Positions 1-64,000 of a stretch of 64,000 bases of DNA are shown in pieces (the stretch's first letter is position 1; the number at the start of each line of letters is the position of its first letter). The position numbers were made by a program, and so were the translations under genes. The DNA is taken from assembly GCA_036873755.1 (NCBI GenBank), contig JAVTVY010025399.1, positions 46,558-110,557 on the forward strand, read 5' to 3'. The DNA is from Hanleya hanleyi (taxonomy: Eukaryota; Mollusca; Polyplacophora; Lepidopleurida; Hanleyidae). The notes beneath the pieces are model-generated. The model saw only the letters and a program-made list of their open reading frames with translations, was not told where the DNA came from and searched no databases.

Positions 1-160
1 TGTTTGGCTCGTGGAAATCAGCTCCCATGTCGATGCTTAGTGGTTCAATCTTGGTGGCCGTATAGTCATGTTGCGGGTGGCTGGTGGTGGTAGTCTCCGG
101 TCTGGCCAGTGGTGGTGATGACGTAAGATCACGAAGAACCGCATTGATAGCGGCCGTATA
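1..160 (-). CDS. Possible internal or terminal exon running off the window edge
   Basis: On the minus strand a long pyrimidine run (the G-run near 165-184 on the plus strand) ends in an AG at 161-162, a plausible splice acceptor. It is followed by about 53 codons without a stop that continue past the window edge. The peptide is Pro/Thr/Ser-rich (TSSPPLARPETTTTSHP) and matches no family I recognise. It lies downstream of the stop of the hyaluronidase exon on the same strand, so it would belong to another gene. An open frame of this length can arise by chance. Confidence 0.25.
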
Positions 161-668
161 CTCAATGGGGAAGGGGGGGGGGGGGCTTTTAGGTGTACAC
201 TACACGCTTAGTATAATCAGAACTCATGGTACTGTGTGACATGACTTCAGGGAGTCATATACGGTCCCGTGACATATACGGGAGCATCCACACTTGAACA
301 GGAGCATTTTATCAAATAAACTCGATGTGTATAGGATTAAACTGAGAACAGTTTCAGTTTTATTATTTGAAATGTAACACATGAAAGAGAATAATACCGA
401 ATTGGTATATGGCAGTGATGTTGCTCGGTGTCAGAATGACATCAATTAAACCTGAGTGTCATTGTTATTACCGTGTATATATAAATCAGTGCCATTACAA
501 AAATGCTTAGCCTAAATAGAAAGAATGTCTCTAATTAAACCGGAAAATAAGTTGGGCAAACATGGCGTGAATTCGCAATGATACAAGTTTCATCATGAAC
601 ACACACGACGGTATTTGGGTTACTTTCCAGACGCGATGGTTTTCTACGTGCATGAAGCAACTTGACTC
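161..668. other. Intergenic, nothing recognised
   Basis: AT-rich sequence after a G-run at about 169-184. I see no coding frame, repeat unit or RNA gene. Its right part, just after the hyaluronidase stop codon on the minus strand, is where that gene's 3' UTR would lie. Confidence 0.4.
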
Positions 669-1229
669 TCACATCATTTCATCGCAGTATTCTCCTTTCC
701 ATCCATCGTAACACCTACAAGTATAATGGCTGTATCGTCCATTCTTTTTCACTTTCTTTCCTTTGAAACCATTTAGCTGAAATCCATTGATCACCGTTTC
801 AATATTGTTTTCAACAATAGTCGTATTTTTTCTTGACCAGTCGTTTGCGATCTTGTTTGTCATTTTCGTAATAATATCAGTCAGGCCCCTAGGCTTTCGT
901 TGTTTTTTATCCAATCTTCTTGTAGCTGAGAAGCTTTCTTTGACAATCCTCTTGGAACTTCTCTTGGGACTCCTCCTTCGCCCTCTGTAAGGTAATCCAT
1001 AGTTCTTCCACTCTTTGGATACACAACGGCCTCGACTGTTACATAAAGCCTGGCTACAACGTTGAGTAACGCCGACAATATTCCTTACAAATGGACCCAA
1101 GGTATTATGGACGTATTTATGCAGATTCTTGCAATGACTTTCTTTCTGAATGTTACGGGTACTGTCCCACAGAACGATACCAGACGCACCAGAGTCGGCA
1201 GCTTGTCCAATTGTAATCTCCAAGTCCGA
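669..1229 (-). CDS. Hyaluronidase (GH56), last coding exon
   Basis: The exon encodes the C-terminal end of a hyaluronidase-family glycoside hydrolase 56, which cleaves hyaluronan or chondroitin outside the cell or in lysosomes. Visible are the family signature SGASGIVLWDS, the helix ending in LHKYVHNTLGPFV, and a Cys-rich module that starts CSQALCNSRGRC and closes with CRCYDGWKGEYC (EGF-like). A splice acceptor TTTATTTCAG sits at 1230-1239 on the minus strand. The exon opens there and ends with TGA at 669-671. Between the two halves of the EGF-like module lies an insertion rich in Lys/Arg (RGRRRSPKRSSKR and later KKQRKPRG), longer and more basic than I expect. The catalytic exons should lie at higher coordinates on the minus strand, but I could not find them before the repeat-rich block. 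The gene may therefore be broken, or have a very long intron. Confidence 0.8.
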   Translation of the reverse strand, partial: SDLEITIGQAADSGASGIVLWDSTRNIQKESHCKNLHKYVHNTLGPFVRNIVGVTQRCSQALCNSRGRCVSKEWKNYGLPYRGRRRSPKRSSKRIVKESFSATRRLDKKQRKPRGLTDIITKMTNKIANDWSRKNTTIVENNIETVINGFQLNGFKGKKVKKNGRYSHYTCRCYDGWKGEYCDEMM

Positions 1230-1640
1230 CTGAAATAAAGAAGACATCATCAATCAGATGGAGACCCAATAAAATAGGCGATGAAACAAGGGATAGGTAA
1301 TTACTCCGACTGAGGTCGAATAAACAGTCACTGAAATATAGAACAGACAATTACTCAGATTGGTGTCTCAGGGAGCATGTCAAAATTTGGACCGTTCTAC
1401 ATATATTTGCATTTCCGCCTGAAAAACAGACCGTGTACGCCGTCCAAAGTACAGGTTTTCCATTGATGGTATAGGCCTAGATAAATTGACAATACGTTGA
1501 CAGATTCTATATAAAATTCTATACAAGCTGGGATTGTCGTATTTGATAAGTTCACGTTGATATCGTCTTCTTCCGATATAGAACAATATATATATAATTT
1601 CAACCAGTCGACAATGTTGTTATTCCTACGATGTAGGCTC
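1230..1640. other. Probable intron or intergenic sequence upstream of the hyaluronidase exon
   Basis: Short ORFs on the minus strand between 1,380 and 1,603 carry no recognisable hyaluronidase sequence. A weak local duplication around AATTACTC is seen near 1300 and 1350. Nothing else is supported. Confidence 0.3.
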
Positions 1641-2125
1641 TAATCTGCAAATTGTCAGGTAGTGAGGGAGTCCATCCGAATTCTTTCGTCGGCAAAATAA
1701 GGAGAACCGTTGAAATTAGAACCTTGATTTTCGGCATGAACGTGCATTAGGGGACTGTTACCAGCAAGTTCTGAGCTGACCAACTTTTGATGAAATTTTA
1801 GACTGATTTTAAGCCTCCTACGACCATGGATATGGTCAGTCGTAGGACAAGGTACACACTTAAATCATATCAAACCCTACTTCGTATGTCCTGTGACGTT
1901 AGTGACACTACTCATGTACGGCCTATAACGAAGGCGGCGCGGAATGTCCTTTTCATCATAAATATTTCTGGTTTGAACACATCGGTAATGTTATTTCCAA
2001 AGTCAGAATTCTACGAATCTGATATCTCCTGTCATGCTCCAACGAAGTAGGCGCTCACTTGCAAATTGTGCATTAGGAGACTGTTATCAGCAAGTTCTGA
2101 GCTGACCTACTTTTGATGAAAATTT
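1641..2125 (+). repeat. Imperfect direct repeat of about 60 bp
   Basis: The segment 1743-1800 (GTGCATTAGGGGACTGTTAC onward, through GTTCTGAGCTGACCAAC) recurs at 2068-2125 with few changes. Each copy is preceded by a TGCAAATTGT motif (about 1647 and 2060). The spacing is near 320 bp. It looks like two diverged copies of one repeat unit, each followed by an ACGACCATG or GGACCATG motif. Confidence 0.6.
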
Positions 2126-2410
2126 GACCTACTTAGGTGACCTATAAACCTCGAAATCGACAAAAATGTCGTAATACCCCCTAGGACCATGCAAATGCGC
2201 TTAATTAGGTCAATGTCAATGTGACCTGACGTATTGGGTCAAGGCCAATGTGACCTACTTTCTGATTTAATTTCTGACCAACGCCCAGTTCAACGCTTCA
2301 AAGCCCTGGTGAAATAGCTCAGAAGCTCTGATTTTCGTGGAATTGACACTAATTAATCGAAGTGCAGTGACGCCCCCGCAACGCCCGTCTCAACGCCTTG
2401 ACACCCTTTC
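2126..2410. other. Region with repeated CAACGC words
   Basis: Short repeats built on TCAACGC and ACGCC occur at 2289, 2381, 2391 and 2411. The same words are found in the palindrome near 4.1 kb, which suggests this edge and the palindrome belong to one element. Confidence 0.4.
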
Positions 2411-3010
2411 TCAACGCCTTAAACGCCTTTTAATGATGCGTTCAAACAAATGCTTCTTTTGAGCTGTTGCTCTGACATACGCCGCTTTCCAGTTCATGCC
2501 CGATGTTTTCAACATCGACGCTGTTCTTTCGATTTCCATATGGACCGGGTCCTTGTTCAACAATTTCATATGGATCACGAGGTCGGCATACTGCTGACGT
2601 AAAGCCCGTCGTAGTCTTGGTGCCAATGTGTTACGGGCTCGGCTTCCATGTTGGGTGTCCATGTTGGCCCGTCGTAGTCTTGGTGCCAATGTATTACGGG
2701 CTTGGTGCCAATGTGTTACGGGCTCGGCTTCCATGTTGGGTGTCGACGATTTCTTTCCTTTAGAGTCATATGGTTGCTTTTTAGTCGCCAAACGTCGTCA
2801 ATTTTTCTCAACTCTTGCATATCGCTCCAATCTAAAATTGCGGCTTCCTGTTTCGAATACCCTTTGTGGTGAAACTTGTTTTTATTGTGGCCTCCAACGT
2901 CTCGCCTATCTCGGCTTCGATACTTTTTTGAACAAATACTTCCGTAGCCTCGAGTTCACATTGTGTTCATTTCCTTGTACAGGTTTGTGTTGGTCCTTCA
3001 CGGTTGGGTG
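2411..3010 (-). pseudogene. Unidentified ORF downstream of the ATPase-like pseudogene
   Basis: A minus-strand frame of 126 residues ends at 2411. It is rich in basic residues and begins after a tandem duplication. The DNA words GTCTTGGTGCCAATGT and GGCTCGGCTTCCATGTTGGG occur at 2614-2660 and again at 2676-2742, so the peptide repeats ARNTLAPRLRRA. The end has a helical, charged stretch (KDPVHMEIERTASMLKTSG). Upstream, towards 3010, the same kind of sequence continues with stops. I do not recognise a family. Its position directly after the ATPase-like frame on the same strand suggests a neighbouring gene of the same decayed element. Confidence 0.35.
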
Positions 3011-3130
3011 ATATTCCGGGACTGATGGCATGAAGTTGACCCGCTGTATGGGGATGGGTTGCTGCTGCTTGACGGGTGCTTCCAGTTGTGGACTCGGCGG
3101 ATGGTATAGGGGTATATGGCGTTGTTATGA

Positions 3131-4000
3131 CCCCTCGCCGGTTAGCAGGTGGGTCGTCAACCGGCGATCATCGGGGGTATGAGCTTTTGAATCTACAAAC
3201 AGGTATCCGTGCGGACGACTTGTCGCGCCGTGGAACGCCTGCATGAAATGATCGATGTTCCGAGGATAAATTCAACTACCAAATACACGGATTTGTGCTC
3301 TGTCGATGGGATTGGACAACAACACAAAGTATTGGCAGTTCAAGGTAATATCTCTGGACGCCTTCCCTTGAGGAAAGAGATTCTGGGCCAAATAGATGAC
3401 GGACAGATTGCGATGATGGGACTCTTTGGTGACGGCAACGTGTGAATTGTCCTTGGCCGCACTCATCAAGTCATCTAGCACAACCACGTGGGTCTGCTCG
3501 GGGTCAAAGCAATACGCTTGATCGATATCGTGAGGAATCCATGGGCGAAGCTCACATTCTGTAAACTCGTAGTTTTGTAGGCGGGTTGTCACTGGCTGTA
3601 GCACCAAACAACGCGTGTTGGAGCAGGGGTTGCCACACCTTCTAAGAACTTCATCACCCAGGAAGTCTTTCCCATCCCGTAGGGCCTATCATTGTCATCG
3701 TTTAGGGATGCTCTAATACTCTCGTGTGTGACGTTGATCGTTCTTCTTCGCGCGTACGTTGAATTTGCGCGTTATCTGGACTCCTTTCTGTGAGATGGCT
3801 TCGCTCTATACGATTATTATGTACGGAAATCAAATGCCAACGTAGATTAAATGGCATGGAAAATGACTTCGAACACAAGTGACATGCGTAAACCATGGCT
3901 CTCGTCTCCATGGACACCCGGCGTATAATGAAGCTTTCACAGATGTATGTCGTGTTTATATGCAAGAACTCGGTGCTCGGGGATGGGGCAGTCGGGAGCT
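3131..4000 (-). pseudogene. Decayed C2H2-finger plus FtsK/HerA-type packaging ATPase-like gene, left copy
   Basis: From about 3990 down the minus strand there is a C2H2-type finger (CHLCSKSF and a distal H-x4-H), a basic linker, then a P-loop-like GPTG stretch near 3690, where the frame is broken. Further on come the Walker-B-like VVVLDDLMSAAKDN (about 3470), the conserved block ESHHRNLSVIYLAQNLF, and a C-terminal block RPHGYLFVDSKAHTP (about 3190). Such ATPases are known from Polinton/adintovirus-like DNA elements, where they drive genome packaging. I assign the group by motif memory only. The copy is inactive. It has a stop and frame change at the P-loop, another frame change near 3,600, and a stop in the C-terminal part near 3270. 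A second copy lies opposite it at 4330-4834. Confidence 0.6.
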
Positions 4001-4290
4001 CGGAGCTCGCTCCTCGCTCGTTCACTAACCAGCGTTAGGGCGTCACTGCGTTGAGGGCATCACTGCGTTAAGACGGGCGTTGGGCACGCCTCACTCCCAA
4101 AGCTATCGAACCTCGGAGGTCTTGGAGTCTGAGCTTGAACTCCGAGCTCCGAGAGCTCTGGAAGTGAGGCGTTTCCAACGCCCGTCTTAACGCAGTGATG
4201 CCCTCAACGCAGTGACGCTTCAACGCTGGTGAGTGAGTGAGCGAGCTCCGAGCTTCCGATTGCCCCATCCCCGAACTTCGAGCTCCAAAC
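3960..4290. repeat. Centre of a large imperfect palindrome
   Basis: The stretch GCGTCACTGCGTTGAGGGCA near 4038 is mirrored by TGCCCTCAACGCAGTGACGC near 4199. GCCTCACT at about 4088 is mirrored by AGTGAGGC at about 4164. The outer flanks (GAGCTCGGAGCTCGC near 3993, GCGAGCTCCGAGCTTCC near 4239) also mirror each other. The axis is near 4127. The arms continue outward into the two head-to-head ATPase-like copies, so the whole block is an inverted duplication of roughly 0.7 kb per arm. Confidence 0.75.
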
Positions 4291-4329
4291 ACCCAACTGC
4301 CCCATCCTCGAGTTCCGAGCTATTGCATA

Positions 4330-4834
4330 TAGACACGACATACATCTGTGAAAGTTTCATTATACGCCGGGTATCCATGGAGACGAGAGCCACGGTTTAC
4401 GCATGTCACTTTTGTTCGAAGTCATTTTCCATGCCATTTAATCTACATAGACATTTGCTTTCCGTACATAATAATCGTATAGAGCGAAGCCATCTCACGA
4501 AACGCAGTCCAGATAACGCGCAAATTCAACGTACGCGCGACGAACGATCAACACCTACGTCACACACGAGAGTATTAGAGCATCCCTATACGCGGATGGT
4601 GAGCGGCCCTACGGGAAGTTGAAGGTGTCCTGGGTGATGAAGTTCTTAGAAGAAGGTGTGGCAACCCCAGCTCCGAGACGCGTTGTTTGGTGCTACAGCC
4701 AGTGGCAGCCCAGATTACAGAGTGTGAGCTTCGTCCCAGGGATTCCTCACGATATCGATCAAGTGTATTTCTTCGACCCCGAACATACCAACGTGGAGGT
4801 GCTAGATGACTTGATGAGTGCGGCCAAGGACAAT
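4330..4834 (+). pseudogene. Decayed C2H2-finger plus packaging ATPase-like gene, right copy
   Basis: This is the mirror copy of the left pseudogene, read on the plus strand. It opens with the finger CHFCSKSF near 4408, has the same linker (HLTKRSPDNAQIQRT), then MVSGPTGS at about 4597, where a frame change breaks the P-loop. It resumes as KVSWVMKFLEEGVATPAP and reaches VEVLDDLMSAAKDN. At 4835 the frame stops matching because a dispersed repeat begins in the middle of the conserved domain; the rest of the ATPase is missing on this side. The two copies differ at scattered positions, so the duplication is not very recent. Confidence 0.6.
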
Positions 4835-5201
4835 TACAAGCGTCTAGTCCGTCATTCATAATCCAGCCGTCGTCCATTAGAGAATATCCGCGTCCATAAT
4901 CCAAAGACCTATTCCATTTCCATATAATAGTATTAGCACCAAATTCAAAAAGACAAAAGTATACATAAACATAGGCTTGTTTCCTGCAAGAGAGAAGCGG
5001 TCAACAATTTTCAATGATGCCGGCAAGACATCATGATGTTCCAAAATATCAAATCCGTATCGCTGATCAGTATTCTTAATCCATAATATTCGTTATAGAG
5101 TCGTCATCTAAAAAATGATGTATCTCAGTCACGCTTTGATTGTGACTGTTCATATGAGTACCATGAGGATCTTGAAGTACATGAGTTCATACGGCCCCTA
5201 G
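4835..5201 (+). repeat. Dispersed repeat (about 370 bp), copy 1, full length
   Basis: It begins TACAAGCGTCTAGTCCGTCA and ends GGCCCCTAG, and matches 52,201-52,572 nearly end to end. A partial copy lies at 58,597-58,747 and a degenerate one at 57,290-57,425. It has no coding frame. Here it truncates the ATPase-like pseudogene. The CTAG end is what rolling-circle (Helitron) elements often show, so it may be a non-autonomous Helentron relative; that is an inference. Confidence 0.75.
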
Positions 5202-5229
5202 CCCCGGGTTAAGCGGAATTAGACACAAG

Positions 5230-7422
5230 TTACGAAACGTAGCGCCATAGATCTTGCACGCTACGTTCGTTTTTTGCTATCAGCATGCGATATGTATCGC
5301 CAAATTTGAGAAACTTTGAGTGGAGGCGCTTGATGGAATAGCCCTGTTTTATAAGTTTCTGCAACAATGTTTTGTGACGTTGATTAAAATCATGACATTT
5401 AACACAGGATCTAGAAAATGCTACTAAGCGAGATATGTATACGCCATATGCAGGTCCCACTGGAATATTACTATCCAGAAAGGGATAGTTTACGATGTCG
5501 AAATTGTAATCATTTCTTTTGTCATAAAGTCGACGAGAGAGAATGCCTGCTTCATTTTTATAGAGATAGAGATCTAAATAAGATGTGCCTGTAGGGCTAT
5601 CTGTAGTTTCCTTCAAATCCAGTGAAGGTGGATATATATCCTTCACTGCGTCATTTATATAGCGATTATCCACAGCGAGAAGATCGTCTATATAGTGTTT
5701 GGTGAATGAGAAGGAACGGGCTTTGAATAGATCGGTTTTTGAAAGCGCCTGCATATAGTCATATTCATAAGAGAACAGATACAGGTCAGCCAACAGGGGT
5801 GCACAATTAGTACCCATTGGAATGCCTATATGCTGCTGATATATTGTGTTGCCAAATTTCACATAGATATTTTTAATGAGAAATTCAAGCAACTTATAAA
5901 CAAAGAAACATCCCATGAATGATATCTCTTGTATGTAGTCGAGCTAAAGAATGCTTTATGGCTTCCGACATTAATATATCTACGATCAGTTTTCTTGAAC
6001 ACAGATACTATTAATGAACTTATACGGTCAATAAGGTCCTGATGAGGGATTGTAGTATAGAGAGTCGAGAAATCCTATGTGGATACATGTCTGTACGGTA
6101 TGTGACCTTTAGCATCAAGTTCTTCCGTAAGACATTTTGAGTTTTTCAATATCCACATACATTCAACGCCTGAGTTCTTAGAAATAGTGGCGCAATACCT
6201 TTCCCAAAATGCTTTTACCTCCTGAAGGGCCCTCGTCAATAGGGTTGAAAGAAGCTTGGTGGTGCAGCTTCTAGAACCAGCTATGAATCTAGCTTTGTAT
6301 GGTGATTTATGCATTTTGGGAGTCCAGTATATTTTTGGTATGTCGTTATGATTGGTTGGAAGACAAATACCTCTTTCCCTGAGAAACTTTTGTGATTGTT
6401 AAATAAATCTTCCAGAGTAAATGCAGTTTGGGAGTAAGTAGATGTATTTGATGAAGATATGTCTACACTCAATTCTTTAACCAGCACCTGGTAATAGTAA
6501 TATTTACATATGAATATTATATTATTCGGAGCTTTGTCTGCTGGGACTATGACGAATTTACTCTGGAGATTTGCTAGAACTTCTTGCGAATTGAGGTTTC
6601 TCAGTACTTGTTTTGTTTGGGGAAGAGTGCTTCTGTCAATATGGCGGATTGTTTCAACGACCTTGCTCTTGGTGAGGTCCAGCCAATCAGCGAGTACTGT
6701 AGGTTCAACTTTTTCTCGCTTAGACCAATCAATAACGTACTGTTCTAATGCAGTCAGGACTATCTTCTGGTCCGCCTTCAGATTTATTCTTCTTGGCTCT
6801 CTATATTTAGGTCCTTTCATCAAGAGTAATTTCAGATTCTTATCACTCACCACATCAAGGTTACCAGTCACAATATGTTTGCATGGTGTATAGATAAAGT
6901 TCGACAATTCACAATCACAACTATAGCCTCCTGACGTGTAAAGTTCCAGTCAAACTCCTTGACAGCATTGGAGTAATTGAATATTTTGGTGGCTATAGAT
7001 TTAGTATACTTATATGAAATGCAAGGAGGTTCTGTGAACTTGAAATAGCTTGGTACAGCGTTGCGTACCTCTGGATCATTCAGGATTCGAGGTAAATTAA
7101 TGATGTCCAGTCCTTTATCTAAGTAGTTGAGTTTCAAGAAAAGCCGATCTTGAGATGTTTCGATTATGTTCACTGGACGATACAACCGACAATACGCTAT
7201 ATCTTGACATACTTTACTGATTTTGGATGGTATTATATTTCCTGAAGACGCAGATTGCTGTATATCTCTGGCTATTTGATTTAAAGCTCTCAGAGGTAAC
7301 GCATACAGAACTGTACGTAAGCTATGTATACTATTGGGTGCGTTAGTTAAACCCACTAAGTAATTTAAAGTGATATGATCGTGAATCATCGAACAGGTAC
7401 AAAGATGAGTACCTGGAGTCAC
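5230..7422 (-). pseudogene. Retroelement reverse transcriptase, Penelope-like group suspected
   Basis: Read on the minus strand, pieces in different frames follow one another in protein order. N-terminal region 7422-6870 (CISYKYTKSIATKIFNYSNA); 6907-6281 (HIVTGNLDVV, GPKYREPRRIN, FVIVPADKAPNNIIFICKYY); 6314-6075 (MHKSPYKARFIAGSRSCTTK, the RT finger region); and 5916-5230 with IGIPMGTNCAPLLADLYLF (palm), the catalytic HYIDDLL and the thumb region. At least three frame breaks (near 6890, 6300, 6075-5930) inactivate it. No GIY-YIG endonuclease follows the RT, which ends at 5230. The motif set resembles Penelope-like elements, perhaps those with the endonuclease in front. I cannot exclude another RT class. 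Ends and target duplication were not found. Confidence 0.7.
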
Positions 7423-7442
7423 ACTATGATGGTGCCCAGTAT

Positions 7443-8216
7443 TTGTGTGAATGTGGAAAGAGGTACAAAATGACTGGGTGGTTCAGGCAACATTTGGAGA
7501 AAATCCATAAGTATCCGTTCACTAATGCAGAGGTACAACATTCCAAGGCACAACACTCAAGATTATTTGGGTCTGGGCCAGAGATCATCACAAAGAAGGC
7601 ATTCATGAAGTGTGCTTTACTCCTTGTAGACACAAATGATGCCTATAAGATGGGAGATGGCGACAGGATTTTCCGGAATGCGAAACTAGAAATGTTGCTA
7701 GATGCTGCACAGGGTCACACAAAGTATAGATTGTTGCTCTGGCGGTTGATGGCTTACGAAAAAGCCATCTTGCCACCTCGTTTGGCATTCGAGTACAAAT
7801 GGAACACGATTGTAAATCTAAGTGGTGGCATTGGACATAACATCCCATATGACAATTTGGTTGAGATCACAGTCCACCGTGTGAAAGAGAAGCTACGTGC
7901 ACAGGGCGCAAATGTCACATTCAATTCTGCTAGAGATGCCTCCATGTCTACATAGATTGCTGATGAGGTGAAAAGTAACCTCATACATCAGTTCTACTCT
8001 CATGTACAAGGGCGCAAAAAAACTGTTGTTGACCGATCTGGTGACATCAAAGCAATGGTCAGTCAACTCCAGCTGTCCAAATTCTTCAGTGAATCTGGGC
8101 AGTCAGCAGACTCATTTGAGGATTTCAAAGATCCATATCATAGAGTTAATGTTGCAGATATGCATACATGGATCAACAAGCAGAAAAAAACAGCTTTGGA
8201 AATGTATCATCTTTAA
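7443..8216 (+). pseudogene. DUF6589-like protein with an incomplete C2H2 finger, one nonsense codon
   Basis: One frame runs from about 7400 (exon start uncertain, no clear ATG context) through 8216, broken only by TAG at 7953-7955. It opens with a finger-like CECGKRYKMTGWFRQHLEKI followed by H. It then carries a block typical of proteins annotated DUF6589 in cnidarians and molluscs: CALLLVDTNDAYKMGDGDRI, HTKYRLLLWRLMAYEKAILP and SGGIGHNIPYDNLVEI. The sequence after the stop keeps the family pattern (IADEVKSNLI), so the stop replaced a sense codon. Function is unknown. Family members are multi-copy and often near transposons. The gene ends shortly before the satellite. Confidence 0.55.
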
Positions 8217-8435
8217 GAATCTGCATCAATTATATAACTGGTTTCACTATGCAGCTTAATTATGTCTGATCTAGAGGTCATAACACTGCTTGTAATGCCT
8301 ACATTATAGTTTGTTAGATCACGGTGGAATGTTTGATCTTCTACTGTTCACCAGGTTCAGCATAATCAAATGTATGTAGTTGTCTGAGGTCATAGATCAG
8401 TGACTGTAGGTCAGATTCATTTCAGTCATTCCGTA

Positions 8436-8750
8436 TAGACCTGTACTATGCCACACTGTGGGCTAAATACTGTAAATGTCTATATAGTTAGGCAGCGTCA
8501 CGTAGCCTAGACCTGAAGTATGCCCTATTGTGGGTTAGATATATCGTGAATGTATGTATATAGTTAGGCTTGGTCACTCCACATAGCCCTGTAGTATGTC
8601 CTACAGTGCGAGCCCGATAAAGTAAATGTCTGTATATAGTTAGGCAGCGTCACTGAGCATACATCTGAAGTATGGCCTAATGTGGGTCAGATACTGTAAA
8701 TGTATGGATATAGTTGGGCATGGTCATTCCCCTTAGACATGAAGTATGCC
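8436..8750 (+). repeat. 74-bp satellite, left block (diverged monomers)
   Basis: About four monomers with the pattern ATAGTTAGGCA...GTCAC...GACATGAAGTATGCC...CTGTGGG...ACTGTAAATGT. They differ clearly from each other and from the main array. The block ends at 8750 with the 8-bp word AGTATGCC, where the ORF-bearing insertion begins. Confidence 0.85.
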
Positions 8751-9132
8751 CATCTTAGCTATGCTTGGGAGCATTTCCGCTGCAAGTATCTTAGAAGCTG
8801 AAGAGAATACACATCTTTCCAGCAGCATCTGTGGTGTATGTGTAATTTTCGTCGGACTAGGAGTTATTTGAGGCAGACTAATTTCACTCTGAAGAACTGT
8901 CATCCGTTGACATCCTTCATTCTGAAGGACCTGAACCTTGATTTCTCTCTGAAAATCCAGCTTCGTTAGTCTCAATATTTTGTTGAAACATCCATGGCAG
9001 ATAAATTTCGACGATGTTGCTCTACCACATAGAATCTCAGTTTGGATAATGTTTTTAACATCAACGGGAAAGGTATCACCTGTCAGTACATGCCGCAGGT
9101 TTGTCTTCTTCAGACAAACAACACACATGATG
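8751..9132 (-). mobile_element. 382-bp insertion in the satellite carrying a four-cysteine ORF
   Basis: The satellite is interrupted exactly between two copies of AGTATGCC (8743-8750 and 9133-9140), an 8-bp target duplication. Nearly the whole insert is one minus-strand frame starting with ATG at 9128. Its peptide begins MCVVCLKKTNLRHVLTGD, has a second pair in CHGCFNKILRL, and continues with a hydrophilic helix. The C-x2-C...C-x2-C pattern resembles N-terminal zinc modules of the ZAD type or those of DUF6589-like proteins, but I cannot name it. The frame runs on past the insert into satellite to 8733. The outermost bases share only CATC as an inverted repeat. An 8-bp duplication is what hAT-type transposition makes; capture of an exon fragment is possible. 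Confidence 0.55.
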
Positions 9133-10080
9133 AGTATGCCATACTGTGGGCCAGATACTGTAAAGGTTTATGAATACAGTTACTCATGGTCACTCTCCAA
9201 AGACATGAAATATGCCATACTGTGGGCCAGATACTGTAAATGTATGAATATAGTTGGGCATTGTCGCTCTCCATAGACATGAAATATGCCATACTGTGGA
9301 CCAGATACTGTAAATGTATGAATATAGTTGGGCATGGTCACTCTCCATAGACATGAAGTATGCCAAACTGTGGGTCAGATACTGTAAATGTATGAATATA
9401 GTTAGGCATTGTCACTCTCCATAGACATGAAGGATGCCATAATGTGGCCCAAATACTGTAAATGTATGAATATAGTTAGGCATTGTCACTCTCCATAGAC
9501 ATGAAGGATGCCATACTGTGGGCCAAATACTGTAAATGTATGAATATAGTTAGGCATTGTCACTCATTGACATGAAGTATGCCATACTGTGGGTCAGATA
9601 CTGTGAATGTATGAATATAGTTAGGCATTGTCACTCTCCATAGACATGAAGTATGCCATACTGTGGGCCAGATACTGGCATTGTCACTCTCCATAGACAT
9701 GAAGTATACCATACTGTGGGCCAAATACTGTAAATGTATGAATATAGTTAGGCATTGTCACTCTCCATAGACATGAAGTATGCCATACTGTGGGCCAAAT
9801 ACTGTAAATGTATGAATATAGTTAGGCATTGTCACTCTCCATAGACATGAAGTATGCCATACTGTGGGCCAGTACTGTAAATGTATGAATATAGTTAGGC
9901 ATTGTCACTCTCCATAGACATGAAGTATGCCATACTATGGGCCAAATACTGTAAATGTATGTATATTGATAGGCATCATGGTCATCACACATAGACCTCA
10001 AGTATATCATACTGTGGGCCGTGATATACATTAAATGTATGTATATAATAAGGCAGGGCTACGCCGTTAAGCATAAACCT
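9133..10080 (+). repeat. 74-bp satellite, main array
   Basis: About 12-13 tandem monomers of 74 bp, with core words GCCATACTGTGGGCCA, ATACTGTAAATGTATGAATA and GCATTGTCACTCTCCATAG. The central monomers are nearly identical and the last two (after about 9950) are diverged. One monomer at 9670-9690 is shortened. ORFs seen here on the minus strand are the satellite read as protein, not genes. Confidence 0.9.
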
Positions 10081-10618
10081 TGTGTAGGGCCAGAAACTGC
10101 AACTATGTGTATAGTTTATGTGGAGTACGACGTAGCCTCATTTATATTTTTCTATATTTGTGTATAGCCGTATTCAGAAAAGGTTTTATCTCCATTGTTT
10201 CACAGTAGACACATTGGTGCTGGAAACATATCATGATTAAGTAAGTCCCTCCCAATTAGTTATTCCAGAATATTTAATATATAATGTATATTATAAAATG
10301 GGCTATCAGTTGAAACAGATTTCCATCAATAAAAGTTGTTCAATCAACCATTTTGTAATATTTTATCAATCTCATTAGATCATTGAAGTGAACCCGAGGC
10401 AGATGTTGACTGCTTAACGGTACCTCCAATCATGTCATTAGCAAAATATAAAAAAAACAATCCTGTGATTCAAGGGGAGATAATACCCTTTCCAAAAAGG
10501 GCAAAAGTGGGTGCAAATATTGGTGTGTGCCAGATGTGGACAACGTTTCCCCGTAACTGGAGACAAGAAGTTGTTACTTTTTTCTGTCAGTGTATTCAAT
10601 ACAGTGTATGACTGCATG
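10081..10618. other. AT-rich flank of the BEL element, nothing recognised
   Basis: No supported gene. A short plus-strand frame at about 10,500-10,623 with LVCARCGQRFPV (one CxxC pair) runs into the BEL element, but I have no evidence that it is coding. Confidence 0.35.
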
Positions 10619-10623
10619 AATAG

Positions 10624-11503
10624 TGTATTAACCAAGTTAACACGTATATGCTGTGTCTTCAGACAGGAGGTTTTAATAAAGATTTCTCTCCATTTCAGTT
10701 TCAGTATTACAGCTCTTTTTGTTATAGTTCATTATCGTCGACTGAACACCGAATACAATCTCCAGACTGTTTACAGTTTTACTGTCACAGATTGACTGAA
10801 ATATAAACAAATAAAGTCTTTTGAAGATTGGTACTTTCGGTGAACACAAACAACTATTAATTATCGTCAATTCATTTACAGAAATTTAAATAGCACCAAA
10901 AAAGCATACAGAACTGACAACTCTGTTACCTTACAACTCCTAATAAATGTAACTTATGTGACGCAGCAAATTATCAATTTCGGCGAGCAAAACCAGTTAA
11001 TTGTTACCGAATAACAATTAGAACAACACAGTACTTCATCAAAGAATATCTTATAGCTTTGTTACTGCTGAAAATCTAACAATAGTATTTTTATAACGAC
11101 ATGTACACGGGTAGGAAGTTTACGGTAATGGCGGGTATATTCAAAGCTCACATCTGGGTGACACAAACGTTGCAGAGATAATCGCTTTAGTTCACAAGTT
11201 TAACACGCCCAATGCACTCATTTAGCGGCACGAATGAAATAAGTATGATTCAAGTTACAGCAAAATACAACGTACCGTTTTATAGACCTTGGTACACATC
11301 ACAATATGCAGCATTTTCTGCGACGTTCTTTCGAACAGTCAGGTCGCCATTTCACCTGTCTTGTACGGGGCCGAGCGCCTCCTACCTAAGGCCAACACAT
11401 TACTCTCCCTTAGACCGTGTACTTTCACTATAGACACGTCCAAATACCGTAGTTATTACAATACAACACTCAATTCTAGAGGACTTATGATTTGGCCGTT
11501 ACA
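10624..11503 (-). repeat. BEL element 3' LTR
   Basis: Downstream LTR of the minus-strand element. 880 bp, same length as its partner, with ends TG...CA on the element strand. The word TTTTAATAAAGATTT at about 10,670 is on the opposite strand to the element, so it is not its poly(A) signal. Confidence 0.93.
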
Positions 11504-11637
11504 TACCGGCCTCCTAATTATGGAATCAAACGACATAATTACACCACTGATGCTTTAAAGGTCAAATAATAACACGCAAACACGCGACGAAGGTTTTGGT
11601 AACACGAAATCATGCATATCATTGTGGATATGCCTGA

Positions 11638-14600
11638 TTAATTACTGTCAGCCTCAAGAATGAGACAAAGTTTAGCAACAGGACGTTGCAAAACCGACGA
11701 CTTAGTTTTTAGCTTTGCTGACCGCACAAGGCCACGCCTGTCTTTCATAACTTCTAAGACTTTACCCAGAGACCAAGAGCTTCTGGGACTGTTGTCCACC
11801 AAAAGGACAACATCACCAACCGCAAGGTTACGTCGCGGGTAAAACCACTTCTGTCTTTGTTGGAGCAGTGGTAAATACTCCCGCACCCACCTTTTCCAAA
11901 AGGTGTCCGCCAAGAACTGCACTTGTCTCCAGCGCCTACGAGCGTAATTGTCAGACTTTTCATAAAGTCCTGGTGGTAACTGTTCTCCGGAACGAAGAAG
12001 CAAGAGATGATTGGGCGTTAAGGCATCCAAGTCATCGGGACTGTCAGGAACTCTAGTGATAGGTCTTCCATTTAATATAGCTTCGACTTCGCACATCAAT
12101 GTGTGAAATGCTTCATCACCCAGCCGTATCGTCTGCTCCCTTAAAAGAGAATAGAGGACCTTTCGTACGGAACGGACCAGCCGCTCCCAGACACCCCCGA
12201 AATGTGATGCGGTGGGAGGGTTGAACTCCCAGCAGATATTCTTCTGCAGAAGGGTATCGTGAATCTTGTCAACATTCCACCGCAAGATTTCCTCTCTCAG
12301 TTCTCGTTCGGACCCCACTAAATTGGTCCCATTGTCAGAACGAATCAACTTTACAGGGCCACGGCGTGCGATGAAACGCCTTATCGCGTTGATACATGAA
12401 TCGGTGTCAAGACTGTGAGCAACTTCAATATGCACGGCACGGATAGCCAAACATGTGAACAAGACGCCGTATCTCTTTACAATAGTTCGCCCGCGTTTAA
12501 GTTCGAAGGGGCCAAAATAATCTACGCCCACTCTAGTAAATGGAGCCTCTTCCGTGATCAGACGGTCAGCAGGAAAGTCTGCCATTTTTTGCTCACTCGT
12601 AGGACCTTGATATCTTCTGCACGTCACACACTTAGACATAATCCTCTTAATTGTAGAATTGGCTCCCAATATCCAATACCTCTGCTGGACTGCGGCAAGA
12701 ATAGCATTTCGGCCAAGATGTCCAACAGATTTGTGAGTTTCTTCGATAATCATCCTTGATATAGGCGACCCTTTAGGCAGGATAATCGGGTGCTTGGCAT
12801 CAAAGGGTATGCTTGCTCTTGCAAGGCGTCCGCCAACCCGAATCACTCCATCGATCAACTTCGGGTCGAGTTTTCGAAGAGGCGAGGACTTCTTCACACT
12901 GCACTGTTCATCCAGTGTTTTAAAGTCGTCGGCAAAATGTCGTCCTTGAACATGACTCACAAGCACTATCTCTGCTGCATGCAGGATCTCAACTGTGAGA
13001 GACGACGACTTTAACCGTTCTGTGTCCTTACTCACTTTGTGCGTCTTGCTCTTCTTTACGTCTCTGGTGAGGTGACCTTTCTTTGTCATATCAGATTCTT
13101 TACAAATTTTCCTCTGAGCACCGGTACGGCGTCGTAGATTGCGACAGACGACTATCATCCATCCGACGGCTTTTCGGAGTCGCGTCCAGTCCGAGTAATG
13201 TTGAATCAGTCTCTCTATAGGGTGAAGGGTTGTTACAAGAGCAGCACTGGTTACCTTTTTGACTTCAATGTCATCATCCTTGAGAGCTTCCCAGTCTGAT
13301 GGTTGGGCAGGCCAGTTCTCTTCAGGTTCCCACAAGAAGTCTGGGCCACTGAACCACTGCCTTGTCGACAGGAACTTCATCATGGGCAACCCCCTTGAGG
13401 CATGATCAGCAGGATTGGATGTAGTAGGGACATATCGCCACTGTTTAACATCTGATGCCTCTCTGATAACGGCCACTCTGTTCGCCACAAATGTGTGAAA
13501 CCGACTACTTTCATTTGCAATGTATCTCATTGTTGTCATGCTGTCAGTCCAGTAATAAACACCCCCAACTTGGTAGTCCAACTCATCTAGGATCGCTTTA
13601 CTAAGACGCACTGCAATGGTAACGGCTGTAAGTTCAAGACGCGGAATTGTCATTCTCTTCAGGGGAGCCACCCTGGCTTTCCCTTGGAGAAAGGAGCAAC
13701 ATACTCGTCCAGTGTCGTCTGTTAAGCGCAGATATGATACCATCCCATATCCTTGGTTGCTGGCATCAGCGAAAGTGTGAAGCTGGCAAGATACAACTTC
13801 GCCGAAACTCATCAACTTGAAACAGCGCTGAAGCTTGACCGTTTCAACTTTCTGAAGGTCATGTAGCCATTGTTGCCATTTGACCAATGTGTTGCCTGTT
13901 ACCTCGTCGTCCCATCCAACATTGTTTCGGCACAAATACTGGAGAATCCCTTTGGCAACTAAAACGAAAGGGGCAGCGAAGCCAAGAGGGTCGTACACTG
14001 AACTTACCATCGATAAGATTCCTCTTCGTGTCGGTGGCAAGATTGGGAGCTTGATCTTGAAACCTAATGTGTCTGATTGCACGAACCAAAACACACCAAG
14101 AGCCCTTTCTGTGGGAAGTTCTTCAGTTTCCAAATTAAGCTCTTTTGTTTCCTTTTGCCGTTCTTCTACAGGAATACATTCCAACACGGAACGACTGTTC
14201 GACATCCACTTAGTTAAGTGAAAGCCACCTTCAGCACACAATGATGTTGTAGTACAAATGAGTGTAAGAGCGTCTTCCTCTGTAGATTTTGACGCTAAGC
14301 AGTCGTCGACATAGAAGTTCCTGTGGACGACGCTTTGTGCTGATGTATACTTGTTCGAGTTGTCATCTGCTGTTCTTCTTAAGGCGAAGCTCGCACAGCT
14401 CGGAGACGAAACCGCACCGAATAGGTGGACCAGCATGCGGCATACAACTGGCTCATGATTTAAGTCTCCCTCCGGCCACCACAGAAACCGCAGACAGTCG
14501 CAGTCTTTCTTAGGCACTCTTACCTGATAATACATGGACTCTATGTCAGCCATAACTGCGATCTGTTCCTGGCGGAATCTGAGCAAGACACCTATAAGGC

Positions 14601-17600
14601 TGTTTGTCAGATTAGGACCCTGGAGAAGAACTTGATTTAGTGACACTCCTGCAAAGGTTGCGGCACAGTCAAAAACGACGCGTATCTTACCAGGCTTCTT
14701 TGGATGGTACACCCCATGGTGTGGGATGTACCAAACCCGGCCAGCTTGTCCAATGAGGTCCTGGGGAGGAATCTGTTCGGCGTAACCGTGATTGAAGATC
14801 TTCGCCATGAAGTCTTTGTAGTCTGCGTGAAACTCAGGATTTTTCTTCAGCTTGTTTCCAAGACTAGCTAGGCGTCGTTCAGCTTGAGTTTTGTTGTTAG
14901 GAAGTGTGACGTCCTTGTTCCTGAATGGCAGATCAATGTAGTAGTGGCCTTCATACATCTCAATAGTACTGTCAACTTGTTTCATAAACCGCTTGTCCTC
15001 TTGCGAATACTCCTTCTCATCATCTATGATTCTCTCTGGAAAATCCAGATTGATAGAGTTTCGCACGAGCTTATCGAGGTACTTGAGCTCTTCAATTTCT
15101 TTTAAAGCTGAAACCTCGATTCTGTTGACAGAAAATGATCTAGAGTCTTCACTAGATGCCGGAAGATTTCGAATAACGCCCCACACTACCCAGCCAAGAA
15201 GGGTTTTGGTAGCATGAGGGCTACCTCTGGGGCCTGTACACACTTTGGAAGGGCTGTATGCATCGGGTACATTATTTCCAATTAACAGGTCAACCGGAGC
15301 ATCGATTTGAGGTAAATCAATATTATGAAGATGGGGCCAGTGAGCAATGTCATCTGGCTTGGGTATGTGAACCTGGCTGACTGGCATTTTCTCCTTGGTG
15401 TATGCTGTAGGTAAGTCAACCGTGTTTTCCAACTGCAAATCACACACCTGTAGTCCTTTCACTGCAGTAGTGCGCATAGTGTATGGCGCTCCCATTGTCT
15501 CCAAAGTCATGCTCAGGTGTCGTCCTGAGGAGCCGAGTTGACGTGCAAGTCTGTCTGTGCAAAATGTAATACTACTCCCTGGATCCAAGAAGGCATAGGT
15601 TTTAATAGTTTTCAAACCGTTCTTCAGTTTAACATGCACAGGGATAATAGCCATTGTAGTGTATTCGTTATCACCGGCCTCCGCATGACTACATACCGCC
15701 TTTAAAGAAGTTTTGTCATCCGACACTTCTTCCGCCACGTTGGAAGATGGTGTAACATCTTTCTTCGACGATGCCTTCTCATCGTCATGAAGCGAAGTAG
15801 GGTGGCGCCCGTTACACTTAGAACATGTCGAGCGGTTATGACATTGCCTAATTGTGTGGGCACGACGCATGCACCCAAAACAGAGACCTTTGGATTTCAA
15901 GAAATCCACTCTGGCGGCATACGGTAATGATGACAGCTGCCAACATACAGTGATGTCGTGTTGTTTGTTGCAGTATGTACAACAAGTCTTGCTTTTAGGC
16001 TGTTTCTCAGATGGAGTAGCTTCCCCTTGATTATCTAGCCCGGAAGCATTGTTGGATTCACTTACTTTAGTCGCGAAAGCCCCTTTGAATTTCTTTTGGT
16101 CTGATGTAGCTCGAGGCTTCAGTGAGGCACCCGTACGGCTCTTATGTTCAAAATTAAGAGCCTCTCTGCCATATAGAGGGTCAGTGGCCTTTTTGGCCTC
16201 ATCTTTGACAAACTTCACTAAGTGGTGAAATGTCAAGATTTCTTCATTTTGTTTGGTCTTTTGCACCACATTCCTCCATCGGTCATGGAAGTAGAATGGA
16301 AGCTTCCCGACGAGCTTCTTCATATTTTCTGAATATTCAATCACCTTAAGGGCTTCAATGCTTGCGACAGCATTTTCACATTCTATTAAGAAGAGTGAAA
16401 ATTCATCCAATGTTTTGGTGTCGTCTGGTTTGATAATAGGCCATTCAAGCGCCTTTTTAATAAATGCGCTAGCAATAACCTGGCTGTCGCCATAACGGTC
16501 TTCAAGTTCGCGAATAGCAGCAGGGAACCCTTGTGCGGCGTCAAGATGGCTGAAACCTGAGACCACTTTATTGGCCTCACCGACTGTGAACTGCTCAAGG
16601 TAGTTCATTTTTTCATCGTCGCTTTCGGTATTTACAACGACCTTTGCGTGAAACTGGCGAATGAATTTTCGGAACTCCATTGGACTTCCACCAAACTTTT
16701 TGATTTCGAAAGTTGGCTTTCGAAGATACCGAACAACTGACGATGTAACATCAGTAGGAACAGTGGCAGTAGTATCGCCGGGCAGTGCAGGGTAGGGAAG
16801 AGGACGCAAAGCATCAGTGATGTGGGCATTCATACCTACCTGTTCATCTGTGTGACCTGTTTGACCCCTACCAGACATATATACATTGGAGTAAGGTTTA
16901 CTGTTACCATAGTTATCAAATCCTGCGGTAACTTCATTAACATTCCTACTTCTTTGGTCCGGTACATTGTAACCAATACTACCATTGCCTTGATAGGGAA
17001 CAAAGGGAATTTCATTAGGGTTTAATACAAACCGATTTTGACCAGTATATGAACTAGGTTCAACTTTACCAGCTCTGGTGTTTACACCACTATGACTACG
17101 GGTAGGCACATTTGTGATGACCTCTGACTGTTCAAACTTTTCAAGAATTGTACTCTTAGCATTTGATATAGCTATTTCAGTGTTTATTGATAGTTCTTCC
17201 TCTTGAAGTCTCAAATTAAGTTTAGCAAGCTCTAACTGCCTCTTTTGTTTAAGAGCTTTCATCTGTTCAGATAGTTCAGCCTTTCTTTGCTCTTCCTTCA
17301 TCCGCGCTGATGAAATGGAGCTTAATTTAGAACCAGAGCGACTTACATTGGAAGATTTAGCCTTAAATTTGTCCTTTTTGCCTGTCTGTGAGACACTGTC
17401 TCTCTCTGATATAGATTCAGGCTTTTGTGCAGAAAACCAGTTCTCCATGGACACTTTGAAATTCTTGATGAAGATGTCTCTTGGCTCATGGCTTATCTCT
17501 AGATACTCTGCTATGTCATCTTCACCCAGCAACATACAATAGTCACTGTGAAATGTTAAGAAAGTTTCATACACATCCATCCAATCAGAATAAAGGCCCT

Positions 17601-17823
17601 GCACTTCGCTGACACCAACCTTTTCTGCAATCAATTGGTTTATTTCTTCTGAGCTAGCCTTCAGTCTTCTAAACAAGTTTGTCACTTGTTTCTGTTTCAC
17701 ATCAGACTGGTAGGACAAGCCTTTCTCTGTCTGTTTCCTGATTCTAGCTCCAGGAATCTCATAGTCAGACTCAGTGGGTGGCTTGTTCGCTTCTTGTTCC
17801 GTACCTGCAACCTGGGACTGCAT
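11638..17823 (-). CDS. BEL/Pao gag-pol polyprotein
   Basis: An open frame of 2,061 residues from ATG at 17,823, the first ATG in the frame, only about 60 nt after the 5' LTR. An in-frame TTG lies further upstream. Order of parts with approximate residues: charged coiled coil 175-220; DUF1759-like gag region 375-560; Cys-rich knuckles about 615-680 (CCTYCNKQHDITVC, CFGCMRRAHTIRQC, CSKCNGRH); aspartic protease with FLDPGSS near 745; reverse transcriptase about 1000-1230 with NFYVDDCLAS; Pao-type RNase H with HTFADASNQGYGM; integrase zinc domain (HKSVGHLGRN, CVTCRRYQG); integrase core with VGVDYFGPF, IRSDNGTN and GVWERLVRS (D, D, E); and a C-terminal DUF5641 region. It lets the element copy itself through RNA and insert the cDNA. 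All catalytic motifs seen are intact, so the copy could be active. No separate env frame is seen. Confidence 0.95.
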   Translation of the reverse strand: MQSQVAGTEQEANKPPTESDYEIPGARIRKQTEKGLSYQSDVKQKQVTNLFRRLKASSEEINQLIAEKVGVSEVQGLYSDWMDVYETFLTFHSDYCMLLGEDDIAEYLEISHEPRDIFIKNFKVSMENWFSAQKPESISERDSVSQTGKKDKFKAKSSNVSRSGSKLSSISSARMKEEQRKAELSEQMKALKQKRQLELAKLNLRLQEEELSINTEIAISNAKSTILEKFEQSEVITNVPTRSHSGVNTRAGKVEPSSYTGQNRFVLNPNEIPFVPYQGNGSIGYNVPDQRSRNVNEVTAGFDNYGNSKPYSNVYMSGRGQTGHTDEQVGMNAHITDALRPLPYPALPGDTTATVPTDVTSSVVRYLRKPTFEIKKFGGSPMEFRKFIRQFHAKVVVNTESDDEKMNYLEQFTVGEANKVVSGFSHLDAAQGFPAAIRELEDRYGDSQVIASAFIKKALEWPIIKPDDTKTLDEFSLFLIECENAVASIEALKVIEYSENMKKLVGKLPFYFHDRWRNVVQKTKQNEEILTFHHLVKFVKDEAKKATDPLYGREALNFEHKSRTGASLKPRATSDQKKFKGAFATKVSESNNASGLDNQGEATPSEKQPKSKTCCTYCNKQHDITVCWQLSSLPYAARVDFLKSKGLCFGCMRRAHTIRQCHNRSTCSKCNGRHPTSLHDDEKASSKKDVTPSSNVAEEVSDDKTSLKAVCSHAEAGDNEYTTMAIIPVHVKLKNGLKTIKTYAFLDPGSSITFCTDRLARQLGSSGRHLSMTLETMGAPYTMRTTAVKGLQVCDLQLENTVDLPTAYTKEKMPVSQVHIPKPDDIAHWPHLHNIDLPQIDAPVDLLIGNNVPDAYSPSKVCTGPRGSPHATKTLLGWVVWGVIRNLPASSEDSRSFSVNRIEVSALKEIEELKYLDKLVRNSINLDFPERIIDDEKEYSQEDKRFMKQVDSTIEMYEGHYYIDLPFRNKDVTLPNNKTQAERRLASLGNKLKKNPEFHADYKDFMAKIFNHGYAEQIPPQDLIGQAGRVWYIPHHGVYHPKKPGKIRVVFDCAATFAGVSLNQVLLQGPNLTNSLIGVLLRFRQEQIAVMADIESMYYQVRVPKKDCDCLRFLWWPEGDLNHEPVVCRMLVHLFGAVSSPSCASFALRRTADDNSNKYTSAQSVVHRNFYVDDCLASKSTEEDALTLICTTTSLCAEGGFHLTKWMSNSRSVLECIPVEERQKETKELNLETEELPTERALGVFWFVQSDTLGFKIKLPILPPTRRGILSMVSSVYDPLGFAAPFVLVAKGILQYLCRNNVGWDDEVTGNTLVKWQQWLHDLQKVETVKLQRCFKLMSFGEVVSCQLHTFADASNQGYGMVSYLRLTDDTGRVCCSFLQGKARVAPLKRMTIPRLELTAVTIAVRLSKAILDELDYQVGGVYYWTDSMTTMRYIANESSRFHTFVANRVAVIREASDVKQWRYVPTTSNPADHASRGLPMMKFLSTRQWFSGPDFLWEPEENWPAQPSDWEALKDDDIEVKKVTSAALVTTLHPIERLIQHYSDWTRLRKAVGWMIVVCRNLRRRTGAQRKICKESDMTKKGHLTRDVKKSKTHKVSKDTERLKSSSLTVEILHAAEIVLVSHVQGRHFADDFKTLDEQCSVKKSSPLRKLDPKLIDGVIRVGGRLARASIPFDAKHPIILPKGSPISRMIIEETHKSVGHLGRNAILAAVQQRYWILGANSTIKRIMSKCVTCRRYQGPTSEQKMADFPADRLITEEAPFTRVGVDYFGPFELKRGRTIVKRYGVLFTCLAIRAVHIEVAHSLDTDSCINAIRRFIARRGPVKLIRSDNGTNLVGSERELREEILRWNVDKIHDTLLQKNICWEFNPPTASHFGGVWERLVRSVRKVLYSLLREQTIRLGDEAFHTLMCEVEAILNGRPITRVPDSPDDLDALTPNHLLLLRSGEQLPPGLYEKSDNYARRRWRQVQFLADTFWKRWVREYLPLLQQRQKWFYPRRNLAVGDVVLLVDNSPRSSWSLGKVLEVMKDRRGLVRSAKLKTKSSVLQRPVAKLCLILEADSN

Positions 17824-17884
17824 GTTGTCTTTTGTTTCAGGAAATCCCTTCTTCAATCCACGTTTATCGTAAAAACGTCAATGA

Positions 17885-18764
17885 TGTATTAACCAAGTTA
17901 ACACGTATATGCTGTGTCTTCAGACAGGAGGTTTTAATAAAGATTTCTCTCCATTTCAGTTTCAGTATTACAGCTCTTTTTGTTATAGTTCATTATCGTC
18001 GACTGAACACCGAATGCAATCTCCAGACTGTTTACAGTTTTACTGTCACAGATTGACTGAAATATAAACAAATAAAGTCTTTTGAAGATTGGTACTTTCG
18101 GTGAACACAAACAACTATTAATTATCGTCAATTCATTTACAGAAATTTAAATAGCACCAAAAAAGCATACAGAACTGACAACTCTGTTACCTTACAACTC
18201 CTAATAAATGTAACTTATGTGACGCAGCAAATTATCAATTTCGGCGAGCAAAACCAGTTAATTGTTACCGAATAACAATTAGAACAACACAGTACTTCAT
18301 CAAAGAATATCTTATAGCTTCGTTACTGCTGAAAATCTAACAATAGTATTTTTATAACGACATGTACACGGGTAGGAAGTTTACGGTAATGGCGGGTATA
18401 TTCAAAGCTCACATCTGGGTGACACAAACGTTGCAGAGATAATCGCTTTAGTTCACAAGTTTAACACGCCCAATGCACTCATTTAGCGGCACGAATGAAA
18501 TAAGTATGATTCAAGTTACAGCAAAATACAACGTACCGTTTTATAGACCTTGGTACACATCACAATATGCAGCATTTTCTGCGACGTTCTTTCGAACAGT
18601 CAGGTCGCCATTTCACCTGTCTTGTACGGGGCCGAGCGCCTCCTACCTAAGGCCAACACATTACTCTCCCTTAGACCGTGTACTTTCACTATAGACACGT
18701 CCAAATACCGTAGTTATTACAATACAACACTCAATTCTAGAGGACTTATGATTTGGCCGTTACA
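17885..18764 (-). repeat. BEL element 5' LTR
   Basis: Upstream LTR on the element strand. It should hold the promoter for the polyprotein. 880 bp, two differences from the 3' LTR. Followed on the right by the AATAG duplication. Confidence 0.93.
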
Positions 18765-18769
18765 AATAG

Positions 18770-20110
18770 AATTGAGCAAGCTTTCCTCTTCTCATTGACA
18801 TTTTGTCGCTAAAAGTGGTTATTGGTATTCATATTCAATGAACAAATATCGACCAACAGACTCCACTTAAATGATCACATTATTTGATTTTAGCTCTCTA
18901 AAATATTTTACAGACATTCAGCTGTAATTGTTTAATATTGTTCAAGGCAGAGGCTCCAGATTTTAAGTTGAAAGCTCCACCTTCTGTGATATAATTATTG
19001 TACACTGAGGATGAACCGATTCAGGAAAAAAGAATTAAAAAGTGAACAATTAAACACTGATTTCTGATGTATCTATCATTTCCTCCTTTAATAACAAATT
19101 ACCTGTATACATAACAAAATTTTAGAGAGAAATGACTGTGAAAGCTGGATCTACACCAGTGCCTAGTTTCCATCCTCTATGGAAGGTTTCACTTGAACTG
19201 AAATTCTACAAGTCAACACCTGATATTTTATGGTCATACAGTAAATTCAAAGTACAAGTTTGCAGATACCGTTGTTTCAAAATACATGTATACACAGTAT
19301 CATTAAAATCGACTTCATAGATTCTGCACCACTAGTTGTTCCACATTATTGAACTGAAGTTGATGGACAAAACATTTAACTCTACTCCACAGTGTATGTC
19401 GTTCACTGTCACATTATATTGAGGTCTTCATAACAGCAGTATACATATGCAATTAATTTGGTACAGCTATAATTTGAAGGATGTAGTAATGGTCATTTTA
19501 TACCGAAACTCACTTGATTATCAGAGTGCACCGAGAGCCACAGCTTACATGTACATGTATATGAGGAATTGGTTATCAAATTGATTCAACTTCAAAACCC
19601 CTTATTACTAGACAATCACAGCGACCAGTGTCTTGACATCAGAAAAATTCTTTGTGTGCGAAGATAATACCGTCAATTTTTATATTCACTTCAAAATACA
19701 TGTACACAAATGTGTTACTGGTATTGAAAACTAAATATGAACCTTAAATAGTGCTGACATGGGGGATGTTCAATTTGTATAAATCTGGAGATAAGATTCA
19801 TCAAAATGTGCCCCCATATGGTGCTCCCTGGCCTATTTCATATTTTCCTATAACAAAAATGAAGCAAAACCATTCTTGGTAGTTTCAAATAATCTGACAT
19901 CCCGATACAGTGGGCACCATTTAATTTGGTTTTAGGTGTCCTATTATCTACAAGAGAAAATCCTCCCTACACTGGTCTGAATACACCAGAATCTGCCAAG
20001 GGGCATATTTTGTTCCATTATATCTTCATCGCAAAAATTTTGAGAGGTTTATGTAAACAGTTTAAAAGAAAAATCTGATTTCGCAGGTTTTGAAATAGAA
20101 AAACAATATG
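18770..20110. other. AT-rich intergenic sequence
   Basis: No coding frame of note and no repeat that recurs in the window. It joins the BEL insertion to the 3' side of the RecQ-like gene. Confidence 0.4.
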
Positions 20111-20181
20111 CAGGCATTCTGATTTGAGGTGAGTGGTCTAGCGTAAATCATAGGACGGCTCGCCTCAAATCAGAGTGCCTG
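20111..20181. repeat. Near-perfect hairpin, 23-bp arms
   Basis: CAGGCATTCTGATTTGAGGT plus GAG at 20,111-20,133 pairs with 20,159-20,181, with two mismatches and a 25-bp loop. It lies about 50 bp beyond the stop of the RecQ-like gene. It may be a tiny fold-back element or a 3'-end structure. Confidence 0.7.
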
Positions 20182-20231
20182 AATATGATTTTTACCATCA
20201 CACAAATGAGATTTTCCATATCAATGTCATA

Positions 20232-22395
20232 TCAGTCATCCTGATCTGATAAAACATAATCATCAGTTAACATCAGCTCCTCAAATATTTTAATGATGAA
20301 GCTGATGACATTTTTGGCTTGGTCATATGACCAAACTTTACTCAATAGCATAACATCATCAGGTGAAAACAGCTCATGACATTTGGAGATGATATCCTCT
20401 ATAACTTCCAAGATGAAGCCATGGATTAGATTAGGATTAACAAAGGTTGCATGGACTTCAGATGAAAGAGTTTCTCTGTATGTCATCAGTTCTGCTCTAA
20501 GCAGGTCCCTCTGATGCTGAACCACATCGCGGACTAGGTTTTCACCAACGTCTACATGTAGAGTGTCTGGTGTATCCATTTCCGTGGATATAAAAGAAAT
20601 GTACGGAAGCTCAACACATGAACCACAATTGCACTCAGCTGTGCAGAAGTCACAACACATGTGGATTGGGTCAAGTTTCTCAATATCATGGACGCAATAA
20701 GATTCCAACAGAACCTTCCTTCTATATTTTTCTGTGTTCCTTACATAGTATAGCATCTCCTCGTCAACATTGTCTCAATTGTCTCTTATGATAGATCAAA
20801 AGATGTTTGGATTCCTCTCCATCACGCCCCGCACTCCCTAACTGCTGAACAAAAGTGTCCAAGTCCTGTGCTGGTCCATAGTTTACCACATTCGTCACAC
20901 CCTTGAAATTAACACCCATCCCAGCAGAATTGGTGCAAATCAGAACTCTGATTTTGCCGTCTTCTTTACACGTGTCATCTTTAATGAGTGCCTTAACATT
21001 CTCGGGAGTGTGGCTGTGATACATATTAAAGTAAGGACAGTTGCGACCTAGAGAGTGAAAGAATGCCCGATTAACTGCAACACAGTCTGAAATAGATTTA
21101 CAAAAAATAATGTACCTAGGACAATTTGTCCCATCCTTCTCAATTTGCTGTATCAACCACCTGAACGTTGTAGATTCTTCTCGACTGCCAATAACACATT
21201 CCACATGTAATTTAATGTTGGGCCGGTCCGTACTTTCCACAATAACCTCTGTTTTTTCACCTTTCATACACAAGCTTTTCATGATGGTTTTCCTCGCTTT
21301 CGGGCTTGCTGTTGCTGTCAGTGCAATCATGGGTACAGTTGTTAGGGAGCGTAGTTCACCAATACAGGAAAACCAGACTCTGAACGCCTTTTTCTCATTT
21401 TGATCTTCACCCCTGGAAATAGAAATCAATACATCATAATTTATTGACCCCATCAATATAAGCAAATGCATAGAATCCATTGTACCAAAAATCTTTTTTA
21501 TTTAGAATACATATTAAGCATGAGCACCAACCAGCTGCCTTGATTAATAATAGCTGCCTTGAGCTAAATATTCATCTCCTCAGCTTCTTGTTTTTATACC
21601 GCCTTAGTTATATTCACTCTCCTAAATTATCATTTCACTCTTCAAAATTTCTTCTCTCATTTTCAAGGAGTGAGTAGGATTTAACGGCATTACATTTTTC
21701 GAGGGGAAGGCCTTAGTAACGCAGGCCTATAATGGGTAATCTTACAGTATATGTATATATACATGCCTCAATGATGGAGACAGACTTCATTTAATATTAT
21801 GATGAAGTTAAAAGTAGAAATGAAACAAGCGAGTCAATTGTTCACAAAAATAAGAGGCTAATAAACTGATAACAGCCAAAATATAATTTATCAAACATAT
21901 TCTGCCATTTTTTTTTATAGGAGATTTGTTTGAAATTGAAGAAACTTACCACAAATATACTGTGTGTGCCTCGTCAACAACCACCGCACATAAACGGTCC
22001 TGGTATGTTGGCGATTTCCACACTGACCGATAATGGTCATCTCCAACGATTTTCTCTGGATTCCCAAAGACAATTTGGAATTTCCCTTCCTCAATTCCTC
22101 TGTCTTCTTCTTTGGATCTTCCGATGAAAGTGGCAGGTATCCCCAGTTGGTTCAGTGCTTGAACCTGCTCTTCCATGATGGACAGAAGCGGGGAAATCAC
22201 CAGAACAATCATTGCCTCCTCGAACGTGAGCGGTAGTGCTTGATAGCACAATGATTTACCTCGGCCAGTTCTAACACATAACAAGATGTCCTTATTCCCC
22301 TTCTTGAAACAATCAATAGCTCTCTTCTGAACGTCATTCAAGGATTCAATGTGAAACATCTCGGCGATCTTCTCAAACATGTTGCTTGACGCCAT
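20232..22395 (-). pseudogene. RecQ-like DNA helicase, two exons, one 1-bp frameshift
   Basis: Exon 1 runs from 22,395 (ATG in AAAGATGGCGTC) to 21,950, with donor GTAAGT. It holds the Walker A RTGRGKSLCYQ, ISPLLSIMEEQ and the VVVDEAH box. Exon 2 starts at 21,412 after a TTCCAG acceptor; the phases join in the expected place as TVYLW then GED. It continues with motif III-like ALTATAS, the second RecA domain (YIIFCKSISDC, ICTNSAGMGVNFKGV, QQLGSAGRDG) and a C-terminal region with paired cysteines (CCDFC, CNCGSC) that may bind zinc. It ends at 20,232. An extra C near 20,771 shifts the frame just after RQLR, so exon 2 is read in two frames. RecQ enzymes unwind DNA with 3'-5' polarity in repair. Either the copy is dead or the base is an error. 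The splice sites look functional. Confidence 0.75.
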
Positions 22396-22600
22396 CTTTA
22401 AAATACAACCGACGAGCACACGAGACAGACGATTTCATTGGCCAGCGCGGGGGAAACTTCCAAACAGGATTGTCTCCCTTCAGATATTCGTCTGTTGAGG
22501 CTGATAGGTGGCGCCGTGTGAAATACATGCCGAATCATAGCTAGCATCTAAGGGTAGTGTTTAGTGAAACGGGAAATGCCTTTAGCAATCTAAGATGACA
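22396..22600 (-). promoter_or_regulatory. Promoter-like region of the RecQ-like gene
   Basis: Upstream of the ATG on the minus strand, an inverted CCAAT box (CATTGGCC, about 22,436-22,443) lies in a locally GC-rich stretch. The start codon itself sits in AAGATGGCG, the YY1-type downstream element. The second RecQ-like gene at 59.15 kb has the same start context. Confidence 0.4.
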
Positions 22601-23264
22601 AACAGTAACACGCACAAACCCCAACAGTGAGTCTTCCCACAGAGTAAACATTTACTACCCCCGAGGGAGCCTCACTCTAAAGGTGAATACTATATATATC
22701 CACAGTACGACAATACACTCTCTCTTGCAGTGAACCACAGGTGCAGGCTAAACAATAGCCCAGTTCTAGCCTGACCGGTTGCTGTATAACGACAAGGAAC
22801 AAAAGAACATAGAACAAAGACTTTAATATGTACATGCATTTAGCCCAGCTCAATATACACGAACATGTGCAAATCGACCCAAGCTAAACTGAACGAAAAA
22901 CGAACCAACATCAAACCAAACCAAACAAGAAAATATATTACACCTGTATCTACAAACAGCGAGCAGAAGAAAGAGACAGAAAACAATCCGCCCACCGTCT
23001 CAGTCACAAAGACCGAGACGGTAGTAATGGCAGCTCTCTGCCTTCCCGAACCAGGCTAACCTGACTAAGTCAGAAAAACGCCCTGAACAGCAAAAACTGA
23101 GAAATAATTCTAAACTTTCAGCACAGGTATTTGCCAAAAGTATTCACAAAATATATTACACAAAAATCAGAGCTAAGATCAGCTGAAATCCGCAGAATTA
23201 GACAAATTTCTCGAAAGTGAAAACACGTCCGACCGATCTCCCAATCTCTCTACATCCGGGCTCC
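22600..23264 (-). mobile_element. LINE fragment: 5' UTR
   Basis: Matches the 5' leader of the longer LINE at about 33,650-34,387 (shared words GAGTAAACAT, ACGAAAAACGAACCAAC, TTCACAAAATATATTACACA, CTCTCTACATCCGGGC). The fragment stops before ORF1 on the lower side. On the upper side it joins directly to an ORF2 fragment that should lie 5 kb away. Confidence 0.75.
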
Positions 23265-23664
23265 TCGTGACATGGAATATACCTTGGGACCGGCTCCTGT
23301 TTTAGTAAACATTAGTGGGTTAATCGTGTATGACCGATCCTACATCGTCAAATCATGGCCTGATCGAAACGTTTCGACTGTTCAGATGCGTATAACCAAC
23401 AGTTTTTTTCTGAACGCGTGAAGTTTGTTATTATCCATAGTATCCCATAAAGATTGAAACAGCTTTCTTACATAAGCGCCGATAGATGGTCTGAAATCGC
23501 TGTATGAGATTCCAACAGAATCAACTTCTTCATCTAGAGCTGCCTTAACCAATCTATCAGCTTCACTATTGCCTTTGATGTCAACGTGACTAGGCATCCA
23601 ACAAAACACAATATCTATCTGTTGATCAAATATAGTGTCACATAATTGTAGAATTTTCAAGATG
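23265..23664 (-). pseudogene. LINE fragment: RNase H part of ORF2
   Basis: Similar to 28,540-28,935 of the long LINE. On the minus strand it encodes part of the RNase H domain (DIVFCWMPSHVDIKGNSEAD) and the following region, with differences from the full copy and frame damage at its lower end. It abuts a Helentron coding fragment at 23,665. Confidence 0.75.
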
Positions 23665-23865
23665 GAACCACCTAGATGAGCAGCACAGAAGCTAAGAAAG
23701 CGCAGAGTATTAGGATATACCAGCAAGATGACCAGCACAGGGAAGCTATGAAAGCGCAGAGCATTCGGAAATATAATGCTGCAAAATTAAACCGACTTAA
23801 GGAGAGAAACAATATGGAGAAATTTCAGCTGCCTTCAAAGATGAAGTGTGTCATGGTCCTGACTG
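23665..23865 (+). pseudogene. Helentron protein, N-terminal fragment with AQSIRKY repeats
   Basis: The plus frame has repeated basic words (EAKKAQSIRIYQ, REAMKAQSIRKYNAAKLNR), as in the N-terminal regions of animal Helitron/Helentron proteins. It ends in KDEVCHGPDC (after a frame change near 23,831), where the reading frame is cut by the EnSpm-type transposon at 23,866. The same protein resumes at 51,687 as ICSVCHRRLF. The piece before 23,665 is missing. Confidence 0.7.
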
Positions 23866-23989
23866 CACAGTAAAAAATATAATTTTGATTAAGATTTTAT
23901 TTCCTGAAATATTCTCAAGTGATAAAAATTTTCATGAAATTCCTTGAAATATCTTGGTTTTTCTTGGAAATATTCTCAGGTTCTGCGAA

Positions 23990-24560
23990 CGTTGGGAAAA
24001 TTATTCTTATTTTATCTCACCACAAGAAAGTTGGGCTTATTTTAGTACTATTTTCTTAATCATGTAAGAATGAATTTCTACAATGAGATCAACTTTTCTT
24101 GACTGATAATAACTAAGATTACGTATAGAGAAAATCAATCTTATTTTGTCTTGCCATAAGAAATACGGGTTTATTTCGGGTTTATTTTAGAATTATTTTC
24201 TTAAGTATGAGAATCCATTTCTGGGATGAGATCAAGTTTTCTTGACTGATAATAACTAGTATTAATTACAGAGAAAACTATTCTCATTTTATCTTACCAC
24301 AAGAAATTTGGGCTTATCTTAGTATTATTTTCTTAATCGGGTAAGAATTCATTTCTAGAATGAGATCAAGATTTCTTGTCTGATAATAATTAAGATTAAG
24401 TACAGAGAAAATTAATCTTATTGTGTCTTATCATAAGAAATATGGGTTTATTTTAGAATTATGTTCTTAAGTATGTCACAATTCATCTATGAATGATAAA
24501 TAAGTTCTCACTTGTTCTTACCATATAAAATATGGATTTATTGTATTATTTTAAGTTATC
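23990..24560. repeat. Left subterminal repeat array of the EnSpm element
   Basis: About four units of 133-141 bp, each with ATGAGATCAA, TTTCTTGACTGATAATAACTA and ATAAGAAATATGGGTTTATT-type words (units near 24,083, 24,216 and 24,357). Such arrays near the ends of CACTA elements are binding sites for the transposition proteins in plants; the same role here is inferred. Confidence 0.75.
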
Positions 24561-25421
24561 GTTTCCACTTCTATATGCTGTCTTGCCCACTTATTCACTT
24601 TCTGAGAACCTTCAACATGCATGTTCAGTATGCTAATTGTATTGCATCAAAATGCAGATTTTTGTCCTGAACCCAGGTCCTTCCTCTGTGCAGCAGAGTT
24701 GATTTAAAACAAAAAGTCTGATGCATAAGGAGACTAAAGCACATGCAGTTGAGGGAGTAAACAGGATTTACCTGTAGTCGCCACAGTTAGCACATGACAT
24801 TGTCAGTGAAAATAAAATTAAAGAGTTCAAGAAATCATTTGCATTCCCCTAGCTTTATTTGCCAGTCAAATTAAATACATCTATTGGCGTTGCATTTCAT
24901 GCATACAAAAATATGTCCACGTTCTTAAAAGACAACTCAAATTTAACCTACATCATGTACATATGTATCTACAAATAATGTCTCTTGCATTTCATTAAAT
25001 TCAGACAAACTAAATTATTAGATTAAAAACAATATTTCTAGTCTTGTACTGTTCACACTTATTCTATATATATATCGACATGCACAAAACGTTTCTGAAC
25101 ATCCATATTACCATGATTACATTACAGATGTAATCACATTGTAAGAGTTAATTGCCATATTTACACAGTACCATCAATTTCTTCATTTTCTTAGTATACG
25201 GTATACCACGTGCAAATAAAATCTACATGCCTGAACAATAGTCTCTGAGCGTTGCCATGATGGTACCAAAATTTCAAAGTAATGAAAATTCTGAAATCAT
25301 ACTAACATCATGTACAGTAAACATGGTAAACATGTCAGTAGATAGATAACCTGGTTTCTGGTTTTCATTCAAATTTTCAGATTAAGCTGCATCTATATTT
25401 CGTTCCATGCATGGTCACAAC
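24561..25421. other. AT-rich sequence between left repeats and transposase
   Basis: No gene seen. The transposase frame ends in AAGTAAGTTG at 25,425-25,416, which contains both a stop and a good donor site (CAA|GTAAGT). A short further exon in this stretch is possible, but I could not identify one. Confidence 0.35.
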
Positions 25422-27579
25422 TTACTTGGATTCAAAATTCATAGAAATCAAATCTGTCATGTCGAAATCAGTTGGAATGAACAAATTACCTTGGTGATTA
25501 ACAGTACTGAACACATGGTAATCAATCAAGTTCCTGACATTGCACAGAATATTTGCTTCTGGTTGACTTGACTGTTCTACACAATAAGACTGAAGAATGT
25601 CATTGTATCCCGTTGTTCGAAACATCTGCAGTTCAAAATATATTTCTCTGCCACTGACAATAAAAATTCTGACAATCTTACCAAATTCTGGCAGAATTCC
25701 ATCCTCGGTACCCGCCGCAATGATAGCTCTAGTGCAGATATATTTGATACCGTGGTATATAATATGTGAAGCACTCGAAATCTGCAAACCTTCTTGTCTG
25801 ATCCCAAAGAATAATTGAAGTTTTTGCAAGAAATACTCTCTCAATTCTCCCAAAACTGGAGTCAGTGAACCTGGAATAAATTCTGATGCAAACATAGCAT
25901 GTAATTCATCACCATAGGAATCTAGAGCTTCAATGTTAGTTAGCTCCTCAGCTGCGGTTTTGGCTACATTTTTGAAGTTGTTCTTATTTTTAACAATTCC
26001 TTTCGGAATTTTATTCTTTCCTTCAAATCGCATACACGAGTAGCTGCTAGTGGGACCATGAAGTTTAATACATGATGGTATGTGTGTCAGATAATGTTGC
26101 TTGGGAATAATATTGCATTGTGGGAAACATTCAGTAAAACATTTTAGATGATTTTCTATAATATCCTTAAGATAGCTTAATGTTCCCAAAGATACAACTG
26201 GAGCCATGATAAGTCGAGTCATTTCTATCAATGATGCGCACAAAAGAAAAGGTTTATCATCAGTGTCCACGTTCAGTTTTGCCAACACAAACAAAATAAC
26301 TTTCAATAGCAGTTTCATCTGTGATGCATTTTGCTTCAGTCTGTTGTCTTCGGATCTGATGGTAGTTTGGTGAATTTCAGACGGTTTATCAGTCATATCT
26401 TGATAACCATATTCAAAGTGGTGAAGTTTGTAATTTAGATCACTCAGTGTAAATACACTTTGATTGATATAATGTTTCAAGATTTCTTTCACTTCATATT
26501 GTGCAAGACCTTCATATATAACATGCATAACATCCTGCGGTAGACAATTTGCAATATCAAAATGAGGAATTTCAACCAAACAACTTCTGCGAGTGATACC
26601 GTAACAGGTTGACAGATAACTTCTCATGTAGCTGGTGTCTGCAACTTCAATTTCATTACTCTTTCTAAGATATTCATCATGTGTTCTCTTTTGGAAATCG
26701 TTTTCACAGAAATTAATCTGCATTTGTTCAGGAGTGCAATAGCAACTTCTACATTTCTGACGTGCTAGTCCAACACCTTCTTTAAAGCCACCGATGAGAT
26801 GACTAGCTGGCGTATCTCCGAGCACAAGATATAGGCCTCCCATGAAATTTAACCTCCTCATCCTGTATTCGAAAATTATAACCAATCTGTAGTTTCTTTA
26901 AGTCCTCTATCACTGGCTGTAGAATGCGGTCAATGCCATATTTATCCAGATTATATTTCTCTGTCAGTGCTAGTAGACGAATATTACAAAGCTTTGAACG
27001 GTATCGTCGTGGTAAGTTGCCCAGAGAGTAATAAAAACAACTTAGTTTTCTTGATTTCGATCCCAAGGGACAGCATATCTCAATGTCATCATAATACAAC
27101 AGAATCGATAAAGAATAATCAGTCTGAAATAATGGGTGCTTCCTGTACAGTTGACCATCATAGATATCACATAAATAACCTGCAGTTCTGGGGCATTTCC
27201 TGGTGACCAGTTTGAAAACAATCTCATTTTGAAGGAATTGTTCCAAACTCTCCAAAATTGGTACATGATAGAAATGTTCATTGACTAAACTAATCTTCCG
27301 TTTCATTCCAAACCTGGTCTCCTTCAGAATATTTCCTATATTTATTTCACGAGGTGTGACACGTTTATACTTCTCTCGCATGAATTTGTCCTGTTGGTAA
27401 GCATTGCTGACTTCATTAAAAAGTAGGGGTGGATCACATTCATCCAAAATTTGAGAAACTTCATTACTCAATTCATCAAGTCCTTTGTCCTGTAGCTTGA
27501 TTTGTATCCTCTGTTTTAACACATCTATGGATTGTTGAACAACATTTTGGGACCCAGATATAAGCGATGTGAGCGCTCC
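25422..27579 (-). pseudogene. EnSpm-type transposase, catalytic exon
   Basis: The exon opens at 27,579 after a TTTTTTTAACAG acceptor, in phase with the upstream exon. It encodes about 710 residues: a helical N-part, then LGDTPASHLIGGF, a Cys motif (ARQKCRSCYC), ITRRSCLVEIPHFDIANCLP, QDVMHVIYEG, IPKQHYLTHIP and MRFEGKNKIPKG. The D of GDTPASH, the D of QDVMH and the E of RFEGK are the likely DDE set of metazoan EnSpm transposases. An extra G near 26,840 (in CATGGGAGG) shifts the frame between KFHG and LYLVLGDTP. With the LINE in the first coding exon, this transposase should be inactive unless supplied from elsewhere. Confidence 0.8.
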
Positions 27580-28198
27580 CTGTTAAAAAAACAACATTAA
27601 AATCATATACTAGTATAGGCCATGCCATCTAACGTAGGTAAATAAATACGAGGTTAGGTGAATGTATACACACCGTAAAAGAACTACACAGATTATATTT
27701 AACTACAAGAGGTGTTGTTTTCGCGAGGATTTGGCTTCCTAAAATTGGCAAACTATAATACAGCTAGGCTATGCGAGAAATGTTTCGCGTTACATGCCCG
27801 AAGCACAATATATATGCTGAAAACCCAGAATAATTTCAAAACACTGACTCGGAGCCTTATAATTATTGAATAACAGGGCTGTAAAGTAGTGCATTTATGC
27901 AAATTCGTTATTTCTTTGTAAATATATGGAGATCGACCAGACAAGGTCCAAAATAACGAGTACATGTATTCCTTATAGAAAGCTCCTTGTTCTCGTCTAT
28001 CTTAATATATTCATACGAAAAATAAGACTAAAATAGTAAATATAATGATTTTGTATAATAGCCATTACTTTATACAGCTCTGTTATTTGAGAATTTTGTC
28101 CAGGTTCAAATGTCTTCTGAATTTCTCAGGTACAGTGCTTCACAAACAATGGAGGGGGTGGCATGTTTCGAAGATAATGAATAGACGGTGAATTTTAC
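27580..28198 (-). other. Intron of the transposase gene
   Basis: Bounded by donor CAG|GTAAAA (last exon base 28,199) and acceptor AACAG (exon resumes at 27,579). No feature seen inside. Confidence 0.65.
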
Positions 28199-28248
28199 CT
28201 GATTGAGATGATGTCGATGTTTCATGTGTAAGATGAATTTGGAAGAGG
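28199..28248 (-). pseudogene. EnSpm transposase, 3' end of the first coding exon
   Basis: Encodes SSSKFILHMKHRHHLNQ and ends at a GTAAAA donor. This is the continuation of the exon at 34,841-34,388, displaced 6.1 kb by the LINE. The bases 28,238-28,248 are the left copy of the LINE target duplication. Confidence 0.75.
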
Positions 28249-28377
28249 AGAGAGAGAGAGAATTAGGGTTTAACGTCGCATTCAGCAATATTTCAGCTAT
28301 ATAGCGACGATCAAACAAAATTCTAAGTAATCAATTCAAAAACTCGGTAAACTAATGCGTTAAAACAGGTACAAACA

Positions 28378-31300
28378 TTAAAATTTGTACAACAAACCAA
28401 TCTCTCTCAAATAACCTAAAATACAATCCTCTTTCACTCTGCTAAAAAGATCCTCCAGCGTAGCCGCTCGATAAAAAGTATCTCTTACAGTCTTAAAATC
28501 TATGCAGTCTATGAGAATATGTTTCACCGTGAGATCTTCATGGCAAGGTATACACCTTGGAATCGGCTCCTGTTTTAGTAAATATTCATGAGTAAATCGT
28601 GTGTGACCGATCCTACATCGTCTAATCATGGCCTGGTCGAAACGTTTATGACTGTTCAGGTGAGTATAACCAACCGTTTTTTTGAACTCGTGAAGTTTGT
28701 TATTATCCATAGTATCCCATAAAGACTGAAACAGCTTTCTTACATAAGCGCAGATAGATGGTCTGAAATAGCTGTATGGTATTCCAACAGGGTCAACTTC
28801 TTCATCTAGAGCTGCCTTAGCCAATGTATCAGCTTCAGTGTTGCCTTTGATGTCCACGTGACTAGGCACCCAACAAAACACAATATCTATCTGTTGATCA
28901 AATCTGGTGTCATATAATTGTAGAATTTCCAAGATGGTGGGATGAGTGGAATTTCCATTTTTAATTGCTTTAAGGCATGACAGTGAATCTGAGAATATGA
29001 CATATTTTTTCCTTCTAGTGGATCCAATACCTTCTAAAGCTGATAATAGAGCTTTTGCTTCTGCAGTAAATATGGAACTTTTACCTGGCAGTCGATACGT
29101 TTTAGTTTTGGAACTAAAGATAGTAGCACATGCTACTCTCTCACCATCTTTAGAACCATCGGTATAAATAGCCTGATGTGAACTGTATTTCTCTCTCAAT
29201 AGACCGAATTCTTGTGTATACACGAGCTGGCTCGTGTCTGCCTTTTTATATTTAGTCAGTGAAATATCTACCTCTGGCGTGGCTAACTGCCATGGTGGAG
29301 TTGGCAAGAGCTCGTTAGGTAAAATCTGACTAACTTTAATACCAGCTGCTACAAGGTGTGGTTTCATACGGATTCCAAGAGGTGGAATACTCGAGGATTT
29401 TTGCGAATATAAATCTGCGTACTCGGGGTTGAAAACACAGATATATGCAGGATTTGAGTGGTTCGAACGCAGTTTTGTGATATATTGCAGCGATAATTTA
29501 ATTCTCCGAAGTTCTAAAGGAAATTCATCCGCTTCCACATACAAGCTTTCTTTGGGTGATGTTCTGAACGCACCGAGGCAAAGCCTTAGTTCTTGATGGA
29601 GAATAGGATCTAGCTTTGCCACGTTTGACTTGCTTGCACCATTGTAAACAATAGAACCATAATCGAGTTTGGAACGAACAAGCGATCGATATAAATGAAC
29701 GAGAGTTTGCTGATCTGTCCCCCACTTATAGCTGGCAACGACTTTCAACAAATCTAGAGCTTTCGTGCATTTGGCTTTTAAGCAATTTATATGTGATTTG
29801 AATGTTAGTCGTTGATCAAACAATATGCCTAGAAATTTGACCTCTTTTACCACTTTGATTTCAGTTCCATCTAAGGTAAGTACTGGATCTTCGTGCTGGA
29901 AATATTTTCTGCAAAAGTGTATACAATTTGTCTTTGTTCTGAAGAATTTGAAACCATTTTCTAGACACCATTTCTGAATTCTGTGTAGACAAAGTTGTAA
30001 TGTTCTCTCAATATTGTGTATGCTTTTCCCACTACACGATATATTGAAATCGTCTACAAAAAGTGAGCCATCAATTGAATTATTCAGAACTGCAGCCAAG
30101 CTGTTGATCTTGATACTAAACAGAGTAGTAGACAAACTACTGCCCTGTGGAACACCCTGGTCTTGATCAAAACGATCAGACATAGTTGTACCCAAACGAA
30201 TTTGAAATTGTCTATCATTCAAAAAGTTGAAAATAAAAACGGGTAAACGACCTTTTAATCCCATCTTTTGAAGATCTTTAAGAATCCCGTATTTCCATGT
30301 AGTATCGTAGGCTTTTTCTAAATCAAAAAAGATAGAAACCACATGTTCGTTCTTGGCGAAAGCATTCTTAACATACGAATCTAATCTGACTAAATGATCA
30401 ATGGTACTTCTATTTTTTCGGAAACCAGCTTGAATATCAGTGAGTTTCTTTTCAGTTTCCAGGTACCAAATAAGGCGATCATTTATCATGCGTTCCATGG
30501 TTTTGCAGACACAACTTGTCAGTGAAATCGGACGATAATTACCAGGGTCTGTATGGTCACGACCCGGCTTCGGTACTGGTATAACTATAGCATTGTGCCA
30601 GGACGGAGGAAATTCTTCTCTATACCAAAGTCTATTGAATATACGTAATAGGATTTCTAGAGATGATTCGGGTAGATGTTTCAAAAGCTGATAATGAATA
30701 TTATCAGGGCCTGCAGCAGAATCATGAGCTTTCGTGAGAGAAGCATGAAGTTCTTCAATTGTAAACGAAGCGTTATAGCCTTCATGGTTACCGGAAGTGA
30801 ATTTAATTTCCTTTTTCTCTTCTCTTTTTTGGAAACTTTGAAATTTAGGTACATAATTTTCTGATGAAGAGTTTTTGGCAATTGTTTCTCCTAATTTATT
30901 TGCAATTTCTACTTTGTCAGTAATCACCTGATTTCCATCGTTGAGATGATGAACGCTGGAGCTTTTACCTTTTATTCTTTGGATCATATTCCAAACTTTT
31001 GTTATTGGAGTATGAGTATTTATCTTAGAAACATAATTTCTCCAAGAATCACGTTTATTCTGTTTCATGGTTCTACGAGCTTTAGCTCTTGTAACTCTGA
31101 GATCTTTCAAATTTTCAGGATTAGGATGTCGGCGGAAATATCGTTCAGCCTTCTTCCTACATTTTCTTGCTTCTTTACAGTCATCATTAAACCAAGGTTT
31201 CTTAATATGTGCAACTCCTGAAGATGTGGGAATGGTTTGGTTGGCAATTTCTATCAACATATCTGAGAATAGCTGTATAGGATCTGAAGCATCAGCGAAG

Positions 31301-32127
31301 GAGACTGATTGTAGTTTTTGTGAACAAAGCTTTTCAAACTCGGGCCAGTTTGCTTTCTTGAAATTAAACCTTGTGAAATGTGGGTCATCAGCTGAATGAA
31401 CAGCTTTTAGGACAGTGGGAAAGTGATCACTTCCACAAAGGTCATCATGAACAGAAGAAAATTCTTCAAGAATAGGAAGGTCGCAAAGTGAGATATCCAA
31501 TGCTGAATAGGTTCCATGAGCCGAGGACAAATGTGTATAAGAACCATCATTAAAAATACACAACGAATTATTTCATATAAAATTTTCGAGAATTTTACCT
31601 TTACAATTGTCTTCATTATCCCAGAGGATGTTACGACCGTTAAAATCACCCATCAATAAACAAGGTTTCGGGAGCTTATCGTAAAGATCTTGAAGTTCAT
31701 TTAGCCGGAGACTACCAGAAGAAGGTATGTACAACGTGCATAATGTGAAAACAGAATTCAAGGTAATACGAACTGCTACAGCTTGTAAATCTGTCACTAA
31801 ATCAACAGGACTGTGTAACACACCCATTTTAACCAATATTGAGGAACCGCCAGTAGCTTTTCCATTTTCGTCTAAAGCGTAGGAATGATAAGGTGTGTAT
31901 TGGCGAAATTTAAATTTATCTTTATCTGCTTTCTTCAGAAAGGTCTCGTTGAGACAAAAAGCTGATGGTTCATAATCTTGAGTTAATAATTGGAGTTCAT
32001 TTAAATTTGGCCAAACTCCTCTGCAATTCCACTGAACGATAGTTGGTGGCTGAGCCATCTTCAGTCCGTATATAGAAATAAAACACAAAGCTGCCCAAGC
32101 CAATATATATAAGGTTAGCTTAGCCAT
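28378..32127 (-). pseudogene. LINE ORF2: endonuclease, reverse transcriptase, RNase H
   Basis: About 1,250 codons from ATG 32,127 to the stop at 28,378, with one in-frame TGA at 31,573-31,575, most likely a mutated CGA codon. Apurinic-type endonuclease: QWNCRGVWPN, CLNETFL, MGDFNGRNILW. Reverse transcriptase: PVPKPGRDHTDPGNYRPISL, ASVAGFRKNRS-like region QAGFRKNRS, GVPQGSSLS and catalytic LFVDDFN. RNase H: AIYTDGSKDG, TAEAKALLSALE, FSDSLSCLKAI, WVPSHVDIKGNTEAD. A C-terminal motif CIPCHEDLTVKHILIDC follows. The start overlaps the ORF1 stop as TAATG, which suggests re-initiation after ORF1. The presence of RNase H places it in the I/Nimb-like part of the LINE tree. Confidence 0.9.
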
Positions 32128-33595
32128 TATGTACGTTTTATTTTGATTAATTCTTTTTTAAATTTCTTTTCTTTTTTCCTTTGTTCTCTCCTGTCTTTTT
32201 GAATTTCCTTCTTACAAACTTCTTTCTGTCTCTCTTGTCCCAACAAGTCCTTAGACCTTTGGTTCAAGGAAGTCTCGCCTATTAGCGGGCGATCGTTACA
32301 CTCCTGATACTCCTCATCAGACAGAATGAGTGTATCACTGCTAGGAGTGGGATTAGCATCGACCACCTCAGGCCCCCCGCCGATATCCATTGCATTCTCT
32401 TCATTCTTATTCGAGATAGCTTCATTACTACCAGACTGCTGACTACTTTCTTTTTCTGAGAACTCCTTCATTACTTCCTCGTTTGGTGTGAAGTTAACAC
32501 CTACACCGGAGTGAATAGGATTAATGGAGGAATCCACAGACTGCACAAGTGCATTCTGACCCGAAACACTACCAGTATCCGGTAAGTTGTCTCCCTTGAA
32601 TTCAACTTCCGAAGTTAATACTACAACACTTTCAGTTTTATCAGAAATCGACTTCTGATCACCTGACTTCTGCTCACCTGCCTTTACTTCTACATCATCG
32701 CAAACCTCACTCTCACCGACATCTTCATCATTGCAAACCTCACTATCACCGTCATGTTCATCTTCCAAACCACTACCTACCTCCATCTCGTCACCGAGAG
32801 CCTCGTAGTGGTTTGAGGTTTTCTCTAAGCTCTCAGCGGCAACTATCTCCTGATGACGTTTGATAGGTTTGCCATCAGGGCCTACAGTCTTCCACAGGTC
32901 TACAGCGCTAAGTCCTCTTCGGACTTCCGTGGGCGGAGCAGAGCGAGGACCAGAGGAACCACCCTTTCTGCCGTTAGCTACGGTATCTCCAGAAACCTGT
33001 TTGGCTTTTGGACAGGTTTTTTAAAGATGTCCTTCCTGATGACAAATCAGGCATTTATTTTTCAAAGGACACTTCCAGTTCATGTGATTTTCTGATCCAC
33101 AAGTATAACATGTTTTTACTTGGCCGTTATACCATACAGGAAGTCTCATACCTCCAATCAAAATAGAAGAAGGAAGATCACGTTTGAATTTCGTCATCCA
33201 AATTCTTCGAACTCCCGTTTCAAACTGTCTATCAAATGAGTAGAACTCCTTTTGTAAAGAAAGAACATCCCCATAAAACTCAAAAGCACTTTTGATTTCA
33301 GAATCTGGGAAATCGCATGGTCCTTTCATTTTTACCAGCAATTTCCCTGGATCAATTTCCTCAAAATAGCCACGTTGATCTCCAACGCGAATACCTTCCA
33401 GCACTAGGCGAGCTTTGGTATTCTCATTTGCTACTGTGAGGTTCCACAAGGTATTTGATACCTGTACTAGACCTTTAAGAATTTTCGGTCCTGATCCAAC
33501 AGTGTCTTTTAATGCGTGATATATATCGGCCGGATCTGCTCTCTCTAGACCGTGAAGTTTTAGGCTCAATGACCTATTAAACTTGCTAAATGCCA
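32127..33595 (-). pseudogene. LINE ORF1 (gag-like nucleic-acid binding protein)
   Basis: About 489 codons from ATG at 33,595 (MAFSKFNRSLSLKLHGLERA). It has an RRM-like middle and two CCHC knuckles (CYTCGSENHMNWKC and CLICHQEGHL...KTC). An in-frame TAA at 33,021-33,023 falls inside the second knuckle. After it come an acidic tail with many Asp/Glu and a Lys/Arg-rich end. Its stop overlaps the ORF2 start. This protein coats the element RNA in I-type LINEs. Confidence 0.85.
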
Positions 33596-34387
33596 TAGTA
33601 AAAAAAAAAAAAAAAATCAAAGTCCACAAGGGAATCTTAATACAAACTACAAATAGCGACACACACAAACCTCAGTAGTGTGTCTCCACACAGAGTAAAC
33701 ATCGCCTACCCCCCTGAGGGAGCCCCACTCTAAAGGTGAAGGTGAAAACTATACAAGCAATACAATAATACACTATCTCTGAACCTTGTCTCGGCCGAAC
33801 AATAGCCCAGTTCTAAACCGGGTCCGTTGCTAGGTGATACCGAGGAACAAAAGAACAGAGAACAAAGGCTAGCGCACAGCTGTACACTCAGGGCTAAGCC
33901 TACAATGCACAGCAATATAACTTCGGTATGTTACATGTATCCAACCTACCTCGATTCACACTAAACTTATGTGCAAATCGACCTACGTCAAACCGAACGA
34001 AAAACGAACCAACTTCAAACTAGATCAAGTCAACAAGGATATATATATACAACAGCAAAATTCGAAATATTTACAGACCGCGAACAAACAGAGGCGAGGG
34101 AGACAGAACAAAACCCACCGACCCTCTCGGTCACAAAGACCGAGACGGTAGTAATGGTAGGTCCTTGCCTTCCCAAACCAGGCCAAACTGACTAAGTCAG
34201 AAAACCGCCCTGAACAGCAAAAACCGAGAAATAATTCTAAACTTTCACCACAGGTATTTGTCAAAAGTATTCACAAAATATATTACACAGAAATCAGAGC
34301 TAATATCAGCTGAAATACGCAGAAATAGACAAATTTCTCAGAGCGAAGTGAAAACACGTCCGACTCCCAATCTCTCTACATCCGGGC
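33596..34387 (-). mobile_element. LINE 5' leader
   Basis: Untranslated start of the LINE, with an A-run (16 A on the plus strand, 33,600-33,616) next to the ORF1 ATG. A diverged second copy is at 22,600-23,264. It should contain an internal promoter, but I see no motif that proves it. Confidence 0.7.
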
Positions 34388-34841
34388 CTTGGGAAGAGGA
34401 TGACTGAAGCCGTTCATCAGCTGACCAAAAATCTCTCCTTGATAATGCCACACGCTCTGCAGCTGAAAGGTGATTCTGCCTCAGTTCTGCAGCCTCGTTA
34501 TTTTCTGCAGTATCAGTCTGTTCTGCAAACGAAGTTCGGTCAACATCAGTTTGTGCAGTGGGTTCTATGTCTTCTTCATCTGCATGTAAAGACATTGGCC
34601 TGCCAACCACTTGTCGGATCTGTACAACCTCACGATTTTCGTAGAAGTGTTGATGATGTTTCCGGACATGTTTGTAGAAGGAATGATATACCGTAAAGGC
34701 ACGGGAACATTCCTCTATACCACAGCTTATGTGAAAATTGGGAGAATTGCTGTGGACTTGGTAAATGTGTGTCATCAAACCACTTAAGGTGATTGCCAAA
34801 AATGTCAGGCAGATGGCACAATGCCATGTCCACTTCGCCAT
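34388..34841 (-). pseudogene. EnSpm transposase, first coding exon with C2H2 fingers
   Basis: From ATG at 34,841 (MAKWTWHCAICLTF). An acceptor TTATTACAG just upstream (exon would begin near 34,859) implies a further non-coding 5' exon. The exon has two finger-like units: CAICLTF with H-x3-H, and CGIEECSRAFTVYHSFYKHV with an H-x4-H end. A low-complexity acidic and Gln/Ser-rich region follows. N-terminal fingers of this kind are seen on metazoan EnSpm transposases and probably bind the element ends. The LINE cuts the exon at 34,387. Confidence 0.75.
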
Positions 34842-34859
34842 GCAGCTTGGGTTTTTCCT

Positions 34860-35982
34860 GTAATAAATAATAGACAGTCATGTAAATTGATTACGGTACA
34901 TGTGTCGTCCGATGTCGCATTTAATAAAAGCTACATTGTAGTCCTGTATCTGGTGAATACCATTTTATAAAATTCACTAGGTTGTCGACCTACATCTTGC
35001 TTGTCGAATGCGAGTAAAAATACAAAAATGAGCCATAAAACTGTTTTACTGCACCTGAAATCCTAAAGCGGATACTACCTTTACGCATATAGGATTATAT
35101 GGTTAACACAAATGTTGATTTGACCATATTATTATTTCTACAAAAGCTCAAATACTTCATGAAACAGGAACGGCTGGAGAAAAACACAACTATGATATGC
35201 CTATGAATAATAAAGTATTCATTAAAATTAAATCCTATCTGCTCCCCCATTTGGATATGTCGCTTGCATGATCTAACCGGCTTGCAATAACGCGAGTGTC
35301 AACCAATCCCGAGAGCTCTTCATAGTGCTTTGAAGGGAACATAATGGTAAGTGTTTTCTGGTTGGCTCAGCCGAATCACACGCCAAGCTGTCGGGGAATC
35401 TTCTGATGTTGCCGCCCTCCCGCCATGTTGGCACCATAATGCGGGGTACATGTAGAATTATGAACTGGTCCTTGCCATAAACCTTGGGTTAAAGCAGAGA
35501 CCATGACCCTATCCCCCCTCCCCGACTGCAAGTAAAGTAGTTAAAATGCCGCCGTGATGTCATAAGAATATTAAATATTCATGAGCTGGGAAAGAATATT
35601 AAATATTCATGAGCTGGGAACTCTGAACCACACCAAATTTAATTCAAATCAGTAAGATCCTACATAGCGACATGTACGATTGGAGAGCATTGATAGGATA
35701 TTAATTTATTAAGAGTGTGACAAACTAGAAAGAGAGCAGCAAAATATGTTTCCTTATTTCATGGACAATAAAATTATATTAAACTAGAAAAATAAAACAA
35801 TCGCCCAAGACTGACAATAGTTTATACGGCGATCAATATTCAAGAACACAATATATTTTTTCTTGTTTAATAAGAAATAAATCTTCAGAAAACTCATAGG
35901 AACTGGTTTAAGAAAAAAAATCTTACGTGCCCACGTGATGTACACGTAGGAGTTGCCCGGATATAGATGCAGACGACCCGCA
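34860..35982. promoter_or_regulatory. Intergenic region between two divergent genes, probable bidirectional promoter
   Basis: About 1.1 kb separates the transposase start from the SAM-domain gene start. Seen here are CCAAT boxes (CAACCAATCC near 35,305 and inverted ATTGG-like words), GCCGCCCTCCCGCCATGTT near 35,412, and a tandem pair GAATATTAAATATTCATGAG at about 35,566 and 35,594. Sharing of one control region by both genes is an inference from the layout. Confidence 0.45.
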
Positions 35983-38900
35983 ATGGCTCTGTCACAAAGT
36001 CAGGATCAGGAAAGCACATTGCCATCCGATGTAAAACGCATGTCATCGGTGGAACTTAGACGTCACCTTGCTTACAAATTCGATGAGGACATTGCCGACA
36101 TCTTTTTGGGTGAGTATTTCGTAACTTCACTTCCAATCAGATGTTAAATATTTGCTACGACCCGAGCCATATATATGTTGGCCTATGACGGTACGGTCCC
36201 TACTTGCATCATTCGAACGGCCAGATTCGTAGTCTACCGTGAATTAAATAATGCTTCAAGTAATCATGGCATGGTATAGCATTTGTATTTATCTCAAATA
36301 CGGCAATACTTACGGTGTAACTTACTTCGGGACGATGCAGCTTTGCGTAGAAGCGGCGATTCCATGCACGGGGTCAAGGGTCAATATTCACTTGTTGGCG
36401 CGAAAATTGCGGACATGCGCCATCCACTTTTTCGATCACCAGGGGTCGCTAACCTCGCCACCAGTGGTCGCCACCGTCGCAGCTACCCACTTCCTGGTTG
36501 ACATGAAGTCAGGACGGGGGCATAATCTTAATCATGATCGCTCAGCAGCTCGTCAGTATAACGAAATAGATTCAATAGACTTTTGTTTACAAATCAGCTG
36601 GCACTGGCAGTCAGTTCTCGCAGATATGGAGGCTGGAGCTGATCTTAAAAATCACAGTGAAGTGTGCGCTCACCAATCCGGGGAATGACTTAGCAGTACG
36701 TACAAACAAAAACATGCTTTCATGCTTTTATGGTTTCATATCAAAACTGATCATATTTCAGCTACGGTAGTACGGGTACTTTTATTTCTTTCAAAGCGCA
36801 CCCTGGAAATTTTGCACAACATACCTGAAGTGACTTTTATTATAAAAATATTGATAGGCCTATTATCAGTATTTCTTTCTGCTTTTTTTGAGAAATTCAT
36901 CCATAAAAATGGGGCATGTCTGGTCAACCGTTGCCCCACTCTGAGATATAAATTTATGTTATTTGGTCAGTTCTTTCATCATTTATCTACCAGTTGAGGT
37001 AGAATATTTTGCAGTGTTATATGACAAGAATTTGAGAAAGAAGAATGAAACCAACAAGGAAGTGTGCAGAAAATGATTTCTCAGATAAGAATTGTTGCAC
37101 ACAATAGCAATCAACATTTATATTCCAAAGTATTGTAGGTTCTATGGGATCACCTCTCCAATTTGTGATTTATTTTCCATCATACGATAATTAATTGGCC
37201 AGTATTTTTAATGGCAAACATAATAACTTGTCCATTTGGAAACTGTGTACACACACTATTGGCGATGAATAACAAAGATGGTAGCCAGTTGACATTTAGA
37301 AATGGTCGCTTGTCAGAAATATGTCAAAATGCCTTAAAATCAGATGAATGAAATCTGCTTGTCAGTAGAATACCTGAACCGGGAAATGGCTGGTAGGTCG
37401 TTGTAACTTGATTCTTTATACCATATGGAAATTAAACCATGAATGGGAGACATATAATCCTGTGGAACCTGGTCACAATATATGTCAGAATATAAATGTT
37501 GATCACTCCAGGGTTCCAGTTGGGGCTACTTGCAGTGAATGAGTGATTATTCTAGATAATTAATGAAGAGTCGTACACATAATGAATGGTAAATATAGCT
37601 TGATCTAGCTATAATATCTCAATCCAGGTGTTTTAAATATTTCTATCATCAAATGTGTGATGTAACCTTTCTCGCTGTCATTGGTAACATAACCAGTTTG
37701 TATCAGTTGCTGAGAATATAGCTGGAAATGATATTTTCTCGAAAATATTAATAAAAGAACATTATACATTCAAACAAACAATGTGGTTAATGGTTTTATT
37801 TACAAAAGGGAATGTTTGTCAATTCCAAAATAATTTGTTATTTATCCTGAGACCGCTGTCGAGTGTCCCTATCTGTTGTTCAACCAGCAAAATGATTGCA
37901 TAGTTATTTTTAACTCGCTTTTCTGAGTGAACACAAATTTTATTATCTTGCTACAAAGTATAGATATATTTTTGTACCGGTACTGTGCAATCCCAATCAC
38001 AATATTTGGCATCTAACATACCATATGGTTGTCAGAATTTTGATGATTCTCACCGAGGGACTTCATTTAAAATATCGTAAGACTTTCTAGTTAACAATTT
38101 AGAATATTATAACTAATATGATCTTGTCGAACTATTGCATTATTCATGTATATAGGTTATGGATGGATGGATGGATGTACTTGGGCACTCTATATTTTGT
38201 GAAAAGCATCCAGAATGTTGTAATGTTGCAGATAATTGACAAATTGTTTCTTCTCATAGCTGCAGGCATCAATGGAGAAACTTTCTTGTCTTTGAACCGG
38301 GATGATGTATCCGTATTATTCCCATCGGTGGATAAATTCCTTGCCAGACGTCGTATTATGGACTACATTAGGGTATGTACAATGTTCATGGGTATATTGG
38401 AGCTGACATTGACTCTATAATATGCCATTGTATATTAACTTATACTGCATTACTACCGTTGTGCAGAGCATTGACCAAAGATTGTCAGGCAACCAGTTTA
38501 ATTAGGGCAGCTCAGCTTTGTTAATATACGGAAAATTTTCTTCAGTCAACCAAATTTTATAATAATCTACTATTCCTGTCAACATCATGTATTAATTTAT
38601 TTTTTGTCTAATGGACAGTCCCCTGTTCTCTATTGAACCTTGTATGATAGTCATATAAGCTTATACATATACATTGTATAGTTTTTTTCTAGCCGCTTAA
38701 CAATTCGTAATTGAGTTTTCATAAAATTTTGAAATTTAGTTTTTCAAGAAAAATTATGTTTTGGAAATGAAATTAAGTTTTCATCAAATACCAAGCTGGC
38801 AGACAAAAGTGAAATTCCACGTCAACATCTATCAACACCAAATTCATATGTATTATGTTAAATGTCTACTAAAAACATCAAAACTGAAGATTGAGTAAAT

Positions 38901-41900
38901 TGAATGTTGATGACAATTTGCTGCAGGCACGCTGAAGAAAAATAGTTTTCTCAGCGAAAATATATATTGATTTGTATGGAGAAGTGGTTAAATTAAGTAC
39001 TCTTTTGTAATTCCATGCGTGAGTATTTGTGCGCTCTGTATGCTTCAGGAATACGGTGATGAATCTGGGACTATGAACGTGGAGCTCGATGTCGGCTACC
39101 CAGCTCTAAGATTAGCACGCGTTGACTTCCATACATACAGTGACAGCGAGCTAATACGCTGTGATAGAGAAGGGAAGGTAACAAAGGAAGTGCTAGAACG
39201 GTGCGTGAGAGCGGTCATATCAAATATGATTACTGTATGCCAGCAGTTACAGGAACCAAGATATCCAACTCCACAAGAACTACTGGAGATGGCTAAAACA
39301 ATGGTTCGCAGATTTCCAGTTCTAAAGGATGATGAGTCGTTAAACCCAAAACGTCCATGGGTGAGTACATGAGAATTATATATCCTTTAATTCTAATATG
39401 ACCGCAGTGTTGGCAGTATTGGTAGTATACAGTACTTGGCATTACATGCTTTGCACCAAAGTATGACAGGAGAGCTACATGTAGTCTAGAAAAAATGCAC
39501 CGTGAATATGACATTAAGGAGCTTAAAAAGTACTAAAAAAAATTCAAGGCAAGTGAAGTTTGTCACTGTGTTTACGGTACCTGTCACACATATCTGGTAT
39601 CAAAACTAAACATTTTGCTGGGAGTTTTATACTTTTTTAATCTGAAAAAAAAATAGGAAGAGGCCTTGCCTCGTTCTCATGTAAGGGAAATTTGATGAGA
39701 GCAGATTATTACTCCTGTTAAATACTGTTAAAGTGTCCATCATTGTCCATGTTCTGTTCATTAATTTATCTGCTAGCCTTGAAAATCTAATCTAGGAGAA
39801 ACGAAAGAGAGGACTACCTGTGTGTCAATTTCCTCATGGCAAGGCTTGAGGAACATATTTTTTATTGTTTCTCTAATATCACCAAAACTTAACTGCATGA
39901 GAGTTATCTGTCAATCTCGTCAAAAATTTGATAACACAAAATGACAGTAAAAATGTGCAAGTTGTATATGTTTGATGGAAGTGCTTAATTTTAGTACCTT
40001 TGCAAATTCATAGGTTTTCATTTCAAAACAAAATAAAATTTTCTGACGCGATATTCATTTTTGACTGTTCAGTGGCCTGGTTTTTGTGTGGAATCTAACA
40101 CGTGATAAAAAACTGCAGTCTTTGCTATTTTCTACATTGCAGACCTTCAAATTGCTGTCACATATTACAGTCTGATTTGTCTGCAAATATTGATGGAGAA
40201 CTGCTTGTTTACTCTTATGCTTTATGTTTGATACCATTTACATTGTAGGAAGGGTTCTTGTTCAAATTAAAAAGGAGGTTATCCAACAAGAAGCCAACGG
40301 TAAAGCCTCAGGGACCAAGCCCGAAGAGAGCTCGAAAGCAGAAGGAAATCGCCGGTTCTTCCAAGGAAGATGACTATCTCAGTAGGAGTGGCATGGAGAA
40401 CAATGATGCTGGCACCGAGTCGGAAATCGAGTCTGATGAAAGTGGTCCCCAAGGTTCTATGATGACCGGCAACCAAGATAAGCCTGAATTTGGTGAGTGT
40501 TCTAACATTATATGAAGGGGCCATTCAAGTATTACGAATGACCTCCCTCCCCCCTTCCATATGTAAAATTTAACCCAGCATACATAGAAAAAAAATTCTA
40601 TTGACGACAATACCCTGAGGCCAAAATGGCTGAGGGGTAAAAATCCTATGTGGCTGTTAAAAATATACTCATGCCAAATTTTGGTTTATATTTATAAGAG
40701 TTATTGCCCTTTGTTCTTGAAATTTTTCTGTGAATGTGACATATTGTTCGGGCTGAATCTTGGGTAATATTGTATGGATAAGTGTGAAACTTGCATGATA
40801 TGTGGTCACTGAAATGTCCGTGGTAAACAACTGTTTATCTAGGCCCTGGGTTTGAAAAGGAGTAGGACTCCACCCGCGGGGTCTCGGGTGTTGAAAGGAA
40901 TTAGAACCCCACCCGTGCGGTTTCCGGGTGTGAAAAGGAATAGGAACCAACATCGTGATATGACTGAGATAGTGTTGAAAGCGATGTTAAACCATATTCA
41001 CTCTCACTCACTCACTCACTTTTTATCGAGGCTAATACCTTGAACTCTGACGAATTGATTTGGTGCTACCATGAATACATTCGTCATTGGTAAATTGGCA
41101 TTATTAGCTAGACACCAAAGACACGCTCTTCTTGTGATTGGTACACGGTGACGTAGTGTTGTGGTCTACTACGTTGCGCGAATGGGGGTCACATGACTTC
41201 ATCTGGCGTGATGCCAAGATGTCAAAAGGTTATCATTGGATCCAAGATAACAGCTCCCACAACAACCACCACTTATATTGGTTTAGGTCTTGATCTCCGT
41301 TAATCATATATAAGCTTTTCACCAGTATCTGGTACTGCGGCTTCCTCCACCAACCAAACTGACTGTCACCATATGAGTGAAACAACCTTGAGTGTGACAG
41401 TAATTAGCCAAATCCAGAAAAAAATATTTTGGGGGGCGGGGGAGGGGGGCATACATGTACAAGTGGGCGATCTTCAATTGCTTCTTCCTGGGTTTGTATA
41501 TATTTTTTTGCAAACACAACATTATATTTGAATGGCCTAATCAGACTAACATTGCCTCAAACCTATTTCGGACATTGACGGTCACTGATGTATGTGTAGA
41601 TCTGAATGAAAGGAGGGGGGTATGGTTTCCTGTTCAGGAACATTCCAACTTAATGAATATTAGAGTAATTTTTGCAGATCTGGTTCCTCAGTTAGATTGA
41701 TATTGGTCGATGTTCAACAGGGTATGGTTGGAGGCAAATTAATTTTCCACTCCCTACATACACTATCTTATTTGGCAGATACACCCCCCCCCCCCCACTC
41801 CTTTTACCCTTTTGAAGTATTTTAAAATGACTGACCAGTGGTTCATGTTGAACAGACTGACAGTAGTATGAGTCTGGTGAAGGTTCACATCTTCACCCTC

Positions 41901-44900
41901 AACACTTTTTATAGTAGGATACTTCCATTAATTTAATATTCTGGTATTTAATACATGATGGTAAATGATAATTATTTCTGTGCATAGTGTTTGGCATTTG
42001 TGCCAACCACCGTCAATGCGTAGTGTGTCCATCGCATATCCTACGACCTTTTCCGCAAGATATCTTGATAACTGATGAACCCAATGTCATCAAACTTGAG
42101 TGGAAGCTTACGAAGTTATTAATATTCAGGGGGAAATGTCACTTTCCTTTATACGTTTCAGATCCCGAATTAATGCATCTTCATTACGAGAAGCTAAAAT
42201 CCAAACTGCAGGAAAAGAAACCAAATCCCAAAGTGGTGTGTCAGTTGCTTGACGTTGAATTTCCTGCCAGGCGCTGTTTAGTTGAGTCTCTGTTAACATC
42301 CAAGGACAGGCAACAGAAAATCATCGACAAGTATCCATGCTTCTTGAAAGCAGTTCATGTAAGTTGAAGAACTTGCAAGTTTTCCAAATTAATATCATGT
42401 GTACATCTTGAGGTGAGTCTGAAGCCTTTTAAAATGACTGGCCTTGATATATTTTATCAGTCAAATGATGTAATTTCAGTCCTTATTAACCTCTTACATG
42501 TCCTGAATTTTCATCGTTAAATTATTTGAATTTAAGTGACCAAAACATCTATGAAGCCATGGCCACTAAACTGAGAGCTCTCTTGAAAACCAAGACCAAA
42601 TACCAAATCTTGTCTCAGTTCCTCTTGGTTTAGCATTGTTGAATTGTCCTCATAAATTTCACCTTTCAAAGCGAGGTTTTTCTTGGTTTTGATACTGATT
42701 TGTACTTGCTGATAAGAATGTATTCTTTCATTTCAGCTTTTGGATGAAATAAGAAGATATGTAGACCGAAACAATGCCCACTATTTAAGTGAATGTGGAG
42801 TACGCTTGGACAAAGTCTTCCAACAACTATTTCTCTACGGTATAACAGTCTCTTTTCACCAAGTGTGGTGACAGGTGGGTATATTTTCACTTCTGCACTT
42901 TGGGATGTTCCAAATAAAGTACATGGGAGGGCAATCTATTTTATTGGTATTTGGGTGGCATGTGATTTACCATGTATAAACATTTATGGGAAGATTGGAT
43001 GAATGGTATATGAGTGGCACTAATTAGTAAACAAGCTGCCTTTCCCCAACCCCATTTCTGAAACATCTCTTACAGATAGTTGTGTGTTTAAACAAAATAT
43101 TGCTTGTGCGCTATTAGATAACCATCATATCAGCTAAACATTGCCTACTTCCAACCAGTCAGCTCATACCAGGTACATTTTGCTGGAATTGCCCTGAGCT
43201 TGTGGCACTGGTGCATTATATATTTGTGACAGAACAAATTCTGCATACCCCACATACCAGCCATCGGAAAATGCAGTCAGACTGGTTGAGCAAAAACCTG
43301 AATTAGATCATCAATATTTGTTTGAATCAGACTTCAGTTTCTATTTCATACCCATGTTTTGCAGGTGATTGTGAAAAGGGCAAGCACATTCTTCAGAACA
43401 TTACAGAAATGTTCCCCGGATCAAGGAAGACCAAGGAGAAGCTACTTATCTGTATTGAGGTAAAAAATAAATTGGTCTTGAGTCTTTTTGCATATAAAGT
43501 TATTCATTCCAGCCTGCAACAAGTTTTATCTGTCCATTGTAATGTGCGCAATGTCACCAGAGTAGATCAACATCTTTTTCAAATTTTTGATAGATCTACA
43601 CATGGAAACTTAAATACATGATGTATTGGGGCCATTGTGATCACATGCCTTTATCAACACAATCTTTGGAGAACTTATTGCCATACAATTACTAAACGTG
43701 GTAGAGTTTCGTATCTAGCCGCAAATCAGAAGCCTATTGAAAAGGCTTTGTTGAATAATAGTTTAGTTATGTCCCTTAATTGAACAAGATCAGTCTATAT
43801 AAGTTTTTGCTATTGTATTTATTTTGGTGCATTGGTCACATGGAAGGGTAGCTTTCACAGTTATGAACTCCATTTTTATACGCCCGCCAAAAGGCGGACG
43901 TATTATGTGATGGCGGTTTCCGTCCGTCTGTCCGTCCCTCGTGTCCGGTCTATATCTGGGACAGTTTTCTATCTACAGTTCTAATTTTTGGTGAGTGGAT
44001 ACCCTACGGGGAGACGATGTGTCGCGTACCAAAATGAAGGTCAAGGTCAGAGGTCAAAGGTCACTGGCCTAAAAAACAGGAAATCACTGAAGTGTTCGTG
44101 TCCGGTCTATATCTGTGAATGTTTTCTATCCACAGTTGCAATTTTTTATGAGTGGATACGCTAGGTGGAGACGATGTGTCGCGTACCAAAATTGAGGTCA
44201 AGGTCAGAGGTCAAAGGTCACTTGCCTAAAATCAGGAAATCATTGATCATTGATAGTTTTCTATCTACAGTTCTAATTTTTGGTGAGTGGATGCCCTATG
44301 GGGGAACTGTGTTGCATACAAAATGTAGGTCAAGGTCAGAGGTCAAAGGTCAGTGTCCCGGAAAAATCAGGGAATCATTAAAAATTTCTAACGAGGTGTC
44401 TCATACCAAAATATAGGTCAAGGTTGAAGGTCAAAGGTCACTGACCCCAAAATCAGGAAATTATTAAAAATAACTTTTGTTTTGTCAGTAGATACATGAG
44501 GGGGACACGATGTGTCACATACCAAAATGTAGGTCAAGGCCGAATGTCAAGGTCACTGTGACCCCCAAAATCATGAAATTGTTAAAAATCAAGATTTCTT
44601 GTGTCCATTGATACACATCCTCGCGAGCCAGTGTATCGATCGATTTGTTAGGATCGATACACTGGCTTGGTTAGTTACCCATATGAGTTCTGGATATAAA
44701 TAGATCAAGAGGTTTCCTCTAAATCAACCCAATCAGTGAATGCGCTAAGCCAGTTGATTAGGCCAATCCGCTGCTAGGTATGAGATATGACAGGATTGAA
44801 TTTCATTGCGGACTCAACTGCTTTGATGTCAAGTTGAAATCAACATCGGAAGTCAAAGCAAAAACTGCAAGCTTGGGATACCGACATGCTTATTCAAAAC

Positions 44901-47900
44901 AAGCGCAGTGGATGAAATGTACGAGATTGTATAATGGAGGTGTCGACTCAAGAACTCATTCGAAAGACCAAAAATGTCAAGGTAAACCCTCTCCAAGGAT
45001 TTAGGATTACCTGGACTTGTGAAGATTTTTGAGATATTGAGGGAAGACAATGTGTCGAGAACCAAAATGTAGGTCAAGATTAAAGGTCAAGGTCACTGTG
45101 ACCCAAAAATTTGAAATCATTAAAAATAGCCTTTTTTGTGCCAGTAGATACATTAGAGGGACATACCAAAATGTGGGTCAAAGATCAAGGTCACTGTGAC
45201 CCCAAACTCAAGAAATCATTAAAAGTCACATTTTCATATACCTGTCGAAGACGAGATCATGTAATGCGATGTTGCATTCTGTCCATTCACCCATTAACAT
45301 TAGTTGTCCATGCGATATCTCTAGTTTCAAGGTATGGATTGATACCAAACTTCAGGTACAGCTTACTCGCATTGCAAAGAGAGATCAATTTGTGAAGTTT
45401 AGCTGCCCATATGTGTTAGGTTGGAATATTCAGACTTGTCTCCCCTACATGTATATGGCATTTGTCCTGTGGAGTTGTCTCTCATGTTTGATACATGTAA
45501 GAAATGGCTACATTTACTTAAATTGTTGTGAAATAAAAACCATACATTTACTAATTTAATGGGGAGAGGGGTCCTTCATGAACTTTATACCTGTTTATTA
45601 ACTCAAGAACAAAGGTTTACTTCATCACTTTCTTCACATCCTTCTACCTTCATGGAAAATTTTCTCGCCTGAAAGGAATCCATTTGAAAGAAAACTACTA
45701 TTTTCTTGTGTTTGACTAATGTCGATTTCAGTGTGGGATATGTGAGCTCTCGACCTTTGTTACAAGGTCACCTAGTTACCAAGAGTTCAGCCCATTTTAG
45801 ATGTGATGTGTGTAACATTCTCAGAAGCATAAAATCGTAGACCTTACTCTGGATTGCTAGCTACTAATTCGGATCAAGGCCATTAACAAACTAGAAATTC
45901 AGACCAGTGTAATTCCAGATATACGGGCGTATATTGAAGCCCCTTGGGCTCTTGTTATAATTATTTATGGAGCCCTAATGTCTCCTCACCCAAGCCTCTC
46001 TCAGCACATATACTACAGAAAATAGACAGACACTTGAAAAAGTAAATGCTATCAGCTCTTTTTAAGGCCATAAAAAGTTAATTGTTTCTCGAGTACATTT
46101 TGTTCTTCATGCATGCAGGCAGACAGGTGTTTATTTCATTTGTATTTTCCTTCTATTTAAATATTCATTGTTTTAGGCCACACAAAGTTGTAAATTTGGT
46201 TCTCTGGCACTCTTTATTCGAAAACCATGTGGGCAGGCGGCCATTTTTTTTTTCTATTTTTTTTTTCACATTCCTTGGTAAAAACAAGTTGTGTTTCAGG
46301 AATACATGTGAAAGAACTTGTATTTGCTGGTGGAGAAATTTATAACATTTCATTTATGTTCTTCATCTTCAGTCATATATTTTTTTGACCTCTTGTATGC
46401 TCTCTCGCGAATATACTTCAGACAGGCTATTCAACTACACAAGGATGACCATTACAAAAACAACAACACTTCAATAGCGAGAATGTATTTGTCTACAAAA
46501 AAAACATTTGAAATGCCGGAATTCGACACTTTGCAGTTTCCTACTTTTCAGAGAACGATAGCTTTCAGTATTTTTACTGTTGTGAATTTTTTTTTTTTTT
46601 TTTTTGCTCCAAGATTTGCAAAAAAGGTTTTGACATGCAAAGGTTACGTACCATGCGTGGTGCCCCGAGAACCAACTTTACAACTTTGTATGGCCTTAAC
46701 GAGTGATAAATATGCAAAAGAAATTCAGTCGCCGGGTCCGGGATACATTGGTCGAATTTTAAATTTTTACCGAATTTTGGTCGAAGGGTATTGTCATCGT
46801 CAGGTACGTTTGTCCGTCGACTCGTCCGTCTGTCCATCACACCTTTCTCGTTACCAAGATATCATTAGAACGACTTATCCTAGGCACACCAAACTTGCAG
46901 CGCACATCCATATGCTCGTGACCCAGAACCCTATTGAATCTGGACCTGATCGGTTTGAAACTTTGGCGGCCATCTTTAATTTATGCGAAACCATTAATCT
47001 CGGGTACCATTTCGCTGTTCAGTGTGAAACTTGGTATAGACTATCGATGCATCAAGAAACTTCAAAGGAATGACCAAACCAGTTCTCTGATTCAGTGGAA
47101 ACCTTGGTGGCCATCTTTAATTCATGCAAAATCTTTAATGATATATATCTCTGATACTATTTAAGTGTTCTATACGAAACTTGGTATACAGCATTGATGT
47201 ATCAAGAGACCTGCAATGAATAACCACATCAGTGCCTTTGAGTGGCGGGAAGAATGAGCGGCCATCTTTAATTTATGCAAAATCATTAATGATCTCTATC
47301 TCTGGTGATGTTCAAATGCTCGATGTAAAATTTGGTATATATCATCAATGCATCAAGAGATGTGTAATGAATACCGGTTTATCTGATTGGACGGAAACCT
47401 TAGGGGCCATTTCTAATTGCGAAATTGTTGATAATCTTGTATATATGTCACTTGACTGCTTGGTGTTCCTGAAATCTTGGTTCAAATTCAATACATTATG
47501 AATGGCTGGCGACCAGAGTCGAGGGGTTTTCAGATGCACAGCTTCGTATTTTTAAAATGTGAAAAGTGTCTTGACTTATCACGAGAGAAAATGTGGATGT
47601 AGCAAAGCAACAAGCTTGAGAAATAATTACTTTTGTATGGTCTAATACAACTGCATTGTTGAGTTCAACCTGTTAGATGGTTTTCACAATTAATCAAGTA
47701 TAAATTACTTGTTGATTGTTTACAGAAAATATTTGTTTTTATCTTGTAGTCTGATGAAGACACTGAGCAAGTCGTCAAGCGAGCAAAGGAGCCTATCATC
47801 ATAGCAACACCAAGCAACCTGGTGATTGCAAGCTCTGGGCAAGTTATGAGCATGCTCGCTAAATCCAGTTTCTGTAGAGCCGTATTCGTTCTTCTCGGTA

Positions 47901-48052
47901 TTCATTATACCTTTATGATTCCATATCCCAAGGGCACGGAAACCGCACTGTTAGTACTGCAATCAGAAGTGCTGCAAGATGAGATCCACCCGAAAGATGT
48001 GACCAAAGATTACAAAACATACATGAGAAAATTCAAAGAATTCTGTGGCTAG
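35983..48052 (+). CDS. SAM-domain protein, SAMD3-like, eight exons, intact
   Basis: Exons: 35,983-36,109; 38,266-38,372; 39,049-39,360; 40,249-40,492; 42,162-42,358; 42,737-42,839; 43,365-43,459; 47,750-48,052. Every intron is GT-AG, all phases agree, and the sum is 1,488 nt for 495 residues. Residues about 15-78 form a SAM-like helical domain (RRHLAYKFDEDIADIFLG, INGETFLSLNRDDVSVLFP). About 79-182 is an alpha/beta region with PTPQELLEMAKTMVRRFPVL. A nuclear-localisation-like PSPKRARKQKE sits near 206, then an acidic Ser-rich linker. The C-terminal half (about 263-495: DPELMHLHYEKLKSKL, KYPCFLKAVH, HILQNITEMFPG, IIIATPSNLVIAS, FVLLGIHYTFMIPYP) resembles proteins named SAMD3-like in fish and invertebrates. 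Function unknown. It lies wholly inside the EnSpm element, divergent from the transposase. Confidence 0.8.
36110..38265 (+). other. Intron 1 of the SAM-domain gene
   Basis: Donor GTGAGT, acceptor CTGCAG. A 145-residue frame at 36,251 has no family features and sits inside this intron; I do not call it. Otherwise AT-rich. Confidence 0.6.
38373..40248 (+). other. Introns 2 and 3 of the SAM-domain gene
   Basis: Intron 2 is 38,373-39,048 (GTATGT to TTCAG), intron 3 is 39,361-40,248 (GTGAGT to TTGTAG), with exon 3 between. Plain AT-rich sequence without repeats that I can name. Confidence 0.6.
40850..41022 (+). repeat. SINE-like piece with CACT-rich tail, in intron 4
   Basis: Three short related units (GGTCTCGGGTGTTGAAAGGA, GGTTTCCGGGTGTGAAAAGG and the one before) precede GATATGACTGAGATAGTGTT, then GCGATGTTAAACC and CACTCACTCACTCACT. 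This tail is typical of short retroposons in gastropods. Intron 4 spans 40,493-42,161 and shows a C-run at about 41,786 but nothing else. Confidence 0.6.
42359..43364 (+). other. Introns 5 and 6 of the SAM-domain gene
   Basis: Intron 5 is 42,359-42,736 and intron 6 is 42,840-43,364. For intron 6 I chose the donor GTATAA at 42,840, because only it keeps the frame with the next exon. The alternative GTGGGT at 42,875 would put a TGA in frame. Confidence 0.55.
43878..45931. mobile_element. Inverted-repeat element, ATACGCCCG ends, with internal repeats (intron 7)
   Basis: Starts ATACGCCCG at 43,878 and ends CGGGCGTAT at 45,931. Inside, a GTAGGTCAAGGTCAGAGGTC-type unit recurs at least seven times between about 44,030 and 45,200 (ACCAAAATGTAGGTCAAG...GGTCACTGTGACC). 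The start AAAAGGCGGACGTATTATG is common on molluscan repeats. Non-autonomous; frames inside are repeat read-through. Confidence 0.7.
44627..44666. repeat. Perfect 15-bp hairpin inside the inverted-repeat element
   Basis: GCCAGTGTATCGATC pairs exactly with GATCGATACACTGGC around a 10-bp loop. It may be the core of another small fold-back insertion. Confidence 0.75.
46175..46696. mobile_element. MITE-like element, 30-bp terminal inverted repeats (intron 7)
   Basis: AGGCCACACAAAGTTGTAAA and the following TTTGGTTCTC at 46,175-46,204 pair with 46,667-46,696 with two mismatches. The 522-bp body has T-rich runs and no gene. Confidence 0.7.
46800..47450 (+). repeat. About 150-bp tandem repeat (intron 7)
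   Basis: The word GGCCATCTTTAATT occurs at about 46,969, 47,110 and 47,262, followed each time by ATGC(G/A)AAA and, after a gap, by GAAACTTGGTATA. It begins after TTTGTCCGTCGACTCGTCCG. It is similar in style to the element at 48.4 kb. Confidence 0.65.
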
Positions 48053-48391
48053 TAAACTTGCCTCCTGTTCCTGTCCAGTGATGAGGTGTTAATGTTTCAT
48101 TACATTTTAAATTTCTGTTCCATGTTTAACTTTTAGGAGTTCAATCATTCTTTCTATGCCAGTTGTTTGTTCATATTCTGAAGTAGTTTGACCGTTTGGT
48201 GTGGTGCGGCTGCCAGATTGCAGGTCTTTATATTACATGTTGTTCACACCGTTTAAGGGTGTGCCCAAATTAAATATGCCTAAATTATATGAAGTTTGGA
48301 GAGAGAAAGAATTCTAAAAATGTACAAAATATGTAGTTTTTTGGCAAGTATTCAACAGGAAATTAATAACTGGTTACTTTTTTAACTTTTT
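48053..48391 (+). other. 3' flank of the SAM-domain gene
   Basis: Follows the TAG stop. No strong AATAAA was noticed. The word AAGGGTGTGCCCAAATTAA at 48,257 recurs at 49,907, on the far side of the next inverted-repeat element. Confidence 0.4.
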
Positions 48392-49810
48392 AGCTCATCT
48401 GGGCCGAAGGCCCGATGGGCTAATGTCATGGACTGATTGTCTGTCATCCATCGTCCATCGTGTGTCAACATCTTCTTCTCTGAAACCGCTTGACCGATTA
48501 AGCTGAAACTTGGCATGCATGTTCCCCCCAATGAGTACACCAGAATTTGTTCATGCGGTGTCGATATGATTTTGAATATGGCTGCCATGGCAGCCATCTT
48601 GGATTTCCCCATGAAACTTGGTTATCGCGATTCCTCAGGAACTACTGCATGGAACTTCCTCAAATTTGGTACACAGGTCTCCCTTTGAGTCTAGTTGTGC
48701 TAGATACCTTTTGTGGTCTGATTCAAAAATCCAATATTGCCACCAGGCGGCCATCTTGGATTTTCCCATGAAACATTGTTATCACGATTTCTCATGAACT
48801 GCTGAATGAATCTTTCTTAAATTTGGTAGACAGGTTCCCCTTGGGATCTAGTCGTAAAAGATATACCTTTTTTGCTTCGATTTAAAAATCCAATATGTCC
48901 ACCAGGCGGCCATCTTGGATTTCCCCCATGAAACATTGTTATCGCGATTTCTCAGGAACTGGTGAATGGATCTTCCTCAAATTTGTTAGACAGGTTCCCC
49001 TTAGACTCTAGTTGTACAAGATACCGTTTTTGCCACCAGGCGCCCATCTTGGATTTCCCCATGAAACATTGTTATCGTGATTTCTCAGGAAGTACTGCAT
49101 GAATCTTTCTCAAATTTGGTACACAGGTTCCCCTTGGAGTCTACTTGTACATGATACCTTTTCGGTCCAATACGAAAATCCAATATGGCTACTAGGTTGC
49201 CATCTTGGATTTCCCCATGAAATTTTGTTATCGCAATTTTTCAGGAACCACTTCATTGATCTTTCTCAAGTTTGGTACACAGGTTCCTCTTTGGGTCTAG
49301 TTGTGCAAGATACCTTTTGTCGTCTGATTTGAAAATCCAATATGGCGACCAGGCGGCCAGATTTCCCTATGAAACTTCATCGTGATTTCTCTGGAAGTAC
49401 TGCATGGTTCTTTCTCAAATTTGGTACACAGGTTCCCCTTGGGGTCTAATTGTGCAAGATACCTTTTCTGGTCCGATTCGAAAATCCAATAAGGCCACCA
49501 GGGGGCCATCTTGAATTTTCACATGAAATTTCGTTATCGTGAATTCCTGGGAAATTACTGCATGGATCTTTGTCAAATTGGGTACACAGGTTTACCTTGT
49601 GGTCCGGTGGTGCAAGATACCTTTTTTTGGTCCATATCGAAAATCCAATATGGTCGCATCTTGGATTTCTCGTGAAACTTTGTTATGAAATCTCACGAAA
49701 TTACTGCATGAATCATTGCGTGTGTTCAGTGGGGGACAACACAAGTTAGAGACTCATCTATTGAAGTTCTTTAGTAAAAAATTCTTAAAGCTACTTTTGC
49801 CAGATGAGCT
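48392..49810. mobile_element. Inverted-repeat element, AGCTCATCTGG ends, tandem body
   Basis: AGCTCATCTGG at 48,392 is mirrored by CCAGATGAGCT at 49,800-49,810. The body repeats a unit of 140-160 bp about eight times (CAGGCGGCCATCTTGGATTT, CAAATTTGGTACACAGGTTC, GATACCTTTT). Known style of molluscan non-autonomous element; no coding capacity. Confidence 0.75.
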
Positions 49811-50059
49811 ACAGTGCCGTGGCACTATCTTTCAGCAATTTGCATCCTGTTATTAATCCATCTTACATGTATTTTTATTTTGGGCACATTAGCGTAATCT
49901 AATTAAGGGTGTGCCCAAATTAACGTAATATAAAGCCCTGGATTATGGGTAACCCCCAGTCTTGTCGGACTATAATTTGTTTTGTATAATACTTATATTT
50001 TTGTACGCCTTTTGACTTCATATGTTATGTACCTGGCCATCTAATAACATGCTATTTGG

Positions 50060-51360
50060 CAAGTCAAGGTTCTTACTTTGTAAGACTAGCCGGAGAATTA
50101 TTTTCCTACTCCACATTTTTACCCAGTTTGTAGAATAAGATAATAATTTCCAGAATTCTCCGATCTGGGATTAGCCTGACTATTATTTTTGTACTTGATT
50201 TTATCTAAATTTGTAGAATAAGAATAAACCTTTCAGGATTCTCCGATCCGAGACTAGCCTGAGAATTATTGTCTTGTTCTACAAACTGATTTCAAATCGG
50301 GTGTAAGGAAAAATACTCGGGCCAGTCTCAGATGGAAGAATTCTGAGAAGTTTTTTCTCATTCTACAATTGAGATAAAATCTGAAGTAGGAAAGTAATCC
50401 TCAAGCTAGTTCCAGATGTGAGAATTCTGAGAAGTTATTTCTTATTCTACAAATTAGGATAAAATCTGAAGTAAGAGAATAATTCTCAAGCTAGTCCCAG
50501 ATGGGAGAATTCCGAGAATTTTTTTCTTATTCTACAAATTGAGACAAAATCTGAAATGAGAAAAAAATTCTCAGGCTAGTCCCAGATGGGAGAATTTTAA
50601 GAACTTTTTTCTTATTCTAAAAATTGAGATAAAATCTGAGGTAAGAAAATAATCCTCAAGCTAGTCCCAGATGGGAGAATTCTGAGAAGTTATTTCTTAT
50701 TCTACAAATTCAGATAAAATATAAAGTAAGTAAATAATTCTCAGGCTAGTCCCAGATGGGAGAATTCTGGGAAGTTTTTTCTCATTCTACAATTTGAGAT
50801 AAAATCTGAAGTAGGAAAGTAATCCTCAAGCTAGTTCCAATTGTGAGAATTCTGAGAAGTTATTTCTTATTCTACAAATTAGGATAAAATCTGAAGTAAG
50901 AGAATAATTCTCAAGCTAGTCCAGATGGGAGAATTCGAGAATTTTTTTCTTATTCTACAAATTGAGACAAAATCTGAAATGAGAAAAAAATTCTCAGGCT
51001 AGTCCCAGATGGGAGAATTTTAAGAACTTTTTGCTTATTCTACAAATTGAGATAAAATCTGAGGTAAGAAAATAATCCTCAAGCTAGTCCCAGATGGGAG
51101 AATTCTGAGAAGTTATTTCTTATTCTACAGATCAGGATAAAATCTAAATTTAGTAAATAATTCTCAGGCTAGTCCCAGATGGGAGAATTTTAAGAACTTT
51201 TTTCTTATTCTACAAATTCAGATAAAATATAAAGTAAGTAAATAATTCTCAGGCTAGTCCCAGATGGGAGAATTCTGAGAAGTTTTTTCTTTTTCTGCAA
51301 ATTGAGATAAAATCTGGAGAAAGAAAATAATTCTCAGATAGGAGAATTTTAAGAAAAATG
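50060..51360. repeat. Right subterminal repeat array of the EnSpm element
   Basis: About 15 units of 83-88 bp with CTAGTCCCAGATGGGAGAAT, TTCTTATTCTACAAATT and GATAAAATCTGAAGTAAG. The first three units (to about 50,290) are in the opposite orientation to the rest. From 51,361 to the terminal repeat the sequence is AT-rich with AAGAAAATTAATCTT words that also occur near the left end. Confidence 0.85.
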
Positions 51361-51684
51361 TTCTTAGTGCAGATTTGTTGTGGTTTGAAATGCAAAGTTT
51401 GATCATGAGAATTTTGATCTTATTCGAGAATAAATGACCTCTTCTTCAAGAAAATTAATCTTGTGTTGTTCCTTTTTTCTTAACTGGTTAAGATTCACAC
51501 GAAATTGTTAGATAAGAAATATTTCTCCAACTCAAGAAAAAATATCTTGAAAGGTAATGTGTAAGAGAATAAATCTTGGGCAAGTAAACCTTGGTTAAGA
51601 AAAATTATCTTGCCATTCTCCCAAGAAAAGACAAGAAAAGTCAAGTTTTTTTTTCTTATTCTATCAAGGTTGTTTTTTACTGTG

Positions 51685-52200
51685 TGTATATGTTCAGTAT
51701 GTCATCGGAGACTTTTCCGAAAAGGAGTTGTGCTTTGTAAACAAGAAACATACGAACAAAGAGGAAATGGAGCAGCACACTTTGCAGAGGCCTGTATTTC
51801 TGATGTCTTCGTCCATGAATGTACTGAGGTATGTAGCGATGACTGTAGGAGCTCGACCTTGTGGATTTGTTTTACATGCCACCGTAAGATTCTTGATGGT
51901 AAAATGCCAGCCGAAGCTGCAGGAAACAAATCCCTCGAGAGTTGCAATGCCTCAACCCTCTAGAACAACATTTGGTTGCTCTTCATATTCCATTCGTGAA
52001 AATGGTACCACTCCCAAGAGAAGCAGAACAGGGCAGGGCGTGCACGGACCAGTTGTTTGTGTTTCAACTAGCGTTGAAAAAGCTACTAACATCTTGCCAA
52101 GATTTCAGTCGGATGATCAAATGATCCGAGTTAAGTTGAAGAGAAAGCTTACCTATAAAGGTCATTATCAGTACCAGTTTGTGAGAAAAGCTCATGTCAA
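51685..52200 (+). pseudogene. Helentron protein: zinc-finger and DUF6570-like N-region
   Basis: Begins ICSVCHRRLFRKGVVLC and continues with more Cys pairs (CTEVCSDDC, ICFTCHRKILDGKMP). The IPFVKMVPLPR block and RVKLKRKLTYKGHYQYQFV follow in another frame. These match the usual N-terminal region of animal Helitron proteins. The frame changes at about 51,930 and 52,125. At 52,201 a dispersed repeat interrupts it. Confidence 0.75.
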
Positions 52201-52572
52201 TACAAGCGTCTAGTCCGTCATTCATAATTCAGCCGTCGTCCATTAAAGAATATCCGCGTCCATAATCCAAAGATCTATTCCATATCCATATAACAGTATT
52301 AGCACCAAATTCAAACAAGACAATCATAGTATACATAAACATAGGCTAGTTTCCTGCAAGAGAGAAGCGGTCAACAGTTTTTAATGATGCCGACAAGACA
52401 TCATGATGTTCCAAAAATATAAAATCCGTATCGCTGATCAGTATTCTTAATCCATAATAATCGTTCTAAAGTCGTTATCTAGAGAATGGTGTATCTCAGT
52501 CACGCTTTGGTTGTGACTGTTCATATGAGCACCATGAGGATCTTGAATTACATGGGTTCATATGGCCCCTAG
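52201..52572 (+). repeat. Dispersed repeat, copy 2, inserted in the Helentron
   Basis: Same ends as copy 1 (TACAAGCGTC, GGCCCCTAG). The Helentron frame stops at KAHVNT before it and continues after it near 52,590 with ALEYLQRNNKWHKDISVN, so this is a true insertion. Confidence 0.8.
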
Positions 52573-54298
52573 CCTCCTAGCTTCTAGGACGCTCTTGAAT
52601 ATCTTCAGAGAAACAACAAATGGCACAAGGATATATCCGTTAACAGAGATTGGGTGAACCCTTTGCCAACAATATAAGAAAATGAACAAAAATCTCATCA
52701 TGAGGACATTGACACACCACCTGAATTGACAGAGGCTGAAGATCAGATGGAGAAAGAAGACGAAGATGAAGAAAAGCTACATGGAATGTTCCTGGACACA
52801 TGCTTGCAGCTAGCTTGCAGCCAGCTGACATCGCCCAAGAAGTGCTTGATCAGCATTTTGACAACATTGTATCAATTGCTCCTGCTGAAGAAAATAGCCC
52901 TGTAAAGCTTCTCATGGATGAAAGTAATGAAGCCAAATCGTTTTCAGGATTATTCCCGACTGGCTCACCCACTTTTCATGATCAGCGTGAGCAGAGAATT
53001 ACATTGGCACGGTATTTGGATACACGTTGATGAATGCTGACATGTTCTCAAGCAACACAGACTATATATTTTATGCTCAATACATGTCATAGTTTTGATA
53101 TATCAAGTTTTGTCAAACGTGTCGATTGCTTCGAGGAAAGGATCTGGCCAGGCATGTGGTAAAAACGTGACTTCGCAGACTCTAACTGACAAAAATTCAC
53201 TCGGGGAGATTTTAAAACATGATGAAGGCCCATTCGAGGAACACCGCCGTTTTGGCAAGCAGCACAAAAGGATCTATTTGCAATGCTGAGGCAACTTGGG
53301 ATACCTACTTGGTTCTGCTCATTTTCATCTGCTGATATGCGATGGACAGCAGGTCTGGAGAAGTGTGGTATATTGCGAAGGAATCCAGTCACAGCAGTCA
53401 GAATGTTTGATCACAGATTTCATACTTTCTTGAAACAGATCATTATGTCCCCTGCAGGGCCAATAGGAAAGACTGGATTATTTCTTCCGTGTTGAGTTCC
53501 AGCAACGTGGTTCTCCACATACCCACTGTTTTGGGTTGAGAATGCTCCTTAAATCGACAAGAATGATGACGAGGCTGTCACAGCATTCGTGGATAAATAT
53601 GTCACCTGCGAAATGCCATGTGCAGAAGAAGATGAAGAACTGTATAACTTTGTGAATGCCGTTCAAAAGCATAGCACACGACATTCGAAGACCTGTAGAA
53701 AAAAGGCACGACGTGTAGGTTTGGAATGCCAGACACCCTTCTGAAAACACTTTCATTTCTCGTCCTGCCAAGAGTGCACAGTGTGATCGTGAAACAGATG
53801 ATGCTGATCAAGATGAATGTGATGGCATACACAAAGAGGATCCGTTGGCAAACGAGGAAGCAAAAGCAGTACTGGAGCAACTTTGGAAAGCAATTACTAA
53901 TACTGCGAAGAATTTTGAAACTGTTGAATATTTCTTTGAAGAACTTGAAATATCACAGGATGTGTTGGAAAAAGCGTGCAACAGAATTACAAAGAAGACA
54001 AATGTAGTTTTGCAACGAAACCCTCAAGACGTTTGGGTGAACCAATACAATCCACATCTTTTGCGATGCTGGGATGCCAATATGGATATACAATATATCA
54101 ATGATGCATAGTCTTGTGTTGTGTACATTCCTTCCTACATTTCAAAAGCCGAAAAAGAAATGGGTGTGTTGTTGGACCATGCTCAGGAAGAAGCAGGAAA
54201 TAGAAACCTTGATGCAAAGCAGGGTATGAAGAGATTGGGTGGTGTCTATCTTCACAACAGAGAACTCAGTGCTGCGGAAGCAGTCTAGAGTGTGTAAC
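52573..54298 (+). pseudogene. Helentron protein: HUH Rep (rolling-circle nickase) region
   Basis: Recognisable blocks in shifting frames: [68 protein letters not shown], and the HUH motif [11 protein letters not shown] at about 53,497-53,529 (His codons 53,518 and 53,524). Then [20 protein letters not shown] and a Tyr-containing region. The catalytic role in the family is to nick and ligate at the ends. At least five frame changes or stops. Confidence 0.8.
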
Positions 54299-56510
54299 TT
54301 GAGATTGAAGGATCAAGAAAGGTTCAGTTCATTTCAAATGGTGTTGAGAATGTCAGAATGAGTTTACCCCTTGACGTTCTGAAGAAAAAAGGTGAATTTG
54401 GTGATTTGGACGAAGATATCTGGATGACAAGCCTCGTCGATAGATACAAGAACAAACCAAAGGGAGAAGAGTTTGAGGACAGGCGTCTGGCCAGCTTTTG
54501 TTCGAAATACAAAGTACTCTCAAAATCTGAGATTTCCAGTCATGGTGGCAATGAACGTAAAAATCCAATTGTTAAATTGGAAAACGGGTTTGGCTTTGTG
54601 CTCAAGAGATCTAGAACTGATCCCGCTGTTGTGAGGTATGCACAGTTTTCACTCACCACCCCGCTGTTGTGAGGTATGCACAGTTTTCACTCACCAGAGA
54701 TCAAGAGAAGTACTATCAAAGAATGTTGCAGCTGTTTCTGCCTTACACGTTTGATACTCAGTTGAAACCTCCAAATTTTGAGTCCTACGATGATTTCTAC
54801 CGAACAGCCGCGATCAAATTTGGATGTAAGAAGTTGGAACCTGTAAAGGCTGTTGTTGACCGGAATCGAGCACTGTTTGAAAAAGAAGCTGATGATATTG
54901 ACAGAGCAGATGAAGAACTTGACACAAGTGGTCCTTTGGAAGACGCATGGGCACAAATTTCACCGGAGACTGAAGCAGAAATGTTAACATGTTTGTAAGA
55001 AGTCTCTCAAATTTGATGAACCAGACGATGACGCAGACATCTCAGACTTACTGCAGAACGAGAATCGGCATTGCCGAATAGAATTACGTCAGTGTACCAT
55101 AACGAAAGCCGAAGCTGCGCCAATGCTGAGATCTCTGAATGCCAAGCAGTCTGAAGTATTCTACACCGTTCGAGAATGGTGCTTGAATAAAAGCAATGGT
55201 AAACAACCAGAACCGTTTCATGTATTCATCACAGACGGAGCCGGAACGGGGAAGAGTCACGTAATCAAAATGATTTATTATGAAGCCACACGAATTCTTG
55301 CACATGCAGCACCAAACCCTGATGACATTTCTGTCCTGCTCACAGCCTCAACAGGTGTTGCAGCATTCAACATCGGAGCCGCAACAATTCATAGCACTTT
55401 TTTAATCAGAATAAATCTGACAATATCGCCAGTGTCGCAACTGGGTCAGGAGAAGTTGAATACTCTGCGTTCAAAGCTTGACAATCTTCAAATTCTGATC
55501 ATTGATGAAATTTCTGTGGTAGATGACAAGCTTCTTATTTACGTGAATGAGAGGTTGCAGCAGGTAAAACAAAACAAGGGACCGTTTGGAAAAGTCTCTG
55601 TAATTGCTGTTGGTGACTTTTACCAGCTGCCACCTGTGATGGCTACACCGTTATTTTTTGCAGAAAGCAAAGCTGACTTTCCGTGGAATGAGTATTGCTG
55701 AGTTGGCTGACATAATGAGACAGAAAGATCAACCGTTGCTCAAACTTTGAATCGCTTGCGAATCAGAAAGATAGAAGAACCATTCGACAGAGAGGATATG
55801 GCCACGCTTCAGAACTGCGAAACTGGTGAAGTCTTCTGCAATCCACATTTTTACTACAAATGCCGAAGTTGATGACTAGAACGTCAGTAGGCTTCATTTA
55901 TCTTGCTCAGATCCTGTATGTATTGAGGCACAGGATTTTACTTGGACGGCCAAGACCGGGAAATTAAAAGAAAAGTCTATCATAGCAAAGTTTCCAATAC
56001 CAATTTGACAAGGACAGTGACACTTGCGACTGCGATTGAAACATTGACGTGTCTGGTGGGCTCGTGAATGTGTTTTTGGGACAGTGAGCCACATAGCTTT
56101 CAAAGCCGGTGAGAGCTTCCCTTCCCTTGTATATGTTGTGTTTGATAATGACAAAGTTGGCCAAGAAGTTCGGAAAAAGAAGGTTTCTTCGTCCTCATTA
56201 CCACAGAACACTACTCCCCTTGAACCACAGGAAGATACGGTTTGTAACAATGGTGGCGTTAGACGTCAATTCCCACTGAGGCTAGCTTGGGCTTGCACAA
56301 TACATAAAGTACAAGGCTTAACACTGAAAGATGCTGTTGTGTCATTGAAGAAAATCAAAACAGCAGGACAAGCATATGTGGCTTTGAGTCGAGTTACATC
56401 AGCTGATGGCTTCGTCAATGAGGATTTCAAGGAATCAACAATATTCTGCAATGGAAAAGTTGAGAATGCAATGGCAAATATGCCTCCGTTTCTTCGTGGA
56501 CCACAACACC
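54299..56510 (+). pseudogene. Helentron protein: PIF1-like helicase
   Basis: Pre-helicase region to 54,998, then Walker A DGAGTGKSHVIK (about 55,234-55,270), LLTASTGVAAFNI, Walker B ILIIDEIS, VGDFYQLPPV, and, after a broken stretch 55,702-56,083, RRQFPLRLAWACTIHKVQGL and YVALSRV. These are the SF1B motifs of Helitron helicases that unwind the transposing strand. A 38-bp tandem duplication at 54,622-54,697 shifts the frame. Confidence 0.85.
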
Positions 56511-57181
56511 TGGATGCACCATGTACGTGTTTCATTATCATGCATAATATAGAGGGTCTGAAATCGCACATTCAAGATCTTTGTTGTGATAGCAGATTTC
56601 TGGAAGTAGACTTCATTTGTTTGACGGAAACCTGGCTGTCTGAGATGGATCCACAAGGTAAACCAGAATTAGATCAGTTCACATTCTGCCACAAGCCAAG
56701 ATCCGAAAGTTATGGAACATCATAAAAGGTGTTATTTGATCTGAAACAGCAATCTCGGTGTGATGTCGGAATTTATTTTAAGGCAAATAGAAGTTAGGAG
56801 TTGTTGCATCTGTCAACCTCTAATCTGGAGTACATGGCGTTCTATCTGAAATACTCGAAAGTTACAGTTGCGGTTATATACAGACCACAGTCCTACACTG
56901 CTGACGTGTTCAGGAAGAACTTGCTACTCTTGGTGGAGGAAATGGGTCAGTATCACGGTGGGAACATAATAATGGGAGATTTCAACGAAAATCTTCTTGT
57001 ATCTTCATCCATACATAAGCTGATGGAAAACCAGGGGTTCATGCAGTGTGTTACAAAACCAACTACAGAGAGTGGAACCATAATTGACCATGTTTATGTC
57101 CGAAGAGCTGACATGAGTATAACTTTAGTTGTTCTGCCGACCTATGTTGGTTTCCATGATGCAGTCTGTATTAAGATGTGA
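56511..57181 (+). pseudogene. Helentron protein: C-terminal endonuclease domain
   Basis: Apurinic-type endonuclease motifs FICLTETWLS, VAVIYRPQS, IIMGDFNEN and GTIIDHVYV in order, with a frame break near 56,725-56,810. Such a domain at the end of a Rep-Hel protein is the mark of Helentrons and is thought to come from a non-LTR retroelement. Confidence 0.8.
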
Positions 57182-57185
57182 GTGA

Positions 57186-57260
57186 TACAAGCGTCATCCA
57201 TACAGAACCTGGTGGAAAACCGGGGGCCACTCAGTGATACACAATCAACTACAGAAGTGC
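57186..57260 (+). repeat. Small echo of the endonuclease coding sequence
   Basis: TCATCCATACAGAACCTGGT and CAACTACAGAAGTG echo 57,006-57,075 (TCATCCATACATAAGCTGAT, CAACTACAGAGAGTG). It seems to be a diverged partial duplication just after the Helentron stop. Confidence 0.5.
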
Positions 57261-57289
57261 AATTAATTAGTGTATTAATATGTGAGGGA

Positions 57290-57425
57290 TACAAATGTCA
57301 GATCTGACATTCATTATCCAGCCATCACCCAGTCATCGCCTTCATTATCCAGCCATCGCCCTTACAGAATATCAGCGTCAATAATCGAAAGACCTTTTCC
57401 ATAAGATAGCATTACCAGCTAATCG
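57290..57425 (+). repeat. Dispersed repeat, degenerate copy
   Basis: Shares TACAA.TGTC, CATTCATTATCCAGCC and GAATATCAGCGTC with the other copies, with an internal duplication of CATTATCCAGCCATC. Confidence 0.55.
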
Positions 57426-58596
57426 CAAACAGACTGGAAGAAATGGACCCTTATCCCGTATATATATTTTTTTGTTCAGGATGAGAATAGGTTGTCAAAT
57501 ACATATCTAAGCTTCCTGTTCTTTCACCTTTGTTACAATAGATATCATCGAGGAAAATTAATATTTCAGTGTTGTTTCAGGAGATCACAACTGTTGTGTA
57601 TGTCTTTCAAAATACTTCTACGAGAAATGAACGTTCAGTGTGTTTGTCATCCGGTAATTTGATTTGAAGAAACAATTGCTGTTCAATTTACACGTGTGTG
57701 TTTTGTCTATCTTAAGATTTTCAGCTTGTCACTTTCGTGTTAAATGACAAAACTGTACACATATTATTGCCATGCCAATTCAATAGATTTATCAAAGGGA
57801 TAGTGATTATAGCCTGTCTAGTCCATGATGTCCTTTATAAATGGCATTCATACATATGTAATTTACAGTATCACTCATACTAAAATGATGAATATAATTT
57901 GTTATTCCACATTGAAACTTTGTATGTACGGTTTTCGCCAGCATTCAATTGCCAGCCTAGTTTCATCCTGTGCAGAACGTGTTGGTAAATGTTTTGGGTA
58001 ATTTTTTGTTGTTGACGTAGATAAAGTTACCATTGACTTGAATTTTAATATTGTCCAATGTAATGTCCAAAACCGGACGTATATATTATACCATCAAAAT
58101 CCCTTGCAGGAAATCAAAATAGTTCCTGATCAGATTGCGTTTGCCCAACAGATAGATATAGTGACTCTGTCATGAATCCCGGCAAGTAGACCTGGTGAAT
58201 GCTGTAATAATTAAATCACAGGACGTGCATAGTCTCACCCAAGAATATTGGGGTGACTACATTTATTAACTGAAAAGTTGATGGATGATTCAATAAGCAG
58301 TCATTACCAATCTAGCTTTAACTATTTTCAGAAGATAATCAAATTTATTAGAATTGGAAGTAAACTCACACAATGATTGAATGTTAATTGGGTGATCAAA
58401 ATTTTATAAATACACTATACATATTAGGCCTGTAACAATTCAATAATATAGCCAACATTTGCACAGTAATATCTTTTATTTTTGGACTATTGTAGATGCT
58501 GATGTTAACTGATGCAATCAGTGTCCTTTAGAGGCTGTGGAAATGCCGATCCGTTTGCAGATATCAAAATGATCCACAAATGATAAAATTCTGAAT
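57426..58596. other. AT-rich sequence between repeat copies
   Basis: No gene or named repeat seen. It could contain the missing 3' end of the Helentron. Confidence 0.35.
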
Positions 58597-58747
58597 TACA
58601 AGCGTCTGGTCCGTCATTCGTAATTCAGTCGTCGTCCATTAGAGAATATCCGCGTACATAATCCAAAGACCTATTCCATATAACAGCATTAGCACCGAAT
58701 TCAAAAAGACAATCATAGTGTACATAAACATAGGCTTGTTTCCTGCA
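58597..58747 (+). repeat. Dispersed repeat, 3'-truncated copy
   Basis: Begins TACAAGCGTCTGGTCCGTCA and follows copies 1 and 2 to GGCTTGTTTCCTGCA, then stops matching. Confidence 0.75.
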
Positions 58748-59029
58748 ATGACATGTGTTGGACAAGTATATTTTGTTAGACATGAGAAAATATTAGATTG
58801 GTCATGCAGAATGGCAAACAGTTTCTGTTGGATTCTATCGAAATTTGTCACACATTGTCACCAAATGAAGATGTGCATGTGATCTTTTTGACCTGATCCA
58901 ACGATTTCTCAATCATTCCCGTTTATAATCGAAAATCGACAATTCGGTTACGCTCCTGTAGCAGCTTACTTTCATTCACTCCCCCTCACTTCACCCGCTG
59001 CTTCACATGGGCCCTTTCGCCGTAGAACA

Positions 59030-59153
59030 GCACTAGATGGCGCTATTCAGCTCTATCCAATCGGGATGCTGAAAATGGCTGTAGCGATGGGGATATTTCA
59101 TACCAGCGCCGATTGGTTAGTCAGCAATTACGTCATTGAAAGACAGAAAAAAG
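59030..59153 (+). promoter_or_regulatory. Promoter of the second RecQ-like gene
   Basis: A CCAAT box (TATCCAATCGG, about 59,056), an inverted one (CGATTGGTTAG, about 59,110), a CRE-like TTACGTCATTG (about 59,128) and the start context AAGATGGCGGC (YY1-type) lie within 100 bp. No TATA box. This is a typical TATA-less housekeeping arrangement. Confidence 0.55.
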
Positions 59154-59562
59154 ATGGCGGCGCCCAGTGAAGGCGAAGTGGAATCTCTCAGCAAAGCTCT
59201 TCAGAGAAATATCTCAACGTTTTTTGGCGTACGTGAGTTGAAATCGTTTCAGGCGCAGGTTTTACACCAGGTCGCATTAAAGAGAAAAGACTGCATCGTT
59301 TGCGTTCCGACTGGCAGTGGAAAATCTCTATGTTACGAGGGCCTTCCTCTTGTTTGGGATTCGGTGTCAGATGTTGGCGATAGCACCCCGCTACGATGCC
59401 AGCTGATAGAGAGAGCCCTGCCGTTGTCCTAATGGTATCTCCTTTAGTCAGCTTGATTAGAATACAAGTGGAGAACTTGTGTAACAGGGGATTTACAGCT
59501 GTGAACATTGTCGGCGCCATTGACGAAGAAGTAAAAGAGAACTTGAGGAAGGGACATTACAG
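59154..59562 (+). pseudogene. RecQ-like DNA helicase, first exon only, frameshifted
   Basis: From ATG 59,154 (MAAPSEGEVESLSKALQRN). It has the RecQ zero-like region FFGVRELKSFQAQVL, Walker A VPTGSGKSLCYE, and VVLMVSPLVSLIRIQVENL (motif Ia) in a second frame after a shift near 59,395. The exon ends GGACATTACAG with donor GTACTA. No later exon with a DEAH box is found before the Gypsy LTR, so the gene is truncated, or its rest lies beyond the Gypsy element. The protein differs too much from the helicase at 20.2-22.4 kb to be a recent copy of it. Confidence 0.65.
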
Positions 59563-60135
59563 GTACTATTTATGTTGTTGTTGTAGCCCGACAGTTAAAA
59601 TCAAGTCTCCGTTCCAACCACTTATGCTGCACTGCCAGACTGGTATAACATCATAGGAAAGTGTATCAGATAATAAATAAGTGTGAGCGGGCAGGGTAAA
59701 TAGTCTGTGGGGGGGGGAGGGGTGCTATATTTAATATCTATTATTAATTGAATGCATTTATGGTGTAACGAATATTGGTATCCCCTAAACGGTAAATCAG
59801 GACTAAACACAAGCTCGGACAGGAGTGCAAGTCTGAAGCGAAGTGTGTACGCTAACCCGGAAGTGACGGAAATAGGGGTTTACATGAAGCCACAACGCTC
59901 AGCATAAAATACGGACATACAACGGGGGTATAACTGAATGAACTTACCGTCCAGTATTTGTGTCCATTCTTGGTCTGTGATATCAGCGGAGATTACTGCA
60001 TGATGTTCCCGTTGAACAGAGAAACAGTGTAAACAATCTACGGCGATATGATCAGCAGTAACGAAAGTGAAACTAGAAGTCGGGAATTCCCCAAAGCCTG
60101 CTTGGTGATAACGATTGGAGTTATCGTTCCTAACT
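59563..60135. other. Sequence between the helicase exon and the Gypsy LTR
   Basis: Contains a G-run at 59,709-59,717. Nothing coding. Presumed first intron of the RecQ-like gene. Confidence 0.35.
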
Positions 60136-60243
60136 TGTACAATGATGTGAGTTATCTTTGACTGGATAGTACAGATGGCGCTGCGGGAAAATGTGGTTTG
60201 TCATACGGGCGACACGACGACATGTGATCGTTGGCCTGATGGG

Positions 60244-60250
60244 TATAAAA
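60244..60250 (+). promoter_or_regulatory. TATA box of the Gypsy LTR
   Basis: GGGTATAAAAGTGAC. It fits a pol II core promoter with start near 60,275. Confidence 0.5.
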
Positions 60251-60729
60251 GTGACTGCATCAAGCGAAAACCTCACTTCTTCACCCAGGACAAAAAGGTA
60301 AATATAATCCAACCTACTGGTGCGGTAAGACGGGGATATACTCGGAGACCAAGGGTGTGATCGGTGGACTGTCGGGCAAGCCTTGCGCTGGACGGAAGCA
60401 GACCTCGGATACGTATAGCAGCGGTATTGCCGGTAAACGCGGGCTGCGTTCGGACGACCGGTGATTTTCCAAGGATTGTGGAACCGGGCTGCTGATACAG
60501 GGGAGGTACCTACGGACCAGAAGACAGAGGGAATCACGATCTACCGTACCTGAGGGTTGGAGGAAAAAGTCACCCTCACAAGCCAGGCTACCTTGCACAG
60601 ACACCGGAGTGTTCACGACGGAGAGGCTGTCTGAGAGCGTTCTCGCCGGTGAAACGGGTGACAGGGCACTGGTGCTTACCTTAGAGGGAAGACGATACTG
60701 AGGCATCCTCGCAAGACAGGTTACAACTG

Positions 60730-60960
60730 TGGGGAAGCGGACGCATCCACGGTGGGAAGACGAACCTACCTGTAGAGTGGAATACAAGAAGAAGCGGACG
60801 CATCCACGGTGGGAAGACGAAGCGACCTAGGGAAGGGAATACGTACCAACCAGGTGAAGACACACGTATCCACGGTGGGAAGACGAAGTGATCTCCGGAA
60901 CCATACGCGCCTATAAGGGGAGGACGATCATATCCACGGTGGGAAGCCACGACGCTTTCT
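60730..60960 (+). repeat. Short repeats in the Gypsy LTR/leader
   Basis: ATCCACGGTGGGAAG occurs at 60,745, 60,802, 60,868 and 60,932 (spacing 57-66 bp); the first three are followed by ACGA. A weaker echo is at 60,991. Confidence 0.75.
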
Positions 60961-61262
60961 GGGGACGACATACCCACCTTAGAGGGAGGAGAACCGCTAT
61001 ATCCATAGCCTCGCTCCAACGACATTCCATAGCCAGAGAGGGGCCAGCAGCCAGGCCTCCCCTACGATTACCTACCGTGTGGAAAGGGCCAGCAGCCAGG
61101 CCGCCCTTTACACGACAAGGTGACAGGTCGAAGTGAATCTCTAGTTGACAAGGACTAGTGTCGGCAGGGACAGCGGCCTGACAGCTTGTACGCTACCATA
61201 TAACGAGACCTAGCTCAGCTGCGTCCCGTTCATTGACCGGCCCGGCACACGTTACACAAAAG

Positions 61263-61280
61263 TGGTGGCAGCGGTGGGAT
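61263..61280 (+). promoter_or_regulatory. Gypsy primer-binding site candidate
   Basis: TGGTGGCAGCGGTGGGAT directly after the LTR. It begins TGG, as needed to pair with a tRNA CCA end. The tRNA is not identified. Confidence 0.55.
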
Positions 61281-61313
61281 TTGCCAACGTCCGAGGTTCA
61301 CAGGAGAGTGAAG

Positions 61314-64000
61314 ATGGAAAGACAACTTGGCCGGGGAAGGCCGGAGGCGGAGTCTACACCCGACCAATCGGGCCTGACTACTAGGGTCAGAGATGGAGAT
61401 ACAGCAGCCGTAATCGATTTCGGTGAACAACAGTCTCCGACGGCAGCAGGATCACGGGTACGTTGGGAAGACGGTCCGTCATCCGATTTCTGGACTACTC
61501 CTGTGGGGACTGACCACGAGGAAAGGACTATGAGACCAGAAGGCCGAGCCTTGGTGATCAACGACGAAACCGGAGGAGACACCGGACTATGGGCACCAGT
61601 CACCCCTGCGGGCAATACTTCACTAACAGCCCAGGCGCCAGTAAGTCGGCTCACATACGGTGAAGAAGAAGACGATAACCCGACTGGTATCCGGCTTCGG
61701 AGGAATCAACCAAGCCAAGAAGCAACTCGAACCAGTTCGACACCTACTGAGGAGGAAATGTCCCCCTGGATGAGTGGCATGGGGAAGATGGACGAAACTA
61801 TCCAGGGCCTCGCCGCGGCAACCAGGGAAATGCAGGATTGCCTGAAAACAGTCATTGGTCTGTTTGGTCAACAACAGGTCTCACCGAAGACGGGACAATG
61901 CGAAGAAAGTTTCGCTGGTAGGACGACGGATCACCAGGAACCGAAACAGGAGGGAGATGGGCCAAATCCAGCGTTAAGATGCGCAGACGGGAAACCACAA
62001 GCTCCCATGGAAACCGTGGCAAGAGAAAAATCGTCGAAAGCTCTGGTGAAAGTGTCTACGTTCGATGGCTCCGGCCCATGGAGAGACTACCTCGTACACT
62101 TTAACCATTGTGCTGCTTTGAATCGATGGGGAGATACGGAGAGAGGGCAGTACTTAGCCGTATCATTACGGGGAGCTGCCCAGCAGGTCCTCGCCGCATT
62201 GAAGTCCAAACCAGGAGAGGTAGATTATGCAAGTCTTGTATCCGCTCTAGAACGCCGGTTCGCACCACCCAACCAGACGGATTTGTACAAATCACAACTG
62301 AAAGCAAGGTTTCGACAAAAAGATGAAGGACTGCCCGAGCTCGGCTCCAGCATTACCCGCCTCGTTCAGCTCGCCTACCCCGACGCTGGTGATGACGTCC
62401 AGGATACATTGGCTAAGGACCAATTCTTAGAGGCAGTGGATGATGACCTAAGGTTCCAAGTTTGGCAGTCTCATCCCAAGTCACTGGATGCTGCGGTACA
62501 TACCGCGGTAGAAGTAGAAGCGTACCGGGCAGCACAGCGTCGGAGGAGCACTCATACGGCAAAAAGTACCGGGAAGGGAGAGGAAGAGAAGGCTAGTATC
62601 GGAGAAGACGAATTTTCCCCGGAGATGGCAGAACTGAGACGGGAGTTCAAGGAGTTGGTAGACCAGATAACCAAAGTTAAGCCCCAATCTCTACAACCAC
62701 GACGACCAGGGAGACCGTATCAACGACAGCGCGAGACCGGGGAAGGACCAAGGTGTTGCTGGGAGTGCGGCGGAGAGGACCATTTTAAACGGTCCTGCCC
62801 GAGGCTACAAAAACCACCTTATAATCCCAAAGGCCCTTCGGCGGTAGAGAAGGCAAATTCCCCAGGGGAGGCTGGACTTTATCTTCCGGTACGTATTGGA
62901 CCAACCACGATGTCATGCTGCGTGGATACAGAAGCCTCTGTCTGCATTCTTAACAAAGATGTCTACGATCAACTGGAACCCGACAGGAAGCCACCACTGA
63001 GTGAACCTTCCTTCCCCTGCCTTCGAATGGCTGATGGAACGGACATGGACCTCGAAGGCGAGGGTGAATTCAAGCTAACGATTGGAGGGGTAATGCGTAA
63101 GCAGAAGATGGTGGTTGGAACCCTCACGGTTGATGCCTTATTGGGGTACGACTTTTTAACGAAACACCACTGCGTGATCGACGCCGTAAGTCACCGCCTG
63201 AGGATCGGGGGAAGATTCATTCAATGTGAGGTAGTGGGATTTCCGGGTTGTCATCGGGTGTCTGTTACGGAAACCTTTACCATACCCCCAGGTACCCAGA
63301 TGATCACTGCTGTCAAGGCCCAAGGAGCACTAGGAGGGGAAGTCGGCATGACAGAGAACGAACCGGAATTTACACAACGGACAGGGGCGATCATGGCGAG
63401 GACGCTGTCCCAGGTGAACTCTGACGGAGATGTGCCTGTAAGATTTCTTAATCTATCTAGCGAACCTGCAGTAATAAAGGCTGGCACATTATGTGGCAAC
63501 ATCTCGAGTATAGATGCAGCTGAGGTCGTGTCTAGAACGAGCACTGCGGGAACATATTCCAAACAGACAAGGGTACCAAAGAAGATACCATCATCAGGAT
63601 GCCCAGAACATCTGAAAGGACTGGTTAAGGAGTCCAGCAACAGGTTGACGAACCCACAGGCCTTTAAAGTGGAAGAATTAGTCACGAAGTACTCAACCCT
63701 ATTTGCGAAGGATGACAGCGATATGGGGCACACCAGCCTGGTTGAACATCACATCAAGACGGGTAATGCGCCTCCAATCCGCATACCACCTCGACGGCCC
63801 CCAATACACGCCAGGCAGGAAACAGACAACCAGGTGGACCAGATGCTGGAAAGGGGAGTGATAGAGCCAGCCACAGGTCCATGGTCTGCGCCTGTGGTAT
63901 TGGTACGAAAGAAGGACGGGAAGATGCGATTCTGCGTGGACTATAGGGCCTTGAATCAAGTCACGGAGAAGGACGCCTACCCTCTGCCACGGATAAATGA
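61314..64000 (+). CDS. Ty3/Gypsy gag-pol polyprotein, 5' part (continues past the window)
   Basis: From ATG 61,314 one frame stays open for about 895 codons to the window edge; I read it through in codons and saw no stop. Order: acidic N-part; gag-like region about 240-400 ([40 protein letters not shown]); CCHC knuckle [14 protein letters not shown] about residue 480; protease region with [13 protein letters not shown] about 535; a retropepsin flap-like [10 protein letters not shown]; then the RT start ([49 protein letters not shown]). Gag and pol are in one frame without a shift. The protease has DTEA where DTGA is usual. The copy has no visible damage. RT catalytic YxDD, RNase H and integrase lie outside. 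Confidence 0.9.

Follow-up and report, generated by a model that had tools for sequence, protein, structure and literature searches.

A second gene under selection and co-inherited with the transposase in an EnSpm/CACTA-Mirage-Chapaev-type transposon lineage of Hanleya hanleyi

In plants, much work has been done on the second proteins that CACTA-type transposons encode. In Spm, both products are spliced from one transcription unit. Transposons of the EnSpm/CACTA-like group are also able to capture gene fragments. TNPA recognises subterminal repeats and is needed together with TNPD, and a TCTTA stretch is named in a comparison of the En-1 motif (PMC2613891). The wider EnSpm/CACTA-Mirage-Chapaev(-Transib) clade, including fungal Plavaka, is described as having a D, D, E transposase in which C(2)C and H(3-4)H separate the second D from the E; fungal EnSpm/Plavaka elements of several lineages carry TET/JBP dioxygenase genes, and this carriage is patchy and was gained more than once (PMC12730594).

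Here we describe an element of Hanleya hanleyi (GCA_036873755.1, contig JAVTVY010025399.1) that spans positions 23866-51684 of the window, a 64,000-nt stretch of that contig. Its features, with the basis of each in brackets, are as follows.

23864..23865, no strand, left target-site copy TG (flank sequence)
23866..23877, plus strand, left 12-bp terminal inverted repeat, CACAGTAAAAAA (perfect match)
24031..24486, plus strand, left subterminal array of 134-bp units, TAAGAAA-rich (repeat and motif analysis)
25422..26897, minus strand, 3' part of the transposase ORF with second D, CxxC, HxxxH and E (ORF, alignment)
26803..27582, minus strand, middle part of the transposase ORF with first D, YYDD..PLGSK (ORF, alignment)
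5' border of 26803..27582, minus strand, putative splice acceptor of the middle ORF (by-eye reading)
28378..33671, minus strand, LINE-like retroelement in a probable transposase intron (ORFs, copy comparison)
34338..34877, minus strand, first exon region of the transposase, C2H2-like finger (sub-threshold Pfam match, E 0.043)
35983..36109, plus strand, second gene exon 1, first half of a region SAM-like by eye (gene model)
38266..38372, plus strand, second gene exon 2, second half of the SAM-like region (gene model, relatives)
39049..39360, plus strand, second gene exon 3 (gene model, relatives)
40249..40492, plus strand, second gene exon 4 (gene model, relatives)
41988..42358, plus strand, second gene exon 5 (gene model, relatives)
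42737..42839, plus strand, second gene exon 6 (gene model, relatives)
43365..43459, plus strand, second gene exon 7 (gene model)
47750..48052, plus strand, second gene exon 8 including the stop codon (gene model, relatives)
50259..51337, plus strand, right subterminal array of 85-bp units x 12.7, TAAGAAA/GAGAATT-rich (repeat and motif analysis)
51673..51684, minus strand, right 12-bp terminal inverted repeat (perfect match)
51685..51686, no strand, right target-site copy TG (flank sequence)

The perfect 12-bp ends, TG duplication and subterminal arrays described in the first-pass annotation are all present. Moreover, rejoining the flanks with a single TG reconstructs an empty site that reads through as the in-frame stretch EVCHGPDCICSVCHRRLFRKGVVLC of an interrupted gene. 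We take this gene to be Helitron-like; Pfam returned just DUF6570 (E 0.096), in a different frame and further downstream. With one mismatch or fewer, CACAGTAAAAAA occurs 4 times in the window where 0.67 would be expected, a count reached in 2 of 100 shuffles. The two matches beyond the ends, at 14664 and 33594, have one mismatch each, and that at 14664 sits within retroelement-like coding sequence (by-eye reading). The element is a real unit, delimited by its ends, TG duplication, subterminal arrays and in-frame empty site.

The first-pass annotation had called this element EnSpm/CACTA-type, which holds at the level of the clade. As in the clade (PMC12730594), the termini are CA..TG, being CACAGT...ACTGTG in the window and likewise CA..TG at the left and probable right ends of C8399 and at C42252 and C17735; the duplication falls within 2-5 bp (TG in the window, probably TA in C8399); and D-D-E with CxxC and HxxxH is seen in a 10-row alignment. 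Strict EnSpm/CACTA elements, however, have CAC..GTG ends and a 3-bp duplication. Since the duplication here is 2 bp and not 3, we file the element at clade level.

The putative transposase has the hallmarks of the EnSpm/CACTA-Mirage-Chapaev group. In the alignment, whose 10 rows are 9 proteins with the window protein entered as two pieces, D28, C49xxC52, H268xxxH272 and E292 of the window ORF are nearly invariant and an upstream YDD is conserved in the rows where it is present. We infer the catalytic D and E from among these residues. Every Pfam match of the transposase, in the window and in relatives, lies below the curated cut-off. Weak matches to Transposase_21 (tnp2) occur in 3 of 7 relatives, the best reaching 21.7 bits against a cut-off of 28.6, which is a limit set for the profile and says nothing of structure; the window ORFs have no Pfam match to this family, and weak ones to Plavaka and DUF4218. 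Comparison with viral contigs gave 10 pattern stretches for the transposase and 3 for the second protein, none confirmed as a relative.

A frame break splits the transposase ORFs 26803-27582 and 25422-26897, and the window copy is therefore probably not autonomous. The LINE, with a 1064-aa reverse-transcriptase-like ORF (by-eye reading) and a CCHC ORF, is missing in the related copy C34405. Its position falls between the ORF with the zinc finger and the transposase ORF that follows; matches to these two ORFs sit 0.7 and 1.1 kb apart in two relatives. An intron is therefore probable at this position, and the LINE probably inserted into it without necessarily breaking the gene. Thus, where the transposase had been described as frameshifted and LINE-split beside an undamaged second gene, the frame break stands, and the LINE need not have done any damage. 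We dropped the contrast between the two genes as evidence because one frame break against none is uninformative.

The second gene comprises 553 codons rather than the 495 residues first claimed. It has eight exons whose phases agree, with GT-AG at every border. These borders are conserved, as matches in two relatives (42-68% identity) begin and end at the same positions. Structure models of single exons were poor (pLDDT 50.0 for exon 3 and 43.7 for exon 8). We took as chance the 30 PDB profile matches of this protein, nearly all to bromodomains, with E of at least 0.17.

A SAM domain had also been claimed for this protein. Pfam recognised no SAM family at E up to 10, and a PDB profile search no SAM structure, giving 3 unrelated matches at E 0.24 or worse. 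These results fit a genuine second protein whose N-terminus is another helical module and to which the SAMD3 label was wrongly attached. Against this, the N-terminal 65 residues show a pattern that is SAM-like by eye; C42252 conserves it, and C17735 does so in part. Sequence searches often miss SAM domains. We regard a non-SAM N-terminus as somewhat unlikely, and refer below to a SAM-like N-terminus.

We searched the same 2.48-Gb assembly for further copies, scoring 78 of 93 candidates. The second protein matches 19 contigs, 9 of which also match the transposase, on the opposite strand and always back to back; the second gene thus keeps its position and direction in other elements. The divergent pair is found on C34405, C42252, C17735, C8399, C34657, C39641, C32681 and C3442. 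Short transposase remnants are in the expected place on 2 more of the 19 (C3430 and C5103). Conversely, C10152, a tenth and close transposase relative that gave no genome-wide second-gene match, carries second-gene exons 1 and 2 where a paired gene would lie. In C51699, 1 of the 10 close transposase relatives, the second gene was not found in the 6.1 kb examined. C17919 shares 95.7% identity with C3442 across the transposase region, close to which its contig begins.

C34405 is colinear with the window inside the element, while its flanks have no colinear match. C8399 carries an element with both ends probable (20820-34065, 13.2 kb, TA either side). The right end of C42252 reads CACAGTCAAAAA and the left end of C17735 CACTGTTAAAAA (by-eye reading). 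We note that 12-mers resembling the ends at 2-3 mismatches also arise by chance in other loci.

Taken alone, the window copy is compatible with a one-off event in which the transposon inserted around, or formed a chimera with, a single host gene. Copies that never carry the gene, together with one clean host locus, had been named as the outcome that would favour this reading; what we found goes against it. The same divergent pair on the eight contigs named above refutes a one-off event, to which we assign a negligible probability.

Beyond the close clade, the more distant transposase contigs are all missing from the 19, and the second gene is therefore either absent from them or diverged beyond detection. 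No credible second-gene match was found at 14 other-clade transposase loci, where sequence reached just ~1.5 kb past the transposase match. A query with the C3442 protein yielded no further clade; what else it matched, at residues 137-188, is a dispersed repeat.

Ten contigs match the second gene only, and flanks were examined for three of them. In 6/10 the exon that was fetched carries a stop or frame break, and in C3430, C12508, C10798 and C23062 it carries neither; the last has an exon-8-like stretch with the transposase absent within 10 kb.

The comparison of the two proteins called for in the first-pass annotation shows that they diverge together. Identities in the transposase and in exon 3 correlate across 8 elements (r 0.93, 0 of 5000 permutations). 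Constraint on the second protein is strong in old lineages: among eight old pairs, synonymous sites are saturated (pS 0.75-1.03) and pN is 0.26-0.37. In exon 8, dS is 0.52 and dN 0.06 between the window and C22593, and 1.41 and 0.093 between C17735 and C10798. Between the window and C34405 (410 codons, exons 1-5 and 7), dS is 0.150 and dN 0.067, and some young decaying pairs show no constraint on the second protein. Exon versus intron identity between the window and C34405 (92.3% vs 89.9%) was too weak, and codon analysis was used instead. Between lineages, then, purifying selection has acted on the second protein, whereas several young copies are decaying; throughout the close clade the gene and the transposase have been inherited together.

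These data bear on whether the second gene is a host gene captured by transduplication and riding as a neutral passenger. The gene is intron-rich and host-like, and the four second-gene-only contigs without a stop or frame break could include a host copy. However, one of them, C3430, has a transposase remnant, and the fetched exon is damaged in the other six of the ten. Moreover, the gene recurs in subfamilies ~55% identical in protein with saturated synonymous sites, its divergence follows that of the transposase, and dN is far below dS between old lineages. We consider a captured passenger very improbable; the data suggest a built-in helper. Recurrence, tracking divergence and constraint between old lineages lead us to conclude, with high confidence, that the second gene belongs integrally to the transposon, is maintained by selection and is not a one-off capture.

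The ends offer an indication of what this gene may do. Scanning for palindromes by a narrow pattern gave few matches, and we turned instead to unbiased counts of 6-mers. Across 5371 bases from the ends of four elements, TAAGAA occurs 85 times on both strands, against 14.2 in shuffles and 3.4 predicted by the density inside three of the four elements. It is enriched in 8/8 end segments, and a dense TAAGAAA motif is thus common to the ends of four divergent elements.

This organisation resembles that of plant Spm/En with TNPD and TNPA, where a transposase and second product likewise accompany asymmetric subterminal arrays built on a short, AT-rich motif; the En-1 motif has TCTTA and the end motif here is TTTCTTA (PMC2613891). 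As in a TNPA-type system, our element has short-motif arrays at both ends and a second gene that selection has maintained and that has been inherited along with the transposase. It differs from Spm in having two divergent genes. We give roughly even odds to a multi-subfamily EnSpm/CACTA-Mirage-Chapaev-type lineage in which the two divergent genes form a unit and the second encodes a TNPA-like cofactor. The transposase, a putative DDE enzyme with an N-terminal zinc-finger-like part, would itself recognise the CACAGT ends. Its eight-exon partner would serve as a cofactor of transposition, much as TNPA does in plants. By binding to the TAAGAAA-rich subterminal arrays, or by associating with itself there, perhaps by means of the SAM-like N-terminus, this protein would bring the ends to the transposase. 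The back-to-back two-protein system first proposed is thus borne out in its pairing and recurrence, and its TNPA-like function is what we infer.

Alternatively, the second gene could be integral to the element but directed at the host, as an anti-silencing or regulatory factor or a defence blocker outside the cutting complex. VANC of Arabidopsis VANDAL elements is such an anti-silencing factor. Selection and co-inheritance fit this explanation just as well. In the same clade, fungal elements resemble ours in having a second, non-transposase gene, and their TET/JBP is epigenetic cargo (PMC12730594). However, the short motif is concentrated in the end arrays, the usual place of transposition sites. 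Moreover, fungal TET is there described as patchy and repeatedly gained (PMC12730594), whereas the gene here encodes a different protein and tracks the transposase in the close clade. We hold a host-directed factor to be possible but the less probable role, and a TNPA-like cofactor acting on the ends would be the likeliest function of the second protein.

The domain order of the vertebrate gene SAMD3 may be similar to that of the second protein. The literature search found no paper linking SAMD3 with a transposon and transposase; a two-protein entry may exist in Repbase. A fuller proposal is that animals have a CACTA-like two-component system, independent of plant TNPA, of a transposase and a SAM-like factor oligomerising on TAAGAAA end arrays, and that the scattered SAMD3-like genes of animals, perhaps including vertebrate SAMD3, descend from the transposon gene. 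We offer this combined proposal only as a speculative one, with perhaps a one-in-several chance of being right.

In summary, we find in an animal lineage a second gene that is under selection and has been inherited together with its transposase. The material for designing a functional test is in place: the ends are defined, an end motif is shared, and partner pairs are known from several subfamilies. If the link to SAMD3 is true, a family annotated as host genes would have a transposon origin. Such multi-copy genes should be treated with caution, as they may be transposon genes misread as gene-family expansions.

We recovered the element at window positions 23866-51684 with the perfect 12-bp ends, TG duplication and subterminal arrays that the first-pass annotation had described.

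Features of the two-gene element
23866-23877, left terminal 12-mer CACAGTAAAAAA, perfect match
24031-24486, left subterminal array, 134-bp units
28378-33671, minus strand, LINE-like element between the first and second transposase ORFs
34338-34877, minus strand, first transposase ORF, C2H2-like
50259-51337, right subterminal array, 85-bp units, 12.7 copies
51673-51684, right terminal 12-mer, inverted copy of CACAGTAAAAAA, perfect match

Both ends are bordered by TG, and rejoining the flanks with a single TG restores an in-frame piece of coding sequence, which is clear evidence of an insertion with a 2-bp duplication. The interrupted gene, which we take to be Helitron-like, has Pfam support from DUF6570 only (E 0.096, in another frame and further downstream); its broken-up coding sequence (51685-53030 and 23700-23865) also carries frame breaks of its own. 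A DEAD helicase ORF, RecQ-like by eye, lies in the flank (21946-22434, minus strand; Pfam DEAD 2.4e-15), and a 74-bp tandem array of ~12 units occupies 9133-10055. Within the element, the stretch from exon 8 to the right array includes a ~150-bp tandem repeat (48575-49653), perhaps a dispersed repeat in its own right that enlarges the element.

The transposase consists of three minus-strand ORFs (34338-34877, 26803-27582 and 25422-26897), the last two of which overlap in different frames, confirming the frameshift noted earlier. The LINE-like element contains a reverse-transcriptase-like ORF of 1064 codons without stops, along with a CCHC ORF, and has the look of a recent insertion. Contig C34405 of the same assembly carries a related copy that lacks it, and 0.7 and 1.1 kb separate the first- and second-ORF matches in two relatives. 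The annotated LINE therefore probably sits in an intron and need not itself split the gene. In an alignment of transposase pieces (ten rows, nine proteins), YDD..PLGSK is conserved where present, as are D28, C49xxC52, H268xxxH272 and E292; the CxxC and HxxxH match two motifs, C(2)C and H(3-4)H, described in PMC12730594 for EnSpm, Mirage, Chapaev, Transib and Plavaka. Pfam matches were all below cut-off: Transposase_21 in 3/7 relatives scanned (E 1.3e-4, 2.6e-4 and 0.046), and Plavaka (E 0.014) and DUF4218 (E 0.064) in a window ORF. From these sequence features we file the element in the EnSpm/Mirage/Chapaev/Transib/Plavaka clade, and not as a strict CACTA element since its duplication is 2 bp.

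The second gene, on the plus strand, has the eight exons, GT-AG splice sites throughout and agreeing phases first described, and 553 codons rather than 495 residues. Neither Pfam nor PDB sequence searches matched the SAM domain previously assigned to its protein, and structure models of two single exons were poor. The gene structure is conserved in two relatives: exons 1 (three copies), 2, 3, 4, 6 and 8 on C42252, and 2, 3, 4, 5, 6 and 8 on C17735, were located in order with the same borders, at 42-68% identity. Exons 5 and 7 were not found in C42252, nor exons 1 and 7 in the part of C17735 examined. The exon 1 copies form a tandem triplicate (C42252:12412-14086, ~0.8-kb spacing).

Searching the assembly (2.48 Gb, 52,793 contigs) gave at least 90 matches to the transposase 3′ ORF (25422-26897; 87/379 candidates scored) and at least 147 to the middle ORF (26803-27582; 147/246 scored); the transposase belongs to a large superfamily. 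Two equal-scoring matches 8 kb apart (C30915:47758-48579 and 55777-56598) are a recent duplication or a nested element. Recent activity of several subfamilies is possible, since a number of distant loci from the 3′ ORF search keep frames open for 800-900 codons. The second protein gave 52 exon-level matches on 19 contigs (78/93 candidates scored), of which nine also have transposase matches: C20756 (the window's own), C34405, C42252, C17735, C8399, C34657, C39641, C32681 and C3442. In all nine the genes lie divergently on opposite strands, so the orientation recurs in other copies, a check the first-pass annotation had proposed. Flanks were examined for three of the ten contigs without a genome-wide transposase match. 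Short remnants lie in the expected place and orientation on C3430 (74% over 23 residues, E 1.3e-5) and C5103 (93% over 15 residues, E 1.4e-4); on C23062 no transposase was found in the 10 kb searched upstream of an exon-8-like stretch. This stretch (C23062:32573-32869; no stops, 33% identical, preceded by 10 kb of mostly ~509-bp repeat) is possibly a host-gene or other-clade relative. Across these ten contigs, the examined exon has a stop or frame break in six (C5103, C22593, C22822, C45259, C4340, C33366) and neither in four (C3430, C12508, C10798, C23062).

Conversely, ten contigs have at least one stretch of at least 46% identity to the middle ORF (C20756, C42252, C10152, C34405, C17735, C34657, C51699, C8399, C39641, C32681). 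Eight have genome-wide second-gene matches and C10152 has correctly placed exons 1 and 2 (E 0.0005 to 0.04 depending on query), making 9/10; no second gene was found in the 6.1 kb of C51699 examined (best E 0.13). In the next transposase clade the second gene is present in C3442, the sister of C17919. None of the more distant contigs from either ORF search is among the 19, and 14 loci of distant clades (56,796 bases) gave no credible second-gene match (best E 0.10), although a reach of just ~1.5 kb past the transposase match makes this hardly a test.

The two proteins diverged in step: pairwise identities of transposase and exon 3 correlate (r 0.93; 28 pairs, 8 elements), a value reached in 0/5000 label permutations. 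The set was the window, C42252, C17735, C34405, C8399, C34657, C39641 and C3442, with C32681 omitted as its transposase sequence was not included. Codon pairs were hand-chosen, with stops and gaps dropped. Eight old pairs show pS 0.75-1.03 and pN 0.26-0.37, and C34657-C8399 is likewise saturated at synonymous sites (dN 0.264). For window-C34405, dS is 0.150 and dN 0.067 (410 codons of exons 1-5 and 7, broken codons dropped). Less old pairs give dS/dN of 0.518/0.060 (window-C22593), 0.638/0.172 (window-C4340), 1.411/0.093 (C17735-C10798) and 1.712/0.093 (C17735-C45259). Young pairs are mixed. Some constraint is seen in exon 8 (C12508-C5103 0.313/0.119; C22822-C5103 0.223/0.070; C10798-C45259 0.209/0.094) and exon 3 (C34657-C32681 0.326/0.221; C34657-C39641 0.309/0.251), and none in exon 3 of C3430-C22822 (0.075/0.107), C3430-C5103 (0.091/0.115) and C22822-C5103 (0.056/0.099) or exon 8 of C12508-C22822 (0.067/0.096). 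The pattern fits a transposon gene, constrained in the propagating lineage and drifting after insertion, the drift half being based on few short exons.

Ends of relatives
C8399, 20820, left end, CACAGTTAAAAATA
C8399, 34052-34065, probable right end, 3/14 positions different from the left end, TA on both sides
C42252, right end, CACAGTCAAAAA
C17735, left end, CACTGTTAAAAAATA

If its probable right end is accepted, the C8399 element is 13.2 kb with TA flanking each end. Two other 14-mers (37009 and 40673) also match within the 10 kb searched; 34052-34065 was picked because it repeats TA and follows an AAGAA/TTCTT-rich stretch (17 occurrences within 33501-34000, whereas no other 500 bases contain more than 4). 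The opposite ends of C42252 and C17735 were not found (contig start; rearranged arrays), and C34405 has neither end.

Counting both strands, we found TAAGAA 85 times across 5371 bases of end arrays drawn from four elements, whereas dinucleotide shuffles gave 14.2 and the interiors of three of the four predicted 3.4. The figures for AAGAAA are 123 against 29.2. As the arrays are tandem, counts inside one array are not independent. The stronger point is recurrence across four divergent elements, with TAAGAA in 8/8 end segments. Among the literature titles and abstracts listed, Repbase lying outside the search, none reported such a pairing of transposase and second gene. In plant Spm, according to PMC2613891, TNPA recognises subterminal repeats and is needed together with TNPD, and the En-1 motif has a TCTTA stretch. 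By inference, the second protein here would have a TNPA-like role; the main rival reading gives it an anti-silencing one.
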